Made by a program: the position numbers and the translations under genes. Below the pieces are notes generated by a model. It had not been told where the DNA came from. It made no database searches and saw nothing but the letters and a program-made list of their open reading frames with translations. 46,529 nt of DNA from a virus: positions 1 to 46,529 of the IMG/VR virus record IMGVR_UViG_3300009159_000104. The stretch is one strand, 5' to 3'. Positions 1 through 46,529 of this stretch are shown here, one piece after another; position 1 is the first letter of the stretch, and every line of letters begins with the position of its first letter.

Positions 1-2
1 TA

Positions 3-1061
3 AAATATAATAGTTACGGTGATTATAATAATGCATTTGGTTATAGTGCATTACAAACTAATGGTGGTAATTATAATAATGCATTCGGTACTCGTACATT
101 GGTTAGTAATGCTGGTTCTGCTAATAATGCATTTGGTTTTAAAGCATTACAAAATAATACAACCGGTTTAAGTAATAATGCGTTTGGTATGTATGCATTA
201 AGATCTAATACATACGGTTCGTTAAATAGTGCTTTTGGTATTGCAGCCTTAGGACAAAATCGAACTGGTATGAGAAATAGTGCATTTGGTAGTGGTGCAT
301 TAGTTGCTAATAGAACCAATTGTAACACAGCTGTTGGTTTCTTCTCTTTGAAATATAATACTTACGGTGCTAACAATACCGCTATCGGTTATATAGCATT
401 AAAGCAAAACACAACCGGTAATTATAACACCGGGTTAGGAGCAGGTGCATTAGTGGGTAATATAACGGGTTCAGGTAACACTGCTGTAGGTATAGGTTCA
501 CTTGGTAACCCGAACAGTCAAATACTTGATAATTGTGTTGGTGTCGGTCGTGGTGCAGGTGGTATTTGTTCTGGTGCTATTAATGTAACATGTGTTGGTT
601 ATAATGCACAACCTAGTTTACCAGGTGCTACCAATGAAGTCACCCTCGGTAATAATGCTGTAACAACGTTACGTTGTAATACAACCACTATTACAGCTTT
701 ATCAGATAGAAGAGATAAAGCTGATATTGAAGACTTAACTCTTGGTCTTGATATCATCGATAAAGTTAGACCAGTAACTTACAAGTGGGATAAACGCGAA
801 TGGTATGACAATGGTACTAGTGATGGTACTAAATTAGATACTAACATTCGTGTTGGTTTCATTGCTCAAGAATTAAAAGCATTAATGGAAGAAACAAATA
901 CTGAGTATCTTAACTTAGTATTGCAAAACAATCCTGAAAAGCTTGAAGCTACACCAGGTAACTTGTTTGCTCCATTAATTAAGGCAGTTCAAGAATTACA
1001 TGCAAAGGTTAAACATCAAGGAGTAGAAATTGAGTTATTGAAGATTAAATTAGGTGTATAA
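3..1061 (+). CDS. Tail fibre protein, 3' part, with C-terminal S74 peptidase/chaperone domain
   Basis: The reading frame is open from the left edge, so the gene starts upstream and only about 352 residues are seen. The first half is a run of degenerate repeats with the core NNAFGxxAL (for example NNAFGYSAL, NNAFGFKAL, NSAFGIAAL), the kind of short Asn/Gly-rich repeat that builds elongated trimeric fibres. The C-terminal ~130 residues match the S74 intramolecular chaperone: SDRRDKADIEDL contains the Ser-Asp start and downstream Lys expected at the self-cleavage site, followed by RPVTYKWD and a helical tail (LFAPLIKAVQELHAKV). In this family the domain assists trimerisation and then cuts itself off. 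It probably recognises the host surface. It is followed directly by the sugar-transfer genes. Confidence 0.88.
   Translation, partial: KYNSYGDYNNAFGYSALQTNGGNYNNAFGTRTLVSNAGSANNAFGFKALQNNTTGLSNNAFGMYALRSNTYGSLNSAFGIAALGQNRTGMRNSAFGSGALVANRTNCNTAVGFFSLKYNTYGANNTAIGYIALKQNTTGNYNTGLGAGALVGNITGSGNTAVGIGSLGNPNSQILDNCVGVGRGAGGICSGAINVTCVGYNAQPSLPGATNEVTLGNNAVTTLRCNTTTITALSDRRDKADIEDLTLGLDIIDKVRPVTYKWDKREWYDNGTSDGTKLDTNIRVGFIAQELKALMEETNTEYLNLVLQNNPEKLEATPGNLFAPLIKAVQELHAKVKHQGVEIELLKIKLGV
30..520 (+). repeat. Degenerate coding repeats of the fibre shaft (NNAFGxxAL core)
   Basis: About eight imperfect repeats of roughly 20-26 codons, each with the DNA core aataatgcatttggt or a close variant followed by a GCATTA (Ala-Leu) step. 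They are in frame with the fibre gene and encode its shaft. The repetition is visible by eye; exact unit borders would need a self-alignment. Confidence 0.75.
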
Positions 1062-1067
1062 CCTAAT

Positions 1068-2438
1068 ATGACCAACGCAGAGGTTCTTGAAAATATACGT
1101 GATAAGGGATCTAAAGTTTTAAAGCCTTTAGATCCCCAAACTCAAACACTAATATACAAAACCCGCGAATGGGTAGATATATTAAATCAAGAACACATCG
1201 GAAATTACCCTGAAGGTTGGGAAAAATTAAGAGAAGTACAATTAGCACACATATTGATTTTAGAGGATCTAGTATCTAAAACTTATACACCACCAAATTT
1301 TAAAAGAGAACGTGGTATAATTATAGGTACCGGTGGTGCTAAATTCTTTAGTTGTGCTTTTGCTGCTTTCTATACACTCAAACGTTTGAAGTGTAGTGTA
1401 CCTATAGAATTCTGGTATCTCGGTGATTACGAGATGGATGATAAGATGAAGGAGATATGTGATATGTATAATATTACATATATAAATACTGAAAAATTTT
1501 GTAAAGATAAAGGTATAAATCTTAGAATCCTTAGTGGTTGGGAATTAAAATCAATTGCTACATTATTTTCTGATTTTAAAGAAGTAATGTATATTGATGC
1601 TGATAATATTCCAGCTATAGACCCATCATATCTCTTTGATGATCCAAGATATAAGGAATTAGGTTCTATATTCTGGCCTGATTTACCATCATGTGAACGT
1701 GAAGAGTGGTTAGTACCATTATGCTGGCATAATGTTAATCTTGAATATATAAAAGAAGTAGATTTTGAATCAGGTCAATTTATAGTTAACAAAGAGAAAT
1801 GCTACAAGGAACTTTATATATCCTACTGGATTAATCAACATTCAGATTGGTTTTACAAGTTTGTATATGGAGATAAATCAACATTTCACTTAGCATGGAG
1901 AAAATGTGGTACTGACTATGGTATGCCTAGTAAACCAGCAGGTTGGGAATACCCATGTATTTTACAATATGATTTAGATGATAGATTAGTATTTCAGCAT
2001 GCATGTCAGGGTAAAGAACTGATATATTCAGGTACTAAATTATCGAATATTATAAATGGTAATTATGTAAACGATGCAAAGAAAATGAGGGATCTCATAT
2101 GGAGCGGTATAATCTACTCATGGGATGAAATGCCTAAGAAGGTTAAAAAGATATCTAACAATTTAGTTGGTAAATATGAATTTATAAAGGAGAATTTAAG
2201 TAAACAAACAATACATTTAATAGATGGTGGTGATATCGGGAAAGGTAAATCTCAAACAATAAATAGATGGTCATTAAAGGTAGAAAATGATATAGTTCAC
2301 CTAATTTTAATTGGTTCAGCACATAAAGGTTCTGAAGTTGCAATGGTTATAGCTAAGGATGATGGTTCAGGTAAATGTTACAATGGTAAACTATCTGCAT
2401 ACGAAAAATGCAATGTAACATTGAAATTGATTAATTAA
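1068..2438 (+). CDS. Glycosyltransferase, GT71/MNN-type mannosyltransferase-like
   Basis: A 456-residue protein. The central part reads like alpha-mannosyltransferases of the Mannosyl_trans3/GT71 family: GIIIGTGGAKFF near residue 85, VPIEFWYLGD near 115, GWELKSIATLFSDFKEVMYI near 155, then the DxD metal-binding motif in IDADN (about 175-179) and LFDDPRYKELGSIFWPDL. That fold uses a nucleotide sugar and a divalent metal. The last ~70 residues are a separate beta-rich region unlike the catalytic part. It begins 6 nt after the fibre stop and has no Shine-Dalgarno sequence, so it is probably co-transcribed with the fibre. Acceptor and sugar cannot be read from the sequence. Confidence 0.75.
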   Translation: MTNAEVLENIRDKGSKVLKPLDPQTQTLIYKTREWVDILNQEHIGNYPEGWEKLREVQLAHILILEDLVSKTYTPPNFKRERGIIIGTGGAKFFSCAFAAFYTLKRLKCSVPIEFWYLGDYEMDDKMKEICDMYNITYINTEKFCKDKGINLRILSGWELKSIATLFSDFKEVMYIDADNIPAIDPSYLFDDPRYKELGSIFWPDLPSCEREEWLVPLCWHNVNLEYIKEVDFESGQFIVNKEKCYKELYISYWINQHSDWFYKFVYGDKSTFHLAWRKCGTDYGMPSKPAGWEYPCILQYDLDDRLVFQHACQGKELIYSGTKLSNIINGNYVNDAKKMRDLIWSGIIYSWDEMPKKVKKISNNLVGKYEFIKENLSKQTIHLIDGGDIGKGKSQTINRWSLKVENDIVHLILIGSAHKGSEVAMVIAKDDGSGKCYNGKLSAYEKCNVTLKLIN

Positions 2439-2454
2439 TCTATAATTTCTTACA

Positions 2455-3417
2455 ATGAATAGTATTAAAGCTGATGTGGTTATATTTGACACTGTAGGTA
2501 CACCATACACCACTAAAACTATGTATGAGAGTGGTATGGGTGGTAGTGAATTTCAGTGTATACTATTGCTTAAGGAACTACAAAAAATAGGTAAAAAAGT
2601 AGTATGTATTAACAATACTTCACAAATTAAGATAGATGAAGATATACTTTATTTACCGGTAAATGAGTATAAAAACTATGATATTAAGTGTACCAACTTA
2701 ATCATACATAGAATGAGTGACATACCTAAAATACCTCACAAGAAAGCATTCATATGGGTAACTGATTTAAATGGTCCACATACATTAGGTCATTACAATT
2801 TACTAAATTCAGGTAAAGTGGAATTAATATCTCTATGTAAATTTCACAATGATTTATTTCCAAGTAGCTGGAATAAACATACTATACCATTTATCATACC
2901 TGATGAAGTTTATAATTACAGTATACCAGAAAAATCTGGCTATGTATATGCAAGTAGTTTAATGAAAGGTTATGGTGCTACTAATACGTATTGGAAGTAC
3001 TTAAAGAATGAAGGAATGCTTAAGGGTAAAACATTAAGTGTATGTTTACCAGGTTATGACAATCCAGCTGGAGATTTAAGTGATAAAACGTTTGATATAA
3101 ACTATTTAGGATCATTACCATTTAAAAAAGTAATCGAATTAATAGCTAAGAGTGAAGGTATGTTTTATGTAAATGTAATGCCTGAAACATTTGGTATTAG
3201 TGTGGTATTAGCTGAAATTTTAAACTGCACCCCTATAGTATATGGAATTAATGGTTTGGGATCATTACCTCAAGTACTTAAGAGTAATCAAACCTTAGTT
3301 ACCGACATGAAAGAATTTATAGATATCTTTAAGTATGATATGGTTACACCAAAAACTGATTCCTACGATTACAGACCTAACACAGTAATCAAAAAGTGGT
3401 TGGAAATACTGAAATAA
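2455..3417 (+). CDS. Glycosyltransferase, GT4-like (GT-B fold)
   Basis: A 320-residue protein. The N-terminal motif MGGSEFQCILLLKEL (about residue 28) is the glycine-rich nucleotide-sugar loop seen in GT4 enzymes. Near residue 240, MPETFGISVVLAE has the E-x7-E arrangement of the donor-binding domain, followed by TPIVYGINGLGSLPQVL. Somewhat short for GT4 (usually 350-400), but both half-domains are present. Second gene of the 1068-7465 sugar cluster. Substrate unknown. Confidence 0.72.
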   Translation: MNSIKADVVIFDTVGTPYTTKTMYESGMGGSEFQCILLLKELQKIGKKVVCINNTSQIKIDEDILYLPVNEYKNYDIKCTNLIIHRMSDIPKIPHKKAFIWVTDLNGPHTLGHYNLLNSGKVELISLCKFHNDLFPSSWNKHTIPFIIPDEVYNYSIPEKSGYVYASSLMKGYGATNTYWKYLKNEGMLKGKTLSVCLPGYDNPAGDLSDKTFDINYLGSLPFKKVIELIAKSEGMFYVNVMPETFGISVVLAEILNCTPIVYGINGLGSLPQVLKSNQTLVTDMKEFIDIFKYDMVTPKTDSYDYRPNTVIKKWLEILK

Positions 3418-3422
3418 CTAAT

Positions 3423-3428
3423 TAAATA
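3423..3428 (+). promoter_or_regulatory. Late-promoter-like TAAATA box before the sulfotransferase gene
   Basis: TAAATA followed by 6 nt and the ATG at 3435. T4-family late promoters have TATAAATA as their -10 element. The spacing matches the other TAAATA-start pairs here, though this one lies inside an apparent operon and may be incidental. Confidence 0.45.
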
Positions 3429-3434
3429 TAAAAA

Positions 3435-4259
3435 ATGATTGAAAAAATATTTTTTCAAAGTAGTATGCCACGTGCAGGTAGCACGTTATTGCAAAATATT
3501 TTAGCGCAAAATCCAGATATTTATGCTACACCTACATCTGGTATATTGGATATGTTTTTAACTTCAAGAAATATCTTCACTAATAGTCAAGAATTTAAAG
3601 CACAAGATGAGAAGGAAATGATAGAAGGTTTTAAAGGTTATTGTAAGGGTGCTTTAGAAGGTTTTTTTAATGGTGTAACTAATAAAAAATATGCTATAGA
3701 TAAGTGCAGAGGTTGGGGTGGTGTATATAAATTTGTAAATGAATTTTATCCAAATCCAAAGATGGTGGTAATGGTGAGAGATTTACGTGGTATTGTATGT
3801 AGTTTAGAAAAGAAATTTAGAGATAACCCAATGATTGATTGTGGTATGCAAGGTTGGGGAGATCTTAGAGGTACTACAATAGATAAGCGTGTGCAAATGT
3901 GGTTATACAATGTACCACCAGTACATTTACCATTAGATCTTCTATATGATAACATATTAAAGAGGTTAGCTAAGAATTTCTTATTTATCCGATATGAGGA
4001 TTTAACAGCTAACCCTGGTCCTGAGATTGAAAAAATCTACAAATATTTTGAGATTCCGAGTTATACACATAATTTTGATAATGTGGAACAACTTACCAAA
4101 GAGAATGACATATTTTACAGACCATTTGGTGATCATATGATTAGAGGTAAGATTATACCGATGAAAGATAATTATGTTGAAATCTTAGGTAAACATAACT
4201 GTAATTTCATCACTGAAAAATTTAATTGGTATTACAAAGCATTTAACTATCCTATATGA
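3435..4259 (+). CDS. Sulfotransferase (PAPS-dependent family)
   Basis: A 274-residue protein. The N-terminus carries the 5'-phosphosulfate-binding loop of sulfotransferases, MPRAGSTLLQ at residues 11-20, right after the first beta strand. The second PAPS-binding motif, VMVRDLRGIVCSLEKKF (about 113-128), has the expected Arg and Ser. FIRYEDLTANP (about 188) is the family's conserved YEDL segment. Length is typical. It would transfer sulfate from PAPS to a hydroxyl, most simply to a glycan made by the neighbouring glycosyltransferases. The stop overlaps the next start (ATGA), indicating coupled translation. Confidence 0.82.
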   Translation: MIEKIFFQSSMPRAGSTLLQNILAQNPDIYATPTSGILDMFLTSRNIFTNSQEFKAQDEKEMIEGFKGYCKGALEGFFNGVTNKKYAIDKCRGWGGVYKFVNEFYPNPKMVVMVRDLRGIVCSLEKKFRDNPMIDCGMQGWGDLRGTTIDKRVQMWLYNVPPVHLPLDLLYDNILKRLAKNFLFIRYEDLTANPGPEIEKIYKYFEIPSYTHNFDNVEQLTKENDIFYRPFGDHMIRGKIIPMKDNYVEILGKHNCNFITEKFNWYYKAFNYPI

Positions 4260-5059
4260 ACAATAAAATTAAAGTATTAATTGCAACCCCTAGTTATGAT
4301 GGTAAATTTGATGTTCGTTATTTGAACAGTCTTTTTGAAACACAAAAGATTGCTGATCAACATAACATTCAAATTCTACCATATTTCGTATGTTACGATT
4401 CATTGATTCAACGTGCACGTAATGATTACTTTCGAACTGCCTATCAGGCAGGGGTTGATGTATTGTTATTTATTGACAGTGATATTGGTTGGAATCCTGA
4501 AGATTTAATTAAGATTGTAAAGAATAAGTATGATGTAGTTGGTGGTACATATAGAAAGAAAACCAACACTGAAGAGCTCTATGCATTTAAAGCTTATGAT
4601 GTAGGAACTAATGATTTTAAACTAACACCTGATGCTGAAGGAATCCTTGAGGTTAACGGTTTAGGGTTTGGTTTCACTAAGTTCTCTAAATTTGCGGTAA
4701 AGACTCTTTGGGAAAATGAACAGAGCTTTTATGGTGGTAAAAATAACATTGAAAATTTAACTAAGAACATCTGTGAATGTATAGTTAATAAAGACAATGA
4801 CTTTGTATCTGAAGATATCATAGTTGGATTTAAGTGGAAAAAATTAGGATATAGTACATATCTTGACACTACTATTGATTTAATTCATGTTGGTAACACT
4901 GAATTCACTGGTGATATACGTAAGTGGTTGCAAGGGTGGAGGGTGAAGATTGATAACAATTTAGGTAAAAAATCTGACAATATTGATCAATTTATAAATA
5001 AACCTATTGCACAAGAAAATATAGTGGAAGATGAAGAAGATCTTTTTAAAATACTGTAA
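4256..5059 (+). CDS. Glycosyltransferase, GT-A fold (GT2/Anp1-like)
   Basis: A 267-residue protein starting KIKVLIATPSYDGKFD, a GT-A opening strand. The metal-binding DxD motif is in LLFIDSDIGWNPEDL (near residue 75), followed by YDVVGGTYRKK. NGLGFGFTKFSK (near 138) and FVSEDIIVGFKWKKLGY (near 183) fit the acceptor-side and catalytic-acid segments of these enzymes. Overlaps the sulfotransferase by 4 nt and abuts the next gene (TAATG), so it belongs to one translational unit. Substrate unknown. Confidence 0.7.
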   Translation: MNNKIKVLIATPSYDGKFDVRYLNSLFETQKIADQHNIQILPYFVCYDSLIQRARNDYFRTAYQAGVDVLLFIDSDIGWNPEDLIKIVKNKYDVVGGTYRKKTNTEELYAFKAYDVGTNDFKLTPDAEGILEVNGLGFGFTKFSKFAVKTLWENEQSFYGGKNNIENLTKNICECIVNKDNDFVSEDIIVGFKWKKLGYSTYLDTTIDLIHVGNTEFTGDIRKWLQGWRVKIDNNLGKKSDNIDQFINKPIAQENIVEDEEDLFKIL

Positions 5060-6726
5060 TGCTTAGTAAGGAATTAATATTAGTCGGTGGATTTTTAGCT
5101 GATGATATTGAAATCTTTAGTAAATTTTTATCTCAGAATAAAAGTTTACGTATTTTAGATTCTTCAGAAATACTAATTAATGTACCAGGTGCTAACCATA
5201 TACACCGGGTAGAGCAATTGAGATCTATTATTGATGATAAGCTATCAGTAATAAATCAAGAAATTGCTATTTCTTTTGATGAAACATGGAATTACCCACA
5301 AAATGTAAATGTAATGGTGGATATATGTTTTGATATACCACATTTAATTTACATATTACGACCGATTCATGAATGTATATCTATAATGTTTAAAAAGAGT
5401 AAATTCACTAATATCAGTGAATTTATGAAGAGTGTTGATTATGTATCTACACTTAAACAATATTATCAATCAATACACGTTATTAGTAATTTATATAAAG
5501 ATAATGTATTTTTAATTGATGCCCATGAATTTAAAGTAACTCCTTACGAGGTGTTGTTAAAGTTAACTACTAAAATTAACATACCTAAATCAAAATATAA
5601 GACAGCCATTTTATCTAATATTAAGAGTGAAGTTAATTTACTTGAAGATAATGTATTATCCTACAATCAGCAATTATATTGGAAACAAGGTAACCCTAAA
5701 CCGATCCTAGTAAATTCACATTATGAGGATATGTTAGATTTATCTTTAGCACATAATCTTAGAGGTGAATCTTATACAGCTGAACAAAATTTAAATTTCT
5801 TTCTTTCTAAATACCCCAATAATAATAGAGGGTTGTATAATAAAGGTATTTTTACCATTAAACACAACCTATTAGAAGGTCATAAGTATCTTTCAAAAGG
5901 TAGAAGTGAAAATGTATATGGTTCTAAACCACCTATTTTAGGTTTACCTGAGTGGAATGGTGAAACAAATTGCACTGTATTATTTTATCTTGAAGGTGGT
6001 TTAGGTGATGAAATTCACTTTGTTAGATTTGTAAAAAATATAAGAGCATATGGTTGTGAAGTAATCACTTGCTGTAATAAATCATTAAAAGAAGTGTTTA
6101 AATATGTAGATGGTATAGGTGAAATAATAGACAGAACTGAGCTTCAATATTACCATTTTGACTATTATGTACCAGCAATGTCATGTATCATCAATTTAAA
6201 ATTACAATACAGTGATATTACTGGTAATTCATATATAAACATACCATTTAAAGATAACCCCAATTTTAATAAACAAAGAATAGGGTTAAGGTGGAGAGGT
6301 AACCCACAATTTGAACATGAGCAGCATAGACTATTCCCTTCTGAATTACTTTTTAGTACAGTAAACGGTATTAATGCACAATTTATAAGTTTACAAAAAG
6401 ATGTAGGCTCTGAAGAAACACCAGCATGGGTAGATAAGGTGAATTTGGATACATGGATAGACACTGCAAGAGCTATCAATTCATGTAATTTAGTAATAAC
6501 TTCATGTACCAGTGTAGCACATTTAGCTGGAGCTATGGGTAAGAAGACATATATAGTTATACCATTATTACCATATTTTGTATGGGCTCCTGAGGGTGAG
6601 AAAAATATTTTTTATGATAATGTAAGATTATTCAGACAAACAGTATTTCAGAGTTGGAAAGAACCATTTACAAATCTCAAACAAGTACTAGAAAATGAAA
6701 TTGGATATAATTTTAAGAACACATGA
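5059..6726 (+). CDS. Two-part protein: sulfotransferase-like N-terminus, TPR and GT9-like glycosyltransferase C-terminus
   Basis: A 555-residue protein. Residues 1 to ~190 resemble a degenerate sulfotransferase (ELILVGGFLADDIEIFSKFL, then HLIYILRPIHECISIMFKK in the place of the 3'-phosphate site) but lack the canonical PRAGST loop. Around 220-290 is a TPR-like helical segment (LSLAHNLRGESYTAEQNLNF, NRGLYNKGIF). From ~300 the sequence matches TPR-linked GT9/heptosyltransferase-like enzymes: YLEGGLGDEIHFVRFVK with G313-E317, LRWRGNPQFEHE, then SCNLVITSCTSVAHLAGAMG and RLFRQ. The C-terminal half is probably active and the N-terminal half may only bind. The next gene starts inside it (31-nt overlap). 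Confidence 0.65.
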   Translation: MLSKELILVGGFLADDIEIFSKFLSQNKSLRILDSSEILINVPGANHIHRVEQLRSIIDDKLSVINQEIAISFDETWNYPQNVNVMVDICFDIPHLIYILRPIHECISIMFKKSKFTNISEFMKSVDYVSTLKQYYQSIHVISNLYKDNVFLIDAHEFKVTPYEVLLKLTTKINIPKSKYKTAILSNIKSEVNLLEDNVLSYNQQLYWKQGNPKPILVNSHYEDMLDLSLAHNLRGESYTAEQNLNFFLSKYPNNNRGLYNKGIFTIKHNLLEGHKYLSKGRSENVYGSKPPILGLPEWNGETNCTVLFYLEGGLGDEIHFVRFVKNIRAYGCEVITCCNKSLKEVFKYVDGIGEIIDRTELQYYHFDYYVPAMSCIINLKLQYSDITGNSYINIPFKDNPNFNKQRIGLRWRGNPQFEHEQHRLFPSELLFSTVNGINAQFISLQKDVGSEETPAWVDKVNLDTWIDTARAINSCNLVITSCTSVAHLAGAMGKKTYIVIPLLPYFVWAPEGEKNIFYDNVRLFRQTVFQSWKEPFTNLKQVLENEIGYNFKNT

Positions 6727-7465
6727 TAATGTGGATATACATGCTTATCACAATAAGCCACGTTATACTAATACACCAAAGATAGATATTATTGAGAGAT
6801 GTGTAAGGTCTCTAATTAAATCAGCTAACAAACTTAAGATTGACGTTAACATCTTATGTTTAGATGATCACTCTTCGGATGCTTGTTTAGATAGATTGCA
6901 CAATGTGTTTAAATTAAGTGAGCACTTCATAGCAATTAATCATCTAGAAGAAAAAGGTCATAATTACAGTGGTGTAAAGCAATTTGAAAGAGCTAAAAAC
7001 AGTTATGCAGATTTAGTATATTGTATTGAAGATGATTATTTACACACTGAATCAGCTTTAACAGAGATGGTGGATGATTACACAATTTTCAAAAAACTAA
7101 CTAACAATGAAGTTGTATTGCACCCATTTAATGATCCTGATAATTTCAAACATAGGTTTATTGAACCATGTAGAATCATACATGGTAGTCAAAGATATTG
7201 GAGAACAAACACTCACACAACTTACACATTTTTAACCAACCCAACTGTTATAAGAAACAATTGGAGTATCTTTTATACATTGGCCAAACATTATTTAACA
7301 CCGTTTGGTGAATCGATGAAAATACATGAGAACACTACAATTAACAATGTATGGCGTGATCAAGTTACTTTATTTACACCGATTCCATCAATTGCTTTAC
7401 ATATGCAATATATAGAGCAAATGGATAAATACATTGATTGGAAGTCATGGTGGGATAATGCTTAA
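6695..7465 (+). CDS. Glycosyltransferase, GT2-like
   Basis: A 256-residue protein. The N-terminus MKLDIILRTHDNVDIH with LCLDDHSSDACLDRL (near residue 54) is a GT2-type nucleotide-binding half with its DDxS motif; LVYCIEDDYLH (near 107) supplies a DxD-like metal site. It overlaps the previous gene by about 30 nt and ends 18 nt before the portal gene. As the last member of the sugar cluster it probably acts on the same glycan. Substrate and linkage cannot be inferred. Confidence 0.65.
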   Translation: MKLDIILRTHDNVDIHAYHNKPRYTNTPKIDIIERCVRSLIKSANKLKIDVNILCLDDHSSDACLDRLHNVFKLSEHFIAINHLEEKGHNYSGVKQFERAKNSYADLVYCIEDDYLHTESALTEMVDDYTIFKKLTNNEVVLHPFNDPDNFKHRFIEPCRIIHGSQRYWRTNTHTTYTFLTNPTVIRNNWSIFYTLAKHYLTPFGESMKIHENTTINNVWRDQVTLFTPIPSIALHMQYIEQMDKYIDWKSWWDNA

Positions 7466-7472
7466 AATACAA

Positions 7473-7478
7473 TAAATA
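7473..7478 (+). promoter_or_regulatory. Late promoter TAAATA for the portal gene
   Basis: TAAATA, then taatt (5 nt), then the ATG at 7484. Expected transcription start is at or next to the ATG. There is no Shine-Dalgarno sequence. Confidence 0.7.
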
Positions 7479-7483
7479 TAATT

Positions 7484-9274
7484 ATGGCTAACGCAACGGG
7501 TGATGACGGAACATTTGGAAAAACGTTGATGAAGTTTATTACTAATAGACTTCCATATCAAAGCTATTCCACTGTTACACCTTTAGATCAATTAAATCCA
7601 AAGTATAAAGAATTTGCTGAAAATGGTAGTAAAAGAATTGAAGCACTTCAGAGACAGAGTATAAGTGCATCTACTCTTTACAATAATACACCAATTCCGG
7701 GTTTAATTGATTCATATAAAGATGCATATTTATACGCAAACATCCAACAAGATAAGGCTTCTCGGTTAGGTGATTACAGAGTAATGGCAGCATTTTCTGA
7801 AATTTCTAACTGTTTAGACCAAATTTGCGATGAAATAATTAATAAGGATGCTGATGGTAACATTGTTAAGTTAGAACTCAAGAATAAGAAACATGATTTT
7901 AGTGAAAACTCATTAAAAATAATTAACGATGAATTTTACAAATTTGTTCAATTATTTGATTTAGATTACAGCGGTTGGGAGTATTTTAGACAATTATTAA
8001 TTGAAGGTGAAATATTTTTTGAACATGTAATACATAAAGATTACCCAGAGGCTGGTATTTTAGGTGTATTAAAGATACCTACTGAATTAATTGATCCAAT
8101 TTTTACAAATGTTCAAAATCATGTAGTTAAGGGGTTTTTACTTAGAAAACCAGTATTTGATCCTAAGAACCCGCAAAAGATAGAAAAATTTGAGTTTATA
8201 CCAATGGATATAAATCAAGTTACTTATGTTAACTCTGGTATATGGAATGAAAACAAAACATTAAGGTTGCCATATATTGAAAATTCTAGAAGAGCTTATA
8301 GACAATTATCTCTCATAGAAGATTCAATTGTAATATATAGATTAGTAAGAGCACCTGAAAGATTAGTATTCAATGTAGATACAGGTAATTTACCAGCACC
8401 ACAAGCTGAGAGTTACCTTAAGAAACTCCAACAGATGTATTGGAAGAAATTTACCTATGATCCCCAAGGTGGTGGTACAGTAACCAAGTTCAGCCCTCAA
8501 GCAATGTTAGATAGCTTTTGGTTTGCTAAGAGAACTGGTAGTGAAGGTACTTCAGTAACAAGTTTACCTGCTGGAGCAAATTTAGGGGAATTAGCTGATT
8601 TGATGTATTTCGTTAAGAAGTTATATCAATCATTAAAGGTACCAGTAACCAGATTAAACCCTGAGGATGCATTTAAGGATGGTTTAGATATTTTAAGAGA
8701 AGAGCTTAAGTTTGCTAATTTTTTAATTAGACAACAACAACGCTTTGCCATGGGTCTTAGAAATGGGTTCATAACTCATTTAAAGCTCAAACAACTTTGG
8801 ACTAAATTAGAATTAAAAGAACATGATATTGATGTAGTATTTAACGTACCTACTAATTTCTATGAAATGAGAGCTCAACAAAAATTAGAGCTCAAACTCA
8901 ATAATTTCGGTACTGCAACACAAAATGAGTTTATTAGTAAGTTATATGGTATGAAGAAATATCTTGGTTGGAGCGATGATGATATTAAAGCTAATAGAGA
9001 ATTTTTAAGAAAAGATAAAGAATTACAATGGGAGTTAGAACAGATTACACAAGGTGGTCCTAATTGGAGATCTTCTTATCAAGCTGCAGCCCCTGCTGCT
9101 GGTGGAGCCGCTGAAGCAGGTGGTGCTACACCTCCTGGATTTGGACCAACACCTCCAGGAGTGGGTGGAGCTGAAGGTGAAGTTGCACCAGAAGGTGAGG
9201 CACTACCACCTGAAAGTGAAACACCAGCCCCTGCTCCTGGAGGTACACCAGCACCAGCAGCACCCCCAGCTTAA
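7484..9274 (+). CDS. 20: Portal vertex protein, T4 gp20-like
   Basis: A 596-residue protein. The portal forms the dodecameric ring at the head vertex through which DNA enters and to which the tail attaches. Diagnostic T4-family segments are present: LGDYRVMAAFSEISNCLDQI (about 92-111), LIEGEIFFEHV, and AMLDSFWFAKRTGSEGT plus LPAGANLGELADLMYFVKKL (about 345-385), ending LKVPVTRLNPEDAF; this closely follows gp20 (520 residues). The last ~65 residues are an added low-complexity tail rich in Ala, Pro, Gly and Glu with higher GC than the surroundings. A late box sits 5 nt before the ATG. Confidence 0.93.
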   Translation: MANATGDDGTFGKTLMKFITNRLPYQSYSTVTPLDQLNPKYKEFAENGSKRIEALQRQSISASTLYNNTPIPGLIDSYKDAYLYANIQQDKASRLGDYRVMAAFSEISNCLDQICDEIINKDADGNIVKLELKNKKHDFSENSLKIINDEFYKFVQLFDLDYSGWEYFRQLLIEGEIFFEHVIHKDYPEAGILGVLKIPTELIDPIFTNVQNHVVKGFLLRKPVFDPKNPQKIEKFEFIPMDINQVTYVNSGIWNENKTLRLPYIENSRRAYRQLSLIEDSIVIYRLVRAPERLVFNVDTGNLPAPQAESYLKKLQQMYWKKFTYDPQGGGTVTKFSPQAMLDSFWFAKRTGSEGTSVTSLPAGANLGELADLMYFVKKLYQSLKVPVTRLNPEDAFKDGLDILREELKFANFLIRQQQRFAMGLRNGFITHLKLKQLWTKLELKEHDIDVVFNVPTNFYEMRAQQKLELKLNNFGTATQNEFISKLYGMKKYLGWSDDDIKANREFLRKDKELQWELEQITQGGPNWRSSYQAAAPAAGGAAEAGGATPPGFGPTPPGVGGAEGEVAPEGEALPPESETPAPAPGGTPAPAAPPA

Positions 9275-9288
9275 TAACCATTAAATAA

Positions 9289-9294
9289 TAAATA
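9289..9294 (+). promoter_or_regulatory. Late promoter TAAATA before gene 9300
   Basis: TAAATA, atatt (5 nt), ATG at 9300. A second TAAATA overlaps upstream at 9282-9287. Confidence 0.65.
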
Positions 9295-9299
9295 ATATT

Positions 9300-9566
9300 A
9301 TGATTGTTTCAAAAGCCAATTTAATTTCATCATTTGCAACAGGTACATTTCCAGCAGGAAGTGATTTTCAAAATTTAATTGATTCGAGCTATAACGATTG
9401 GCTTTGTGCATATAGTGCAACACTTAATACCTTAAATATTGAAACATTAGTTGTTAAAAATAATCCTGGCTTAACAACAACAATACATGTAAGTTTGTAC
9501 CCTTCAGGTGATGCAGTGCTTAGTTTTGATAGTGGTACATTAGTTAGTGTTGTATCAGCACCATAA
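9300..9566 (+). CDS. Hypothetical protein, small (88 aa), late
   Basis: Not recognised. It lies between portal and fibre genes and has its own late box, so a virion or assembly role is likely. It is Ser/Thr/Ala-rich with few charges; the second half (LNIETLVVKNNP, TIHVSLYPSGDAVLSFDSG) alternates hydrophobic and polar residues like a small beta domain. No signal peptide and no cysteine motif. Confidence 0.7.
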   Translation: MIVSKANLISSFATGTFPAGSDFQNLIDSSYNDWLCAYSATLNTLNIETLVVKNNPGLTTTIHVSLYPSGDAVLSFDSGTLVSVVSAP

Positions 9567-9569
9567 CGT

Positions 9570-9597
9570 TGAAAACAGTATTCATTTTATATAAATG
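9570..9597 (+). promoter_or_regulatory. Possible promoter before gene 9603 (TTGAAA ... TAAATG)
   Basis: TTGAAA, 17 nt, TATAAATG-like sequence, with TAAATG ending 5 nt before the ATG at 9603. It could be a variant late box or a sigma70-type promoter; the sequence alone does not decide. Confidence 0.4.
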
Positions 9598-9602
9598 AAT
9601 AC

Positions 9603-10136
9603 ATGAGGATACTTACAAAACTCCTTAACAATGTTAATAAAACTCCTGTTACTAATTTATATAAACCAGATAATAAATTAGTAACAGAAATATCCTCTAA
9701 TGATGGTATTAAATTTGATACTGAAGGTGTTCCTTATGAATACACTTTAGATATTTATAATATAACTAAAAGACAATTTACAGCAAGTAATGTGTACAAT
9801 GACCCACCTTCATACCCGTGGGCTGAAGCAAATAAACATAAAAAAATTGAACATGACCCTGTTCAAACTTGTATTAGTGAAGAACTAATGATACCTGCAC
9901 CGCAAGGTAATGAAATTTTAGTTTACAATGGTTATCCAATAAGATTTGTTGTTAACAATGAATATGTAATTGCTATTAACAATAGGGGTGATAGTATTTT
10001 TGAAATAAACAGTGAATATATTTTAAGATGTACTGAGATGGATCAAATCATGGGTAAATTTGTAGAAGTATTAGATTGTAATATTTTTACTAGAGAACAT
10101 ATTCAAACATTACAGAATATCATTTGGTATGTTTAA
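9603..10136 (+). CDS. Hypothetical protein (177 aa) in the virion module
   Basis: Not recognised. Mixed charge, no membrane segment. EHDPVQTCISEELMIPAPQG and VYNGYPIRFVVNNEYVIAIN look like a beta-rich domain. The start ATG follows a TAAATG box by 5 nt. A perfect 15-bp inverted repeat lies 43 nt into the gene (listed separately). The end overlaps the next gene by 8 nt. Position between portal and fibres suggests a head, neck or fibre accessory role, by context only. Confidence 0.68.
   Translation: MRILTKLLNNVNKTPVTNLYKPDNKLVTEISSNDGIKFDTEGVPYEYTLDIYNITKRQFTASNVYNDPPSYPWAEANKHKKIEHDPVQTCISEELMIPAPQGNEILVYNGYPIRFVVNNEYVIAINNRGDSIFEINSEYILRCTEMDQIMGKFVEVLDCNIFTREHIQTLQNIIWYV
9646..9687 (+). repeat. 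Perfect 15-bp inverted repeat inside gene 9603
   Basis: Arms CTGTTACTAATTTAT (9646-9660) and ATAAATTAGTAACAG (9673-9687) with a 12-nt loop. In RNA it forms a strong hairpin close to the start codon. Confidence 0.85.
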
Positions 10137-10332
10137 GTATTATATTATTAAAACTATAGCTAATAAAACTGAAGTATATGGTGTAACAAGTGAAACTAAA
10201 CAACGTATTAAAGCGGTAATTATTAAATCTACCATAAAAAAATCAAATAAAGGTAAAACTATAAATTTAACTAAGAATGGTATTACTAATAACTTATCAC
10301 AATTTGACTTTACTTTAACTTTTGATCAATAA
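10129..10332 (+). CDS. Hypothetical small basic protein (67 aa)
   Basis: Not recognised. Lys-rich (KQRIKAVIIKSTIKKSNKGK in the middle). It overlaps the previous gene by 8 nt, consistent with translational coupling, and its stop TAA provides the first three bases of the next gene's TAAATA box. Function unknown. Confidence 0.6.
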   Translation: MFKYYIIKTIANKTEVYGVTSETKQRIKAVIIKSTIKKSNKGKTINLTKNGITNNLSQFDFTLTFDQ

Positions 10333-10335
10333 ATA
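10330..10335 (+). promoter_or_regulatory. Late promoter TAAATA for tail-fibre gene 10341, sharing the upstream stop codon
   Basis: TAAATA, ataat (5 nt), ATG at 10341. The first three bases are the stop codon of the gene ending at 10332. Confidence 0.65.
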
Positions 10336-10340
10336 ATAAT

Positions 10341-12200
10341 ATGGCAACTCAAGTAGATATTGCTAAAATTAAAGTTAGAAGAGGTTTAGATTCTGAAAGA
10401 CAACAAGTTATCCTAGATAACGGTGAACTTGGTTTCACCACCGACACCCAAAGGCTGTTTGTGGGTGATGGCACCACTATAGGTGGTGTAGCAGTATCTA
10501 GTAGATATATAGGATCTTTTGCTAATGTAAATGATGTTACTAATGCACAACAAGGTGATATAGTAATTATTAACAATGTTACATACCTTTTTTTAGGTGG
10601 TGATCAAAACAATATTGTTAATTATTTTAACATAGCTACTGTTGGTGTTGATAATATAACTATCCAATATAATGCTTTTAATCAATTAGAAATAAAATCC
10701 ATAAGCAGTTTTGTTGTAGGAAGTGTGGATGGTTCCCAGGGTATGAAGGTTACACCAGGTAACCAATATGCTACTAAAGTAGATGGTACTAGTGTAGCAT
10801 ATAACGGTTCAGGTGCTATAACAGTAGGTACTATAAATGGTAGTCAACATGGTAATCAATCTGGCGGTGCATTACATTCAGTTGCAACACCAGGTGTGGC
10901 TGGTTTTATGTCAGGTTCTGACAAAACTAAGCTTGACAATAGCCCGGTATGGACAACTACACCAATAACCAATTCACAGACACAAAACATTATAACAAGT
11001 ATCAATACTTATGGTTTGGATACAATTACAAATGTAAGTGCTCCTAACACGGTACAAGTTAACACCAGTAATACAGTAACCACTCCAGTATCAGGAAGTT
11101 ATTTATTAAATCAACAAAATGGTTATAATGAAACATTACAGCCTGGTGCAATTACATATAGTTCCATTACTTCTTCAAAAATTAGTAATGTCGGTCAATT
11201 ACCATGCTGGCAATTTGATACAACAGGTATGGATTTAACTGATAGAGGGTTTATTTTACTTGGTGGTGATGGTAGGCAATATGGTTTCTATAATAATGTA
11301 ACAAATTCATTTTATCAAACCCCAAATGTCTTATGGGTTGATGTTGGTGCAAGTGATCAACCATCCTTAATGGCTGCAATTAGTAGTGTTGAATCAAATG
11401 GCATATACAGTTATAGACTTTTTGATGTATACACTGATACAGCTAATTTATTTTGGGTAAAGGGGTTATATCCAAATTATTCCACATTTTACAATAATAT
11501 CAATGGTGGTACAAGTGTATCAATAACACCGATTAATAATGGTAAACAATCAGCTGCATTAACAAGAAAATTAATTTGTGGTACAGCTGTTTCAACAAGC
11601 TTTCCGGTATCAGGATTTAGGACTACAAATGCTATTCAAGTAGATTCCTCAGTAACAGGTGCAGCAATTGATATTGCTAATAGTAATAAATACATTACAG
11701 TATATGATAGTAATTATATAAAACATGTATTTTGGTTTAATAATAGTGTTACACCTCAATCACCTCCAGCTGCAAATATTAACGTTTACTATCCTGGTAC
11801 TATCACACAAATATATAAAATAGATTACACTACAGCTAGTTCAAGTAACACATTATTTGATTTACTTAGTACAGCCTTAGATACTGCTGGGTTTAATGTT
11901 TTATCTAAAACTTCAGGTAATATACAATTTCAAACTGGTAGTGCAGGTTATTCATTAGATATATTTACTAATTACGATGCTTCTGTAATTAATTCAGTTA
12001 CACTTGGAGGTGATTATTTAACTACACAAACTTTTGGTAATTGTGTGCCTAATGTATCAACTATGAGTGAAATATTAATGGATAACATAACTTCCATAGG
12101 TTCTCCTGGTATAGTAAATGTAAAGTTACCTGGTGTTCCTGCAATATCATATACAGTAGATTCAGGTACTAGAAACAGTATAGCATTAATTAAATACTAA
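10341..12200 (+). CDS. Tail fibre protein with N-terminal RRG...VGDG attachment domain
   Basis: A 619-residue protein. Residues ~10-55 (KVRRGLDSERQQVIL, DNGELGFTTDTQRLFVGDGT) form the short N-terminal domain shared by many phage fibre and Mtd-like tropism proteins, which joins the fibre to the baseplate. The rest is Ser/Thr/Asn/Gly-rich beta structure with few charges, as in fibre shafts; ATPGVAGFMSGSDKTKLD (near 180) is a common fibre motif. It has a late box 5 nt before the ATG. The next gene has the same N-terminal domain, so the two are paralogues. Confidence 0.8.
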   Translation: MATQVDIAKIKVRRGLDSERQQVILDNGELGFTTDTQRLFVGDGTTIGGVAVSSRYIGSFANVNDVTNAQQGDIVIINNVTYLFLGGDQNNIVNYFNIATVGVDNITIQYNAFNQLEIKSISSFVVGSVDGSQGMKVTPGNQYATKVDGTSVAYNGSGAITVGTINGSQHGNQSGGALHSVATPGVAGFMSGSDKTKLDNSPVWTTTPITNSQTQNIITSINTYGLDTITNVSAPNTVQVNTSNTVTTPVSGSYLLNQQNGYNETLQPGAITYSSITSSKISNVGQLPCWQFDTTGMDLTDRGFILLGGDGRQYGFYNNVTNSFYQTPNVLWVDVGASDQPSLMAAISSVESNGIYSYRLFDVYTDTANLFWVKGLYPNYSTFYNNINGGTSVSITPINNGKQSAALTRKLICGTAVSTSFPVSGFRTTNAIQVDSSVTGAAIDIANSNKYITVYDSNYIKHVFWFNNSVTPQSPPAANINVYYPGTITQIYKIDYTTASSSNTLFDLLSTALDTAGFNVLSKTSGNIQFQTGSAGYSLDIFTNYDASVINSVTLGGDYLTTQTFGNCVPNVSTMSEILMDNITSIGSPGIVNVKLPGVPAISYTVDSGTRNSIALIKY

Positions 12201-12201
12201 T

Positions 12202-13272
12202 ATGGCAATTGAGATTACAGATAATACAATTATAAGACTTCTTGTAAGACGTGGTTCTGAAGCTGAGAAAAATTCAATTATCTTAGCACAAGGGGAACCA
12301 GGTTATGCTTTAGATACTAAAACATTTGTAGTTGGTGATGGTGCTACGCAAGGTGGTAATAATATACCCAATGTAGATAATTCTTCAATTCAATGGGCTG
12401 GAACCACACCTGACTATATTCAAGTTACAAATGGCGGTATTTCAAACTTAAAATTGGCCAATATGGCTGGTAACACTGTTAAAGGTAATACAAGTTCAAC
12501 AGCAGGTTCACCATCAGATATTGCGGTAGCATCTAATAATTTAGTTGGTAGAATTTCTACATTAAATAGTGGTAATTTAACATCAATACCAATTGCAACA
12601 ATTTTTAGTACATTTTTTTCTGTTGTAGCACCAAACCCAACTTTAACCGGGTATTGGTTCAATTTAACTAATTACAAGTGGTATAGTTATGATGGGGTTA
12701 ATTGGTTAAGTATGCATCAGTACCAAGCATCTGGTCCAACAAGAATTTTATATGTCGGTACCGGTGCATCTATAGCAACATATGACGGGGGTGATACAAA
12801 TTCTGCAACCGTGTCAAGTGGTCCAATGTGGGAGGTTGATAATGATTATACTTCAAAAGTGTTAAGAGGTGCAGCTAATGGTAGCACTTCTACTTTACCG
12901 TTGGATAGCGGTGGTAATGATTCTATCACAATGACACAAAATATGATTGCACCCCATAAACATAATGTTGCAATTTTAATACCGGGTCATGGTGGTAATG
13001 ATGGTTCAAGAGATGCTGCTGATGGTGGTACTTATTCAGCACCAAATACATCCAACCCAAATTTAAATTGGTCTGGTACAATTTCACCATTACCTCCTGG
13101 TAGTAGTGGAGGTAAGTATCAAAAAGATTCTTTTGGTTTACCAGCTGTATATGAGGATTACGGTAACGGGATTACAAATCCAGTTACATCACCGGTTAGT
13201 ATTCCAACATTACCTGCATATCAGGGTGTAATAGTTTTAAAACGCACAACAAGGGTCTATTATGTAGCGTAA
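12202..13272 (+). CDS. Tail fibre/receptor-binding protein paralogue (Mtd-type N-terminus, His-rich collar-like C-terminus)
   Basis: A 356-residue protein. Residues ~8-50 (IRLLVRRGSEAEKNSIIL, AQGEPGYALDTKTFVVGDGA) repeat the N-terminal domain of gene 10341. The C-terminal third (NMIAPHKHNVAILIPGHGG and the terminal YQGVIVLKRTTRVYYVA) resembles the tip of tail-collar fibres, where His residues bind metal. Only one base separates it from the previous stop, so the two fibres are made from one transcript and may assemble together. Receptor unknown. Confidence 0.75.
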   Translation: MAIEITDNTIIRLLVRRGSEAEKNSIILAQGEPGYALDTKTFVVGDGATQGGNNIPNVDNSSIQWAGTTPDYIQVTNGGISNLKLANMAGNTVKGNTSSTAGSPSDIAVASNNLVGRISTLNSGNLTSIPIATIFSTFFSVVAPNPTLTGYWFNLTNYKWYSYDGVNWLSMHQYQASGPTRILYVGTGASIATYDGGDTNSATVSSGPMWEVDNDYTSKVLRGAANGSTSTLPLDSGGNDSITMTQNMIAPHKHNVAILIPGHGGNDGSRDAADGGTYSAPNTSNPNLNWSGTISPLPPGSSGGKYQKDSFGLPAVYEDYGNGITNPVTSPVSIPTLPAYQGVIVLKRTTRVYYVA

Positions 13273-13279
13273 TAAATTT

Positions 13280-13516
13280 ATGCCAGCAACAATTAATAAT
13301 TATTTTAAATCTAACGACGATTTAAAAGCTTTAACTGATAATTGTGTTTATATTTCAACACAAGCTGCTGATGTAGCAATTACTACAAAAGGTAATATAT
13401 TTATAAAATTTAAAGGTAAACTGAAAAATCGTAACAAATCTATACAGAGATTAATTATGTATTTAATTGATGAGGGTTGGAAAATTAAGAAGATGTGCAA
13501 CGTTTTTATGTATTGA
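13280..13516 (+). CDS. Hypothetical protein (78 aa)
   Basis: Not recognised. Follows the fibre gene by 7 nt. Basic second half (KFKGKLKNRNKSIQRLIMYL). No cysteine motif or signal peptide. Its stop is at the -35 region of the promoter for gene 13548. Possibly a fibre-assembly factor by position only. Confidence 0.6.
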   Translation: MPATINNYFKSNDDLKALTDNCVYISTQAADVAITTKGNIFIKFKGKLKNRNKSIQRLIMYLIDEGWKIKKMCNVFMY

Positions 13517-13541
13517 CTTGAATTGGGAAATTTCATAACAT
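13513..13541 (+). promoter_or_regulatory. Early-type promoter for gene 13548
   Basis: TTGACT (13513-13518), 17 nt, TAACAT (13536-13541), then 6 nt to the ATG. The spacer contains TTGGGAAA, seen in several other early-type promoters here. Confidence 0.65.
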
Positions 13542-13547
13542 CTGTGC

Positions 13548-13904
13548 ATGGGAAGATCGATGTCCAAAGCTCAAAAAGAGTTGTATTATCACACCTGGGA
13601 AGATAATGAAGTGTGTGGTGTATATAAGATGAGAAATTACAATATGTCTTATATAACTATCACTAGATGGATGCCAGGTGAAAAAGACCCGGTTACAAGT
13701 GAAATATATAATAAGATTCAGTTTATACCTACTATTAATGGTACACGACTACATGATAGAGGTAACATTAAATGTGATACAACTGCATGGAAATTTAACA
13801 CTTTAGATGAAGCAAAAACTGGTGCAATGTATCAAATTGATAAGAATGCTAAAATGAATATGAATTTTAAATATACCCGTATTAAGAAAGATCAGACCGT
13901 GTAA
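13548..13904 (+). CDS. Hypothetical protein (118 aa), probably early/middle
   Basis: Not recognised. MSKAQKELYYHTWEDNEVCG begins a compact mixed alpha/beta protein with many Tyr, Lys and Trp residues. A good sigma70-like promoter lies immediately upstream, so unlike its late neighbours it is probably expressed early. It converges with and overlaps by 13 nt the small minus-strand gene 13892-14065. Confidence 0.65.
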   Translation: MGRSMSKAQKELYYHTWEDNEVCGVYKMRNYNMSYITITRWMPGEKDPVTSEIYNKIQFIPTINGTRLHDRGNIKCDTTAWKFNTLDEAKTGAMYQIDKNAKMNMNFKYTRIKKDQTV

Positions 13905-14065
13905 ACAAGAGTGAGTCTTGGACCCATTTCTAAAATTTGTATAAGTGTACCACCACCAACTGTCTCATTAATAAAGAGCTCTAAGAGGGTATCATTATTT
14001 GCAATTGACTTGATTCCAGATGGTGTAGCTGAGGTAGCTGGAACAACTGATATATAGTACACCAT
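13892..14065 (-). CDS. Small hypothetical protein (57 aa) with its own late promoter
   Basis: A 57-codon minus-strand frame filling an otherwise empty stretch: MVYYISVVPATSATPSGI, then NDTLLELFINETVGGGTLIQ and ILEMGPRLTLVYTV. The composition looks like a small beta domain, not random translation. The strongest support is the TAAATA box (14071-14076 on the minus strand) exactly 5 nt before its ATG, as at proven late genes. Function unknown; a small virion protein is possible. Confidence 0.72.
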   Translation of the reverse strand: MVYYISVVPATSATPSGIKSIANNDTLLELFINETVGGGTLIQILEMGPRLTLVYTV

Positions 14066-14070
14066 AATAT

Positions 14071-14076
14071 TATTTA
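14071..14076 (-). promoter_or_regulatory. Late promoter TAAATA for small gene 13892-14065
   Basis: On the minus strand: TAAATA, atatt (5 nt), ATG at 14065. It lies back to back with the early promoter of gene 14118. Confidence 0.65.
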
Positions 14077-14083
14077 TTGTATC

Positions 14084-14112
14084 TTGAATAGTAATTTAGC
14101 CTGTATTATAAT
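14084..14112 (+). promoter_or_regulatory. Early-type promoter for the PD-(D/E)XK nuclease gene
   Basis: TTGAAT (14084-14089), 17 nt, TATAAT (14107-14112), 5 nt, ATG at 14118. The calculated start of transcription falls on the start codon. Confidence 0.7.
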
Positions 14113-14117
14113 ATGTT

Positions 14118-14795
14118 ATGATAGTTTTTGAACCTAAAGAACATAGATATTTTAATCAAGAAACAAAAGATGAATATCTGAGTGTTTCCAGTGTTTTATC
14201 TCAATTTAAACCTGAATTTGACACAGAGAAGTGGGCTAAAAGAGTAGCAATTAAAGATAACACCACACCTGAAAAGATTATACAGAAATGGGATAAAATC
14301 AAAGAGGAAGCTTGTGAAAGAGGTAAAACAATTCATAAACACATAGAACTATATCTTTCTGATGGTAAATATGATAGTTCCCCATTCTTTAAGAATTTTA
14401 TGGATTTATTTCAGGTTGATTCTGAACAAAATTCAGTAATTTATCCTGAAAAGCTTCTTTATACACATACTTACAAAGTTGCAGGTACTTCAGACATTGT
14501 AGAAGACTGTGGTAGATATTTTAATATTTACGATATTAAAACTAACAAGAAATTTAAATATAACAGTCCTTTTAATGAAAAGATGTTATACCCATTAGAT
14601 CACTTATCTGTATGTGAATATAATACATATACATTGCAATTATCATTATATGCCTATATGTATAGTCAAATGACAGGTAAGCATGTAGGTAAATTGAAGG
14701 TATTGTATAATTACGATAAAGATTTTTGGATGGGTATCAACATGGGATATATGAAAGATAGTGTTGAAAAAATACTCCCTTTGATTAAGAGATAG
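14118..14795 (+). CDS. PD-(D/E)XK superfamily nuclease (RecB/Cas4-like exonuclease)
   Basis: A 225-residue protein. The order of motifs fits RecB-like nucleases: ERGKTIHKHIE (about 67-77) with the family's conserved His, VAGTSDIVED (121-130) with the metal-binding Asp126, IYDIKTNKKF (137-146) with the D-x-K pair at Asp139/Lys141, and YTLQLSLYAYMY with the Q-x3-Y motif. Such enzymes degrade or trim DNA ends in recombination, replication or host-DNA breakdown. It has an early promoter and is followed after one base by a gp26-like gene. Confidence 0.78.
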   Translation: MIVFEPKEHRYFNQETKDEYLSVSSVLSQFKPEFDTEKWAKRVAIKDNTTPEKIIQKWDKIKEEACERGKTIHKHIELYLSDGKYDSSPFFKNFMDLFQVDSEQNSVIYPEKLLYTHTYKVAGTSDIVEDCGRYFNIYDIKTNKKFKYNSPFNEKMLYPLDHLSVCEYNTYTLQLSLYAYMYSQMTGKHVGKLKVLYNYDKDFWMGINMGYMKDSVEKILPLIKR

Positions 14796-14796
14796 T

Positions 14797-15534
14797 ATGA
14801 GTCAATTACCAGATGCAAATAACATTCTCAAGGAATTACAGACTTTACATAATGATAATGTACTAGAAATATTTTTACCGAGTTTAAAGAGTAAGATTTT
14901 GTTTCGTAAGCTTAATATCAAACAGCAAAAGAATTTGGTATTAGTTGCAATGGATAATGCTTTAAGTTTACTTAATTTTAATGTTGCCCTATATGATCTT
15001 ATCAAAGATAATATTTCTGAACCATTGGAATTAAATAGTCTTAATATATTTGATAAGAACAGTATTGTACTTAGTTTAGTTAAAGATACTGCCACTCAAA
15101 AGAGTAACCCTTCTGATGAAGCGCTATCAAACATTTTAGCTAAGTATGAGACTAATAATCCATCTAACATACCTGGAAAAACTATAAAATTCAACGGTGG
15201 TGAGTTAAAGGTTAAAATACCTGATTTAACTACTGATTACAGGTTTAATAAGACTCTTTTAACTAAATACACTAAAACACCTGAGAATCATAAGGAGTTT
15301 ATATCTGATGTATTCGTAATTGAGATATGTAAGTATATTGATTCAATTATAATGAAGAGTGGTTCAACTATTAAACTGCTAGATTATTCATTATCTGAAA
15401 TTATTGATATTGTTGAATCATTACCGGTAATTACACCAATTACTCAGTATATTAGTCAGATTAAAGATATTGAGAGTAAACTCAATACTTACAAAAATGA
15501 TACTATAGAGATTAGTCCTTCATTATTTATCTAA
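14797..15534 (+). CDS. 26: Baseplate hub protein, T4 gp26-like
   Basis: A 245-residue protein. The N-terminal part (VLEIFLPSLKSKILFRKLNI, then KQQKNLVLVAMDN) matches the T4_baseplate family pattern of an IxLPS strand followed by FRxLxxKEQK-like text, as in gp26 (208 residues). The rest is helical, ending with a long amphipathic helix (ITQYISQIKDIESKLNTY). Its position just before a tape-measure candidate and hub genes fits. In T4 this protein acts in hub assembly. Confidence 0.62.
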   Translation: MSQLPDANNILKELQTLHNDNVLEIFLPSLKSKILFRKLNIKQQKNLVLVAMDNALSLLNFNVALYDLIKDNISEPLELNSLNIFDKNSIVLSLVKDTATQKSNPSDEALSNILAKYETNNPSNIPGKTIKFNGGELKVKIPDLTTDYRFNKTLLTKYTKTPENHKEFISDVFVIEICKYIDSIIMKSGSTIKLLDYSLSEIIDIVESLPVITPITQYISQIKDIESKLNTYKNDTIEISPSLFI

Positions 15535-15549
15535 ATAATTATTAAGCCA

Positions 15550-15555
15550 TAAATA
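15550..15555 (+). promoter_or_regulatory. Late promoter TAAATA for gene 15561
   Basis: TAAATA, ttatt (5 nt), ATG at 15561. Confidence 0.68.
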
Positions 15556-15560
15556 TTATT

Positions 15561-17393
15561 ATGGCTGCAGTTGACATAATTGATCAAGCTAGGTTATATG
15601 AATCAATCAATAACTTAGCTAAAAGCATTGAAAAAAGTAATGAGAAATTAATTAAATCTCTTAGTAAACTCACTAGCGGTACAGTAAAAAGTGATGCCAA
15701 AGCACCGGTAGGTCCAGGTGCGATAGTAGATGAAGAAACTGAACGACGTAAAAGGGGTAAGGTTTTTGAAGATGTAATCAACACTAATATTGTTGAATTT
15801 GGTAGTAAAGCAATAGATCAATTAAGTAAAGTTCTTAAAGGATTAGTTCCTAAAGAAGAAAAGAAACCATCAGAAGCAAAAAAACCTGAAGAGTCCTCTT
15901 TTTTAAAGAAATTACTTGCTTTAGCCCCTCTTTTACTACCATTAATAGCTACGTTATTAAAATTCTTAGCAGGCTTTAGTAGTGATAAGTTATTTGAGTT
16001 CTTAGCTAATATATTCCCTAAAATCTTTAATATTGGTAAACTAACCGAAGGGTTAATGAAAATAGTTAAAGGTATAGGTAGTTTATTCATGAAAGGTATC
16101 AAGCTATTAAAGAGTACCAAATTAGGTAAATTCTTTACTGAATTTGGTGATGATATAGCTAAGCTTTTCAAAGAAAACAAAATATTTAAAACAATATTCG
16201 GTGAAGCTGGTATTTTTAGTAAAGTATTCGGTAAAGCAGGCTTCTTTGCAAAAATGTTCGGTGAAGCTAGTGTATTTGCTAAATTGTTTGATGTAGCTGG
16301 GGATGCTGCTAAGATATTAACAGGTGGTTTCTTCGGTAAAATTTTTAAAGGCCTAGGTAAAACAGTATTGAAAAGATTACCAATATTGGGTTCTTTATTT
16401 AGCTTCTATGATGCATATAAAGAACTTTCAAGTGGTGATTACTTAAGTGGTTTCACTAGTTTAATTAGCGGTATTGCTAATTTATTTCCTGGTGTTGGTT
16501 CTGTTGTATCTATTGGTTTAGATTTCTTAAATTATCTCTTTAAGACTGAATCAATGCAAGACTTCAAAGCTAATCTAAATCAAGGTTTATTCACTCAAGC
16601 ATTTAGTAGTTTAGGTGATACATTAGTAAAGAAGATGCCATTCTTAAAGTGGTTTTATGATTTATCTGAAAACATAGGTGGTGCATTAGCTGGAGACACA
16701 GAATCAATAATTAAGTTATTTGATCAATTTGGTTTAGGTGCTTTAGGTAAGTGGATGTTTGGTAATACGATGATGGATAAAGCTGAAGCATTTGTTGACG
16801 CGTCATTATTTGAAAAATTATTAATTACCGGTATTGTGCAACCAGCAACGCAACTTGTTGAATGGTTTACCAATTTATTTGGTGATTTAATTAAATCTGC
16901 AAAAGATAAAATAAAGAGTATACTTCCTGATTTTCTTGTTAGTAAAGATGAATATGATCCAGCAGCTGAAACTAAGAAATTAGAAGAAGGTTTAAAAGCT
17001 AAGAAAGCTCAAAAACTCAAAGAACAAGAAATGATGCTTAAACAACAAAAAGACCAAAGTTTTGAGCAAGTTAATGACTTTACTTCTATACCTGAAAACA
17101 TTATTAAGCGCGGTGATGATATTAAAAAGTTCTCTAAAGATGATGCAATTATGGGTTTCAAACCAGGAGGTGATATAGATAAGATGTTTAAGAATGTAGT
17201 TAAATTCCTAGGGGATACTCTCAATAGTAATAAAGAACTTGTTGATATAGGTAAAAAACAATTAGATTTGATGCATTTATTAACTGAAAAGAATAATTCA
17301 AATTTAGTTAATAATAGTACAAGTAATAACACATATGTATTGTCTTCAAGATCAAGTGTTGCATCATTTAGAGAAGAAGCATTGCGTTATTAA
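15561..17393 (+). CDS. Tail tape-measure/baseplate hub candidate (gp29 position)
   Basis: A 610-residue protein; gp29 of T4 has 590. Residues ~10-130 are charged and helical. From ~120 to 420 it is rich in Leu, Phe, Gly and Lys, with amphipathic and hydrophobic stretches (LLALAPLLLPLIATLLKFLA) and short tandem units around 205-250 (GEAGIFSKVFGKAGFFAKMF, then GEASVFAKLF). That is typical of tape measures and their membrane-active segments. The C-terminal ~130 residues are Lys/Gln/Asn-rich and coiled-coil-like. It lies between gp26-like and gp48/54-like genes, as in T4. Homology to gp29 is not shown by sequence, only by character and place. Confidence 0.55.
   Translation: MAAVDIIDQARLYESINNLAKSIEKSNEKLIKSLSKLTSGTVKSDAKAPVGPGAIVDEETERRKRGKVFEDVINTNIVEFGSKAIDQLSKVLKGLVPKEEKKPSEAKKPEESSFLKKLLALAPLLLPLIATLLKFLAGFSSDKLFEFLANIFPKIFNIGKLTEGLMKIVKGIGSLFMKGIKLLKSTKLGKFFTEFGDDIAKLFKENKIFKTIFGEAGIFSKVFGKAGFFAKMFGEASVFAKLFDVAGDAAKILTGGFFGKIFKGLGKTVLKRLPILGSLFSFYDAYKELSSGDYLSGFTSLISGIANLFPGVGSVVSIGLDFLNYLFKTESMQDFKANLNQGLFTQAFSSLGDTLVKKMPFLKWFYDLSENIGGALAGDTESIIKLFDQFGLGALGKWMFGNTMMDKAEAFVDASLFEKLLITGIVQPATQLVEWFTNLFGDLIKSAKDKIKSILPDFLVSKDEYDPAAETKKLEEGLKAKKAQKLKEQEMMLKQQKDQSFEQVNDFTSIPENIIKRGDDIKKFSKDDAIMGFKPGGDIDKMFKNVVKFLGDTLNSNKELVDIGKKQLDLMHLLTEKNNSNLVNNSTSNNTYVLSSRSSVASFREEALRY
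15587..15620 (+). repeat. 11-bp inverted repeat (one G-U) near the start of gene 15561
   Basis: Arms AGCTAGGTTAT (15587-15597) and ATAACTTAGCT (15610-15620), loop 12 nt, beginning 26 nt after the start codon. Confidence 0.65.
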
Positions 17394-17396
17394 ATA
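17391..17396 (+). promoter_or_regulatory. Late promoter TAAATA for gene 17403, sharing the upstream stop codon
   Basis: TAAATA, ttataa (6 nt), ATG at 17403. The TAA is also the stop codon of the gene ending at 17393. Confidence 0.6.
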
Positions 17397-17402
17397 TTAT
17401 AA

Positions 17403-18698
17403 ATGAGTTATCCGTTTAATTTTGCATTTTTATATGGAGCTGAAAATGACGGTACGGTGCCACCTTTAGCCGTACCGTCTACATTTAGTAAAAGTGCTTC
17501 TCCAAATGTAGAATTTAGTCAACAATGGCTCAATACAGCAACTAATTTTGTTGAAAATAATATTTCAAATCTCGGTTTTGTTCAAAATCTAAGTAATAAC
17601 TATCCAACATCTACTCTTAATGATATAGTTGCATACTATAAGAATGAACCAAATAAAAAGGTAGATCTTATAGATATTGTAAATGACTTCACATGGACTA
17701 TATCTCCTAAAACAAGTAGAGGTGATGTACCTTATATTTGGTTAAATGAAAGATACATAACTCTCAATGCATTACTTAATCAAGCAGTGTACGGTATCAC
17801 TGCAATATTAGATAACAAAGCAGCCCAAGCTGTATTACGCACAGGTGTTCAACAATTTGAAAGTTCAGTAGGTTCTTTAAGTAGTTTAGGATTATATAAC
17901 TCAGTAAAAAATGTATTTAAAGATATAGGTCAAGATGCAGCTATAGCTGGTAATAAACTTTTAGATAAATTTGGTATAGTGGATACATTAGGTCCAGTAT
18001 TAGAATCACCTTTATCACCATATAAAGGTCTTTATTACACTGTTGAATCAGGTTTTAACTATAAGATACCATTATTTACAAGCGAATTTTGGAATACATC
18101 GAACACTTTTACTGATAGTTCAGGTGAAGGTAATTCAGATTTTATAGCTGGTTTAGTAGAGAGTGTTAAGGCATTTGGTATGGAAGCTTCCAAATTAATT
18201 AATACTGGGAGCAATCAATATGGTACATATGTTGAATTTCCTAAACAATATGCAATGTCATCACCTGCTTCCTATAATGTAACATTTGATTTAGTAAATA
18301 CTAAACCTGCTACATATATAGATGTGGTATCTAACTTTAAATTATTATTTTTACTATTCTATCAAAACTTACCAGTAAGAAGAAGTAAGCAATTGGTAGA
18401 TCCCCCGGTAATATATAACATATACGTACCTGGACAAAAAAGAATGCCATATGCTTATTTGTCATCTATAGCTATAAAGAATTTAGGTGCAAGTAGATTA
18501 ATGGAGATAGATTTTACCGGGTTAAATATAATAAATCCCCCTAGTAGTGCAACAAGTACATTCCCTGAAAGATGGACAACAGTAGTACCTGATGCTTATA
18601 GAGTAACTTTAACATTCCAAGATTTGATACCAGAAACAAAGAATACTGTTTATTCTTCATTCTTATCAAATTCAATAATCCAAACAAGTATAACCTAA
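17403..18698 (+). CDS. Baseplate tail-tube cap/junction protein, probable gp48/gp54-like
   Basis: A 431-residue protein. The C-terminal half has a tube-protein feel: FPKQYAMSSPASYNVTFDLV (near 280), YNIYVPGQKRMPYAYLSSIA (near 338), then VVPDAYRVTLTFQDLIPETK near 395-415, which resembles the terminal segment of T4 gp48 and gp54. Those proteins seat the tail tube on the baseplate. T4 versions are 364 and 320 residues, so this one is longer, with a helical N-terminal half. Position next to tape-measure and gp53-like genes agrees. A GC-rich hairpin lies 45 nt into the gene. Confidence 0.55.
   Translation: MSYPFNFAFLYGAENDGTVPPLAVPSTFSKSASPNVEFSQQWLNTATNFVENNISNLGFVQNLSNNYPTSTLNDIVAYYKNEPNKKVDLIDIVNDFTWTISPKTSRGDVPYIWLNERYITLNALLNQAVYGITAILDNKAAQAVLRTGVQQFESSVGSLSSLGLYNSVKNVFKDIGQDAAIAGNKLLDKFGIVDTLGPVLESPLSPYKGLYYTVESGFNYKIPLFTSEFWNTSNTFTDSSGEGNSDFIAGLVESVKAFGMEASKLINTGSNQYGTYVEFPKQYAMSSPASYNVTFDLVNTKPATYIDVVSNFKLLFLLFYQNLPVRRSKQLVDPPVIYNIYVPGQKRMPYAYLSSIAIKNLGASRLMEIDFTGLNIINPPSSATSTFPERWTTVVPDAYRVTLTFQDLIPETKNTVYSSFLSNSIIQTSIT
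17448..17479 (+). repeat. Perfect 10-bp GC-rich inverted repeat in gene 17403
   Basis: Arms GACGGTACGG (17448-17457) and CCGTACCGTC (17470-17479), loop 12 nt. It stands out from the AT-rich surroundings. Confidence 0.85.
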
Positions 18699-18699
18699 T

Positions 18700-19071
18700 A
18701 TGGATAACTCAACAGGACAATTTCAAAACAATGTAGTAACATTGCCTAAGTTGCAAAATACTAGGTATGAGAACATTTTTAAAATATATAGTGATATAGA
18801 TGGTTTAATGTACTATAATTTAAACAAGAGTATTAACTTTCCTAATAACTTAGATCCTTCATTATTTAATACTGTTAGATTTGATAGCCCTACACAGTGG
18901 CCATTATTGAGTTATAAACTTTATCAAACTATATATTTGTGGTGGATGATTACTGAAGCAAATAATATTCGTAATCCATTTATACAACCTAAAGTTGGTG
19001 GTAGTATAAGATATATTAAACCTGAGTACGTTCAATACATACTCGGACAAATAAAAGCACAACTTGTGTAA
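18700..19071 (+). CDS. 53: Baseplate wedge protein, T4 gp53-like
   Basis: A 123-residue protein. It shows the gp53 family signature: RYENIFKIYSD, then SPTQWPLLSYKLYQTIYLWW (about 64-83), MITEANNIRNPFIQPKVGGS and a terminal IRYIKPEYVQYILGQ. In T4, gp53 (196 residues) joins neighbouring wedges around the hub; this version lacks the extra T4 C-terminal part. It is 1 nt after the previous gene and overlaps the next start by one base. Confidence 0.78.
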   Translation: MDNSTGQFQNNVVTLPKLQNTRYENIFKIYSDIDGLMYYNLNKSINFPNNLDPSLFNTVRFDSPTQWPLLSYKLYQTIYLWWMITEANNIRNPFIQPKVGGSIRYIKPEYVQYILGQIKAQLV

Positions 19072-20651
19072 TGACTAACGATATTTACAAATCAATAGAC
19101 CCGTTCATACCACCATTATTACAAAATGTAGTAACATTTAATAAGAGTGAATACATTTATTGTGTGGTGTTGCTTAATGGTGAAGGTCCATTTTTAAATC
19201 TAACTACTGAATCAGTAATGGGTTTAAATATAATGGATAATGTTACTAAATTCACTCACACCGGTGAATTAGTATTATTAAATGATAATGATGTAATTGA
19301 GAGAGCATATAATAATCCTGGTGAATCCTATACCACTAGACAAGCTGATCTTAATACTCCCAATATAGAATTCTTTTTTAGAGGTGATGGTAGAGATTTA
19401 GTGTTAATATTAATTACACCACGTGATTCTGATAATTTAAATCTACAAGATCAGGTATCATTAATTAACCCATTTACATTAAAGTTCATATTCAGTATCA
19501 CAAATATTAGAGATCAAGTAACTAGTTCCGGTAAAAAGTTAAAAGTTCTCACATTACAAGATTTAGATGAAAGAATTTTAGAAGAAGTAAATTTAAACTT
19601 TTCAACAGCAAAATTTATTGAGGGTAAAGATCTAACTAATTTAGACAACTCACAAAGAGGTATACTTAGCGGTGAAGTTATTAAGAATTTACTTACAAGT
19701 GCATTAACACAATCAGGTAAATTGGTAGACACTACTGAAATAAGCTTTGCTACCAATGATGCGTGGGATATAGGTGGTTCAACATTATACTACAGTTCAC
19801 CAGCTACCTATAATGCCTATAATGATTTAATATATGTTTTACAGAGACATGTAAGCGGTCAAACATTTGATTCATGTATTTTAAGAAAAGAACGTAATAA
19901 TGTTTGGTCGTTAATGAGTTTAGGTAATTATTTTAAATACGGTTATAACAAAAGTACTGATAGTGCTGGTGCATTGCATATAGAGAAGTTCTTAGTGCAA
20001 TCATCAGGTTCTACTGTTAATGTAGTGTTGAAGAAAGACAGAACTCCTACAGCATTAGTTAATAACACGGGTTATCTTAATAGTAGTTATATAACAAATT
20101 ATCAATTATACTATTCTGATGCTCAAAATGTGCAAGATGATATAATAACTCATGCAGTGCATTCATATCAATTGAACAATAAACAATTCAATGTTGATAT
20201 GACAAGAAACAACATAGAGAGTGCTAGAAGAACGTTTGAAGATTTCTATGTTAAGCCAATGAAAGGCGAAAATGGTAGACCAGCACCATTCTTTTACACT
20301 AATGCAATAAGAAATCAAAACAAAAACATTAAAAATGTATTTAGCTTAGTTGATTACAGTTTAGATCAAAGATTAAATTGGGGTAGAAATCTAATTTTAT
20401 TAAATGCAGTATATAAGGGGTTAACTATAGAATTTACAATTGATGGTATATCTAATAGACAATCAGGTAGATTTATATCAATAGATCGTGAAGATGCATT
20501 ACCCACATCTAGTTTTGATGATAGATTATTAGGTATTTGGTTTATAGTAAGTGTGGAGCATATTTTTACAAGTACCACGTATCAAACAAAACTTATTGCT
20601 GTTAAAACATACTCATACTCACCAGTTGGTGGTAATCCAGATATTCAATAA
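19071..20651 (+). CDS. Baseplate hub candidate (gp27-like by position)
   Basis: A 526-residue protein. The first ~190 residues are beta-rich: GLNIMDNVTKFTHTGELVLL is typical of hub or tube-like domains that pack beta barrels, and LKFIFSITNIRDQV, KKLKVLTLQDLDERILEE resemble hub proteins of contractile tails. The middle is Asn/Ser/Tyr-rich. The C-terminus (GLTIEFTIDGISNRQSGRFI, then LLGIWFIVSVEHIFTSTTYQ) ends with beta strands common in hub proteins. No lysozyme or peptidase motif is seen. The gp27 assignment rests mainly on neighbours. Confidence 0.5.
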   Translation: MTNDIYKSIDPFIPPLLQNVVTFNKSEYIYCVVLLNGEGPFLNLTTESVMGLNIMDNVTKFTHTGELVLLNDNDVIERAYNNPGESYTTRQADLNTPNIEFFFRGDGRDLVLILITPRDSDNLNLQDQVSLINPFTLKFIFSITNIRDQVTSSGKKLKVLTLQDLDERILEEVNLNFSTAKFIEGKDLTNLDNSQRGILSGEVIKNLLTSALTQSGKLVDTTEISFATNDAWDIGGSTLYYSSPATYNAYNDLIYVLQRHVSGQTFDSCILRKERNNVWSLMSLGNYFKYGYNKSTDSAGALHIEKFLVQSSGSTVNVVLKKDRTPTALVNNTGYLNSSYITNYQLYYSDAQNVQDDIITHAVHSYQLNNKQFNVDMTRNNIESARRTFEDFYVKPMKGENGRPAPFFYTNAIRNQNKNIKNVFSLVDYSLDQRLNWGRNLILLNAVYKGLTIEFTIDGISNRQSGRFISIDREDALPTSSFDDRLLGIWFIVSVEHIFTSTTYQTKLIAVKTYSYSPVGGNPDIQ

Positions 20652-20654
20652 ATA
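20649..20654 (+). promoter_or_regulatory. Late promoter TAAATA for gene 20660, sharing the upstream stop codon
   Basis: TAAATA, taatt (5 nt), ATG at 20660. TAA at 20649-20651 is the stop of the hub gene. Confidence 0.65.
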
Positions 20655-20659
20655 TAATT

Positions 20660-21550
20660 ATGCCTAGTAGTGAGTATTTTAAAACAATAGATCCTTATCT
20701 ATATACTGTTAATCTGTATTATAATAAAGACTACTATAGAGCATTCTCCAATTATTATAAAGTTTTAATATTCGGTATTGATACTTTACAATACTTTATT
20801 GATTACAATAAGAGTAAAGTAATAGATAACCCAATAGATGCACGTGTAAAGTTATATAAAGAATTAGATTTAACTGGTATGGATACATATCAGCAATTGC
20901 AATTTAAAATATATTGGTATGAACAATTTTTTAGTGATTTAAACATTATTAAAGAAACATTTTTTCAACAAGTAGAGAATCCTATATATTTTAAAGAAAT
21001 AAGTGATAGTATTGGTTTACTTAGAAATTACTTCACTGTACCTGATGATTCTACATTATTAATTAAAGATACTAATTTTTCAGTGCAAACTAATGAAAGT
21101 ATACCATTACCGGTTAATGTTGGTTCAGGGGTATACAATAAATTAAGAACTAACACTATATTATTATCTACAGAAATGAACTTTCTTAATACTGTTTTAT
21201 ATAGAAATAATATGTCTAATTTACAAGAAAATTTTACATATCCTAATGAATCACACGGTGAAAATTTAGTAACTGATTACTTTCATATAGATAAAATTAA
21301 AAATATTTCACAAGAAGTGTTAGAAAAGAGTTTGCGTCAATTTTACGGTCAATTATATGATTTAATCTTATTTTATGAAAACTTTGACTATGGTGATTAT
21401 GAACTTAATTTAGCAAAAATGGAAAAAGGTGCTATTGAAGTAAGTATAGAAAGTACAACTAAAAAGATAACTTACTTACAGCAACAAGCTTTAGTTTATG
21501 TTAATACAGTTAATCTATATACTACATTAACTGCTCAATCTATTACTTAA
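20660..21550 (+). CDS. Hypothetical virion-module protein (296 aa)
   Basis: Not recognised. Mostly helical and rich in Tyr, Asn and acidic residues (TVNLYYNKDYYRAFSNYYKV, KLYKELDLTGMDTYQQLQFK). No membrane segment, signal or known motif. Its late box and place after baseplate genes suggest a baseplate or tail protein. It converges with the gp16-like gene, overlapping by 8 nt. Confidence 0.7.
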   Translation: MPSSEYFKTIDPYLYTVNLYYNKDYYRAFSNYYKVLIFGIDTLQYFIDYNKSKVIDNPIDARVKLYKELDLTGMDTYQQLQFKIYWYEQFFSDLNIIKETFFQQVENPIYFKEISDSIGLLRNYFTVPDDSTLLIKDTNFSVQTNESIPLPVNVGSGVYNKLRTNTILLSTEMNFLNTVLYRNNMSNLQENFTYPNESHGENLVTDYFHIDKIKNISQEVLEKSLRQFYGQLYDLILFYENFDYGDYELNLAKMEKGAIEVSIESTTKKITYLQQQALVYVNTVNLYTTLTAQSIT

Positions 21551-21983
21551 TTTCTATTACTTCTTTAGGTTGATCAGTAAATAACTGTTTAAATATTTCT
21601 TCTCTTGTATATTTTAATTTATGTATTTCTTGTTTTTCAGCTTTCTTTTCAATATCCATTTTCTTAATTTCTCTTATTGTGGTATTCTTTTTATCGCTAA
21701 TAACCAATTTACTAAGAGTATCCAAGGTCATGGTGGAAGCATGTATTAACTCTGCTAAAGCTGAGACTTCTTTAGCATCAGGAGCTGCTTCTACCAGTGG
21801 TTTAATAGTTTGAATAGTGAAGTTTGTATCTATCACAAGTTTACTTGCTTGGTCTATAATAAAGCTTTCTAAATTTTCTTTAGTTATAGGTATTTGTTGC
21901 AGTATAGTGTCCTGGTTTCTTACTATTTTATTAATACCTTGTAATTGTGAAACTAAGGAATCTATATCTGTAGGGTCATCCAT
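21543..21983 (-). CDS. Probable small terminase subunit, T4 gp16-like
   Basis: A 146-residue helical protein. The central segment (TKENLESFIIDQASKLVIDT, FTIQTIKPLVEAAPDAKEVS, ALAELIHASTMTLDTLSKLV) follows the pattern of T4-type small terminases, in which two long antiparallel helices oligomerise into a ring, and length is close to gp16 (164). The N-terminus is acidic and the C-terminus strongly charged (REIKKMDIEKKAEKQEIHKL). It would recognise DNA for packaging with the large terminase, which is not in this window. It is alone on the minus strand with a late box 5 nt before its ATG. Family assignment is by pattern only. Confidence 0.5.
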   Translation of the reverse strand: MDDPTDIDSLVSQLQGINKIVRNQDTILQQIPITKENLESFIIDQASKLVIDTNFTIQTIKPLVEAAPDAKEVSALAELIHASTMTLDTLSKLVISDKKNTTIREIKKMDIEKKAEKQEIHKLKYTREEIFKQLFTDQPKEVIEIK

Positions 21984-21988
21984 ATAAC

Positions 21989-21994
21989 TATTTA
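21989..21994 (-). promoter_or_regulatory. Late promoter TAAATA for the gp16-like gene
   Basis: On the minus strand: TAAATA, gttat (5 nt), ATG at 21983. Confidence 0.65.
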
Positions 21995-22014
21995 AGCTAT
22001 GGATACTTAAACGG

Positions 22015-22043
22015 TTGATTACATATAGTCAATACACTAATAT
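22015..22043 (+). promoter_or_regulatory. Early-type promoter for dUTPase
   Basis: TTGATT (22015-22020), 17 nt, TAATAT (22038-22043), 6 nt, ATG at 22050. Confidence 0.65.
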
Positions 22044-22049
22044 TTACAT

Positions 22050-22559
22050 ATGGAGAATTATACAAATTTCGTACCTTTTGAAATACCTAATTTATCTAAT
22101 AGCTACACTTCAGTTGAATTACCAACCATTAAGTTTGTTAAAACCAATCCTGATGCAATTCTACCACGTAAAGCACATCCTGATTATCTTACTGGTGATA
22201 CTGGTTTTGATCTTTTTGCTGTTGATGACGTCGTGGTTCCAGCTAGAGGAAGCACTATCGCACCTGTTGGTTTGAAGTTAGCTTATGTCACTCCCGGCTA
22301 TTGGTTTAGAATTGAACCTCGTAGTGGGTTAGGATTTAAGAAGAATATCCAACCTCACCTTGGTATTATTGATAACCCATATCGTGGTGATATGGGAGTT
22401 AAGCTTTACAATTTTGGAGATAGTGAAGTGAGTATAAATAAAGGTGTAGCAATTGCTCAATTTGCAATTTATAAACTTATTACTGCAGATGTTGGATTTG
22501 TAGAAGAAGTTACTGCTACTGATAGAGGCGAAAAAGGATTCGGAAGCACTGGCATATGA
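22050..22559 (+). CDS. dut: dUTP diphosphatase (dUTPase)
   Basis: A 169-residue trimeric-type dUTPase; it hydrolyses dUTP to dUMP and pyrophosphate, keeping uracil out of DNA and supplying dUMP for dTMP. All five motifs are present: TGDTGFDLFA (48-57), EPRSGLGFK (89-97), GIIDNPYRGDMGV (105-117, catalytic Asp and Tyr), GVAIAQF (132-138) and RGEKGFGSTG (159-168). The N-terminal ~25 residues are an extension beyond the usual fold. With dCMP deaminase (40238) it forms a dUMP-making pair. It overlaps the following glycosyltransferase gene by 4 nt. Confidence 0.95.
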   Translation: MENYTNFVPFEIPNLSNSYTSVELPTIKFVKTNPDAILPRKAHPDYLTGDTGFDLFAVDDVVVPARGSTIAPVGLKLAYVTPGYWFRIEPRSGLGFKKNIQPHLGIIDNPYRGDMGVKLYNFGDSEVSINKGVAIAQFAIYKLITADVGFVEEVTATDRGEKGFGSTGI

Positions 22560-22756
22560 ACTTATATATTAGCTTAACCCCTAAATCATCTGAACAATTA
22601 GGTGATTTACCGTTATCAAAATCATTAAACTTATCTAAATTTATTTTAGATAAAATAGGTGAATACGATATAGCTGTAATAATTTTGATAGTAAAAGTAA
22701 ACTCATGTATATTTGCAATAATACCACACCTATTTGTAAAGTATATAACAAGATGA
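22556..22756 (+). pseudogene. 5' fragment of a glycosyltransferase gene (frameshifted)
   Basis: The frame starts at ATGA overlapping the dUTPase stop and encodes a sensible N-terminus (MNLYISLTPKSSEQLGDL, LDKIGEYDIAVII). After the TTTT run at 22683-22686 it degenerates into hydrophobic nonsense until the stop. One additional T in that run, or a -1 slip, would read IIFDSKSKLMYICNN straight into the next frame. Treat it as the first ~43 codons of the gene continuing to 23277. An assembly or sequencing indel, a real mutation or programmed slippage are all possible. Confidence 0.6.
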
Positions 22757-23277
22757 TAACGGATGTGGTTAAGGGTGGTCAGTATGAAAGTGTTATATTT
22801 TTACATGATGATGTTTATATTGAAGATAGGCATTTAACGGAAAAAGTTGATAAATATCTCCAACAATATGATATTATTGGATTAGCTGGAGGAACAGATT
22901 TACACATACGTAAACCATGTTTATGGCATATAATGTGTAATGAACGTTATGGAACTGTAGGTCACTATATAGATAATAAAAATATTACACATTGGTATGG
23001 AACCACTTTTGGTGTATCTGATATAAGAGTAACTGTTATAGATGGGTTATTTATTGCAGCAAAAGCAAGTATATTTAAGGATTCAAACTTAATGTTTGAT
23101 AATGATCTTCCGGGGTTTCATCATTACGATTTAAAGTTTTGTATTGATGCAAACAATCTAAAATTTAAGATTGGTGTTGTTCCTATATTAGTTACTCATA
23201 TGTCACCGGGTTTAAAATCACTCAAAAACGAAGAATATCTAAAGTCAGAAGATATATTTTACAATAAGGTTAAATAA
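22705..23277 (+). CDS. Glycosyltransferase (GT-A-like), 3' part of a frameshifted gene
   Basis: A 190-residue frame beginning at an internal Met. It carries YESVIFLHDDVYIEDRHLTE with an HDD/DxD-type metal site, IIGLAGGTDLHIRKPCLWH, TVIDGLFIAAKASIFKD and LPGFHHYDLKFCIDANNLKF, the order seen in phage GT2-like glycosyltransferases, where the last part supplies the catalytic Asp. Without the frame at 22556 the first beta strand is missing, so active enzyme would require joining both. It ends at the T-tract side of the terminator at 23266-23305. Confidence 0.65.
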   Translation: MYICNNTTPICKVYNKMITDVVKGGQYESVIFLHDDVYIEDRHLTEKVDKYLQQYDIIGLAGGTDLHIRKPCLWHIMCNERYGTVGHYIDNKNITHWYGTTFGVSDIRVTVIDGLFIAAKASIFKDSNLMFDNDLPGFHHYDLKFCIDANNLKFKIGVVPILVTHMSPGLKSLKNEEYLKSEDIFYNKVK

Positions 23278-23305
23278 AAAAGGCGCTCAAATTAATGAGC
23301 GCCTT
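23266..23305 (-). terminator. Rho-independent terminator of the 31-residue basic gene
   Basis: Read on the minus strand, a perfect 10-bp stem (AAGGCGCTCA at 23280-23289 against TGAGCGCCTT at 23296-23305, loop 6 nt) is followed by TTTTTTATTT. The T-tract is only on the minus-strand side, so it serves gene 23324-23419. Confidence 0.88.
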
Positions 23306-23323
23306 CGTGTTATTATGCCACTA

Positions 23324-23419
23324 TCACTTACCGGACTTCTTACCACCCTTGGCTGGCTTTTCAGCTGGCTTAGCAGGAGCAGGGGTTGCAGCGGTAACAG
23401 TTGTCTTTGTCTTTGCCAT
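23324..23419 (-). CDS. Small basic Ala/Lys/Pro-rich protein (31 aa), late
   Basis: A 31-codon frame: MAKTKTTVTAATPAPAKP then AEKPAKGGKKSGK. About a third of residues are Lys and the rest mainly Ala, Pro, Thr and Gly, resembling histone-H1-like tails or other nucleic-acid-binding peptides. It has a dedicated TAAATA box 7 nt before the ATG and ends 18 nt before a strong terminator, making a complete single-gene late unit. Codons are distinctly GC-richer than neighbours, as in highly expressed genes. It may bind packaged DNA or be a head protein. An alternative ATG 4 nt upstream opens a 17-codon Cys-rich frame, judged less likely. Confidence 0.75.
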   Translation of the reverse strand: MAKTKTTVTAATPAPAKPAEKPAKGGKKSGK

Positions 23420-23426
23420 ACATAAC

Positions 23427-23432
23427 TATTTA
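23427..23432 (-). promoter_or_regulatory. Late promoter TAAATA for the 31-residue basic gene
   Basis: On the minus strand: TAAATA, gttatgt (7 nt), ATG at 23419. Confidence 0.65.
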
Positions 23433-23478
23433 CACCCTGGTATTTCAAATTCAACCAATATTTGGTATAAAATATACA

Positions 23479-23507
23479 TTGATGTTATTTGGTAACCAAT
23501 ATATTAT
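23479..23507 (+). promoter_or_regulatory. Early-type promoter for the clamp-loader gene
   Basis: TTGATG (23479-23484), 17 nt containing TTTGGTAAC, TATTAT (23502-23507), 6 nt, ATG at 23514. Confidence 0.68.
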
Positions 23508-23513
23508 TTAAGT

Positions 23514-24434
23514 ATGGAATTTTTCGATTCTTTGTGGGTAGAGAAGTATCGCCCTAAAACTTTAAATGATATGGTTATCAGTGATGATAACAGAGCATTT
23601 ATTGAAAAGTTTAAGAACAACGATATACCTATTTTGTTATTTGTAGGTAACCCAGGCACTGGTAAATCCACATTAGCTAAAATTATAGTTAATGAGATTC
23701 TTAATACACAATATCTATACATAAATGCATCAGATGAGAATGGTATTGATACTATACGTACTAAAGTAATGGGGTTTGCTCAGACTAGAGGGTTCACTGA
23801 AACTGTTAAAGTAATTATTCTTGATGAAGCTGATGGGTTATCACCTGATTCACAGCGTGCATTGCGTAATGTGACAGAAGAGTATTCCAAACATACACGA
23901 TTTATTCTTACTGCAAATTATAAACATCGCATTATAGACCCATTACGTAGTAGATGTCAGCAAATAGATCTAACATTTGATATTAACTCAGTAATGGGTA
24001 GAATTGTCACGATTCTTACCGCTGAAAAAATTGAATATGATATTGAAGTAGTTAAGAAGATTGTAAAATCTAGTTTCCCTGATATTAGACTTACAATCAA
24101 TAGGATTCAAAGATTTATAGTAGATGGTAAACTGATAGGGGGTAGTAAACAAGATAAACTTATTGTTACAGACTTGTTTACGTTAGTTACAAAAGGTCAT
24201 GTGTTTAAAGCAAGACAATACATGATACAGAAGCAAGAAGTATTTGGTAATGACTTTCAAACGTTATTAAAAGATTTGTTTGACTATATAGACGAACAAC
24301 AGATAAAAGATGAGAATAAAAAACTCGCTTTAATTACTGTGCATGACCACATTTATAAAGCGAGTTTTGTAGCAGATCAAGAGATCAATGCTTATGTATG
24401 TCTAATTAACTTATCTAAAATTTTATCTTCTTAA
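23514..24434 (+). CDS. 44: Sliding-clamp loader large subunit, T4 gp44-like (AAA+ ATPase)
   Basis: A 306-residue AAA+ protein. EKYRPKTLNDMV opens the clamp-loader family; Walker A is GNPGTGKS (45-52), Walker B IILDEAD (101-107), and the arginine-finger SRC motif is in PLRSRCQQ (143-150). The C-terminal ~100 residues are the helical collar. gp44 with gp62 loads the gp45 clamp onto primed DNA; neither partner is in the window. An early-type promoter precedes it. Its 3' end overlaps the minus-strand gene 24423-25043 by 12 nt. Confidence 0.92.
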   Translation: MEFFDSLWVEKYRPKTLNDMVISDDNRAFIEKFKNNDIPILLFVGNPGTGKSTLAKIIVNEILNTQYLYINASDENGIDTIRTKVMGFAQTRGFTETVKVIILDEADGLSPDSQRALRNVTEEYSKHTRFILTANYKHRIIDPLRSRCQQIDLTFDINSVMGRIVTILTAEKIEYDIEVVKKIVKSSFPDIRLTINRIQRFIVDGKLIGGSKQDKLIVTDLFTLVTKGHVFKARQYMIQKQEVFGNDFQTLLKDLFDYIDEQQIKDENKKLALITVHDHIYKASFVADQEINAYVCLINLSKILSS

Positions 24435-25043
24435 ACCCATATAGATTGAGGTGTATGTTTTAGTACCACCTTGATCAGCTAACTTACCTGTATCACTACC
24501 ATTAGGTATCTTTATTTGAGTATTAAGTAAGTTTGTTTGTGCTGGGGCAGTAGCTGAACCAATTTCAGAATTTTGTGAAGTCATACGTGTTTGAGATTTT
24601 ACAATTTCCTGTTCATCTTCTTGATATTCATCAACTGTAATAGGTTTGATGATTTCTTTATTGTTGTAATGTTGACTACCTGCAACAGGTGTTAAATTAG
24701 GATATGCATCAATACGAACGAGAAGATCTCCAGGACAGGTAACATATTCATATAACTTACCTGGCATTACTTCCTGTGAGATATCACAAGTAACCAAACC
24801 ATCCATATTATCATCATTACCTGGCTGATTAGATGGGTAATGATTCTTAATGTTAGAGATTCTAACTGGAAGATCGCTATTAGCGTAAGTGATTAATCTA
24901 CGTTGAATTTCATCATTTAGGCTTTTAAAGCTTGGCATATTTTTGAAACCATCTTTAAATTTAACTATATCACCAACTAAGAAACCACCTCTTGTATATC
25001 TATTGATAGTGCTCTCTAAAATCTTGATAAATTTTTTATTCAC
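24423..25043 (-). CDS. Conserved-looking hypothetical protein (206 aa), late, GTG start
   Basis: The start codon is GTG at 25043 (an ATG 2 nt earlier meets TGA at once). The N-terminus (KFIKILESTINRYTRGGFLV, then GDIVKFKDGF) and YEYVTCPGDLLVRIDAYPNL look like a compact conserved domain. The C-terminal ~80 residues are Gln/Ser/Thr-rich and probably disordered. TAAATA lies 5 nt before the GTG, so expression is late. It is divergent from gp25, so a virion or assembly role is likely, but the function is unknown. Confidence 0.72.
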   Translation of the reverse strand: MNKKFIKILESTINRYTRGGFLVGDIVKFKDGFKNMPSFKSLNDEIQRRLITYANSDLPVRISNIKNHYPSNQPGNDDNMDGLVTCDISQEVMPGKLYEYVTCPGDLLVRIDAYPNLTPVAGSQHYNNKEIIKPITVDEYQEDEQEIVKSQTRMTSQNSEIGSATAPAQTNLLNTQIKIPNGSDTGKLADQGGTKTYTSIYMGLRR

Positions 25044-25048
25044 ATAAT

Positions 25049-25054
25049 TATTTA
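25049..25054 (-). promoter_or_regulatory. Late promoter TAAATA for gene 24423-25043
   Basis: On the minus strand: TAAATA, attat (5 nt), GTG at 25043. It forms a divergent pair with the box at 25072. Confidence 0.68.
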
Positions 25055-25071
25055 TTATCTCAGTCTAAAAT

Positions 25072-25077
25072 TAAATA
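25072..25077 (+). promoter_or_regulatory. Late promoter TAAATA for the gp25-gp6 operon
   Basis: TAAATA, atagt (5 nt), ATG at 25083. It heads the operon running to about 29714. Confidence 0.68.
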
Positions 25078-25082
25078 ATAGT

Positions 25083-25568
25083 ATGGGTAATATAAATTTA
25101 TCCCAATTATCAAATCAACCACAATCGACAACTGGGTATAAATTTTCTGATTTAAACCTTGATATTGCTTCTGAGACTACGAGAACCGATTATATTAATT
25201 CACAATATAGTAATAACGATTTAAGATCGCAATATGATCTTGGTGCTATTAAAAATAGCATACGTAATATCTTTATAACCTTTCCAGGTCAAAAGTTATT
25301 AAACCCTACGTTTGGTTTAAATTTAATGCAATTTCTATTTTTACCAGTATCAGACGTTACCGCAAACCTTATCGGTCAACGTATCCTTAATGGGTTAATA
25401 ATAAATGAGTCTCGTATTACTGTAAAAAAGATATATGTAGATGGTGTATCGGATGAAAATCGCTATACCATTACCTTACAGATTACTGTGCCATTTATAA
25501 ATACTTATACAATTTTTACGTTAAAAGGTACATTAAATAGTACAGGTTTTAACTTCTATAACTTTTAA
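25083..25568 (+). CDS. 25: Baseplate wedge protein, T4 gp25-like
   Basis: A 161-residue protein. The gp25/GpW family core is clear: YDLGAIKNSIRNIFITFPGQ, then LLNPTFGLNLMQFLFLPVSD and NRYTITLQITVPF. The LNPTFG stretch takes the place of the family's EPRFG motif, so the Glu-Pro-Arg triad is altered. gp25 sits at the inner baseplate and helps start sheath assembly. First gene of an operon with gp6-like (2-nt gap). Confidence 0.85.
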   Translation: MGNINLSQLSNQPQSTTGYKFSDLNLDIASETTRTDYINSQYSNNDLRSQYDLGAIKNSIRNIFITFPGQKLLNPTFGLNLMQFLFLPVSDVTANLIGQRILNGLIINESRITVKKIYVDGVSDENRYTITLQITVPFINTYTIFTLKGTLNSTGFNFYNF

Positions 25569-25570
25569 AT

Positions 25571-27400
25571 ATGGCAAATAAAAATATACAGGATTATAAT
25601 CTAAGTGACACAGGTTATGTAGCATTTGATGCGGTATCATTAAAAGATATAATCATCGAACGTCTTTCACGTAATGGTGTATTTACAGATCAAAATTACG
25701 AGGGAAGCAATTGGAGTTCCTTTATTGACGTGGTATCAGTATCATACCACTACCTAATCTATTATCTCAATAAGAATGCAAGTGAATCCTTATTTTCTAA
25801 AGCTCAACTTTATGAGAATATGAACTCAATAGTTAAAAGTTTAGACTATAACCCACTTGGACCTCAAACTTCTATATTACCTTTTGAAGCATCAGCAAAT
25901 GCTAATATTCAACAAGGAGTCTATACAATACCAAGATATAGCTATTTCACCTTCAATGGTATTAATTATTCATTTACTTCAGATATTACATTTGCAAAAA
26001 CAGTTACTGGTGAACAGCTATTAACTGACTTTTCTAATAGAAATATTTTATATGAAGGTAGAATCCAAGAATACCCATTATATACAGCATTGGGGGATAA
26101 TTTTGAAGCTATTATAATAACCGTATATGATACGATTAATAATGTTAATCCAATTATAGATAACTTTAACATATTTGTATACGTTAAACCAGCTGACACA
26201 GGTACATGGGAAGAATGGAAACGTACTACTACTTTATACACTGAATCAGGTAGTGCAAAGAGGTATTCAGTTAGATATAATGAAGATCAAAGATATGAGG
26301 TTAAATTTGGTAATAACATTACAGGTAAGAAATTAAATGCTGGTGATCAGGTAGCAATTTATTATTTACGTAGTGATGGTACAGCAGGTGAAATTAATGC
26401 AGGTGTTTTAAATGATAACCCGTTATTTTACTATAATACACCACAATTTGATGTTATCTTAAATAACGTTAGACCACAAAATGTTAACTATTTAAGTATT
26501 AACTTATCTGATGAATTAACATTTACTAATATTGTGGCATCTACACCATATGGCGGTCCTGAAACAGTAGAACAAATAAGAATTAACGCACCGCAAGTAA
26601 TTAGATCTCAATATAGATTAGTTACTAAAGATGATTTTAAAACGTTTGTAAATAGAAACTTCAAAGGTTTTATCCAAGATGTTTACGTAGCTAATAATAA
26701 TGACTATATAAATGGTCAATATGCATACTTAAAGAATATAGGTTTAAACAACACTTTAGAAGATAGTAGAGTATTACAAAACCAAGTTCTTTATGGAACA
26801 TCTGTAAATTTCAATAATATCTTCATATATTGTGTACCTAAACAAACACCTTTAAACTCTACACAAGCAAGAACTAACTTTCTTACAAGTTCACAAAAAC
26901 AGATAATTTTAGATGAAGTTAATGAAGTCTGTATATTAACAGTAAATCCTATAATATATGATCCAGTATACATAGCATTTAACATTGGTATATCACCAAC
27001 ACCAGTTTTTACTGTAAAAGAAGTAATAGAAAATTCCTACTTACAGGTGGTAATAGATAACAATGTAAATAGAACAAAAGCATCGATTACCCAAGATGTA
27101 GCTACAGTTATTACAGATTTCTTTAGTTTGAATAAAAATCTGTTAGGAATAACTATAAGAATAGATGATTTATCTAATGCAATATTATCGGTAACCGGTG
27201 TAAAATATATTAGCACAGTAAATGGTACAACTAATAAAACTGGTATAAGTTTAGTTTATTACAATCCAATTTATATAGAAAGTGATAAAAACATTACACA
27301 GCAAAATTTAACATTAGCAAATTTTATGTTCCCGTATTATTTTGATCCACAAAATTTGATAAACAAAATTGTTGTGTACTATGAAAAGGAATTAGTATAA
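25571..27400 (+). CDS. 6: Baseplate wedge protein, T4 gp6-like (baseplate J family)
   Basis: A 609-residue protein; T4 gp6 has 660. The N-terminus (SLKDIIIERLSRNGVFTDQN, then WSSFIDVVSVSYHYLIYYL) and SESLFSKAQLYENMNSIVKS match the family start, followed by a beta domain (IPRYSYFTFNGINYSFTSDI) and a segment near 310-370 (GGPETVEQIRINAPQVIRSQ, YRLVTKDDFKTFV) that is the typical baseplate J motif. gp6 forms the wedge backbone and connects wedges into the ring. Confidence 0.88.
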   Translation: MANKNIQDYNLSDTGYVAFDAVSLKDIIIERLSRNGVFTDQNYEGSNWSSFIDVVSVSYHYLIYYLNKNASESLFSKAQLYENMNSIVKSLDYNPLGPQTSILPFEASANANIQQGVYTIPRYSYFTFNGINYSFTSDITFAKTVTGEQLLTDFSNRNILYEGRIQEYPLYTALGDNFEAIIITVYDTINNVNPIIDNFNIFVYVKPADTGTWEEWKRTTTLYTESGSAKRYSVRYNEDQRYEVKFGNNITGKKLNAGDQVAIYYLRSDGTAGEINAGVLNDNPLFYYNTPQFDVILNNVRPQNVNYLSINLSDELTFTNIVASTPYGGPETVEQIRINAPQVIRSQYRLVTKDDFKTFVNRNFKGFIQDVYVANNNDYINGQYAYLKNIGLNNTLEDSRVLQNQVLYGTSVNFNNIFIYCVPKQTPLNSTQARTNFLTSSQKQIILDEVNEVCILTVNPIIYDPVYIAFNIGISPTPVFTVKEVIENSYLQVVIDNNVNRTKASITQDVATVITDFFSLNKNLLGITIRIDDLSNAILSVTGVKYISTVNGTTNKTGISLVYYNPIYIESDKNITQQNLTLANFMFPYYFDPQNLINKIVVYYEKELV

Positions 27401-27401
27401 T

Positions 27402-29714
27402 ATGTCTACTACAAATGATGGTTATTTAGATTTTCAAGTATTAGATGTTTTTGGTGTACCGAGTTTATCCACTTACACCGTGTCTAATACACCACTCATT
27501 TTTAAACCTTCTTTTGATACTTTTAATACACAAATATATAGTAATCAGTACTTGCTTTGGGATTTTAATGATGGTTCATATTCTAAAGAAATAACTGCAA
27601 CACATTGGTTTACACAACCAGGTGAATATAATGTAAAACTTAAACTTATAACTGAAGATGGTACTGGTGTAACTAATTTAATAAACAGAACAGTTACAAT
27701 TTATAATGTTGTAAGTGATTATATTTCATTAAGTACTACAGGTTTTACTGAAATTGAAGCAGGTGAATATTCACCCCCAATTAATTTATATAGATATAAT
27801 AGCTGGCAATCAAGTAATAGGGTTAGTAACACTATAGCAATTGTACCTTTTGCTAGCGGTGGTGAAAGTATAATATATGATGTCTTTAATTACTCTAAAC
27901 AACCTTATTCACATTTAATACCAACTAATAGATTTGTAATTAGAGAACAAGTAGGTGTTTTAAACATTTTTGATGATATAATAGTAGATAAGATTTATAC
28001 ATCAAATGAGAGTATTTATCTTAGATTAAACAACATTACCAAGCAGTATGAAATATCCACTACTAAATACAGTGATTCAGTGTTTGCTGGTACTTCAGGT
28101 GAAAAGACTGTTTACTTTGTAGATGATATACCAACTAATGTAACCGGTGCATACAATTTACTATTTACTTTTGACACTAGTAATTTTGATGATAACTCTT
28201 TATTCACACAAAACTTACCTATATTAAATGTTAATTCTATAGTATATACATTTGATTATATAAAAGCTAGTGTACCTAATAGTTTAACTATAACTTCTAA
28301 TGGTATTACTGGTGAAGGACAATATTTAACTACATTTGATATTAATGCTACCCAATTTAAAGAGGGTGTTGTATCATTTGTAATTAGACCTAAAACAGGC
28401 CCTTCTTATACTGTTGATTATATACCTTTAAGTGCTTCAGGTATTGACTATAGTTTAGCTTTAATTAATCCCGGACAAAATAATATTTCTATTGCTTTAT
28501 TAAATAAAAATGATGAAATAATTCCTGGATACACAACACCTTTATCTAGTATACAAATTTCATCAGATGTATATACTGATGTTATTTCTTCATATATTAA
28601 AGGTAAAATTATATTAAGCAATGTACCAAATGCGTCAAGTGAAAATATAAAAATATTTGCCTTTGGTAAATTAAGTAACGTAGGTATTCAATACACTGAT
28701 AACTCATCATATTTCTATGATTTAGCAGTTTCAGGTACTAGTACACCATTCACAGTATATAATAGTGATAATTATGGAGCTGTAGCTAAAATAAATGAAA
28801 ACTTTGATAGTCAAAGTGCATATCAAAGTTTAGCCACGCAACCTATAATTGCTAATAGCCCAATACTTATCAACAATGTTATGGGTCAAATAGGTGGTGA
28901 TTTAACAGCACCTGTTAACACTTTAGGTAAACGTATATTTGAAAAGATAGCTAACTATGTACCTAACTTGGCAGATGTAGATACATGTAATATTGAAGCT
29001 TTATTTTCATTAACTGATTTATATGGTATTGAATCGGTTAAGTATGTAAGAGGTATACCATTGACAAATTACCCACCAGATATAGTAAGATTAGTAGATT
29101 TATTTTCTATAAAGAGAAACTATTTATTTGGTACTCGTAATAATTGGAATGAAAATTTAGATAAACGTACTAATGTATATAACACAGTGAACGGTATAAA
29201 CACTGATTTACAAACTCCTACTTATTCTAGTCAGGTAGTAACATTAGATGTTGAAACAACTATATTAGATAAAAATGCAGAGTATATAGTTGCATACGAA
29301 AATTTTACAAGATTATATTCTTTGTTACCGTTAGATGTGTATGTTATACAAACACAAACATATCCACTATCTGGTATACAAGAGAGTTGGGGTTGGAGTT
29401 TAATACTACCGCCTAATTTTTATCAATTAACTCAAAATGAGAGGGTATTAACATTACCTAAATTCTACACATTTTATAAATGGAACAACTATATAGATGG
29501 TACAATTTTAGGCAATACAATAAATTGGGGTGATGTAGCTAATACACAAATTAAGTTAACTGATTATGAACAATACCCAGCATGGAACAATCCTTCATTA
29601 TTAAGTTCATGGTATGATAGTTCTTTATCAGCATGGTATGAAGATAATGGATATGTCGATAGAAATTTAATATATACAATGAGCAACGGAGTTGGTTTAT
29701 TAAGTGGCATATAA
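27402..29714 (+). CDS. Large baseplate-module structural protein with a PKD domain
   Basis: A 770-residue protein, 1 nt after gp6. Residues ~30-95 form a PKD-type Ig-like domain: YLLWDFNDGSYSKE (50-63, with the WDFxDG motif) and FTQPGEYNVKLKLI (70-83). Such domains usually bind sugars or other proteins. The middle is beta-rich; the C-terminal third contains VADVDTCNIE-like and YGIESVKYVRGIPLTNYPPD segments and several Trp residues. In T4 the place after gp6 belongs to gp7 and gp8, but no homology to them is visible. Confidence 0.65.
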   Translation: MSTTNDGYLDFQVLDVFGVPSLSTYTVSNTPLIFKPSFDTFNTQIYSNQYLLWDFNDGSYSKEITATHWFTQPGEYNVKLKLITEDGTGVTNLINRTVTIYNVVSDYISLSTTGFTEIEAGEYSPPINLYRYNSWQSSNRVSNTIAIVPFASGGESIIYDVFNYSKQPYSHLIPTNRFVIREQVGVLNIFDDIIVDKIYTSNESIYLRLNNITKQYEISTTKYSDSVFAGTSGEKTVYFVDDIPTNVTGAYNLLFTFDTSNFDDNSLFTQNLPILNVNSIVYTFDYIKASVPNSLTITSNGITGEGQYLTTFDINATQFKEGVVSFVIRPKTGPSYTVDYIPLSASGIDYSLALINPGQNNISIALLNKNDEIIPGYTTPLSSIQISSDVYTDVISSYIKGKIILSNVPNASSENIKIFAFGKLSNVGIQYTDNSSYFYDLAVSGTSTPFTVYNSDNYGAVAKINENFDSQSAYQSLATQPIIANSPILINNVMGQIGGDLTAPVNTLGKRIFEKIANYVPNLADVDTCNIEALFSLTDLYGIESVKYVRGIPLTNYPPDIVRLVDLFSIKRNYLFGTRNNWNENLDKRTNVYNTVNGINTDLQTPTYSSQVVTLDVETTILDKNAEYIVAYENFTRLYSLLPLDVYVIQTQTYPLSGIQESWGWSLILPPNFYQLTQNERVLTLPKFYTFYKWNNYIDGTILGNTINWGDVANTQIKLTDYEQYPAWNNPSLLSSWYDSSLSAWYEDNGYVDRNLIYTMSNGVGLLSGI

Positions 29715-29725
29715 AGATTTTAGAA

Positions 29726-29731
29726 TAAATA
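29726..29731 (+). promoter_or_regulatory. Late promoter TAAATA for gene 29738
   Basis: TAAATA, ttatta (6 nt), ATG at 29738. Confidence 0.6.
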
Positions 29732-29737
29732 TTATTA

Positions 29738-32700
29738 ATGCCTATAGATATACAAAGGTTTTCAGAATACAGACCATCTGATTCAATTACTTTATTAGGT
29801 GATACTAAAGTTGCCAAGGATTATCAGAACCCGTTCTCATTTTCCGCATGGTTAAATAGCTTTAAACAATTTAACGAATCACCGGAAATCTATATAGATT
29901 TATACAGAAAATATCTTTCTAGATGGTATGTAATTAAGAATGATATAATTCTTACTAATGCAGAACTCATTGTATTATCATATACTAGTATTTTCTATGA
30001 TTTACAATTAGCATACTTCACTAGTGATGAAAGAAGATTCTTAACTACTTTAGATTACAATAAGAGACAAGATATAGATATAGCAATACCATTTTTTGCT
30101 CGTAAAATAAAGTCTATTTGTAAAAACTTAGTGGATTTGCGTGAATCAATTAAGAGTCAACCAGTTAAGCTTAATTTAGGAGGTACTAGAGAAACTCTTA
30201 GTAAATTAATTTATGGTAGTATATATGCTTCTTTTAAAGATACTGATTTACAACCTTTATTCTATAAAGATGATATATCTGAAGAAACAATAATAAACAG
30301 TGTAAGAGTAATAGTTGAAGAACTCTATGATGATACTGATTATTATGTTCTCTCAGGTTACAATGAAACAATACCCATTGAATATAAATTATTCTTAGAT
30401 TTTTCTAGTGCTATATTAACTCAATTAAGTGCTGTAGAGTTTATAGTACCTGAGTTATCTAAATATCTCACATTTACACCTGATTTACAGTCTACTGATT
30501 TACAATATCTTTACAATAAAGATTTCATTAACACAATAAACAATGGTTTAAGTGCTAATTTAAATCTTAATAATTTAACTGAATTAACTAAAACATTTGC
30601 CGGAAGTGATTTTTATTATCTTAGTACTAATAGTCAAACTGAAGTTGTATCAGGTTTATTATTTACTACAACCTCTAAAAGTGCAAATGAGCAAAATATT
30701 TTTGATTTAAAATTTGCAATAAAACAGTTGGTGGGGGATAATTTATACACAGCTAAAGATGTTGGTGGTTTCTATTTACCTGATAAAATTGGGGTACTTT
30801 ATTACAATCCAATAAAGTCAACTTATACAATTAATCAAGAAAAATTACAACCGGATACAATAATTGTATATCCTAATCCAGATGTTTACCCATATGGTAG
30901 CAATGGTGTATTAAGCTTTGTATATAATACTACCGTTTTTAAACATACTATATCTGATCAATATATATTTGGTGATATAAAGGATGATAGAAATTTACCT
31001 GATTTTAAAGGTTATCAAAGTTATAATCAGAGTGTTAATGATTATTTCATTAACATCAGTAAACCAACTGATAGCGTAGGTTTCTTTAAGAGTAACAAAG
31101 ATAATGTTTGGTTAAATCCTGATGTATATCCGATCAATAACACTGCAGTATTTCCCGTAAGTTCAAGACAGAATAAATTATTAATAGATAATAATGTTGA
31201 TTTAATAAAATTTAGAACCGACGTATACGGTAATAGCTACGGTTTATTAAAAAATGCATTTGCTGTAGAAAACATTAATTTACAATCAGGTGCTTTAACA
31301 CCAATTTTAGTAAACAATTTTGATGGTTTCTTCTTTAATTGGCCAAGATTTTCTGGTAATGATGGTAATAATTATGCAATATTCTACACTTTAACCGCTC
31401 CAGAAATAGATGATTATATTAGATCTGGGTTAAGTGCTAATACTTTTGATCAAATTTCTGCAGTTAGTGATCCGTATATTTTTTCACCCGCACCAACTGT
31501 AGGTTATATACCATTGTTTGCATTATCAGGTAATTACATTTACATATATGGTGGTTCGTTTACTGATTTGTATGGTACTAATATACAAACTACAATATAT
31601 GTAGGAAATGTAATATATGATGGTTATTCATTTACCAATGAGAGTAACGGTCAATTATTTTATGAATTTCCTTCCACTGATTCACCATTATGGCCTGGTA
31701 ATGTATCTAATCAGCTATTATTATACTACCAGTATTACATAGAAGGTGGTGCAAACAATAACGGTGAAAGACCAACTTTTACTGTACCTGGTACATTTAA
31801 ACCAGCTGTTTTCAGTGATACAGGGTATTCAAATACATCGAATGTAATTGATGCGGGTCAATTTGTTTACTTTAATATTATAGATAACCAAGTTGTTTAT
31901 TATAACCCGTTTGATAATAGGACAAATAATTATTATGAAACTTCTATTCCTTACTATGATAATGTATTATCTGGTAATGAAACCATATACACAGCTAATA
32001 GCGGATTAAATCAAAATTCTGATATTTACACAAAACGTAATATTGCATATGGTTCGTTAATAGTTAGATCAGGTAATAATACAATTATATCACCACTTTC
32101 ATCAGCTTTAAGTGCTAACTTTGTAAGATACCCAAATGAAGTAAAGAATCAATTAAACAACAATGTTATTAATTTTGATATCATATATGATACAATTATT
32201 ATTGAAACTACAAATTACAAAGTAGTAGAAAAAATAAATTATGATTATGATACTAATACATTTATAGGTAGTTACACACCTGCTATATACATGTCAGTAA
32301 GTGCTAATGAACAATCATTAGCTAAATTTGGGGATTTTTGGTTTAACGAATACTATAAAAATATTTTATTTTTTAACACCACACTTTCTAACTCAGTATC
32401 TGGTAATTTAAAAATTGTATATCCTTCAATATATAAACTTGATTTGGTTAATTATGAATTTAAACAGATATACCCGTTAAATAACGATGATTTAACAAAA
32501 TTTAGTTTGAGTGGGTATTTATCTGGATTATATAATAACACAGTTCAATTCTACAACTTACAATATATATTCAATCCTCAAAATGTAGATTCTCCTTCAG
32601 TATCATATAATTATGAAACAGACATATACACAGTAATAATTAGAATGTATGATAATGCTGGTGCTACAGCAATACAAGAACTTCAATTTAAGTTTATAAG

Positions 32701-32866
32701 TGGTGTATTCACATTAATAGTCAATAAGTGTTACTTTATGAATGAGCTTATAAGAGATGAAAGTTATAGTAATCCAATAACAGCTCAATTTTTAGACTAT
32801 CTTACACCTGTTGCTGGTTTAAATACTGGTGTGTGGGATAGTGCATTAGGTGTATATAAATTTTAA
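29738..32866 (+). CDS. Very large baseplate/fibre structural protein (1042 aa)
   Basis: The largest gene in the window. The first ~330 residues are helical (SFSAWLNSFKQFNESPEIYI, YNKRQDIDIAIPFFARKIKS); the remainder is Asn/Tyr/Ser-rich beta structure. Repeated use of the word SGLSAN or SALSAN and many YNN/YYN strings suggest a fibrous or plate-like surface. T4 gp7, which follows gp6, has 1032 residues, so size and order agree with a gp7 counterpart, but no specific motif supports it. Late box 6 nt upstream. Confidence 0.6.
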   Translation: MPIDIQRFSEYRPSDSITLLGDTKVAKDYQNPFSFSAWLNSFKQFNESPEIYIDLYRKYLSRWYVIKNDIILTNAELIVLSYTSIFYDLQLAYFTSDERRFLTTLDYNKRQDIDIAIPFFARKIKSICKNLVDLRESIKSQPVKLNLGGTRETLSKLIYGSIYASFKDTDLQPLFYKDDISEETIINSVRVIVEELYDDTDYYVLSGYNETIPIEYKLFLDFSSAILTQLSAVEFIVPELSKYLTFTPDLQSTDLQYLYNKDFINTINNGLSANLNLNNLTELTKTFAGSDFYYLSTNSQTEVVSGLLFTTTSKSANEQNIFDLKFAIKQLVGDNLYTAKDVGGFYLPDKIGVLYYNPIKSTYTINQEKLQPDTIIVYPNPDVYPYGSNGVLSFVYNTTVFKHTISDQYIFGDIKDDRNLPDFKGYQSYNQSVNDYFINISKPTDSVGFFKSNKDNVWLNPDVYPINNTAVFPVSSRQNKLLIDNNVDLIKFRTDVYGNSYGLLKNAFAVENINLQSGALTPILVNNFDGFFFNWPRFSGNDGNNYAIFYTLTAPEIDDYIRSGLSANTFDQISAVSDPYIFSPAPTVGYIPLFALSGNYIYIYGGSFTDLYGTNIQTTIYVGNVIYDGYSFTNESNGQLFYEFPSTDSPLWPGNVSNQLLLYYQYYIEGGANNNGERPTFTVPGTFKPAVFSDTGYSNTSNVIDAGQFVYFNIIDNQVVYYNPFDNRTNNYYETSIPYYDNVLSGNETIYTANSGLNQNSDIYTKRNIAYGSLIVRSGNNTIISPLSSALSANFVRYPNEVKNQLNNNVINFDIIYDTIIIETTNYKVVEKINYDYDTNTFIGSYTPAIYMSVSANEQSLAKFGDFWFNEYYKNILFFNTTLSNSVSGNLKIVYPSIYKLDLVNYEFKQIYPLNNDDLTKFSLSGYLSGLYNNTVQFYNLQYIFNPQNVDSPSVSYNYETDIYTVIIRMYDNAGATAIQELQFKFISGVFTLIVNKCYFMNELIRDESYSNPITAQFLDYLTPVAGLNTGVWDSALGVYKF

Positions 32867-32871
32867 ATAAC

Positions 32872-34341
32872 ATGAATTTACCAGCTGATACAAAATCATC
32901 AAGTATTGTACTAAAGAGTATCGATCAAACTTTAGTGTTTGATCCAACTAAAGATATTAATGTATCTATAGATTATTCATTTTTTCAATCAACAAGTACT
33001 ATTGGTGGCGGTTTTTGTATATTTTTTATTGCAGATAGTAACAGTCAAATAGTTTCAGGTGCACCTGGTCCGGGCTTAGGTTATACTACTATAAGTGATT
33101 ATTCATATAATGGTATTACCAATTTCCCTGGTACTAGTGCTTCTTATATAGCAGTTGGTGTTGATGTGGATGGTTATTTTGCTGTTTCAGGTACAAACAT
33201 AAATGGTGGTTATACTTACCCATCTCCTAATAGTATTACTGTAAGAGGTGGTGAAAATGATAATTACAGTCTTTTAGGTAACAGTGGTGATTTGCGTAAT
33301 TACCCAAATATTGAATACCCTAATAGTCAATCTTTAACTTTAAGCACTACACAAAATGAATATAAAACTATTAGAATTTCACTTTTAAATTTTTCAAGTA
33401 CAGTGTTGGTAGAATTTAAAGATGAATATGGTGTATTTAAAACATATTACCAACAAAATTTAAATTTACCAAGACCTCAAAACAAAGTAAGAGCTGGTTT
33501 AAGCTATTCTACAGGGTTATCCGGTAATAATAATTTGTGGATTAAAGGTATAAATTTTTGCGGTTCACAAGGAAATTACTATGGTTCCAATACACCTTTA
33601 ATAACAAGTAACATACTTGATCAGGTTGATAACACTATTTACTTAAGTTTAACTGAAGATAATCAGGCATTAAGTACATATAGTGTGCTTAATGGATATT
33701 TATATTATGTAGTAGATCCTAATACATTTATATTTACAAGTTATTATTATTCAAACACTGCTGAAGGTCTTTCAAGTTACACATTAAGTGAATCTGGTTT
33801 ACCTGTTATATCAGGAGGTAATTTTAATGATTATGAAAACGGTTATTTTAATTATGTGAGATATTACTCCGCCACAGTACCTGAATTAATTAGTGAATTC
33901 GACACTATAATTTTTAATTTAACAGCAATTCAAGACTCCACGTTTAATATAACAAAAATAACATTAGATAAATTTGGTAATAATTCCGTACTTATATCAG
34001 CTGTAAAGAATTTTTACATAACATACAATGATACCAGCGCTTTAGCAATAGCAACTGAAACTAATAACTACACTAGTCCTAAATTCACTTTATTAGAAAC
34101 AACATATCAAACAGAAAATTCATCATTTTCAACTACATATACACCAATAATATCAGTATTTAGAGATAACGGTGTTATAGATGTAATTGATATCACACTA
34201 ACAGTAGCTAAACAAAGCTTTAACGAAATTACACAAGATTTTAGAATTATAGATACATATCAATTTAACGATAAAATTGTAATAAAGATGCAAAACCCTT
34301 TAACAAACCAAATTTACTTCACTTCATTGAGTACAGGTTGA
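32872..34341 (+). CDS. Structural protein with L-type lectin-like (concanavalin A-like) domain
   Basis: A 489-residue protein. Residues ~1-225 match a legume-lectin/LamG-type sandwich: INVSIDYSFFQSTSTIGGGF, CIFFIADSNSQ, GPGLGYTTISDYSYNGITNF, YIAVGVDVDGYFAVSG with the family's Asp-rich strand, and RISLLNFSSTVLVEFK. The second half is beta-rich without a clear family. It probably binds a host glycan or stabilises a fibre. It starts 5 nt after the 1042-residue gene and closes the operon. No enzyme motif is seen. Confidence 0.66.
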   Translation: MNLPADTKSSSIVLKSIDQTLVFDPTKDINVSIDYSFFQSTSTIGGGFCIFFIADSNSQIVSGAPGPGLGYTTISDYSYNGITNFPGTSASYIAVGVDVDGYFAVSGTNINGGYTYPSPNSITVRGGENDNYSLLGNSGDLRNYPNIEYPNSQSLTLSTTQNEYKTIRISLLNFSSTVLVEFKDEYGVFKTYYQQNLNLPRPQNKVRAGLSYSTGLSGNNNLWIKGINFCGSQGNYYGSNTPLITSNILDQVDNTIYLSLTEDNQALSTYSVLNGYLYYVVDPNTFIFTSYYYSNTAEGLSSYTLSESGLPVISGGNFNDYENGYFNYVRYYSATVPELISEFDTIIFNLTAIQDSTFNITKITLDKFGNNSVLISAVKNFYITYNDTSALAIATETNNYTSPKFTLLETTYQTENSSFSTTYTPIISVFRDNGVIDVIDITLTVAKQSFNEITQDFRIIDTYQFNDKIVIKMQNPLTNQIYFTSLSTG

Positions 34342-34383
34342 TTTAAAATATATCAGTAATAAAATATAGCGTAATGTAACCAT

Positions 34384-34653
34384 ATGAAACATTATATTAA
34401 CGAAGAAGAAAAGAAAAAACAAATCGAACAAATGTGGGAAGATTATGAGAAGGCCAATAAAGCCAATCTGAAGCTTAACCAATATAATTCACTCAAAAAT
34501 GATTTAGGGGGATATTTTGATGAAGTGGAGGAAGTATGTACAGATGAACCTGTGAGATATGAAAAACTATCAGAAGGTAAACCACCTAAACAAAAATTTA
34601 AAAAGAAAGGCGAATACACTACACATAAGAAATCAAATAGTTTTAACGAGTAA
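34384..34653 (+). CDS. Hypothetical charged protein (89 aa)
   Basis: Not recognised. Highly charged and helical at the N-terminus (EEEKKKQIEQMWEDYEKANK), Lys-rich at the C-terminus. Upstream, TTGATT (34338-34343) with TAAAAT after 16 nt may be a promoter. Its last 95 nt overlap the SprT-like frame, which is unusual for this genome. Confidence 0.6.
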   Translation: MKHYINEEEKKKQIEQMWEDYEKANKANLKLNQYNSLKNDLGGYFDEVEEVCTDEPVRYEKLSEGKPPKQKFKKKGEYTTHKKSNSFNE

Positions 34654-35077
34654 ACTATACAATTTATATAAATTTATAAATAAAAGGTTATTTGATGACA
34701 ATTTACCTATGTCGCAAATAACCTTTTACCCTATTAATGAGTGTTATGGTGAAGTATTTGTAGATTCGTGTCCGCATTTTCCAATAATAGTTTTGAATCA
34801 CGAATATTTCAGTAAAGGTATCAAACACATTATAGAAATATTAATACATGAAATGGTGCATATATATTGTACTGTACATAGTATTGAAGAAATAAACTAT
34901 AAAAATGGATATCACAATATAAATTTTAAAAAAATCTGCAAAAAAATTGGAATGAAATGTATGAAATCAACCAATTACGGATTTAATATTGTAACTTTAC
35001 CAAATAATCTTTTGTATTTGTTCAACAAGTATATTCACGATGAAAAACTTGTACAATTAATTTCAATGTATAAATGA
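34559..35077 (+). CDS. SprT-like zinc metalloprotease
   Basis: A 172-residue frame. LYNLYKFINKRLFDDNLPMS followed by ITFYPINECYGEVFVD is the SprT N-terminal pattern, and EILIHEMVHIYC contains the HExxH zinc motif (His97, Glu98, His101). SprT-like proteins cut proteins bound or crosslinked to DNA; phage forms are common but rarely tested. The only standard start giving the whole domain is at 34559, inside the preceding gene (95-nt overlap). The first ~30 residues look non-conserved, so a non-standard start near 34640 remains possible. Confidence 0.72.
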   Translation: MKNYQKVNHLNKNLKRKANTLHIRNQIVLTSKLYNLYKFINKRLFDDNLPMSQITFYPINECYGEVFVDSCPHFPIIVLNHEYFSKGIKHIIEILIHEMVHIYCTVHSIEEINYKNGYHNINFKKICKKIGMKCMKSTNYGFNIVTLPNNLLYLFNKYIHDEKLVQLISMYK

Positions 35078-35081
35078 AAAT

Positions 35082-35330
35082 ATGATACCTAGTACATTAT
35101 TAAACATCTTACATCAAGCAAGATATGTATACATTAATTTCGATTTAAATGAATTTTATATTTGGCACGGAGAAAGTGTTATAAAAATTTACAATTATGT
35201 AGGTAAAGAAATTGGTCAAAGTGATATTATTAATTATCAAGAAAATCGATCATACAAAAAGCATGAAACTATAAATATAAGAGACATTGCATTATCTATT
35301 GATGATATTGTATTTACAAGTCGCACATAA
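35082..35330 (+). CDS. Hypothetical protein (82 aa)
   Basis: Not recognised. Tyr/Ile/Asn-rich (YVYINFDLNEFYIWHGESVI), probably a small beta-rich domain. It is 4 nt after the SprT-like gene and its stop overlaps the next ATG, so it is co-translated with its neighbours. Confidence 0.58.
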   Translation: MIPSTLLNILHQARYVYINFDLNEFYIWHGESVIKIYNYVGKEIGQSDIINYQENRSYKKHETINIRDIALSIDDIVFTSRT

Positions 35331-35539
35331 TGGGTAAAAGTAAAAAACAAAATGATGAGTTAATAACTAAGAAGTTAGTCGACAATATGTGCGACAACAT
35401 TTCTACAGTTCTCTTGGAAATGGGGTTATATCCTGGTACTGAAATGTTTGATAATATGTTTTTTAAATTAATGGATGAAATAGAAGAAGAAATTAAAGCA
35501 AGAGTAATAAAACGTATAAGAACCGTAATTGATAAATAG
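35330..35539 (+). CDS. Hypothetical protein (69 aa)
   Basis: Not recognised. A small helical protein with charged ends; the middle LEMGLYPGTEMFDNMFFKLM is followed by EEEIKARVIKRI. It overlaps the previous stop by one base and abuts the convergent gene ending at 35540. Confidence 0.58.
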   Translation: MGKSKKQNDELITKKLVDNMCDNISTVLLEMGLYPGTEMFDNMFFKLMDEIEEEIKARVIKRIRTVIDK

Positions 35540-36094
35540 TTATCGTTTTTTGATCAATCTCTTATTACTTACCAAACAGTAAGTATAATATTTACACCCA
35601 TCACAATATTCACCATTCCTAAACCAGATATGAGGTTGTTGGCAGGTACCACCATGTTTAATTTGACAACCATTAGGACCACCTGTTGCATTTTCAACAT
35701 ATGCCTTCCAAGAATCCCAATTGTTTAAAGTATCGTTTTCAATTCGCTTTTTAGCAGCATATTCAGCACTCTCTAAGTAACCTGATACTTGTTTTTTATT
35801 ACGCTTATTGTTATTGGGTTTTTTAATTTTATTACGAAGTAAGATTTCTTCACTAACCTCAGGTAACTTTTGTTTAATTTTAAGTTTTGTACGTACATCA
35901 TCTTGAGTGTGACCTTCTTTGAGAAGCTTCTTAGCTTTAGAACTAATAAAATTTGCAAAAAAAGCATCAATACTACCAAATTTATCAATTTTACGTTGAA
36001 GTGATGGACCATAAATATAAAACTTTTTACCAGTTATAATACAGGTTGCATAGATTGACTTTATCTTCTGTTTAACCTTCTGTTTAATTTTCAC
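35540..36094 (-). CDS. Hypothetical protein with C-terminal Cys cluster (184 aa), early
   Basis: Start chosen at GTG 36094, because the upstream in-frame TTG (36130) is the -35 box of its promoter, whose -10 ends 6 nt before this GTG. The N-terminal ~70 residues are basic (KIKQKVKQKIKSIYATC, LQRKIDKFGSIDAFFANFIS, AKKLLKEGHTQDDVRTKL) and resemble small conserved proteins of marine myoviruses of unknown role. The C-terminus has Cys143, Cys151, Cys164, Cys167 and Cys173, likely a zinc-binding module. Nucleic-acid binding is plausible but not shown. Confidence 0.65.
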   Translation of the reverse strand: MKIKQKVKQKIKSIYATCIITGKKFYIYGPSLQRKIDKFGSIDAFFANFISSKAKKLLKEGHTQDDVRTKLKIKQKLPEVSEEILLRNKIKKPNNNKRNKKQVSGYLESAEYAAKKRIENDTLNNWDSWKAYVENATGGPNGCQIKHGGTCQQPHIWFRNGEYCDGCKYYTYCLVSNKRLIKKR

Positions 36095-36100
36095 TACTAT

Positions 36101-36130
36101 ATAATAAGGGGTTCCCAATGAAAAACTCAA
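36101..36130 (-). promoter_or_regulatory. Early-type promoter for gene 35540-36094
   Basis: On the minus strand: TTGAGT (36130-36125), 18 nt containing ATTGGGAAC, TATTAT (36106-36101), 6 nt, GTG at 36094. Confidence 0.65.
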
Positions 36131-36139
36131 GAAAAAAAT

Positions 36140-36167
36140 TTGACTCTTTTGGGAAATTCCGTATAAT
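36140..36167 (+). promoter_or_regulatory. Early-type promoter for the RadA-like gene
   Basis: TTGACT (36140-36145), 16 nt containing TTTTGGGAAA, TATAAT (36162-36167). It is divergent from the promoter at 36101-36130. A leader of about 30 nt follows, longer than at most genes here. Confidence 0.65.
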
Positions 36168-36206
36168 CATTAGCGAAAGAAATCTTACCCGTTAATCCAT
36201 TATAAC

Positions 36207-37148
36207 ATGCAACTTAATATTACACAGAGTGAAACGTTTCAAACGGTAAAAAATATTATTATACCTGATGTTTATTATCGTAAGATGAAATGCGGTATAT
36301 CAGAAATTGATAGCTTGTTTAATGAAGGGTTTCTTCCTGGTAGTACTTTTACACTTACTGCACAAGCCGGGTGCGGTAAAACTACTTTGATGCTTCAAAT
36401 TCTAGAACAGTTGAGTAAGAATTATAGTGTTGGTTATGCAAGTGGTGAAGAACATATCCACCAATTAGCCTTTACTGCTAAACGTATTAAATGTGAAAAT
36501 GTTCCTATTGCAAATATTACTGATGTGGATAAGCTGGTGGAATTGACTAAAGAATTGGATTTTCTTGTTGTTGATTCATTCCAAGCTCTTACAACCAAAT
36601 ATAAAGATTTTAATAATAGCGAGAAAGATAGATATGCAGTGCAAGAGCTTACTAAAGCTGCTAAAGCAAATGAATGTACTATCTGCTTTATTGTACATTT
36701 GACTAAAATGGGGGTTATTAAAGGTAGCACTCTTCTACCCCATACAGTGGATGCTAATATGAATATTGAACTTATGGAAGAGTATGAAGCGGATGGTGGT
36801 AGAACGATATTCTTCATTAAGAACCGCTTTGGCCCGTTAAACACTCTTAATGCATTTATTACACCAATAGGTTATGACTTCAATAGAAAATTTGAAACTG
36901 AGATAGTTGATGTAAATCAAACTAAGATCAAAAACAAATTTTACGAACAGATAGTTACAATTGAAGGTGATATAACTATAGGATGTATTGTAGAAAAGCT
37001 AGATATTAACATCGTAAAAGCTGGCTCTCTCTTGAGAGAATTGACGCAGCTTAACCGTTTGGTGAAAATCGGTAGAGGAGGTAATGCGGTCTGGAATGTA
37101 GTGAAGAAAACGGTAAATATGAATATATATGACTGTAATGTCACTTAA
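36207..37148 (+). CDS. RadA/RecA-superfamily ATPase with C-terminal winged-helix-like region
   Basis: A 313-residue protein. GISEIDSLFNEGFLPGSTFT leads into Walker A AGCGKTT (54-60), ASGEE (78-82) has the catalytic Glu, FLVVDS (119-124) is Walker B, and KNRFG (205-209) is the hallmark motif of bacterial RadA/Sms. Unlike RadA it has no N-terminal zinc finger and no Lon-like C-terminal domain; instead residues ~245-305 (ITIGCIVEKLDINIVKAGSL, LRELTQLNRLVKIG) look like a winged helix. Likely a recombination-branch-migration or DNA-unwinding ATPase. Early promoter upstream. Confidence 0.75.
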   Translation: MQLNITQSETFQTVKNIIIPDVYYRKMKCGISEIDSLFNEGFLPGSTFTLTAQAGCGKTTLMLQILEQLSKNYSVGYASGEEHIHQLAFTAKRIKCENVPIANITDVDKLVELTKELDFLVVDSFQALTTKYKDFNNSEKDRYAVQELTKAAKANECTICFIVHLTKMGVIKGSTLLPHTVDANMNIELMEEYEADGGRTIFFIKNRFGPLNTLNAFITPIGYDFNRKFETEIVDVNQTKIKNKFYEQIVTIEGDITIGCIVEKLDINIVKAGSLLRELTQLNRLVKIGRGGNAVWNVVKKTVNMNIYDCNVT

Positions 37149-37350
37149 AGAATCTACTGTTAGAACTGTTACATTAGAGTGGCAACACAACAGTCAACCT
37201 CAATTTATCACTATCACTGAATGGGGTAACAAAGAAGGTGTAGATTTATCATCACATAATATAGCTCCTGTGCAACTAACCAATCAGCAATTAATGAGTA
37301 TTATTAATTGTGCAACAAGACTTCTTTTAAATCCAAATAATAACAATTGA
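37129..37350 (+). CDS. Hypothetical protein (73 aa or 70 aa)
   Basis: Not recognised. Overlaps the end of the RadA-like gene by 20 nt; a second in-frame ATG at 37138 gives MSLKESTVRT and a shorter overlap and is equally plausible. VTLEWQHNSQPQFITITEWG and the helix VQLTNQQLMSIINCATRLLL suggest a small folded domain. Confidence 0.6.
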   Translation: MTVMSLKESTVRTVTLEWQHNSQPQFITITEWGNKEGVDLSSHNIAPVQLTNQQLMSIINCATRLLLNPNNNN

Positions 37351-37375
37351 TTTTCCATTTATTACCAATTAAAAT
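37347..37375 (+). promoter_or_regulatory. Early-type promoter for the TGT/DpdA-like gene
   Basis: TTGATT (37347-37352), 17 nt, TAAAAT (37370-37375), 9 nt, ATG at 37385. Confidence 0.55.
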
Positions 37376-37384
37376 TAATTTGTT

Positions 37385-38176
37385 ATGCTTATATCGCACG
37401 AGGTACCAATCAGTCTACTTGAAAAATCGTTAAATTTTAATGATTACAATTATTGTTTAGTTCATCTATTAGAAACACACCCAAAATACAAGATTTTTTA
37501 CAAACATTCGAGAATTAATAACAAAGAATTACTTTTAGATAATTCTATTTTTGAATTAGGTAAAGCTTTTGACGCTGATAAGTTTGCTGGTTATGTTGAT
37601 GAACTTAACCCTACTTACTATGTAATTCCTGATTCGTTAGAGAATTACGAAGAGACACTTACTAGTTACAAGTCATTTGTTAATAATTACGGTAGTTTGA
37701 ACGGTGCAAAGATTGGTGTTGTGCAAGGTAAGACCTATGCCGAACTTGTTAATTGTTATAAGTATATGGCTGATAATGCAGATTATATTGCATTTAGCTT
37801 TGATATGAGTCTGTATCAGGCTATTGGTCTTGGTAGGACTAAGCTAGAGAAGCAATGCTCTGGTAGACAGAGATTTATTAACATGCTTGTGGAAGATTCA
37901 ATTATTAGGTGGGATAAACCTCATCACCTTTTAGGTTGTTCTCTTGCAATTGAATTTAAGTATTATAGGGAGCGTGAAATGACTTTTATCCGTTCTTGTG
38001 ATACTTCTAATCCTATTGTATCAGGTATCGAAGGTTTGTATTACAATGGTACTTTTGGTATGCAAGTAAAGCCTACCACAAAACTTATTGAGTATATTGA
38101 TATAAAAGTTGATGATATACAGTTGTTTCGCATTGAGCACAACGTTAAATACTTCAGGGAAATAGTTAATGGGTGA
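37385..38176 (+). CDS. Possible TGT/DpdA-like transglycosylase (TIM-barrel base-exchange enzyme)
   Basis: A 263-residue protein. The motif order suggests the tRNA-guanine transglycosylase superfamily to which phage DpdA belongs: LLLDNSIFELG (about 50-60) in the place of the catalytic-side Asp-Ser loop, PTYYVIPDSLENYEETL (near 76), KIGVVQGKTYAELVNCYKYM (near 105) like the VQG strand, and DYIAFSFD. DpdA inserts 7-deazaguanine bases into phage DNA, protecting it from restriction. No precursor-synthesis genes (FolE, QueD, QueE, QueC) occur in this window, so they would be elsewhere or salvaged. The assignment is by pattern and is tentative. Confidence 0.45.
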   Translation: MLISHEVPISLLEKSLNFNDYNYCLVHLLETHPKYKIFYKHSRINNKELLLDNSIFELGKAFDADKFAGYVDELNPTYYVIPDSLENYEETLTSYKSFVNNYGSLNGAKIGVVQGKTYAELVNCYKYMADNADYIAFSFDMSLYQAIGLGRTKLEKQCSGRQRFINMLVEDSIIRWDKPHHLLGCSLAIEFKYYREREMTFIRSCDTSNPIVSGIEGLYYNGTFGMQVKPTTKLIEYIDIKVDDIQLFRIEHNVKYFREIVNG

Positions 38177-38179
38177 TAA

Positions 38180-38515
38180 ATGATAAAAAACGGGGGTGAC
38201 TATATGGACTATTTAAATTTTGTAATTAGTGAACATTACTCTAATTATTGGAAATTTGAAATAGAGCGGAATAGCACCCCTGTTGATTATTATAAAGCTG
38301 ACAGTCACTTGGCAGTTATAACTCTTTTAGAAGAGTGTAGAGCATTTTTTATAAATAATGTTAAGAATGATTTTGATTATGATAATTTAAATAATTATCT
38401 TGATTTTATTCATAATAAAAGTCTTGATTATTCTACTGAATCAGTAGAATTTTTTGCTATCAATATGTTAATTTTAAGTATTATAGAATTACTTAAGGGT
38501 CAACAAATATCTTAA
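38180..38515 (+). CDS. Hypothetical acidic protein (111 aa; possible start at 38204)
   Basis: Not recognised. Helical, Asp/Asn/Tyr-rich (DFDYDNLNNYLDFIHNKSLD). The ATG at 38204 (MDYLNFVISEHY) is preceded by GGGGGTGA at a good distance, one of very few Shine-Dalgarno-like sequences here, so the true protein may be 103 residues. Its 3' end overlaps the minus-strand Dps-like gene by 27 nt. Confidence 0.6.
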   Translation: MIKNGGDYMDYLNFVISEHYSNYWKFEIERNSTPVDYYKADSHLAVITLLEECRAFFINNVKNDFDYDNLNNYLDFIHNKSLDYSTESVEFFAINMLILSIIELLKGQQIS

Positions 38516-38860
38516 TTTATTAATATTGGATAACATTTCATCTCTAAGATTTAACAACTCAGAATTAATATCAGGTGAATAATCTTCTTTATTAATAAGG
38601 TTATAGGTGAGATAATCAACAATTTTTAACATTGTATTTGTTACATTTTCAGTAGAGTAATTTACTAATACAACATTAAACTCATCACCTACAGGATATA
38701 TTCTACCATATTTACCTTGGTACACTTCAATAAACTCATCAATCAATGCATTTAATGCATCATATGTTTTACCAAAAGCTTCATGTTCAGCAAAACTTTT
38801 GGTTTGCCAGTGGAATACTCTTAATTGATTAAGTATGGTTAATAAGTTGATTAATTTCAT
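38489..38860 (-). CDS. Ferritin/Dps-like small protein (DUF5856 type), late
   Basis: A 123-residue four-helix protein. LRVFHWQTKSFAEHEAFGKT followed by YDALNALIDEFIEVYQGKYG closely follows the Dps/ferritin-like pattern (HW-Q-T near the N-terminus, then H-x-x-F-G-x-x-YD and D-x-x-x-E). The start is set at the ATG 38860, not the TTG one codon upstream, because TAAATA lies 6 nt before it. Phage members of this family have no tested function; iron binding, DNA binding or a virion role are possible. Confidence 0.7.
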   Translation of the reverse strand: MKLINLLTILNQLRVFHWQTKSFAEHEAFGKTYDALNALIDEFIEVYQGKYGRIYPVGDEFNVVLVNYSTENVTNTMLKIVDYLTYNLINKEDYSPDINSELLNLRDEMLSNINKLRYLLTLK

Positions 38861-38866
38861 CAAATG

Positions 38867-38872
38867 TATTTA
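38867..38872 (-). promoter_or_regulatory. Late promoter TAAATA for the Dps-like gene
   Basis: On the minus strand TAAATAAATA holds two overlapping boxes; the nearer one is followed by 6 nt and the ATG at 38860. Confidence 0.6.
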
Positions 38873-38900
38873 TTTACCGTATAGAGAAAGTAAATATATA

Positions 38901-39122
38901 ATGAATATGGTAAACGTACGTGAGGATGATATTTTTACAGTGCACGATATTAAATTAGCTATCGGACAAAATAAGAATACAGTCTTCTTTTTTAAAGAAG
39001 GTAAATATACTGATACCACGTTGGAAGAGTTTGTAGAGATGACTCGTCCAATAGTTAAATATATTTACAACGAAGGGTTCATTAAGTTGAAGTCACTGAA
39101 AGTTACAATCTTAGCAAAATAA
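38901..39122 (+). CDS. Hypothetical protein (73 aa)
   Basis: Not recognised. The open frame extends to 38835, but that part overlaps the start of the opposite gene and its promoter, so ATG 38901 or 38907 is the likely start; TAAATATATAAT directly upstream supplies a late or sigma70-like -10. VREDDIFTVHDIKLAIGQNK then VFFFKEGKYTDTTLEEFV reads like a small alpha/beta fold. Confidence 0.6.
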   Translation: MNMVNVREDDIFTVHDIKLAIGQNKNTVFFFKEGKYTDTTLEEFVEMTRPIVKYIYNEGFIKLKSLKVTILAK

Positions 39123-39127
39123 AAAAC

Positions 39128-39156
39128 TTGATTTTATTTTGGAACGTGCATAATAT
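39128..39156 (+). promoter_or_regulatory. Early-type promoter for tRNA-Thr and the genes after it
   Basis: TTGATT (39128-39133), 17 nt containing ATTTTGGAAC, TAATAT (39151-39156), 16 nt before the tRNA. Confidence 0.68.
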
Positions 39157-39172
39157 ATTTACAGTTAACAAT

Positions 39173-39259
39173 GCCTAGGTGACCCGAATGGCTAAGGGAC
39201 CAGTTTTGTAAACTGGCGGCGAAAGCCAACTGCAGGTTCGATTCCTGTCCTAGGCTCCA
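39173..39259 (+). tRNA. tRNA-Thr (anticodon UGU) with a class-II-like long variable arm
   Basis: An 87-nt cloverleaf. Acceptor GCCTAGG (39173-39179) pairs with CCTAGGC, discriminator T, encoded CCA. Anticodon stem CCAGT/ACTGG encloses TTTGTAA, giving UGU, which reads ACA (Thr). The D stem has 3 bp (CCC/GGG) and the variable arm is long (CGGCGAAAGCCAACT, with a GGC-GAAA-GCC hairpin), both class II features normal for Ser, Leu or Tyr but not Thr. G1-C72 and C2-G71 are as in bacterial tRNA-Thr. Confidence 0.88.
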
Positions 39260-39274
39260 TTATATTTAATAAAA

Positions 39275-39538
39275 ATGCATAATTGTAAGTTGTGTAAGGG
39301 TGAAGTTGAACAAGCGCGTATTGAATTGCTTAATAGTTTTATTTGCAGTAAATGCGCAAATAACGTTAAACAGCAAAAAGTTAAAGGTATTATGGTTTTT
39401 AACCATAAAACCGGTGGGAGTGTTCAAGTAGTTTCTCAAGAAGCATTTCAAGATTATCGTAGATTAGCACCGTATGGTAGAAATACCGGTCGTGGTTCTG
39501 GGTTACATAGAGTAACCAAGACCACAAGTGCTATGTAG
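39275..39538 (+). CDS. Zinc-finger protein, DksA/TraR-like (87 aa)
   Basis: The N-terminal part (MHNCKLCKGEVEQARIELLN, then FICSKCANNV) has CxxC-x17-CxxC spacing with an ER/RIE helix between, as in DksA/TraR-type zinc fingers. The C-terminal ~50 residues are basic (RRLAPYGRNTGRGSGLHRVT). DksA-like proteins act on RNA polymerase, but the coiled coil is missing, so only the finger is supported. The ATG is 15 nt after the tRNA-Thr CCA end. Confidence 0.6.
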   Translation: MHNCKLCKGEVEQARIELLNSFICSKCANNVKQQKVKGIMVFNHKTGGSVQVVSQEAFQDYRRLAPYGRNTGRGSGLHRVTKTTSAM

Positions 39539-39540
39539 GT

Positions 39541-40248
39541 ATGAATATTAATAAAAAAGAGAAAAAATATAAAGAATTACTAGCTTATAATAGAGAGTTA
39601 GATGAGCTTTATAGACAGAAATGGGCAATTGAGCCGATAAGGCTTGATAAGCCCATTGTACATGGTTATATAAGATATCTTCAAATTAGAATTGAGAATC
39701 ATCTTCGTGGTGATTACAACCAAATAAAAAATGCTTTTGAACTTGTTGGTTATTATACAGCATATCATAAAACTAAAGATTTCCTTATAAAGCATAAGGA
39801 CCATATTCAAGAAAAACATGCCACTCTTTCATTTTTTCTTGATCCTCGATTCAGATATTATATTTCCGAACAAAAGCAATTAGCAGATTTTCAGCGTATT
39901 TATGAATGTGGAGGACATCTTAAACATATTGAAAATGTTGTAGAGTGTAATTGCTCTTTTGATAAGCATCCTAATCACTTTAAACCACATTATGAGTTCT
40001 CTAAACCATGGTTGTTGGAGGAAAAAACAGAAGTACATTTACTTACTCATTATACACCTATCAATACTGATCTTGAGTCTAATATTTCTAAACTTAAAAA
40101 GATTATGTATAATACTAATTTTTATGAGATACTTTATGGTAAACGTAAACACGACCGTTGCGGCCATTACCCATATTTGAAAGATAAAACCCATGGGTAT
40201 ATTCACGGGTACCCTAGACCACGTATTGAAGAATTGTATGAATGGTAG
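39541..40248 (+). CDS. Hypothetical protein (235 aa)
   Basis: Not recognised. Charged, with many His, Tyr and Lys residues. The second half has several Cys and His residues (ECGGHLKHIENVVECNCSFD, KRKHDRCGHYPYLK) that might bind metal. It begins 2 nt after the zinc-finger gene, and its last 11 nt overlap the dCMP deaminase start. Confidence 0.62.
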   Translation: MNINKKEKKYKELLAYNRELDELYRQKWAIEPIRLDKPIVHGYIRYLQIRIENHLRGDYNQIKNAFELVGYYTAYHKTKDFLIKHKDHIQEKHATLSFFLDPRFRYYISEQKQLADFQRIYECGGHLKHIENVVECNCSFDKHPNHFKPHYEFSKPWLLEEKTEVHLLTHYTPINTDLESNISKLKKIMYNTNFYEILYGKRKHDRCGHYPYLKDKTHGYIHGYPRPRIEELYEW

Positions 40249-40660
40249 AAATCGTTTAAGTTGGGTTAATACAGCAGTTAAACTTGCGCACGATATTGCT
40301 AATTATCGTAGTGAAGATCCGAATGTGCAAGTAGGTGCATGTGCAATTAAACACGATTCGAGTATTATTCTTGGATATAATGGTGCTCCATCAGGAATAG
40401 ATATTGATTGGAGTAATAGAGATGAAAAACGTAAGAGGGTTATCCATGCTGAAGCAAACGTTTTAAACTTTGTAAAACCTGGAGAAGTAAATATTCTAGC
40501 TGTCACACATTTACCTTGTATAGAGTGCTTAAAAATTATTAAGCAAAAAAGGATTAATAAAGTTTATTATTCGAAACTTTTAGACTTTTATAAACCTGAT
40601 GATGTATTTACAATTGCATCAGAATTTGATATTGAATTACTTTTTATAAACAATCTATAA
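40238..40660 (+). CDS. dCMP deaminase
   Basis: A 140-residue cytidine-deaminase-fold protein converting dCMP to dUMP for dTMP synthesis. The zinc motifs are HAEAN (70-74) and PCIEC (93-97); GAPSGID (49-55) is the family's substrate loop. The frame opens upstream at 40193, but ATG 40238 gives the normal family N-terminus (NRLSWVNTAVKLAHDIA). It overlaps the preceding stop by 11 nt. Works with dUTPase in the thymidylate pathway. Confidence 0.88.
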   Translation: MNGRNRLSWVNTAVKLAHDIANYRSEDPNVQVGACAIKHDSSIILGYNGAPSGIDIDWSNRDEKRKRVIHAEANVLNFVKPGEVNILAVTHLPCIECLKIIKQKRINKVYYSKLLDFYKPDDVFTIASEFDIELLFINNL

Positions 40661-40661
40661 T
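40632..40661 (+). promoter_or_regulatory. Possible early-type promoter for the RNA ligase gene
   Basis: TTGAAT (40632-40637), 18 nt, TATAAT (40656-40661), 3 nt before the ATG at 40665. It lies inside the end of the deaminase gene. Confidence 0.42.
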
Positions 40662-40664
40662 ATT

Positions 40665-41672
40665 ATGGAAAGAAAACTTGCTACTGTAGTAAAAATTAAC
40701 GATATTCAACCTATACCTAATGCTGATGCTATTGAAGTTGCAACAGTAAAAGGTTGGAAGGTAGTAGTTAAGAAGAACGAATACAAAGTTGGTGATTTGG
40801 CTGTTTACTATGAAATTGACAGTCTTCTCCCAATTAAGCCTGAATTTGAGTTTCTCCGTAGATCTTCTTATAAGAAGATGTTTAATGGTACTGAAGGATT
40901 TCGGCTTAGAACCATTAAACTTCGTAATCAAATCAGTCAAGGATTATTAACTCCAATTCCAGATAGCATTCTTGAACCAAAGGAAGGTGATGATTTGACT
41001 CAGATACTTGATATTATCAAGTATGAAGCTCCTATTCCTGCTCAACTTGCAGGTAAAATTAAAGGTACATTTCCAAGTTTTATACCTAAGACTGATGAGA
41101 TTCGTATTCAAAACTTTCAAAGTGAAGTCGGATTTAATCCAGGTGGTGAACGAGTATATATTACTGAAAAGCTAGATGGTACTAGTTTTACCTGTTACTT
41201 CAAGGATGGGGTCTTTGGTGTTTGTGGTAGAAACTGGGAATTAACTGAGACTGATGATAATTCTCTTTGGCGTATGGCTAAGATGCTTGGGCTTAAAGAT
41301 AAACTCACTAAGCATGGTAAGAATATTGCTCTTCAAGGTGAGCTCATTGGTGCTGGTATTAATGGTAATCTCTATAAACTCTCTGACCATAAACTGTTTT
41401 TCTTTACCGGTTATGATATTGATAAAGGACGCCGTATGTTCTTTGATGAGCTTGAATGGGTATTGTTTGGTCTTAGATTGGAGATGGTACCGGTAATTGA
41501 TAGTAATTCAATATTACCTACTGGAGATATAGTCGATTATATGTTATTATTTGCAGAAAATAATAGCGTAATTAACCCTGAAGTAGGTCGTGAAGGTATT
41601 GTTGCCCGTGGACTTGAAAAAGAATTTAGTTTCAAGGCTATTAGCAACATATATCTTTTGAATGAAAAGTAA
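40665..41672 (+). CDS. RNA ligase, DRB0094/DraRnl (Rnl5) type
   Basis: A 335-residue ligase. The N-terminal ~100 residues (KLATVVKINDIQPIPNADAI, KGWKVVVKKNEYKVGDLAVY) are the distinctive domain of the DRB0094 family. The nucleotidyltransferase core follows: motif I EKLDGTS with Lys169 as the AMP-accepting residue, the EL in LQGELIGAG, FFFTGYDI, EGIVARG as motif IV and FSFKAIS as motif V. These enzymes seal 3'-OH/5'-phosphate nicks with a 3'-OH RNA strand. It may repair tRNAs cut by host defence, consistent with nearby tRNA genes. Confidence 0.85.
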   Translation: MERKLATVVKINDIQPIPNADAIEVATVKGWKVVVKKNEYKVGDLAVYYEIDSLLPIKPEFEFLRRSSYKKMFNGTEGFRLRTIKLRNQISQGLLTPIPDSILEPKEGDDLTQILDIIKYEAPIPAQLAGKIKGTFPSFIPKTDEIRIQNFQSEVGFNPGGERVYITEKLDGTSFTCYFKDGVFGVCGRNWELTETDDNSLWRMAKMLGLKDKLTKHGKNIALQGELIGAGINGNLYKLSDHKLFFFTGYDIDKGRRMFFDELEWVLFGLRLEMVPVIDSNSILPTGDIVDYMLLFAENNSVINPEVGREGIVARGLEKEFSFKAISNIYLLNEK

Positions 41673-41675
41673 ATA

Positions 41676-41704
41676 TTGATTGAGTTGAATAACGCAGATA
41701 AATA
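41676..41704 (+). promoter_or_regulatory. Early-type promoter for gene 41713
   Basis: TTGATT (41676-41681), 17 nt, TAAATA (41699-41704), 8 nt, ATG at 41713. The -10 is also a TAAATA, so late use is possible. Confidence 0.5.
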
Positions 41705-41712
41705 AAATTTGT

Positions 41713-42165
41713 ATGAACACACTAGAAAAAACAAACTTGGATTTTAATGAAATGCTTAACACATGTTGGGAAACAGCATTGGGTGTTACTAAGCGAGCTA
41801 AACTCTATCAAGCTTCCTCACCTAAAGATATGAGCTTTATTCATTGTATTTTTAGAGGCAATGATGAATATGCCACAGTAATGGTGAATTGTACAAGCGG
41901 TGGTAAAACCCAAATTGTTACTGTAGATAGCCCTTATTTAGATGATTGTGTTATACATCCCCCTATTGAGATGACTCAAACAGAATCAGAGCAATATTTA
42001 ACTGCTGCTGGTTATTCTAATTGGACTTGTGTATGTTTAAGAGAGCCTTTATATTCAGTTAAGTATAATCCATTGTATATCTATACTGTACCTTCTACAC
42101 TACAAAAAGTAGGTGGTTATATTGGTGTAGATTCAACAGATGGAGCTATCATTATTTTGGAATAA
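41713..42165 (+). CDS. Hypothetical protein (150 aa)
   Basis: Not recognised. Several Cys residues are scattered (NTCWETALGV, FIHCIFRGND, MVNCTSGGKT, WTCVCLREPL) without a finger spacing. Beta strands alternate through the middle. It lies between RNA and DNA ligases with its own promoter, so an early nucleic-acid role is plausible by context only. Confidence 0.62.
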   Translation: MNTLEKTNLDFNEMLNTCWETALGVTKRAKLYQASSPKDMSFIHCIFRGNDEYATVMVNCTSGGKTQIVTVDSPYLDDCVIHPPIEMTQTESEQYLTAAGYSNWTCVCLREPLYSVKYNPLYIYTVPSTLQKVGGYIGVDSTDGAIIILE

Positions 42166-42170
42166 AACCG

Positions 42171-42199
42171 TTGATTCAATTTGGAACTTTTCATATAAT
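42171..42199 (+). promoter_or_regulatory. Early-type promoter for the DNA ligase gene
   Basis: TTGATT (42171-42176), 17 nt containing ATTTGGAAC, TATAAT (42194-42199), 6 nt, ATG at 42206. One of the best matches in the window. Confidence 0.75.
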
Positions 42200-42205
42200 T
42201 TTTAC

Positions 42206-43306
42206 ATGAAATTGCCGATTCTGTACGCCAGAACCAATACCGGTGCAGTTCAAACTTGGATTATTGAGGTATTTGAAAACAAATATCGTACCCACCATGG
42301 TCAGTTGGATGGAGCAATTCAGATAACTGAATGGACAGTTAGTCACGGTAAGAATATTGGTAAAAGCAATGGTACCACTGATATTGAACAAGCTCAAAAG
42401 GATGCTAAGTCTATTTGGAAGAAAAAGAAAGAAAGTGGTTACTTTGATAATATCAAAGATATTGATAATGATACTTTCACTGAACCAATGCTTGCTAAGA
42501 ACTATGATGATTATAAGGGTGATTTGGTGTATCCTATATATTGTCAGCCAAAGTTAGATGGTATTAGGTGTATTGTTAAGAAAAATGGGATGTGGAGTCG
42601 CAATGGTAAAACTATTATTTCAGCTCCTCATATTCTTACAGCTCTTAAGGAATATTTTGTTAAATATCCTGACGATGTACTTGATGGTGAACTTTATTGT
42701 GATCGTTTAGCTCAGGATTTTAATAAAATTTGTAGTTTGGTAAAGAAAACAGTACCTACCAAAGAAGAACTCAAAGAGAGTGCTGAAACAATTCAGTATT
42801 GGGTATATGATAAAGTAGATACTAAGCAAAAGTTCAGTGATAGACATGAAGATATCACAGTTAATGTACCTAGTAGTGCTACTATTCGTAAGGTACCAAC
42901 TCATTTTGTACAGACTATTAACCAACTAAATGAACTGTTTGAAAAGTTTGTAGATGAAGGTTATGAAGGTCAGATGGTTAGACTAGATCAATCATATGAG
43001 AATAAGCGTAGTAAGTATCTTTTAAAGCGTAAAGAGTTTCAAGATTCAGAATATATTATTCTCGATATTATTGAAGGGGAAGGTAATAAGACCGGAATGG
43101 CTGGTTATATGACCTTTAAGAATCACAAAGGAAAGCCTTTTCGTAGTAATATCAAAGGTGACCGTAACTATCTTAAGATGCTATTGAAGAACAAGGTAGA
43201 TTACATTGGTAAACAAGCGACTGTAAAATATTTTAATCTCACCCCTGGTGATGAAATTCCAAGATTTCCGTATGTCATTAATATAGACAGAAGAAGTTAT
43301 GAATAA
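42206..43306 (+). CDS. ATP-dependent DNA ligase
   Basis: A 366-residue ligase. The frame opens at 42140, but ATG 42206 follows a strong promoter and begins the first domain cleanly. Residues ~1-80 (LYARTNTGAVQTWIIEVFEN, then a GQLDGAIQITEW stretch) resemble a WGR-like domain. The catalytic core has motif I QPKLDGIR (Lys116 adenylated), VLDGELY as motif III, EGQMVR as motif IV and LLKRKEF as motif V, then a C-terminal OB fold. It seals nicks in replication and recombination. Confidence 0.88.
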   Translation: MKLPILYARTNTGAVQTWIIEVFENKYRTHHGQLDGAIQITEWTVSHGKNIGKSNGTTDIEQAQKDAKSIWKKKKESGYFDNIKDIDNDTFTEPMLAKNYDDYKGDLVYPIYCQPKLDGIRCIVKKNGMWSRNGKTIISAPHILTALKEYFVKYPDDVLDGELYCDRLAQDFNKICSLVKKTVPTKEELKESAETIQYWVYDKVDTKQKFSDRHEDITVNVPSSATIRKVPTHFVQTINQLNELFEKFVDEGYEGQMVRLDQSYENKRSKYLLKRKEFQDSEYIILDIIEGEGNKTGMAGYMTFKNHKGKPFRSNIKGDRNYLKMLLKNKVDYIGKQATVKYFNLTPGDEIPRFPYVINIDRRSYE

Positions 43307-43526
43307 AAATAGTATACCATCTAGGATATGGAACCGTATAATTAGAGCTACTAAGACTAATGATGCTCAGATTAACGGTGTTTGTTTAATGTGGTTATTT
43401 ACCATTATTGGATCTTTAACCTCTAGTAATGGTAGGGTACCTATATGGTATACTATATCTTTTGGATCTATTTGGATCATTATAGCTTTTATACATAATT
43501 TAATTAATCCTTTAGACGAAGATTAA
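43299..43526 (+). CDS. Small membrane protein with two predicted helices (75 aa)
   Basis: Not recognised. Two hydrophobic stretches, INGVCLMWLFTIIGSL and WYTISFGSIWIIIAFIHNLI, are likely transmembrane helices separated by a short polar turn; the N-terminus is basic. It overlaps the DNA ligase gene by 8 nt and the convergent protease gene by 4 nt. A small inner-membrane phage protein could act in lysis or exclusion, but nothing specific supports either. Confidence 0.58.
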   Translation: MNKNSIPSRIWNRIIRATKTNDAQINGVCLMWLFTIIGSLTSSNGRVPIWYTISFGSIWIIIAFIHNLINPLDED

Positions 43527-44422
43527 TAAGTTTTAAAGTTATCTAGATTGGCCTCACTTAGTTTATAACCTGGACTAAGTGAGGCTATTGTACTGTTTAC
43601 ATCATTGATATAATTAGGAATATTAGTAGCTAACCCAGCCATAGATCCAAATGTCATATACCATGCCCCTATTAATATAATTTCATTATTAATAATGGTA
43701 GAAACAATATTACCACTATCACCACCAATAACTGCTTCAAAATATTGCGCTCTATTAGGATCTTTTGACATGTTTATCAATGTATTAGTTGATCCAAAAG
43801 TATTATTAATTAAACCATTTTCACCAATCAAAGCTTTTCTTTCTTGATCAGAATATAACAAAGGAAAGTTAGTTTGGCTATCAAAGTATTTAAGATAATT
43901 AGCTGGTAATACATTATATACTTTTAGAGATGCATCAACTTCTCTATCAAGTTCACCAATTAATATATCAGTATTAGCCACACGCTTTGTTTTCATAACA
44001 TTATAAACTAACGATACATTATTATTATTAACAAAGAAAATCATGAATGGTGAATTTGAATAAGGTACATGATTAGCTAACAAAACATGTTTTTTAGTTA
44101 AAAGGGTACCACCTCCGACCCCTCCGAGAGGAACGATACAAGCTGCGTACCCACTTAGATCAAGACTTTTTACCCAGCAATTATTATTTCGAGGCCAATT
44201 ATAGGGATTAGCATAAGGGGTTAATATATTTTTTTCTTTATTATCTTTAATTAAGTTATCAAAATTAGATGATATATGGGCAAGCAAGTTTACTTTTTCA
44301 ATAGGAGTAGAAACTCCTGCTGTTAAAGAAGATGCAGATGTTGTGGGTTGTTTTTTTACTTCTATGATAATAGCATCAACTATTTGATTAAGTTGAATTC
44401 TAAGTTTCTCTAATTCATTCAT
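43523..44422 (-). CDS. Trypsin-like (chymotrypsin-fold) serine protease, late
   Basis: A 299-residue protein. All three catalytic elements appear in order: His118 in LTKKHVLLANHV, Asp152 in VANTDILIGELD, and Ser236 in GGDSG, the S1-family serine motif, followed by IILIGAWYMTFG. The N-terminal ~70 residues are helical and Ser/Thr-rich, perhaps a linker or attachment segment; no signal peptide is seen. A TAAATA box 7 nt before the ATG indicates late expression, so it may process virion proteins or act at entry or lysis. It is not related in sequence to the T4 prohead protease. A perfect 11-bp inverted repeat lies near its 3' end. Confidence 0.78.
   Translation of the reverse strand: MNELEKLRIQLNQIVDAIIIEVKKQPTTSASSLTAGVSTPIEKVNLLAHISSNFDNLIKDNKEKNILTPYANPYNWPRNNNCWVKSLDLSGYAACIVPLGGVGGGTLLTKKHVLLANHVPYSNSPFMIFFVNNNNVSLVYNVMKTKRVANTDILIGELDREVDASLKVYNVLPANYLKYFDSQTNFPLLYSDQERKALIGENGLINNTFGSTNTLINMSKDPNRAQYFEAVIGGDSGNIVSTIINNEIILIGAWYMTFGSMAGLATNIPNYINDVNSTIASLSPGYKLSEANLDNFKTY
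43551..43585. repeat. Perfect 11-bp inverted repeat in the protease 3' end
   Basis: GCCTCACTTAG (43551-43561) and CTAAGTGAGGC (43575-43585), loop 13 nt, within the last codons of the minus-strand protease and just past the stop of gene 43299. No T-tract on either side, so it is not a standard terminator. Confidence 0.8.
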
Positions 44423-44429
44423 ACAAAGA

Positions 44430-44435
44430 TATTTA
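44430..44435 (-). promoter_or_regulatory. Late promoter TAAATA for the serine protease
   Basis: On the minus strand: TAAATA, tctttgt (7 nt), ATG at 44422. Confidence 0.6.
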
Positions 44436-44459
44436 ATTGAAAAAACTTTAAATATACAT

Positions 44460-44488
44460 TTGAGTTCCTAAATAAAAGAGCCTAATAT
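44460..44488 (+). promoter_or_regulatory. Early-type promoter for tRNA-Arg and following genes
   Basis: TTGAGT (44460-44465), 17 nt, TAATAT (44483-44488), 19 nt before the tRNA. Confidence 0.6.
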
Positions 44489-44507
44489 ATACGTGTCAAT
44501 TAAATAT

Positions 44508-44584
44508 GCACTCGTAGCTCAGTTGGATAGAGCATCTGCCTTCTAAGCAGAGAGTCACAGGTTCAATTCCTGTCGAGTGCACCA
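44508..44584 (+). tRNA. tRNA-Arg (anticodon UCU)
   Basis: A 77-nt cloverleaf: acceptor GCACTCG/CGAGTGC, discriminator A, encoded CCA; anticodon stem TCTGC/GCAGA around CTTCTAA gives UCU, which reads AGA. The T arm is ACAGG/CCTGT with TTCAATT. AGA is a frequent Arg codon in this AT-rich genome, so the tRNA would help translation. Confidence 0.95.
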
Positions 44585-44596
44585 TTTTTTAAAAAC

Positions 44597-44839
44597 ATGA
44601 GCGATACACAATACAAAACAACCAAAAGCGGAACATATTTAATTGCTGAAGGTGATTGTACCCCTAACTTACCTACGGGTACCATTGAAATGATAAATGA
44701 TAAGTACAAGCAATGGTTGATTAGACGTGGCTTTGCTAGTGAAGAGTCTCTTAATTCGTTTAAACGACCGCTTCGTGGTGCTAGCAAAACAAGTTCTATT
44801 GCTTTAAATAATAAGAAAAAAGTTGCGATTAAATCCTAA
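44597..44839 (+). CDS. Hypothetical protein (80 aa)
   Basis: Not recognised. YKTTKSGTYLIAEGDCTPNL then a helix, and a Lys-rich C-terminus. The ATG is 12 nt after the tRNA-Arg CCA end, so processing of the tRNA would leave an almost leaderless mRNA. Confidence 0.62.
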   Translation: MSDTQYKTTKSGTYLIAEGDCTPNLPTGTIEMINDKYKQWLIRRGFASEESLNSFKRPLRGASKTSSIALNNKKKVAIKS

Positions 44840-44844
44840 TTTGA

Positions 44845-44985
44845 ATGACTATGTTTATTGTTAAAAAATATAAAGAGAACACCTTTAAATTTTCATACAT
44901 AAAGATAATTAATCATGATCTTGTACAGTTTGTTAAATATGAACTGGAAGATTGGGAAGTAGCCCAGTATATGGGTGGTAATTAA
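44845..44985 (+). CDS. Small hypothetical protein (46 aa)
   Basis: A short frame between genes: MTMFIVKKYKENTFKFSY, then HDLVQFVKYELEDWEVAQYM and GGN. It fills the only space between gene 44597 and tRNA-Val and has a natural composition. A second ATG (44851) gives MFIVKKYK. No family recognised; supported by position and coding character only. Confidence 0.52.
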   Translation: MTMFIVKKYKENTFKFSYIKIINHDLVQFVKYELEDWEVAQYMGGN

Positions 44986-44991
44986 TTTTAA

Positions 44992-45066
44992 GGGAGCCTA
45001 GCTCAGCGGTAGAGCAGCGCCTTTACACGGCGAAGGTCACAGGTTCAAATCCTGTGGTTCCCACCA
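44992..45066 (+). tRNA. tRNA-Val (anticodon UAC)
   Basis: A 75-nt cloverleaf: acceptor GGGAGCC/GGTTCCC (with a G-T pair), discriminator A, encoded CCA; D stem GCTC/GAGC; anticodon arm GCGCC-TTTACAC-GGCGA gives UAC (the outermost pair is G-A); T arm CACAG/CTGTG with GTTCAAATC. Reads GTA (Val), a common codon here. Confidence 0.93.
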
Positions 45067-45070
45067 TTTT

Positions 45071-45301
45071 ATGAAATTTACTAAAGAACAAAAAGAGAAG
45101 ATTAAACAACTTAAAAAAGAGTATGCTGAAATCTCTAGCACTCACAATAAAAAGTATGTTAAACTTTGTGAAGAATTAGGGATGAAAAACTTTGATGATG
45201 ATTGGTTGTTTGATTACATCTATAACAGTGGTGGGTCAATTAAATTAATTGAACAAAAAGGTTTAATTAAAAGAAAACCACCTGAGCTAGAAATTCTTTA
45301 A
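45071..45301 (+). CDS. Hypothetical helical protein (76 aa)
   Basis: Not recognised. The N-terminal half is a charged helix (KEQKEKIKQLKKEYAEISST). The second part (DDDWLFDYIYNSGGSIKLIE) may form a small fold. The ATG is 4 nt after the tRNA-Val CCA end, the tightest tRNA-gene junction in the window. Confidence 0.62.
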   Translation: MKFTKEQKEKIKQLKKEYAEISSTHNKKYVKLCEELGMKNFDDDWLFDYIYNSGGSIKLIEQKGLIKRKPPELEIL

Positions 45302-45348
45302 CATTATACAGATTGTTTAAGCAATTATTAAGCATAGATTTAAATGCT

Positions 45349-45354
45349 TAAATA
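45349..45354 (+). promoter_or_regulatory. Late promoter TAAATA for the EF-hand gene
   Basis: TAAATA, attatgc (7 nt), ATG at 45362. It overlaps an 8-bp inverted repeat (TTAAGCAT ... ATGCTTAA). Confidence 0.58.
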
Positions 45355-45361
45355 ATTATGC

Positions 45362-45622
45362 ATGAAGACAATAATCACACTATCAGTGTTAGTCGCAGCA
45401 TTTACCCTAAATGCTCAACAAGGGCCAAAAGGTCCACCTCCCGGTGAAGGTCATCCATTCCGTCCAAAGTTGACTGAAGAACAAAAGAAAGCAAGAGTAG
45501 AAATAATTGCTAAGTATGACACAAACAAGGATGGCAATTTAAATAAAGAAGAGAGAAAAGCGGTAAGTAAAGAAGATAGAAAAAAGTTAGGACCTCCAGG
45601 TAGACCACCGAAGAGAGATTAA
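45362..45622 (+). CDS. Secreted EF-hand calcium-binding protein (86 aa)
   Basis: Residues 1-19 (MKTIITLSVLVAAFTLNAQ) form a standard Sec signal peptide with cleavage after an LNA-type site. A Pro/Gly-rich segment follows, then one canonical EF-hand loop, DTNKDGNLNKEE (about 57-68), with acidic or Asn ligands at positions 1, 3, 5, 7, 9 and Glu at 12, then a second charged helix. The style matches small EF-hand proteins common in Verrucomicrobia and Planctomycetes, so it may be host-derived cargo. It has a late box and a dedicated terminator, a self-contained unit. Role unknown; acting in the envelope or after lysis is possible. Confidence 0.78.
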   Translation: MKTIITLSVLVAAFTLNAQQGPKGPPPGEGHPFRPKLTEEQKKARVEIIAKYDTNKDGNLNKEERKAVSKEDRKKLGPPGRPPKRD

Positions 45623-45623
45623 G

Positions 45624-45653
45624 AAAGAACACAAAAGAACACAAAAAAACACA
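45624..45653 (+). repeat. Three tandem 10-bp units before the terminator
   Basis: AAAGAACACA at 45624-45633 and 45634-45643, then AAAAAACACA at 45644-45653. A short A-rich tandem repeat in the 3' untranslated region. Confidence 0.7.
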
Positions 45654-45679
45654 AAAGGCTATTTAATGTAGCCTTTTTT
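45653..45679 (+). terminator. Rho-independent terminator after the EF-hand gene
   Basis: AAAAGGCTA (45653-45661), 7-nt loop, TAGCCTTTT (45669-45677), continuing as T-tract. Suited to the plus strand. Confidence 0.85.
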
Positions 45680-45701
45680 AATGGAATTTTATATTCAAAC
45701 A

Positions 45702-45707
45702 TATAAT
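45702..45707 (+). promoter_or_regulatory. Probable -10 box (TATAAT) for gene 45716
   Basis: TATAAT, 8 nt, ATG at 45716. Upstream TTTTTAATGGAATTTT has no clear TTGAnT box but shares a TGGAA element with other early promoters. Confidence 0.45.
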
Positions 45708-45715
45708 ATATTCAT

Positions 45716-45898
45716 ATGGCAGGTAAAGGATCTAAACCGAGACCGGTAAAGAAGAGTGTATGGGATTCAAACTTTGATGAAATCTTCAAAAATGCTTCAA
45801 AAAATAAATCTGAAACACCTAAAAACCAACCACGTGGAGTAATTACTCAAGAAATTTACAATAATATTGTAAATGACACCGGAACAACAATATTGTAA
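45716..45898 (+). CDS. Small conserved-type phage protein (60 aa)
   Basis: The N-terminus MAGKGSKPRPVKKSVWDSNF, then DEIF, is a pattern seen in many small uncharacterised phage proteins (MAKGDKPRPV...YDxIF). The C-terminal part is polar. Function unknown. The gene follows a -10 box and is 2 nt before the next gene. Confidence 0.68.
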   Translation: MAGKGSKPRPVKKSVWDSNFDEIFKNASKNKSETPKNQPRGVITQEIYNNIVNDTGTTIL

Positions 45899-45900
45899 TT

Positions 45901-46218
45901 ATGAAAACATTTTATGTAATACCTAATACTTGTGATATTGACGGATTAGCTGATCTTGGAGAACTTTGTATTGTTCTCGATGAAGCTAAAATGCCTATAT
46001 GGGGTGCAAATCATAATGATAACCCTATTGATCTTGATTTTGCAATTCCCTGGAGTTTACTTGAAAAGCTTAATAAATTTAGAAAGATCATAGTAATGGA
46101 AACTGAGGACTATATTGAACTGCAGATTAATAAAGATATATTTGAAGTTCTTGAAAAGGTACCCAAAAAATTAGCTGATAAAATTATTAAATTTGCTGAA
46201 AATGAAAATATCGTCTAA
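45901..46218 (+). CDS. Hypothetical protein (105 aa)
   Basis: Not recognised. An alpha/beta-looking sequence (TFYVIPNTCDIDGLADLGEL, RKIIVMETEDYIELQINKDI) ending in a helix. It overlaps the phosphatase gene by 17 nt. Confidence 0.62.
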   Translation: MKTFYVIPNTCDIDGLADLGELCIVLDEAKMPIWGANHNDNPIDLDFAIPWSLLEKLNKFRKIIVMETEDYIELQINKDIFEVLEKVPKKLADKIIKFAENENIV

Positions 46219-46529
46219 TAAAAAGAAAGTCTTAATTGTCAGTGATATTCATCACACAACTTCAAAGCTTCATAAAATTATCAACTATGAAGCACCTGAT
46301 GTAGTTTTGTGTTTAGGTGATTGGTTTGATTCACACACTTATGATAGTATATTTGATTGTGAAAAGACTGCTAAATACTTGATGAAGTATGTATATCAGT
46401 CTAATGCATATACACTATGGGGTAATCATGATCTGCATTATTTTTTTACTAATCGTAGAGTAATGTGTTCGGGATTTTCTACTGCTAAAGATATTTGCAT
46501 TACTGATGCATTACACCCAAACTTTAATA
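46202..46529 (+). CDS. Calcineurin-like metallophosphoesterase, 5' part
   Basis: The frame opens at 46202 and runs off the right edge after 109 codons. Metal-binding motifs of the family are in order: VSDIHH (near residue 13), LGDWFDS (near 38) and WGNHDLH (near 77). Such phage enzymes may act on nucleotides, phosphoproteins or nucleic-acid ends; substrate cannot be inferred. The start overlaps the preceding gene. Confidence 0.82.
   Translation, partial: MKISSNKKKVLIVSDIHHTTSKLHKIINYEAPDVVLCLGDWFDSHTYDSIFDCEKTAKYLMKYVYQSNAYTLWGNHDLHYFFTNRRVMCSGFSTAKDICITDALHPNFN

Follow-up and report, generated by a model that had tools for sequence, protein, structure and literature searches.

Two promoter classes set close to the start codon suggest leaderless or near-leaderless transcription units in an uncultured family of T4-type phages

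The window analysed here is the whole stretch of 46,529 nt formed by positions 1 to 46,529 of the viral record IMGVR_UViG_3300009159_000104, in which we counted 57 ORFs, taking the first ATG, GTG or TTG as the start. It represents part of the genome of a T4-type phage that belongs to a large, uncultured family. Its core-gene matches are limited to gp20, gp25, gp6 and gp44, and neither gp55 nor gp45 was seen in this fragment. Two relatives, G001 and G002, carry the T4-type core genes gp20, gp17, gp23, gp43 and gp55, the last encoding the late sigma factor; the clamp gp45 is encoded in G001 only. The 106 portal proteins of the clade form one group separate from seven outgroups (branch support 0.866, midpoint root). 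L135, which comes from an IMG record numbered in another form than the metagenome records, had no near match among phage records.

A late box, TAAATA, lies directly upstream of many start codons. On the forward strand, boxes stand 5 nt before the ATGs at 7484 (box 7473..7478; portal gp20), 9300 (9289..9294), 10341 (10330..10335), 12202 (12191..12196), 15561 (15550..15555), 20660 (20649..20654) and 25083 (25072..25077; gp25-like baseplate protein), 6 nt before those at 3435 (3423..3428), 17403 (17391..17396) and 29738 (29726..29731), and 7 nt before that at 45362 (45349..45354). On the reverse strand, the spacer is 5 nt at ATG 14065 (14071..14076), ATG 21983 (21989..21994) and GTG 25043 (25049..25054), 6 nt at ATG 38860 (38867..38872, overlapped by another box at 10 nt), and 7 nt at ATG 23419 (23427..23432) and ATG 44422 (44430..44435). 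The frames starting at 14065 and 23419 are short, with 57 and 31 codons only. At 10341, 17403 and 20660 the TAA of the box is the stop codon of the preceding gene, and the box of 12202 lies within the 3' end of its upstream neighbour. The 12202 site, which was read by eye, was absent from a preliminary description of this DNA, whose 16 TAAATA starts were all confirmed, with spacers of 5-7 nt.

Sigma70-type sites form a second class. On the forward strand, TTGACT-N17-TAACAT (13513..13547), TTGATT-N17-TAATAT (22015..22049), TTGATG-N17-TATTAT (23479..23513) and TTGATT-N17-TATAAT (42171..42205, by eye) lie 6 nt from the ATGs at 13548, 22050 (dUTPase), 23514 (clamp loader) and 42206 (ATP-dependent DNA ligase), respectively, and TTGAAT-N17-TATAAT (14084..14117) lies 5 nt from ATG 14118 (exonuclease family phrog_298). 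On the reverse strand, TTGAGT-N18-TATTAT (36095..36130, read by eye) lies 6 nt from GTG 36094. All six TATAAT-type sites reported before were recovered by eye at 5-6 nt from the start, with a TTGxxx element 17 nt further up, or 18 nt at 36094. The start at 42206 is later than the longest-ORF start at 42140, and 36094 is likewise downstream of its longest-ORF start.

The spacing is far from what base composition yields. A late box at 5-7 nt precedes 15 of the 57 window ORFs, compared with a mean of 0.40 and a maximum of 5 in 2000 dinucleotide shuffles; shuffling single nucleotides within the last 40 nt gives a similar picture (mean 0.50, maximum 5, n=20000). The sigma70 class was counted at five of the 57 ORFs (2455, a weak site, 13548, 14118, 22050 and 23514) versus a dinucleotide-shuffle mean of 0.26 and a maximum of 3. 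The Shine-Dalgarno 4-mers GGAG, GAGG and AGGA occur at 1/57 window ORFs, in line with the near-absence claimed earlier.

The same arrangement was found across the family. Among 973 distinct upstream regions from 91 related contigs, TAAATA occurs at 5, 6 and 7 nt in 118, 54 and 25 cases (next 22), and TATAAT peaks at 6 nt with 36 (next 11). Scored TTG-N16-18-TAnnnT promoters number 36 at 6 nt and at most 8 at any other spacing (554 ORFs). Thus, the two promoter classes peak one base apart, the late box at 5 nt and the sigma70-type at 6 nt. When weighted over 594 families, TAAATA reaches 53.8 at 5 nt and 25.0 at 6 nt (median 1.1), so the peak does not come from copies of one gene. The runner-up among the 15 A4T2 hexamers, ATAAAT at 6 nt (39.2), is the TAAATA box shifted by one. 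In 10 records taken together, TAAATA-N5-ATG occurs 143 times and its backward reading 25 times, and 98 of the 100 clade contigs having at least 5 ORFs contain a box of this kind. The heptamer ATAAATA is present at 95/118, 45/54 and 22/25 of the sites with spacers of 5, 6 and 7 nt. There is also a shoulder, with family-weighted values of 13.6 at 9 nt and 8.4 at 10 nt versus 10.8 at 7 nt; a second box at 5-7 nt accompanies only 10 of the 49 shoulder upstreams. Leaderless-type spacing is a family trait, and the comparison with shuffled sequence that the preliminary description had proposed, here extended across genomes, comes out strongly in its favour.

Since Shine-Dalgarno motifs are found at only 2-10% of ORFs in the clade, another ribosome signal would be welcome, and such a site other than Shine-Dalgarno has been described in Bacteroidetes. 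The A/T-rich box could then be a translation signal, with transcripts starting further upstream. A ribosome site, however, would be expected at any place in an operon, whereas the late box precedes 5 of the 214 ORFs lying at most 5 nt behind a gene on the same strand and 19 of the 38 at gaps of 6-15 nt. At 5-7 nt it also precedes 33 of the 120 starts whose neighbour lies on the opposite strand, and 19 of the 94 that follow gaps of more than 40 nt. The boxes thus lie at the heads of transcription units and rarely directly behind another gene, which argues for promoters rather than ribosome sites. Moreover, one hexamer is favoured rather than A/T richness as such, and the sigma70-type class, with its own -35 element, sits one base further away. 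Inspection of G001 and G002 by eye places the box on late genes, and uvsX, gp43 or gp41 have sigma70-type sites. We therefore consider a translation signal very unlikely. The near-absence of Shine-Dalgarno motifs at the box-bearing ORFs themselves (0/93 for the late box, 1/46 for sigma70) is weak evidence for leaderless mRNA because the box occupies the space in question; above the box, the counts are 0/94 versus 19/460.

If the boxes are promoters, the true start codon might nevertheless lie downstream, so that the RNA would be leadered and the proximal ATG unused. The choice of start is indeed uncertain in places, as the departures from the longest-ORF start at 36094 and 42206 illustrate. 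However, frames of at least 60 codons open from 69 of the 82 ATGs located 5 nt behind TAAATA, versus 78 of 383 at 11-40 nt. In gp15, a GTG is kept at exactly 5 nt while the spacers change, and the conserved protein N-terminus follows right behind it (13 of 56 family members). The gp18 N-terminus (MARTIQSPGVEI in G001, MTLLSPGIEL in T4) agrees with those of T4 and HTVC008M to within a few residues. These observations leave the downstream-start explanation with hardly any weight, and the proximal codon is by far the better candidate. GTG starts behind the late box belong to 16 of 73 families at spacer 5, one of 38 at spacer 6 and one of 19 at spacer 7; the sigma70 class also uses GTG (8 of 32 at spacers 4-5).

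In 47 of 215 cases the TAA of the box is the upstream stop codon, and in 31 the stop codon lies immediately 5' of the box. This fused stop-promoter-start element is a new observation beyond the preliminary description, and represents an extreme of compaction. It lends some credit to the idea that genome compaction produced the spacing as a side effect, with no selection for leaderless RNA as such. Yet the box also occurs where space is less limited, at the starts with opposite-strand neighbours and behind the gaps of more than 40 nt counted above, and compaction does not explain two classes set one base apart. A pure by-product is thus unlikely, if less so than the two preceding explanations.

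The one-base offset is instead what is predicted if RNA starts on the start codon. The sigma70 -10 hexamer ends at -7, so a 6-nt spacer puts +1 on the start codon. The T4 late box, in the numbering of PMC2988020, ends at -6, and a 5-nt spacer therefore does likewise. The earlier proposal that transcription begins at the start codon is supported by the 5 and 6 nt peaks, although the RNA 5' end is deduced from a register borrowed from T4 and E. coli.

Taken together, these data argue that the transcription units are mostly leaderless or near-leaderless and are headed by two promoter classes, a reading to which we assign a probability of roughly 0.87. Late (structural) genes would be transcribed from late promoters of the gp55 type, with TAAATA as their core, and early and replication genes from host sigma70 promoters. 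Both classes are placed such that RNA polymerase would begin transcribing at the start codon's first base or 1-2 nt upstream of it. The resulting mRNA would have no Shine-Dalgarno leader, and initiation would rest on direct recognition by ribosomes of the AUG or GUG at the 5' terminus. Most genes that follow immediately on another lack a promoter, and their translation is probably coupled to that of the preceding gene. The upstream stop, late promoter and next start are often folded into about 14 nt (TAA-ATA-N5-ATG).

The preliminary wording "throughout this phage" is too wide, however. No promoter was recognised for 206 of the 214 genes directly behind another, nor for 78 of the 120 starts whose neighbour lies on the opposite strand and 62 of the 94 that follow gaps of more than 40 nt, and a minority of boxes lie 9-10 nt away. 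The box of gp17 lies at 9 nt in G002 and is missing in G001; among the relatives, that of gp20 lies at 5-7 nt in G002 and G003 only, and at 12 nt in G001. In the relatives' late-gene upstreams, no such box was found for gp4, gp14 and gp23. Their major capsid gene, gp23, is preceded by a leader that usually includes a Shine-Dalgarno motif, and has a conserved, covarying hairpin. The capsid gene is thus an exception to the leaderless layout, which is a new observation; its product would be made from a leadered message instead. A wider scheme, in which leaderless initiation is the default at unit heads across the whole family, early and late, and a Shine-Dalgarno leader is kept for the major capsid gene, is possible but tentative. 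If it were true, the phages would run a two-mode translation programme, in which leaderless messages remain functional even with canonical initiation impaired or taken over during infection and the capsid protein has one structured leader under separate control. Gene by gene, the choice between leaderless and leadered translation becomes testable inside one virus. In addition, the box fixes start codons and so aids gene calling, as at 42206, 36094 and the GTG of gp15.

The promoter consensus of Bacteroidetes differs from the TTGxxx/TAnnnT form of our sigma70 class, and Bacteroidetes therefore seem unlikely as hosts. Scans of a collection of species genomes with the portal alignment and with a relative's NrdA found no relative. 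Phage ribosomal protein bS21, considered as a possible general cause, was matched in 3 of 11 records, mostly fragments, at E 0.001 or better, with two over the curated cut-off.

PMC5312081 describes transcripts of phages as "often leaderless", and kasugamycin has been described as sparing leaderless translation. In the open-access journal literature searched, we found no T4-type family whose two promoter classes share a start point. In 11 other T4-type stretches of 30-50 kb each, rather than whole genomes, there are 5 boxes at 5-7 nt in 686 ORFs. Boxes at 5-45 nt, mostly at 15-45 nt, number 16 in T4, 12 in S-PM2, 10 in AG-345-P14, 8 in BUCT-ZZ01, 7 in HTVC008M, 6 in P-SSM2 and 5 in C48C1; phiM9, Atu_ph04, Cr30 and RM378, with only 2-3 each, are little informative. 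No T4 structural genes were noticed in the Cr30 stretch.

The family resembles the T4 late system (gp55/gp33/gp45) in having ATAAATA at most of its sites, which belong to structural genes, and in encoding gp55 homologues (G001 and G002) and gp45 (G001). In the T4 stretch, however, boxes are 9-46 nt away from the start and a Shine-Dalgarno motif accompanies 25 of 51 ORFs, compared with mostly 5-7 nt and 2-10% in the family. In a tabulation of positions -20 to the start at 60 spacer-5 sites, the first base of the octamer is A at a frequency of 0.70 and T, the T4 consensus, at 0.08; in T4 it is A at nine of the 50 late sites listed in PMC2988020. Being mostly A, the family octamer is like the form of S-PM2, whose late promoter is described as NATAAATA (PMC2984593), rather than the strict T4 consensus, and the family late boxes have the NATAAATA core at a fixed register. 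The Kyanoviridae (S-PM2, P-SSM2 and HTVC008M) also share core genes with this family; the window portal is 32-34% identical to the listed cyanophage portals, and HTVC008M NrdA has 53% identity to that of a window relative. In their stretches, nevertheless, 3 of 177 ORFs have TAAATA at 5-7 nt, and two of these three belong to HTVC008M. The leaderless genes of Deinococcus-Thermus, as described in PMC12340547, have a -10 hexamer that lies a few bases upstream of the ORF, acts as the promoter and is subject to a spacing requirement. Their mRNA has no leader or a very short one, as that of our family would, and in both the -10 is a few bases from the start. In Deinococcus-Thermus this is a cellular trait that uses the housekeeping -10, whereas here it belongs to a virus family and involves two promoter classes, one of them of the phage late type.

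All 16 TAAATA boxes (the core of gp55-type late promoters) that the preliminary description had listed ahead of start codons are present in the window, with spacers of 5, 6 or 7 nt, and its six TATAAT-type sites were recovered by eye, each 5-6 nt from the start with a TTGxxx hexamer 17-18 nt upstream. An additional late site lies at 12202. Among 57 window ORFs of at least 60 codons each, 15 carry a late box at 5-7 nt and five a scored sigma70-type promoter (that at 2455 being weak), and the proposed comparison of box-to-start distances with shuffled sequence placed these counts far above 2000 dinucleotide shuffles (mean 0.40, maximum 5, and mean 0.26, maximum 3, respectively). The suggested near absence of Shine-Dalgarno sequences was also borne out, as GGAG/GAGG/AGGA-type 4-mers precede 1/57 window ORFs. 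At 25043-25083, opposite-strand late promoters share a common gap, with GTG and ATG starts 40 nt apart. Late boxes also lie 5 and 7 nt ahead of reverse-strand frames of 57 and 31 codons, at 14065 and 23419, which are possible small leaderless genes.

The window is a 46,529-base virus record from IMG/VR. Family searches with it identified a T4-type portal, gp25- and gp6-like baseplate proteins, a clamp loader, dUTPase, dCMP deaminase, DNA ligase and RNA ligase, in addition to tRNA-Thr(TGT) at 39173-39259, tRNA-Arg(TCT) at 44508-44584 and tRNA-Val(TAC) at 44992-45066. The portal shares 32-34% identity with the nearest named portals among the matches listed. Portal searches supplied 18 related contigs, then the best 80 of at least 533, then more distant ones; three long relatives were examined piecewise. 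The long relatives G001 and G002 have gp55, gp43, gp41, uvsX, gp46, gp47, gp17, gp18, gp19, gp21 and gp23 in common, and gp45 was found in G001 besides. Ribosomal protein bS21 is phage-encoded in L118 (G001), L119 (G008) and L120 (G002), two matches lying above the Pfam cut-off and one under it.

The 106 clade members group together in the portal tree, apart from seven outgroups (support 0.866, midpoint root). Close promoter-to-start spacing is a trait of this family. Of the 100 clade contigs with at least five ORFs, 98 have one or more boxes at 5-7 nt, the exceptions being L087 and L091; in a separate count, five of 103 loci or pieces had none. A set of 973 distinct upstreams, drawn from 91 contigs, has TAAATA at 5, 6 and 7 nt in 118, 54 and 25 cases, the next spacing being 9 nt (22); for TATAAT the peak is at 6 nt, with 36 upstreams, and the next most frequent spacing has 11 upstreams. 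Scored TTG-N16-18-TAnnnT promoters, covering G001-G003 and the window, were found at 6 nt in 36 of the 554 ORFs examined and in at most 8 at any other spacing. Family-weighted TAAATA scores (594 protein families) are 53.8, 25.0 and 10.8 at 5, 6 and 7 nt, then 6.4, 13.6 and 8.4 at 8, 9 and 10 nt; the median is 1.1. The rise at 9-10 nt is a genuine shoulder: a second box at 5-7 nt is present in just 10/49 such upstreams. In all, 111 protein families have at least one member with a box at 5-7 nt, and TAAATA-N5-ATG occurs 143 times in ten long records vs 25 for the backwards pattern.

The sigma70 -10 hexamer ends at -7, so a spacer of 6 nt would put +1 on the start codon. The T4 late box has its last base at -6, according to a passage of PMC2988020, so here a spacer of 5 nt would do the same; the two spacing maxima, 6 and 5 nt, are offset by that same one base. 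The base preceding the start is A in 0.51 of cases at spacer 6 and 0.15 at spacer 5, as expected if RNA begins one base upstream at the former. GTG starts behind late boxes occur in 16/73 families at spacer 5, 1/38 at 6 and 1/19 at 7; in the sigma70 class they occur in 15/68 at spacer 6 and 0/34 at 7-8, yet in 8/32 at 4-5. ATGs following TAAATA open at least 60 codons in 69/82 cases at 5 nt, 27/33 at 6 nt, 11/19 at 7 nt and 78/383 at 11-40 nt. All 56 members of the gp15 family match T4 gp15; GTG stands at exactly 5 nt in 13 of them, with varying spacer sequences, and box-N5-GTG/ATG falls inside the first 13 codons in 24. The gp18 N-terminus reads MARTIQSPGVEI in G001, MTLLSPGIEL in T4 and MAFLVSPGVL in HTVC008M.

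By its place in transcription units, the late box is predicted to be a promoter rather than a ribosome site. It precedes 5/214 ORFs separated by at most 5 nt from a same-strand gene, 19/38 at gaps of 6-15 nt, 17/66 at 16-40 nt, 19/94 beyond 40 nt and 33/120 ORFs with an opposite-strand neighbour. Read by eye, the relatives' gene listing has a box at 5-7 nt wherever gp13, gp15, gp18, gp19, gp21 or gp25 appears and no late box at gp4, gp14 or gp23; in G001, the boxes of gp15 and gp3 precede starts within the called ORFs. For gp20 the box lies at 5-7 nt in G002 and G003 and at 12 nt in G001; for gp17 it lies at 9 nt in G002 and is absent in G001. A TAnnnT site is found 6 nt ahead of the start of uvsX (G001 and G002 alike), gp41 (G001) and gp43 (G002; 9 nt in G001). 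A nearby same-strand stop accompanies 215 of the 327 distinct box ORFs; it is the TAA of TAAATA in 47 and sits directly ahead of the box in 31, every other offset reaching at most 11. Such fused stop-promoter-start elements of 14-15 nt occupy window positions 10330-10343 (start 10341), 17391-17405 (17403) and 20649-20662 (20660).

Shine-Dalgarno motifs precede 0/93 late-box ORFs, 1/46 sigma70 ORFs, 7/34 with a distant box only and 48/359 with none of these. Their absence at box ORFs is a weak argument for leaderless design, because the box occupies most of the same space; above the box position they occur in 0/94 box ORFs vs 19/460 others. Motif frequency in the clade is 2-10% of ORFs. Eleven other T4-type stretches (686 ORFs) have motifs at 220 ORFs, and five boxes at 5-7 nt with 60 at 15-45 nt, four of the eleven having too few boxes to inform.

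The major capsid gene gp23 is an exception. Of its 20 distinct upstreams, which include those of 10776 in L101 and of 11592 in L107, and two of which have doubtful starts, 14 carry a Shine-Dalgarno motif within 25 nt and none has a box at 5-7 nt. The conserved leader consists of a covarying hairpin (UGA-GGn..nCC-UGA), then GGTCGACA (11/15 aligned), then usually the motif. In the 15 upstreams aligned, picked because the hairpin is visible in them, 94.7% of cells are paired and the covariation score is 0.503 (at most 0.192 when slid); 0/500 shuffles reached this score, and 22/500 reached the count of pairs changed on both sides. No Rfam family matched the leader in L101 or L107, the two loci searched. 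These leaders make it probable that Shine-Dalgarno sequences are read by the host ribosome, in which case the leaderless design would not stem from lacking them.

Taken together, the position, spacing, conservation and unit-head bias of the boxes are established at the sequence level. We propose that RNA polymerase would start on the start codon or 1-2 nt upstream of it, that ribosomes would recognise the 5'-terminal AUG or GUG, and that genes directly behind another may be translated by coupling. This model leaves unexplained the ORFs without a recognised promoter (393/532 classed) and the boxes at 9-10 nt, with predicted leaders of 4-5 nt; in Lactococcus cremoris, according to a passage of PMC10986495, no leader had a length between 4 and 14 nt. 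The literature searched yielded no report of leaderless design in T4-type phages; phage transcripts in general are termed 'often leaderless' in a passage of one paper (PMC5312081). The -10-adjacent leaderless genes of Deinococcus-Thermus, as described in parts of PMC12340547, would be alike in working, whereas the main class in this clade is a phage late promoter. Compared with T4 late promoters, those of the clade are alike in core and gene set and unlike in distance from the gene.
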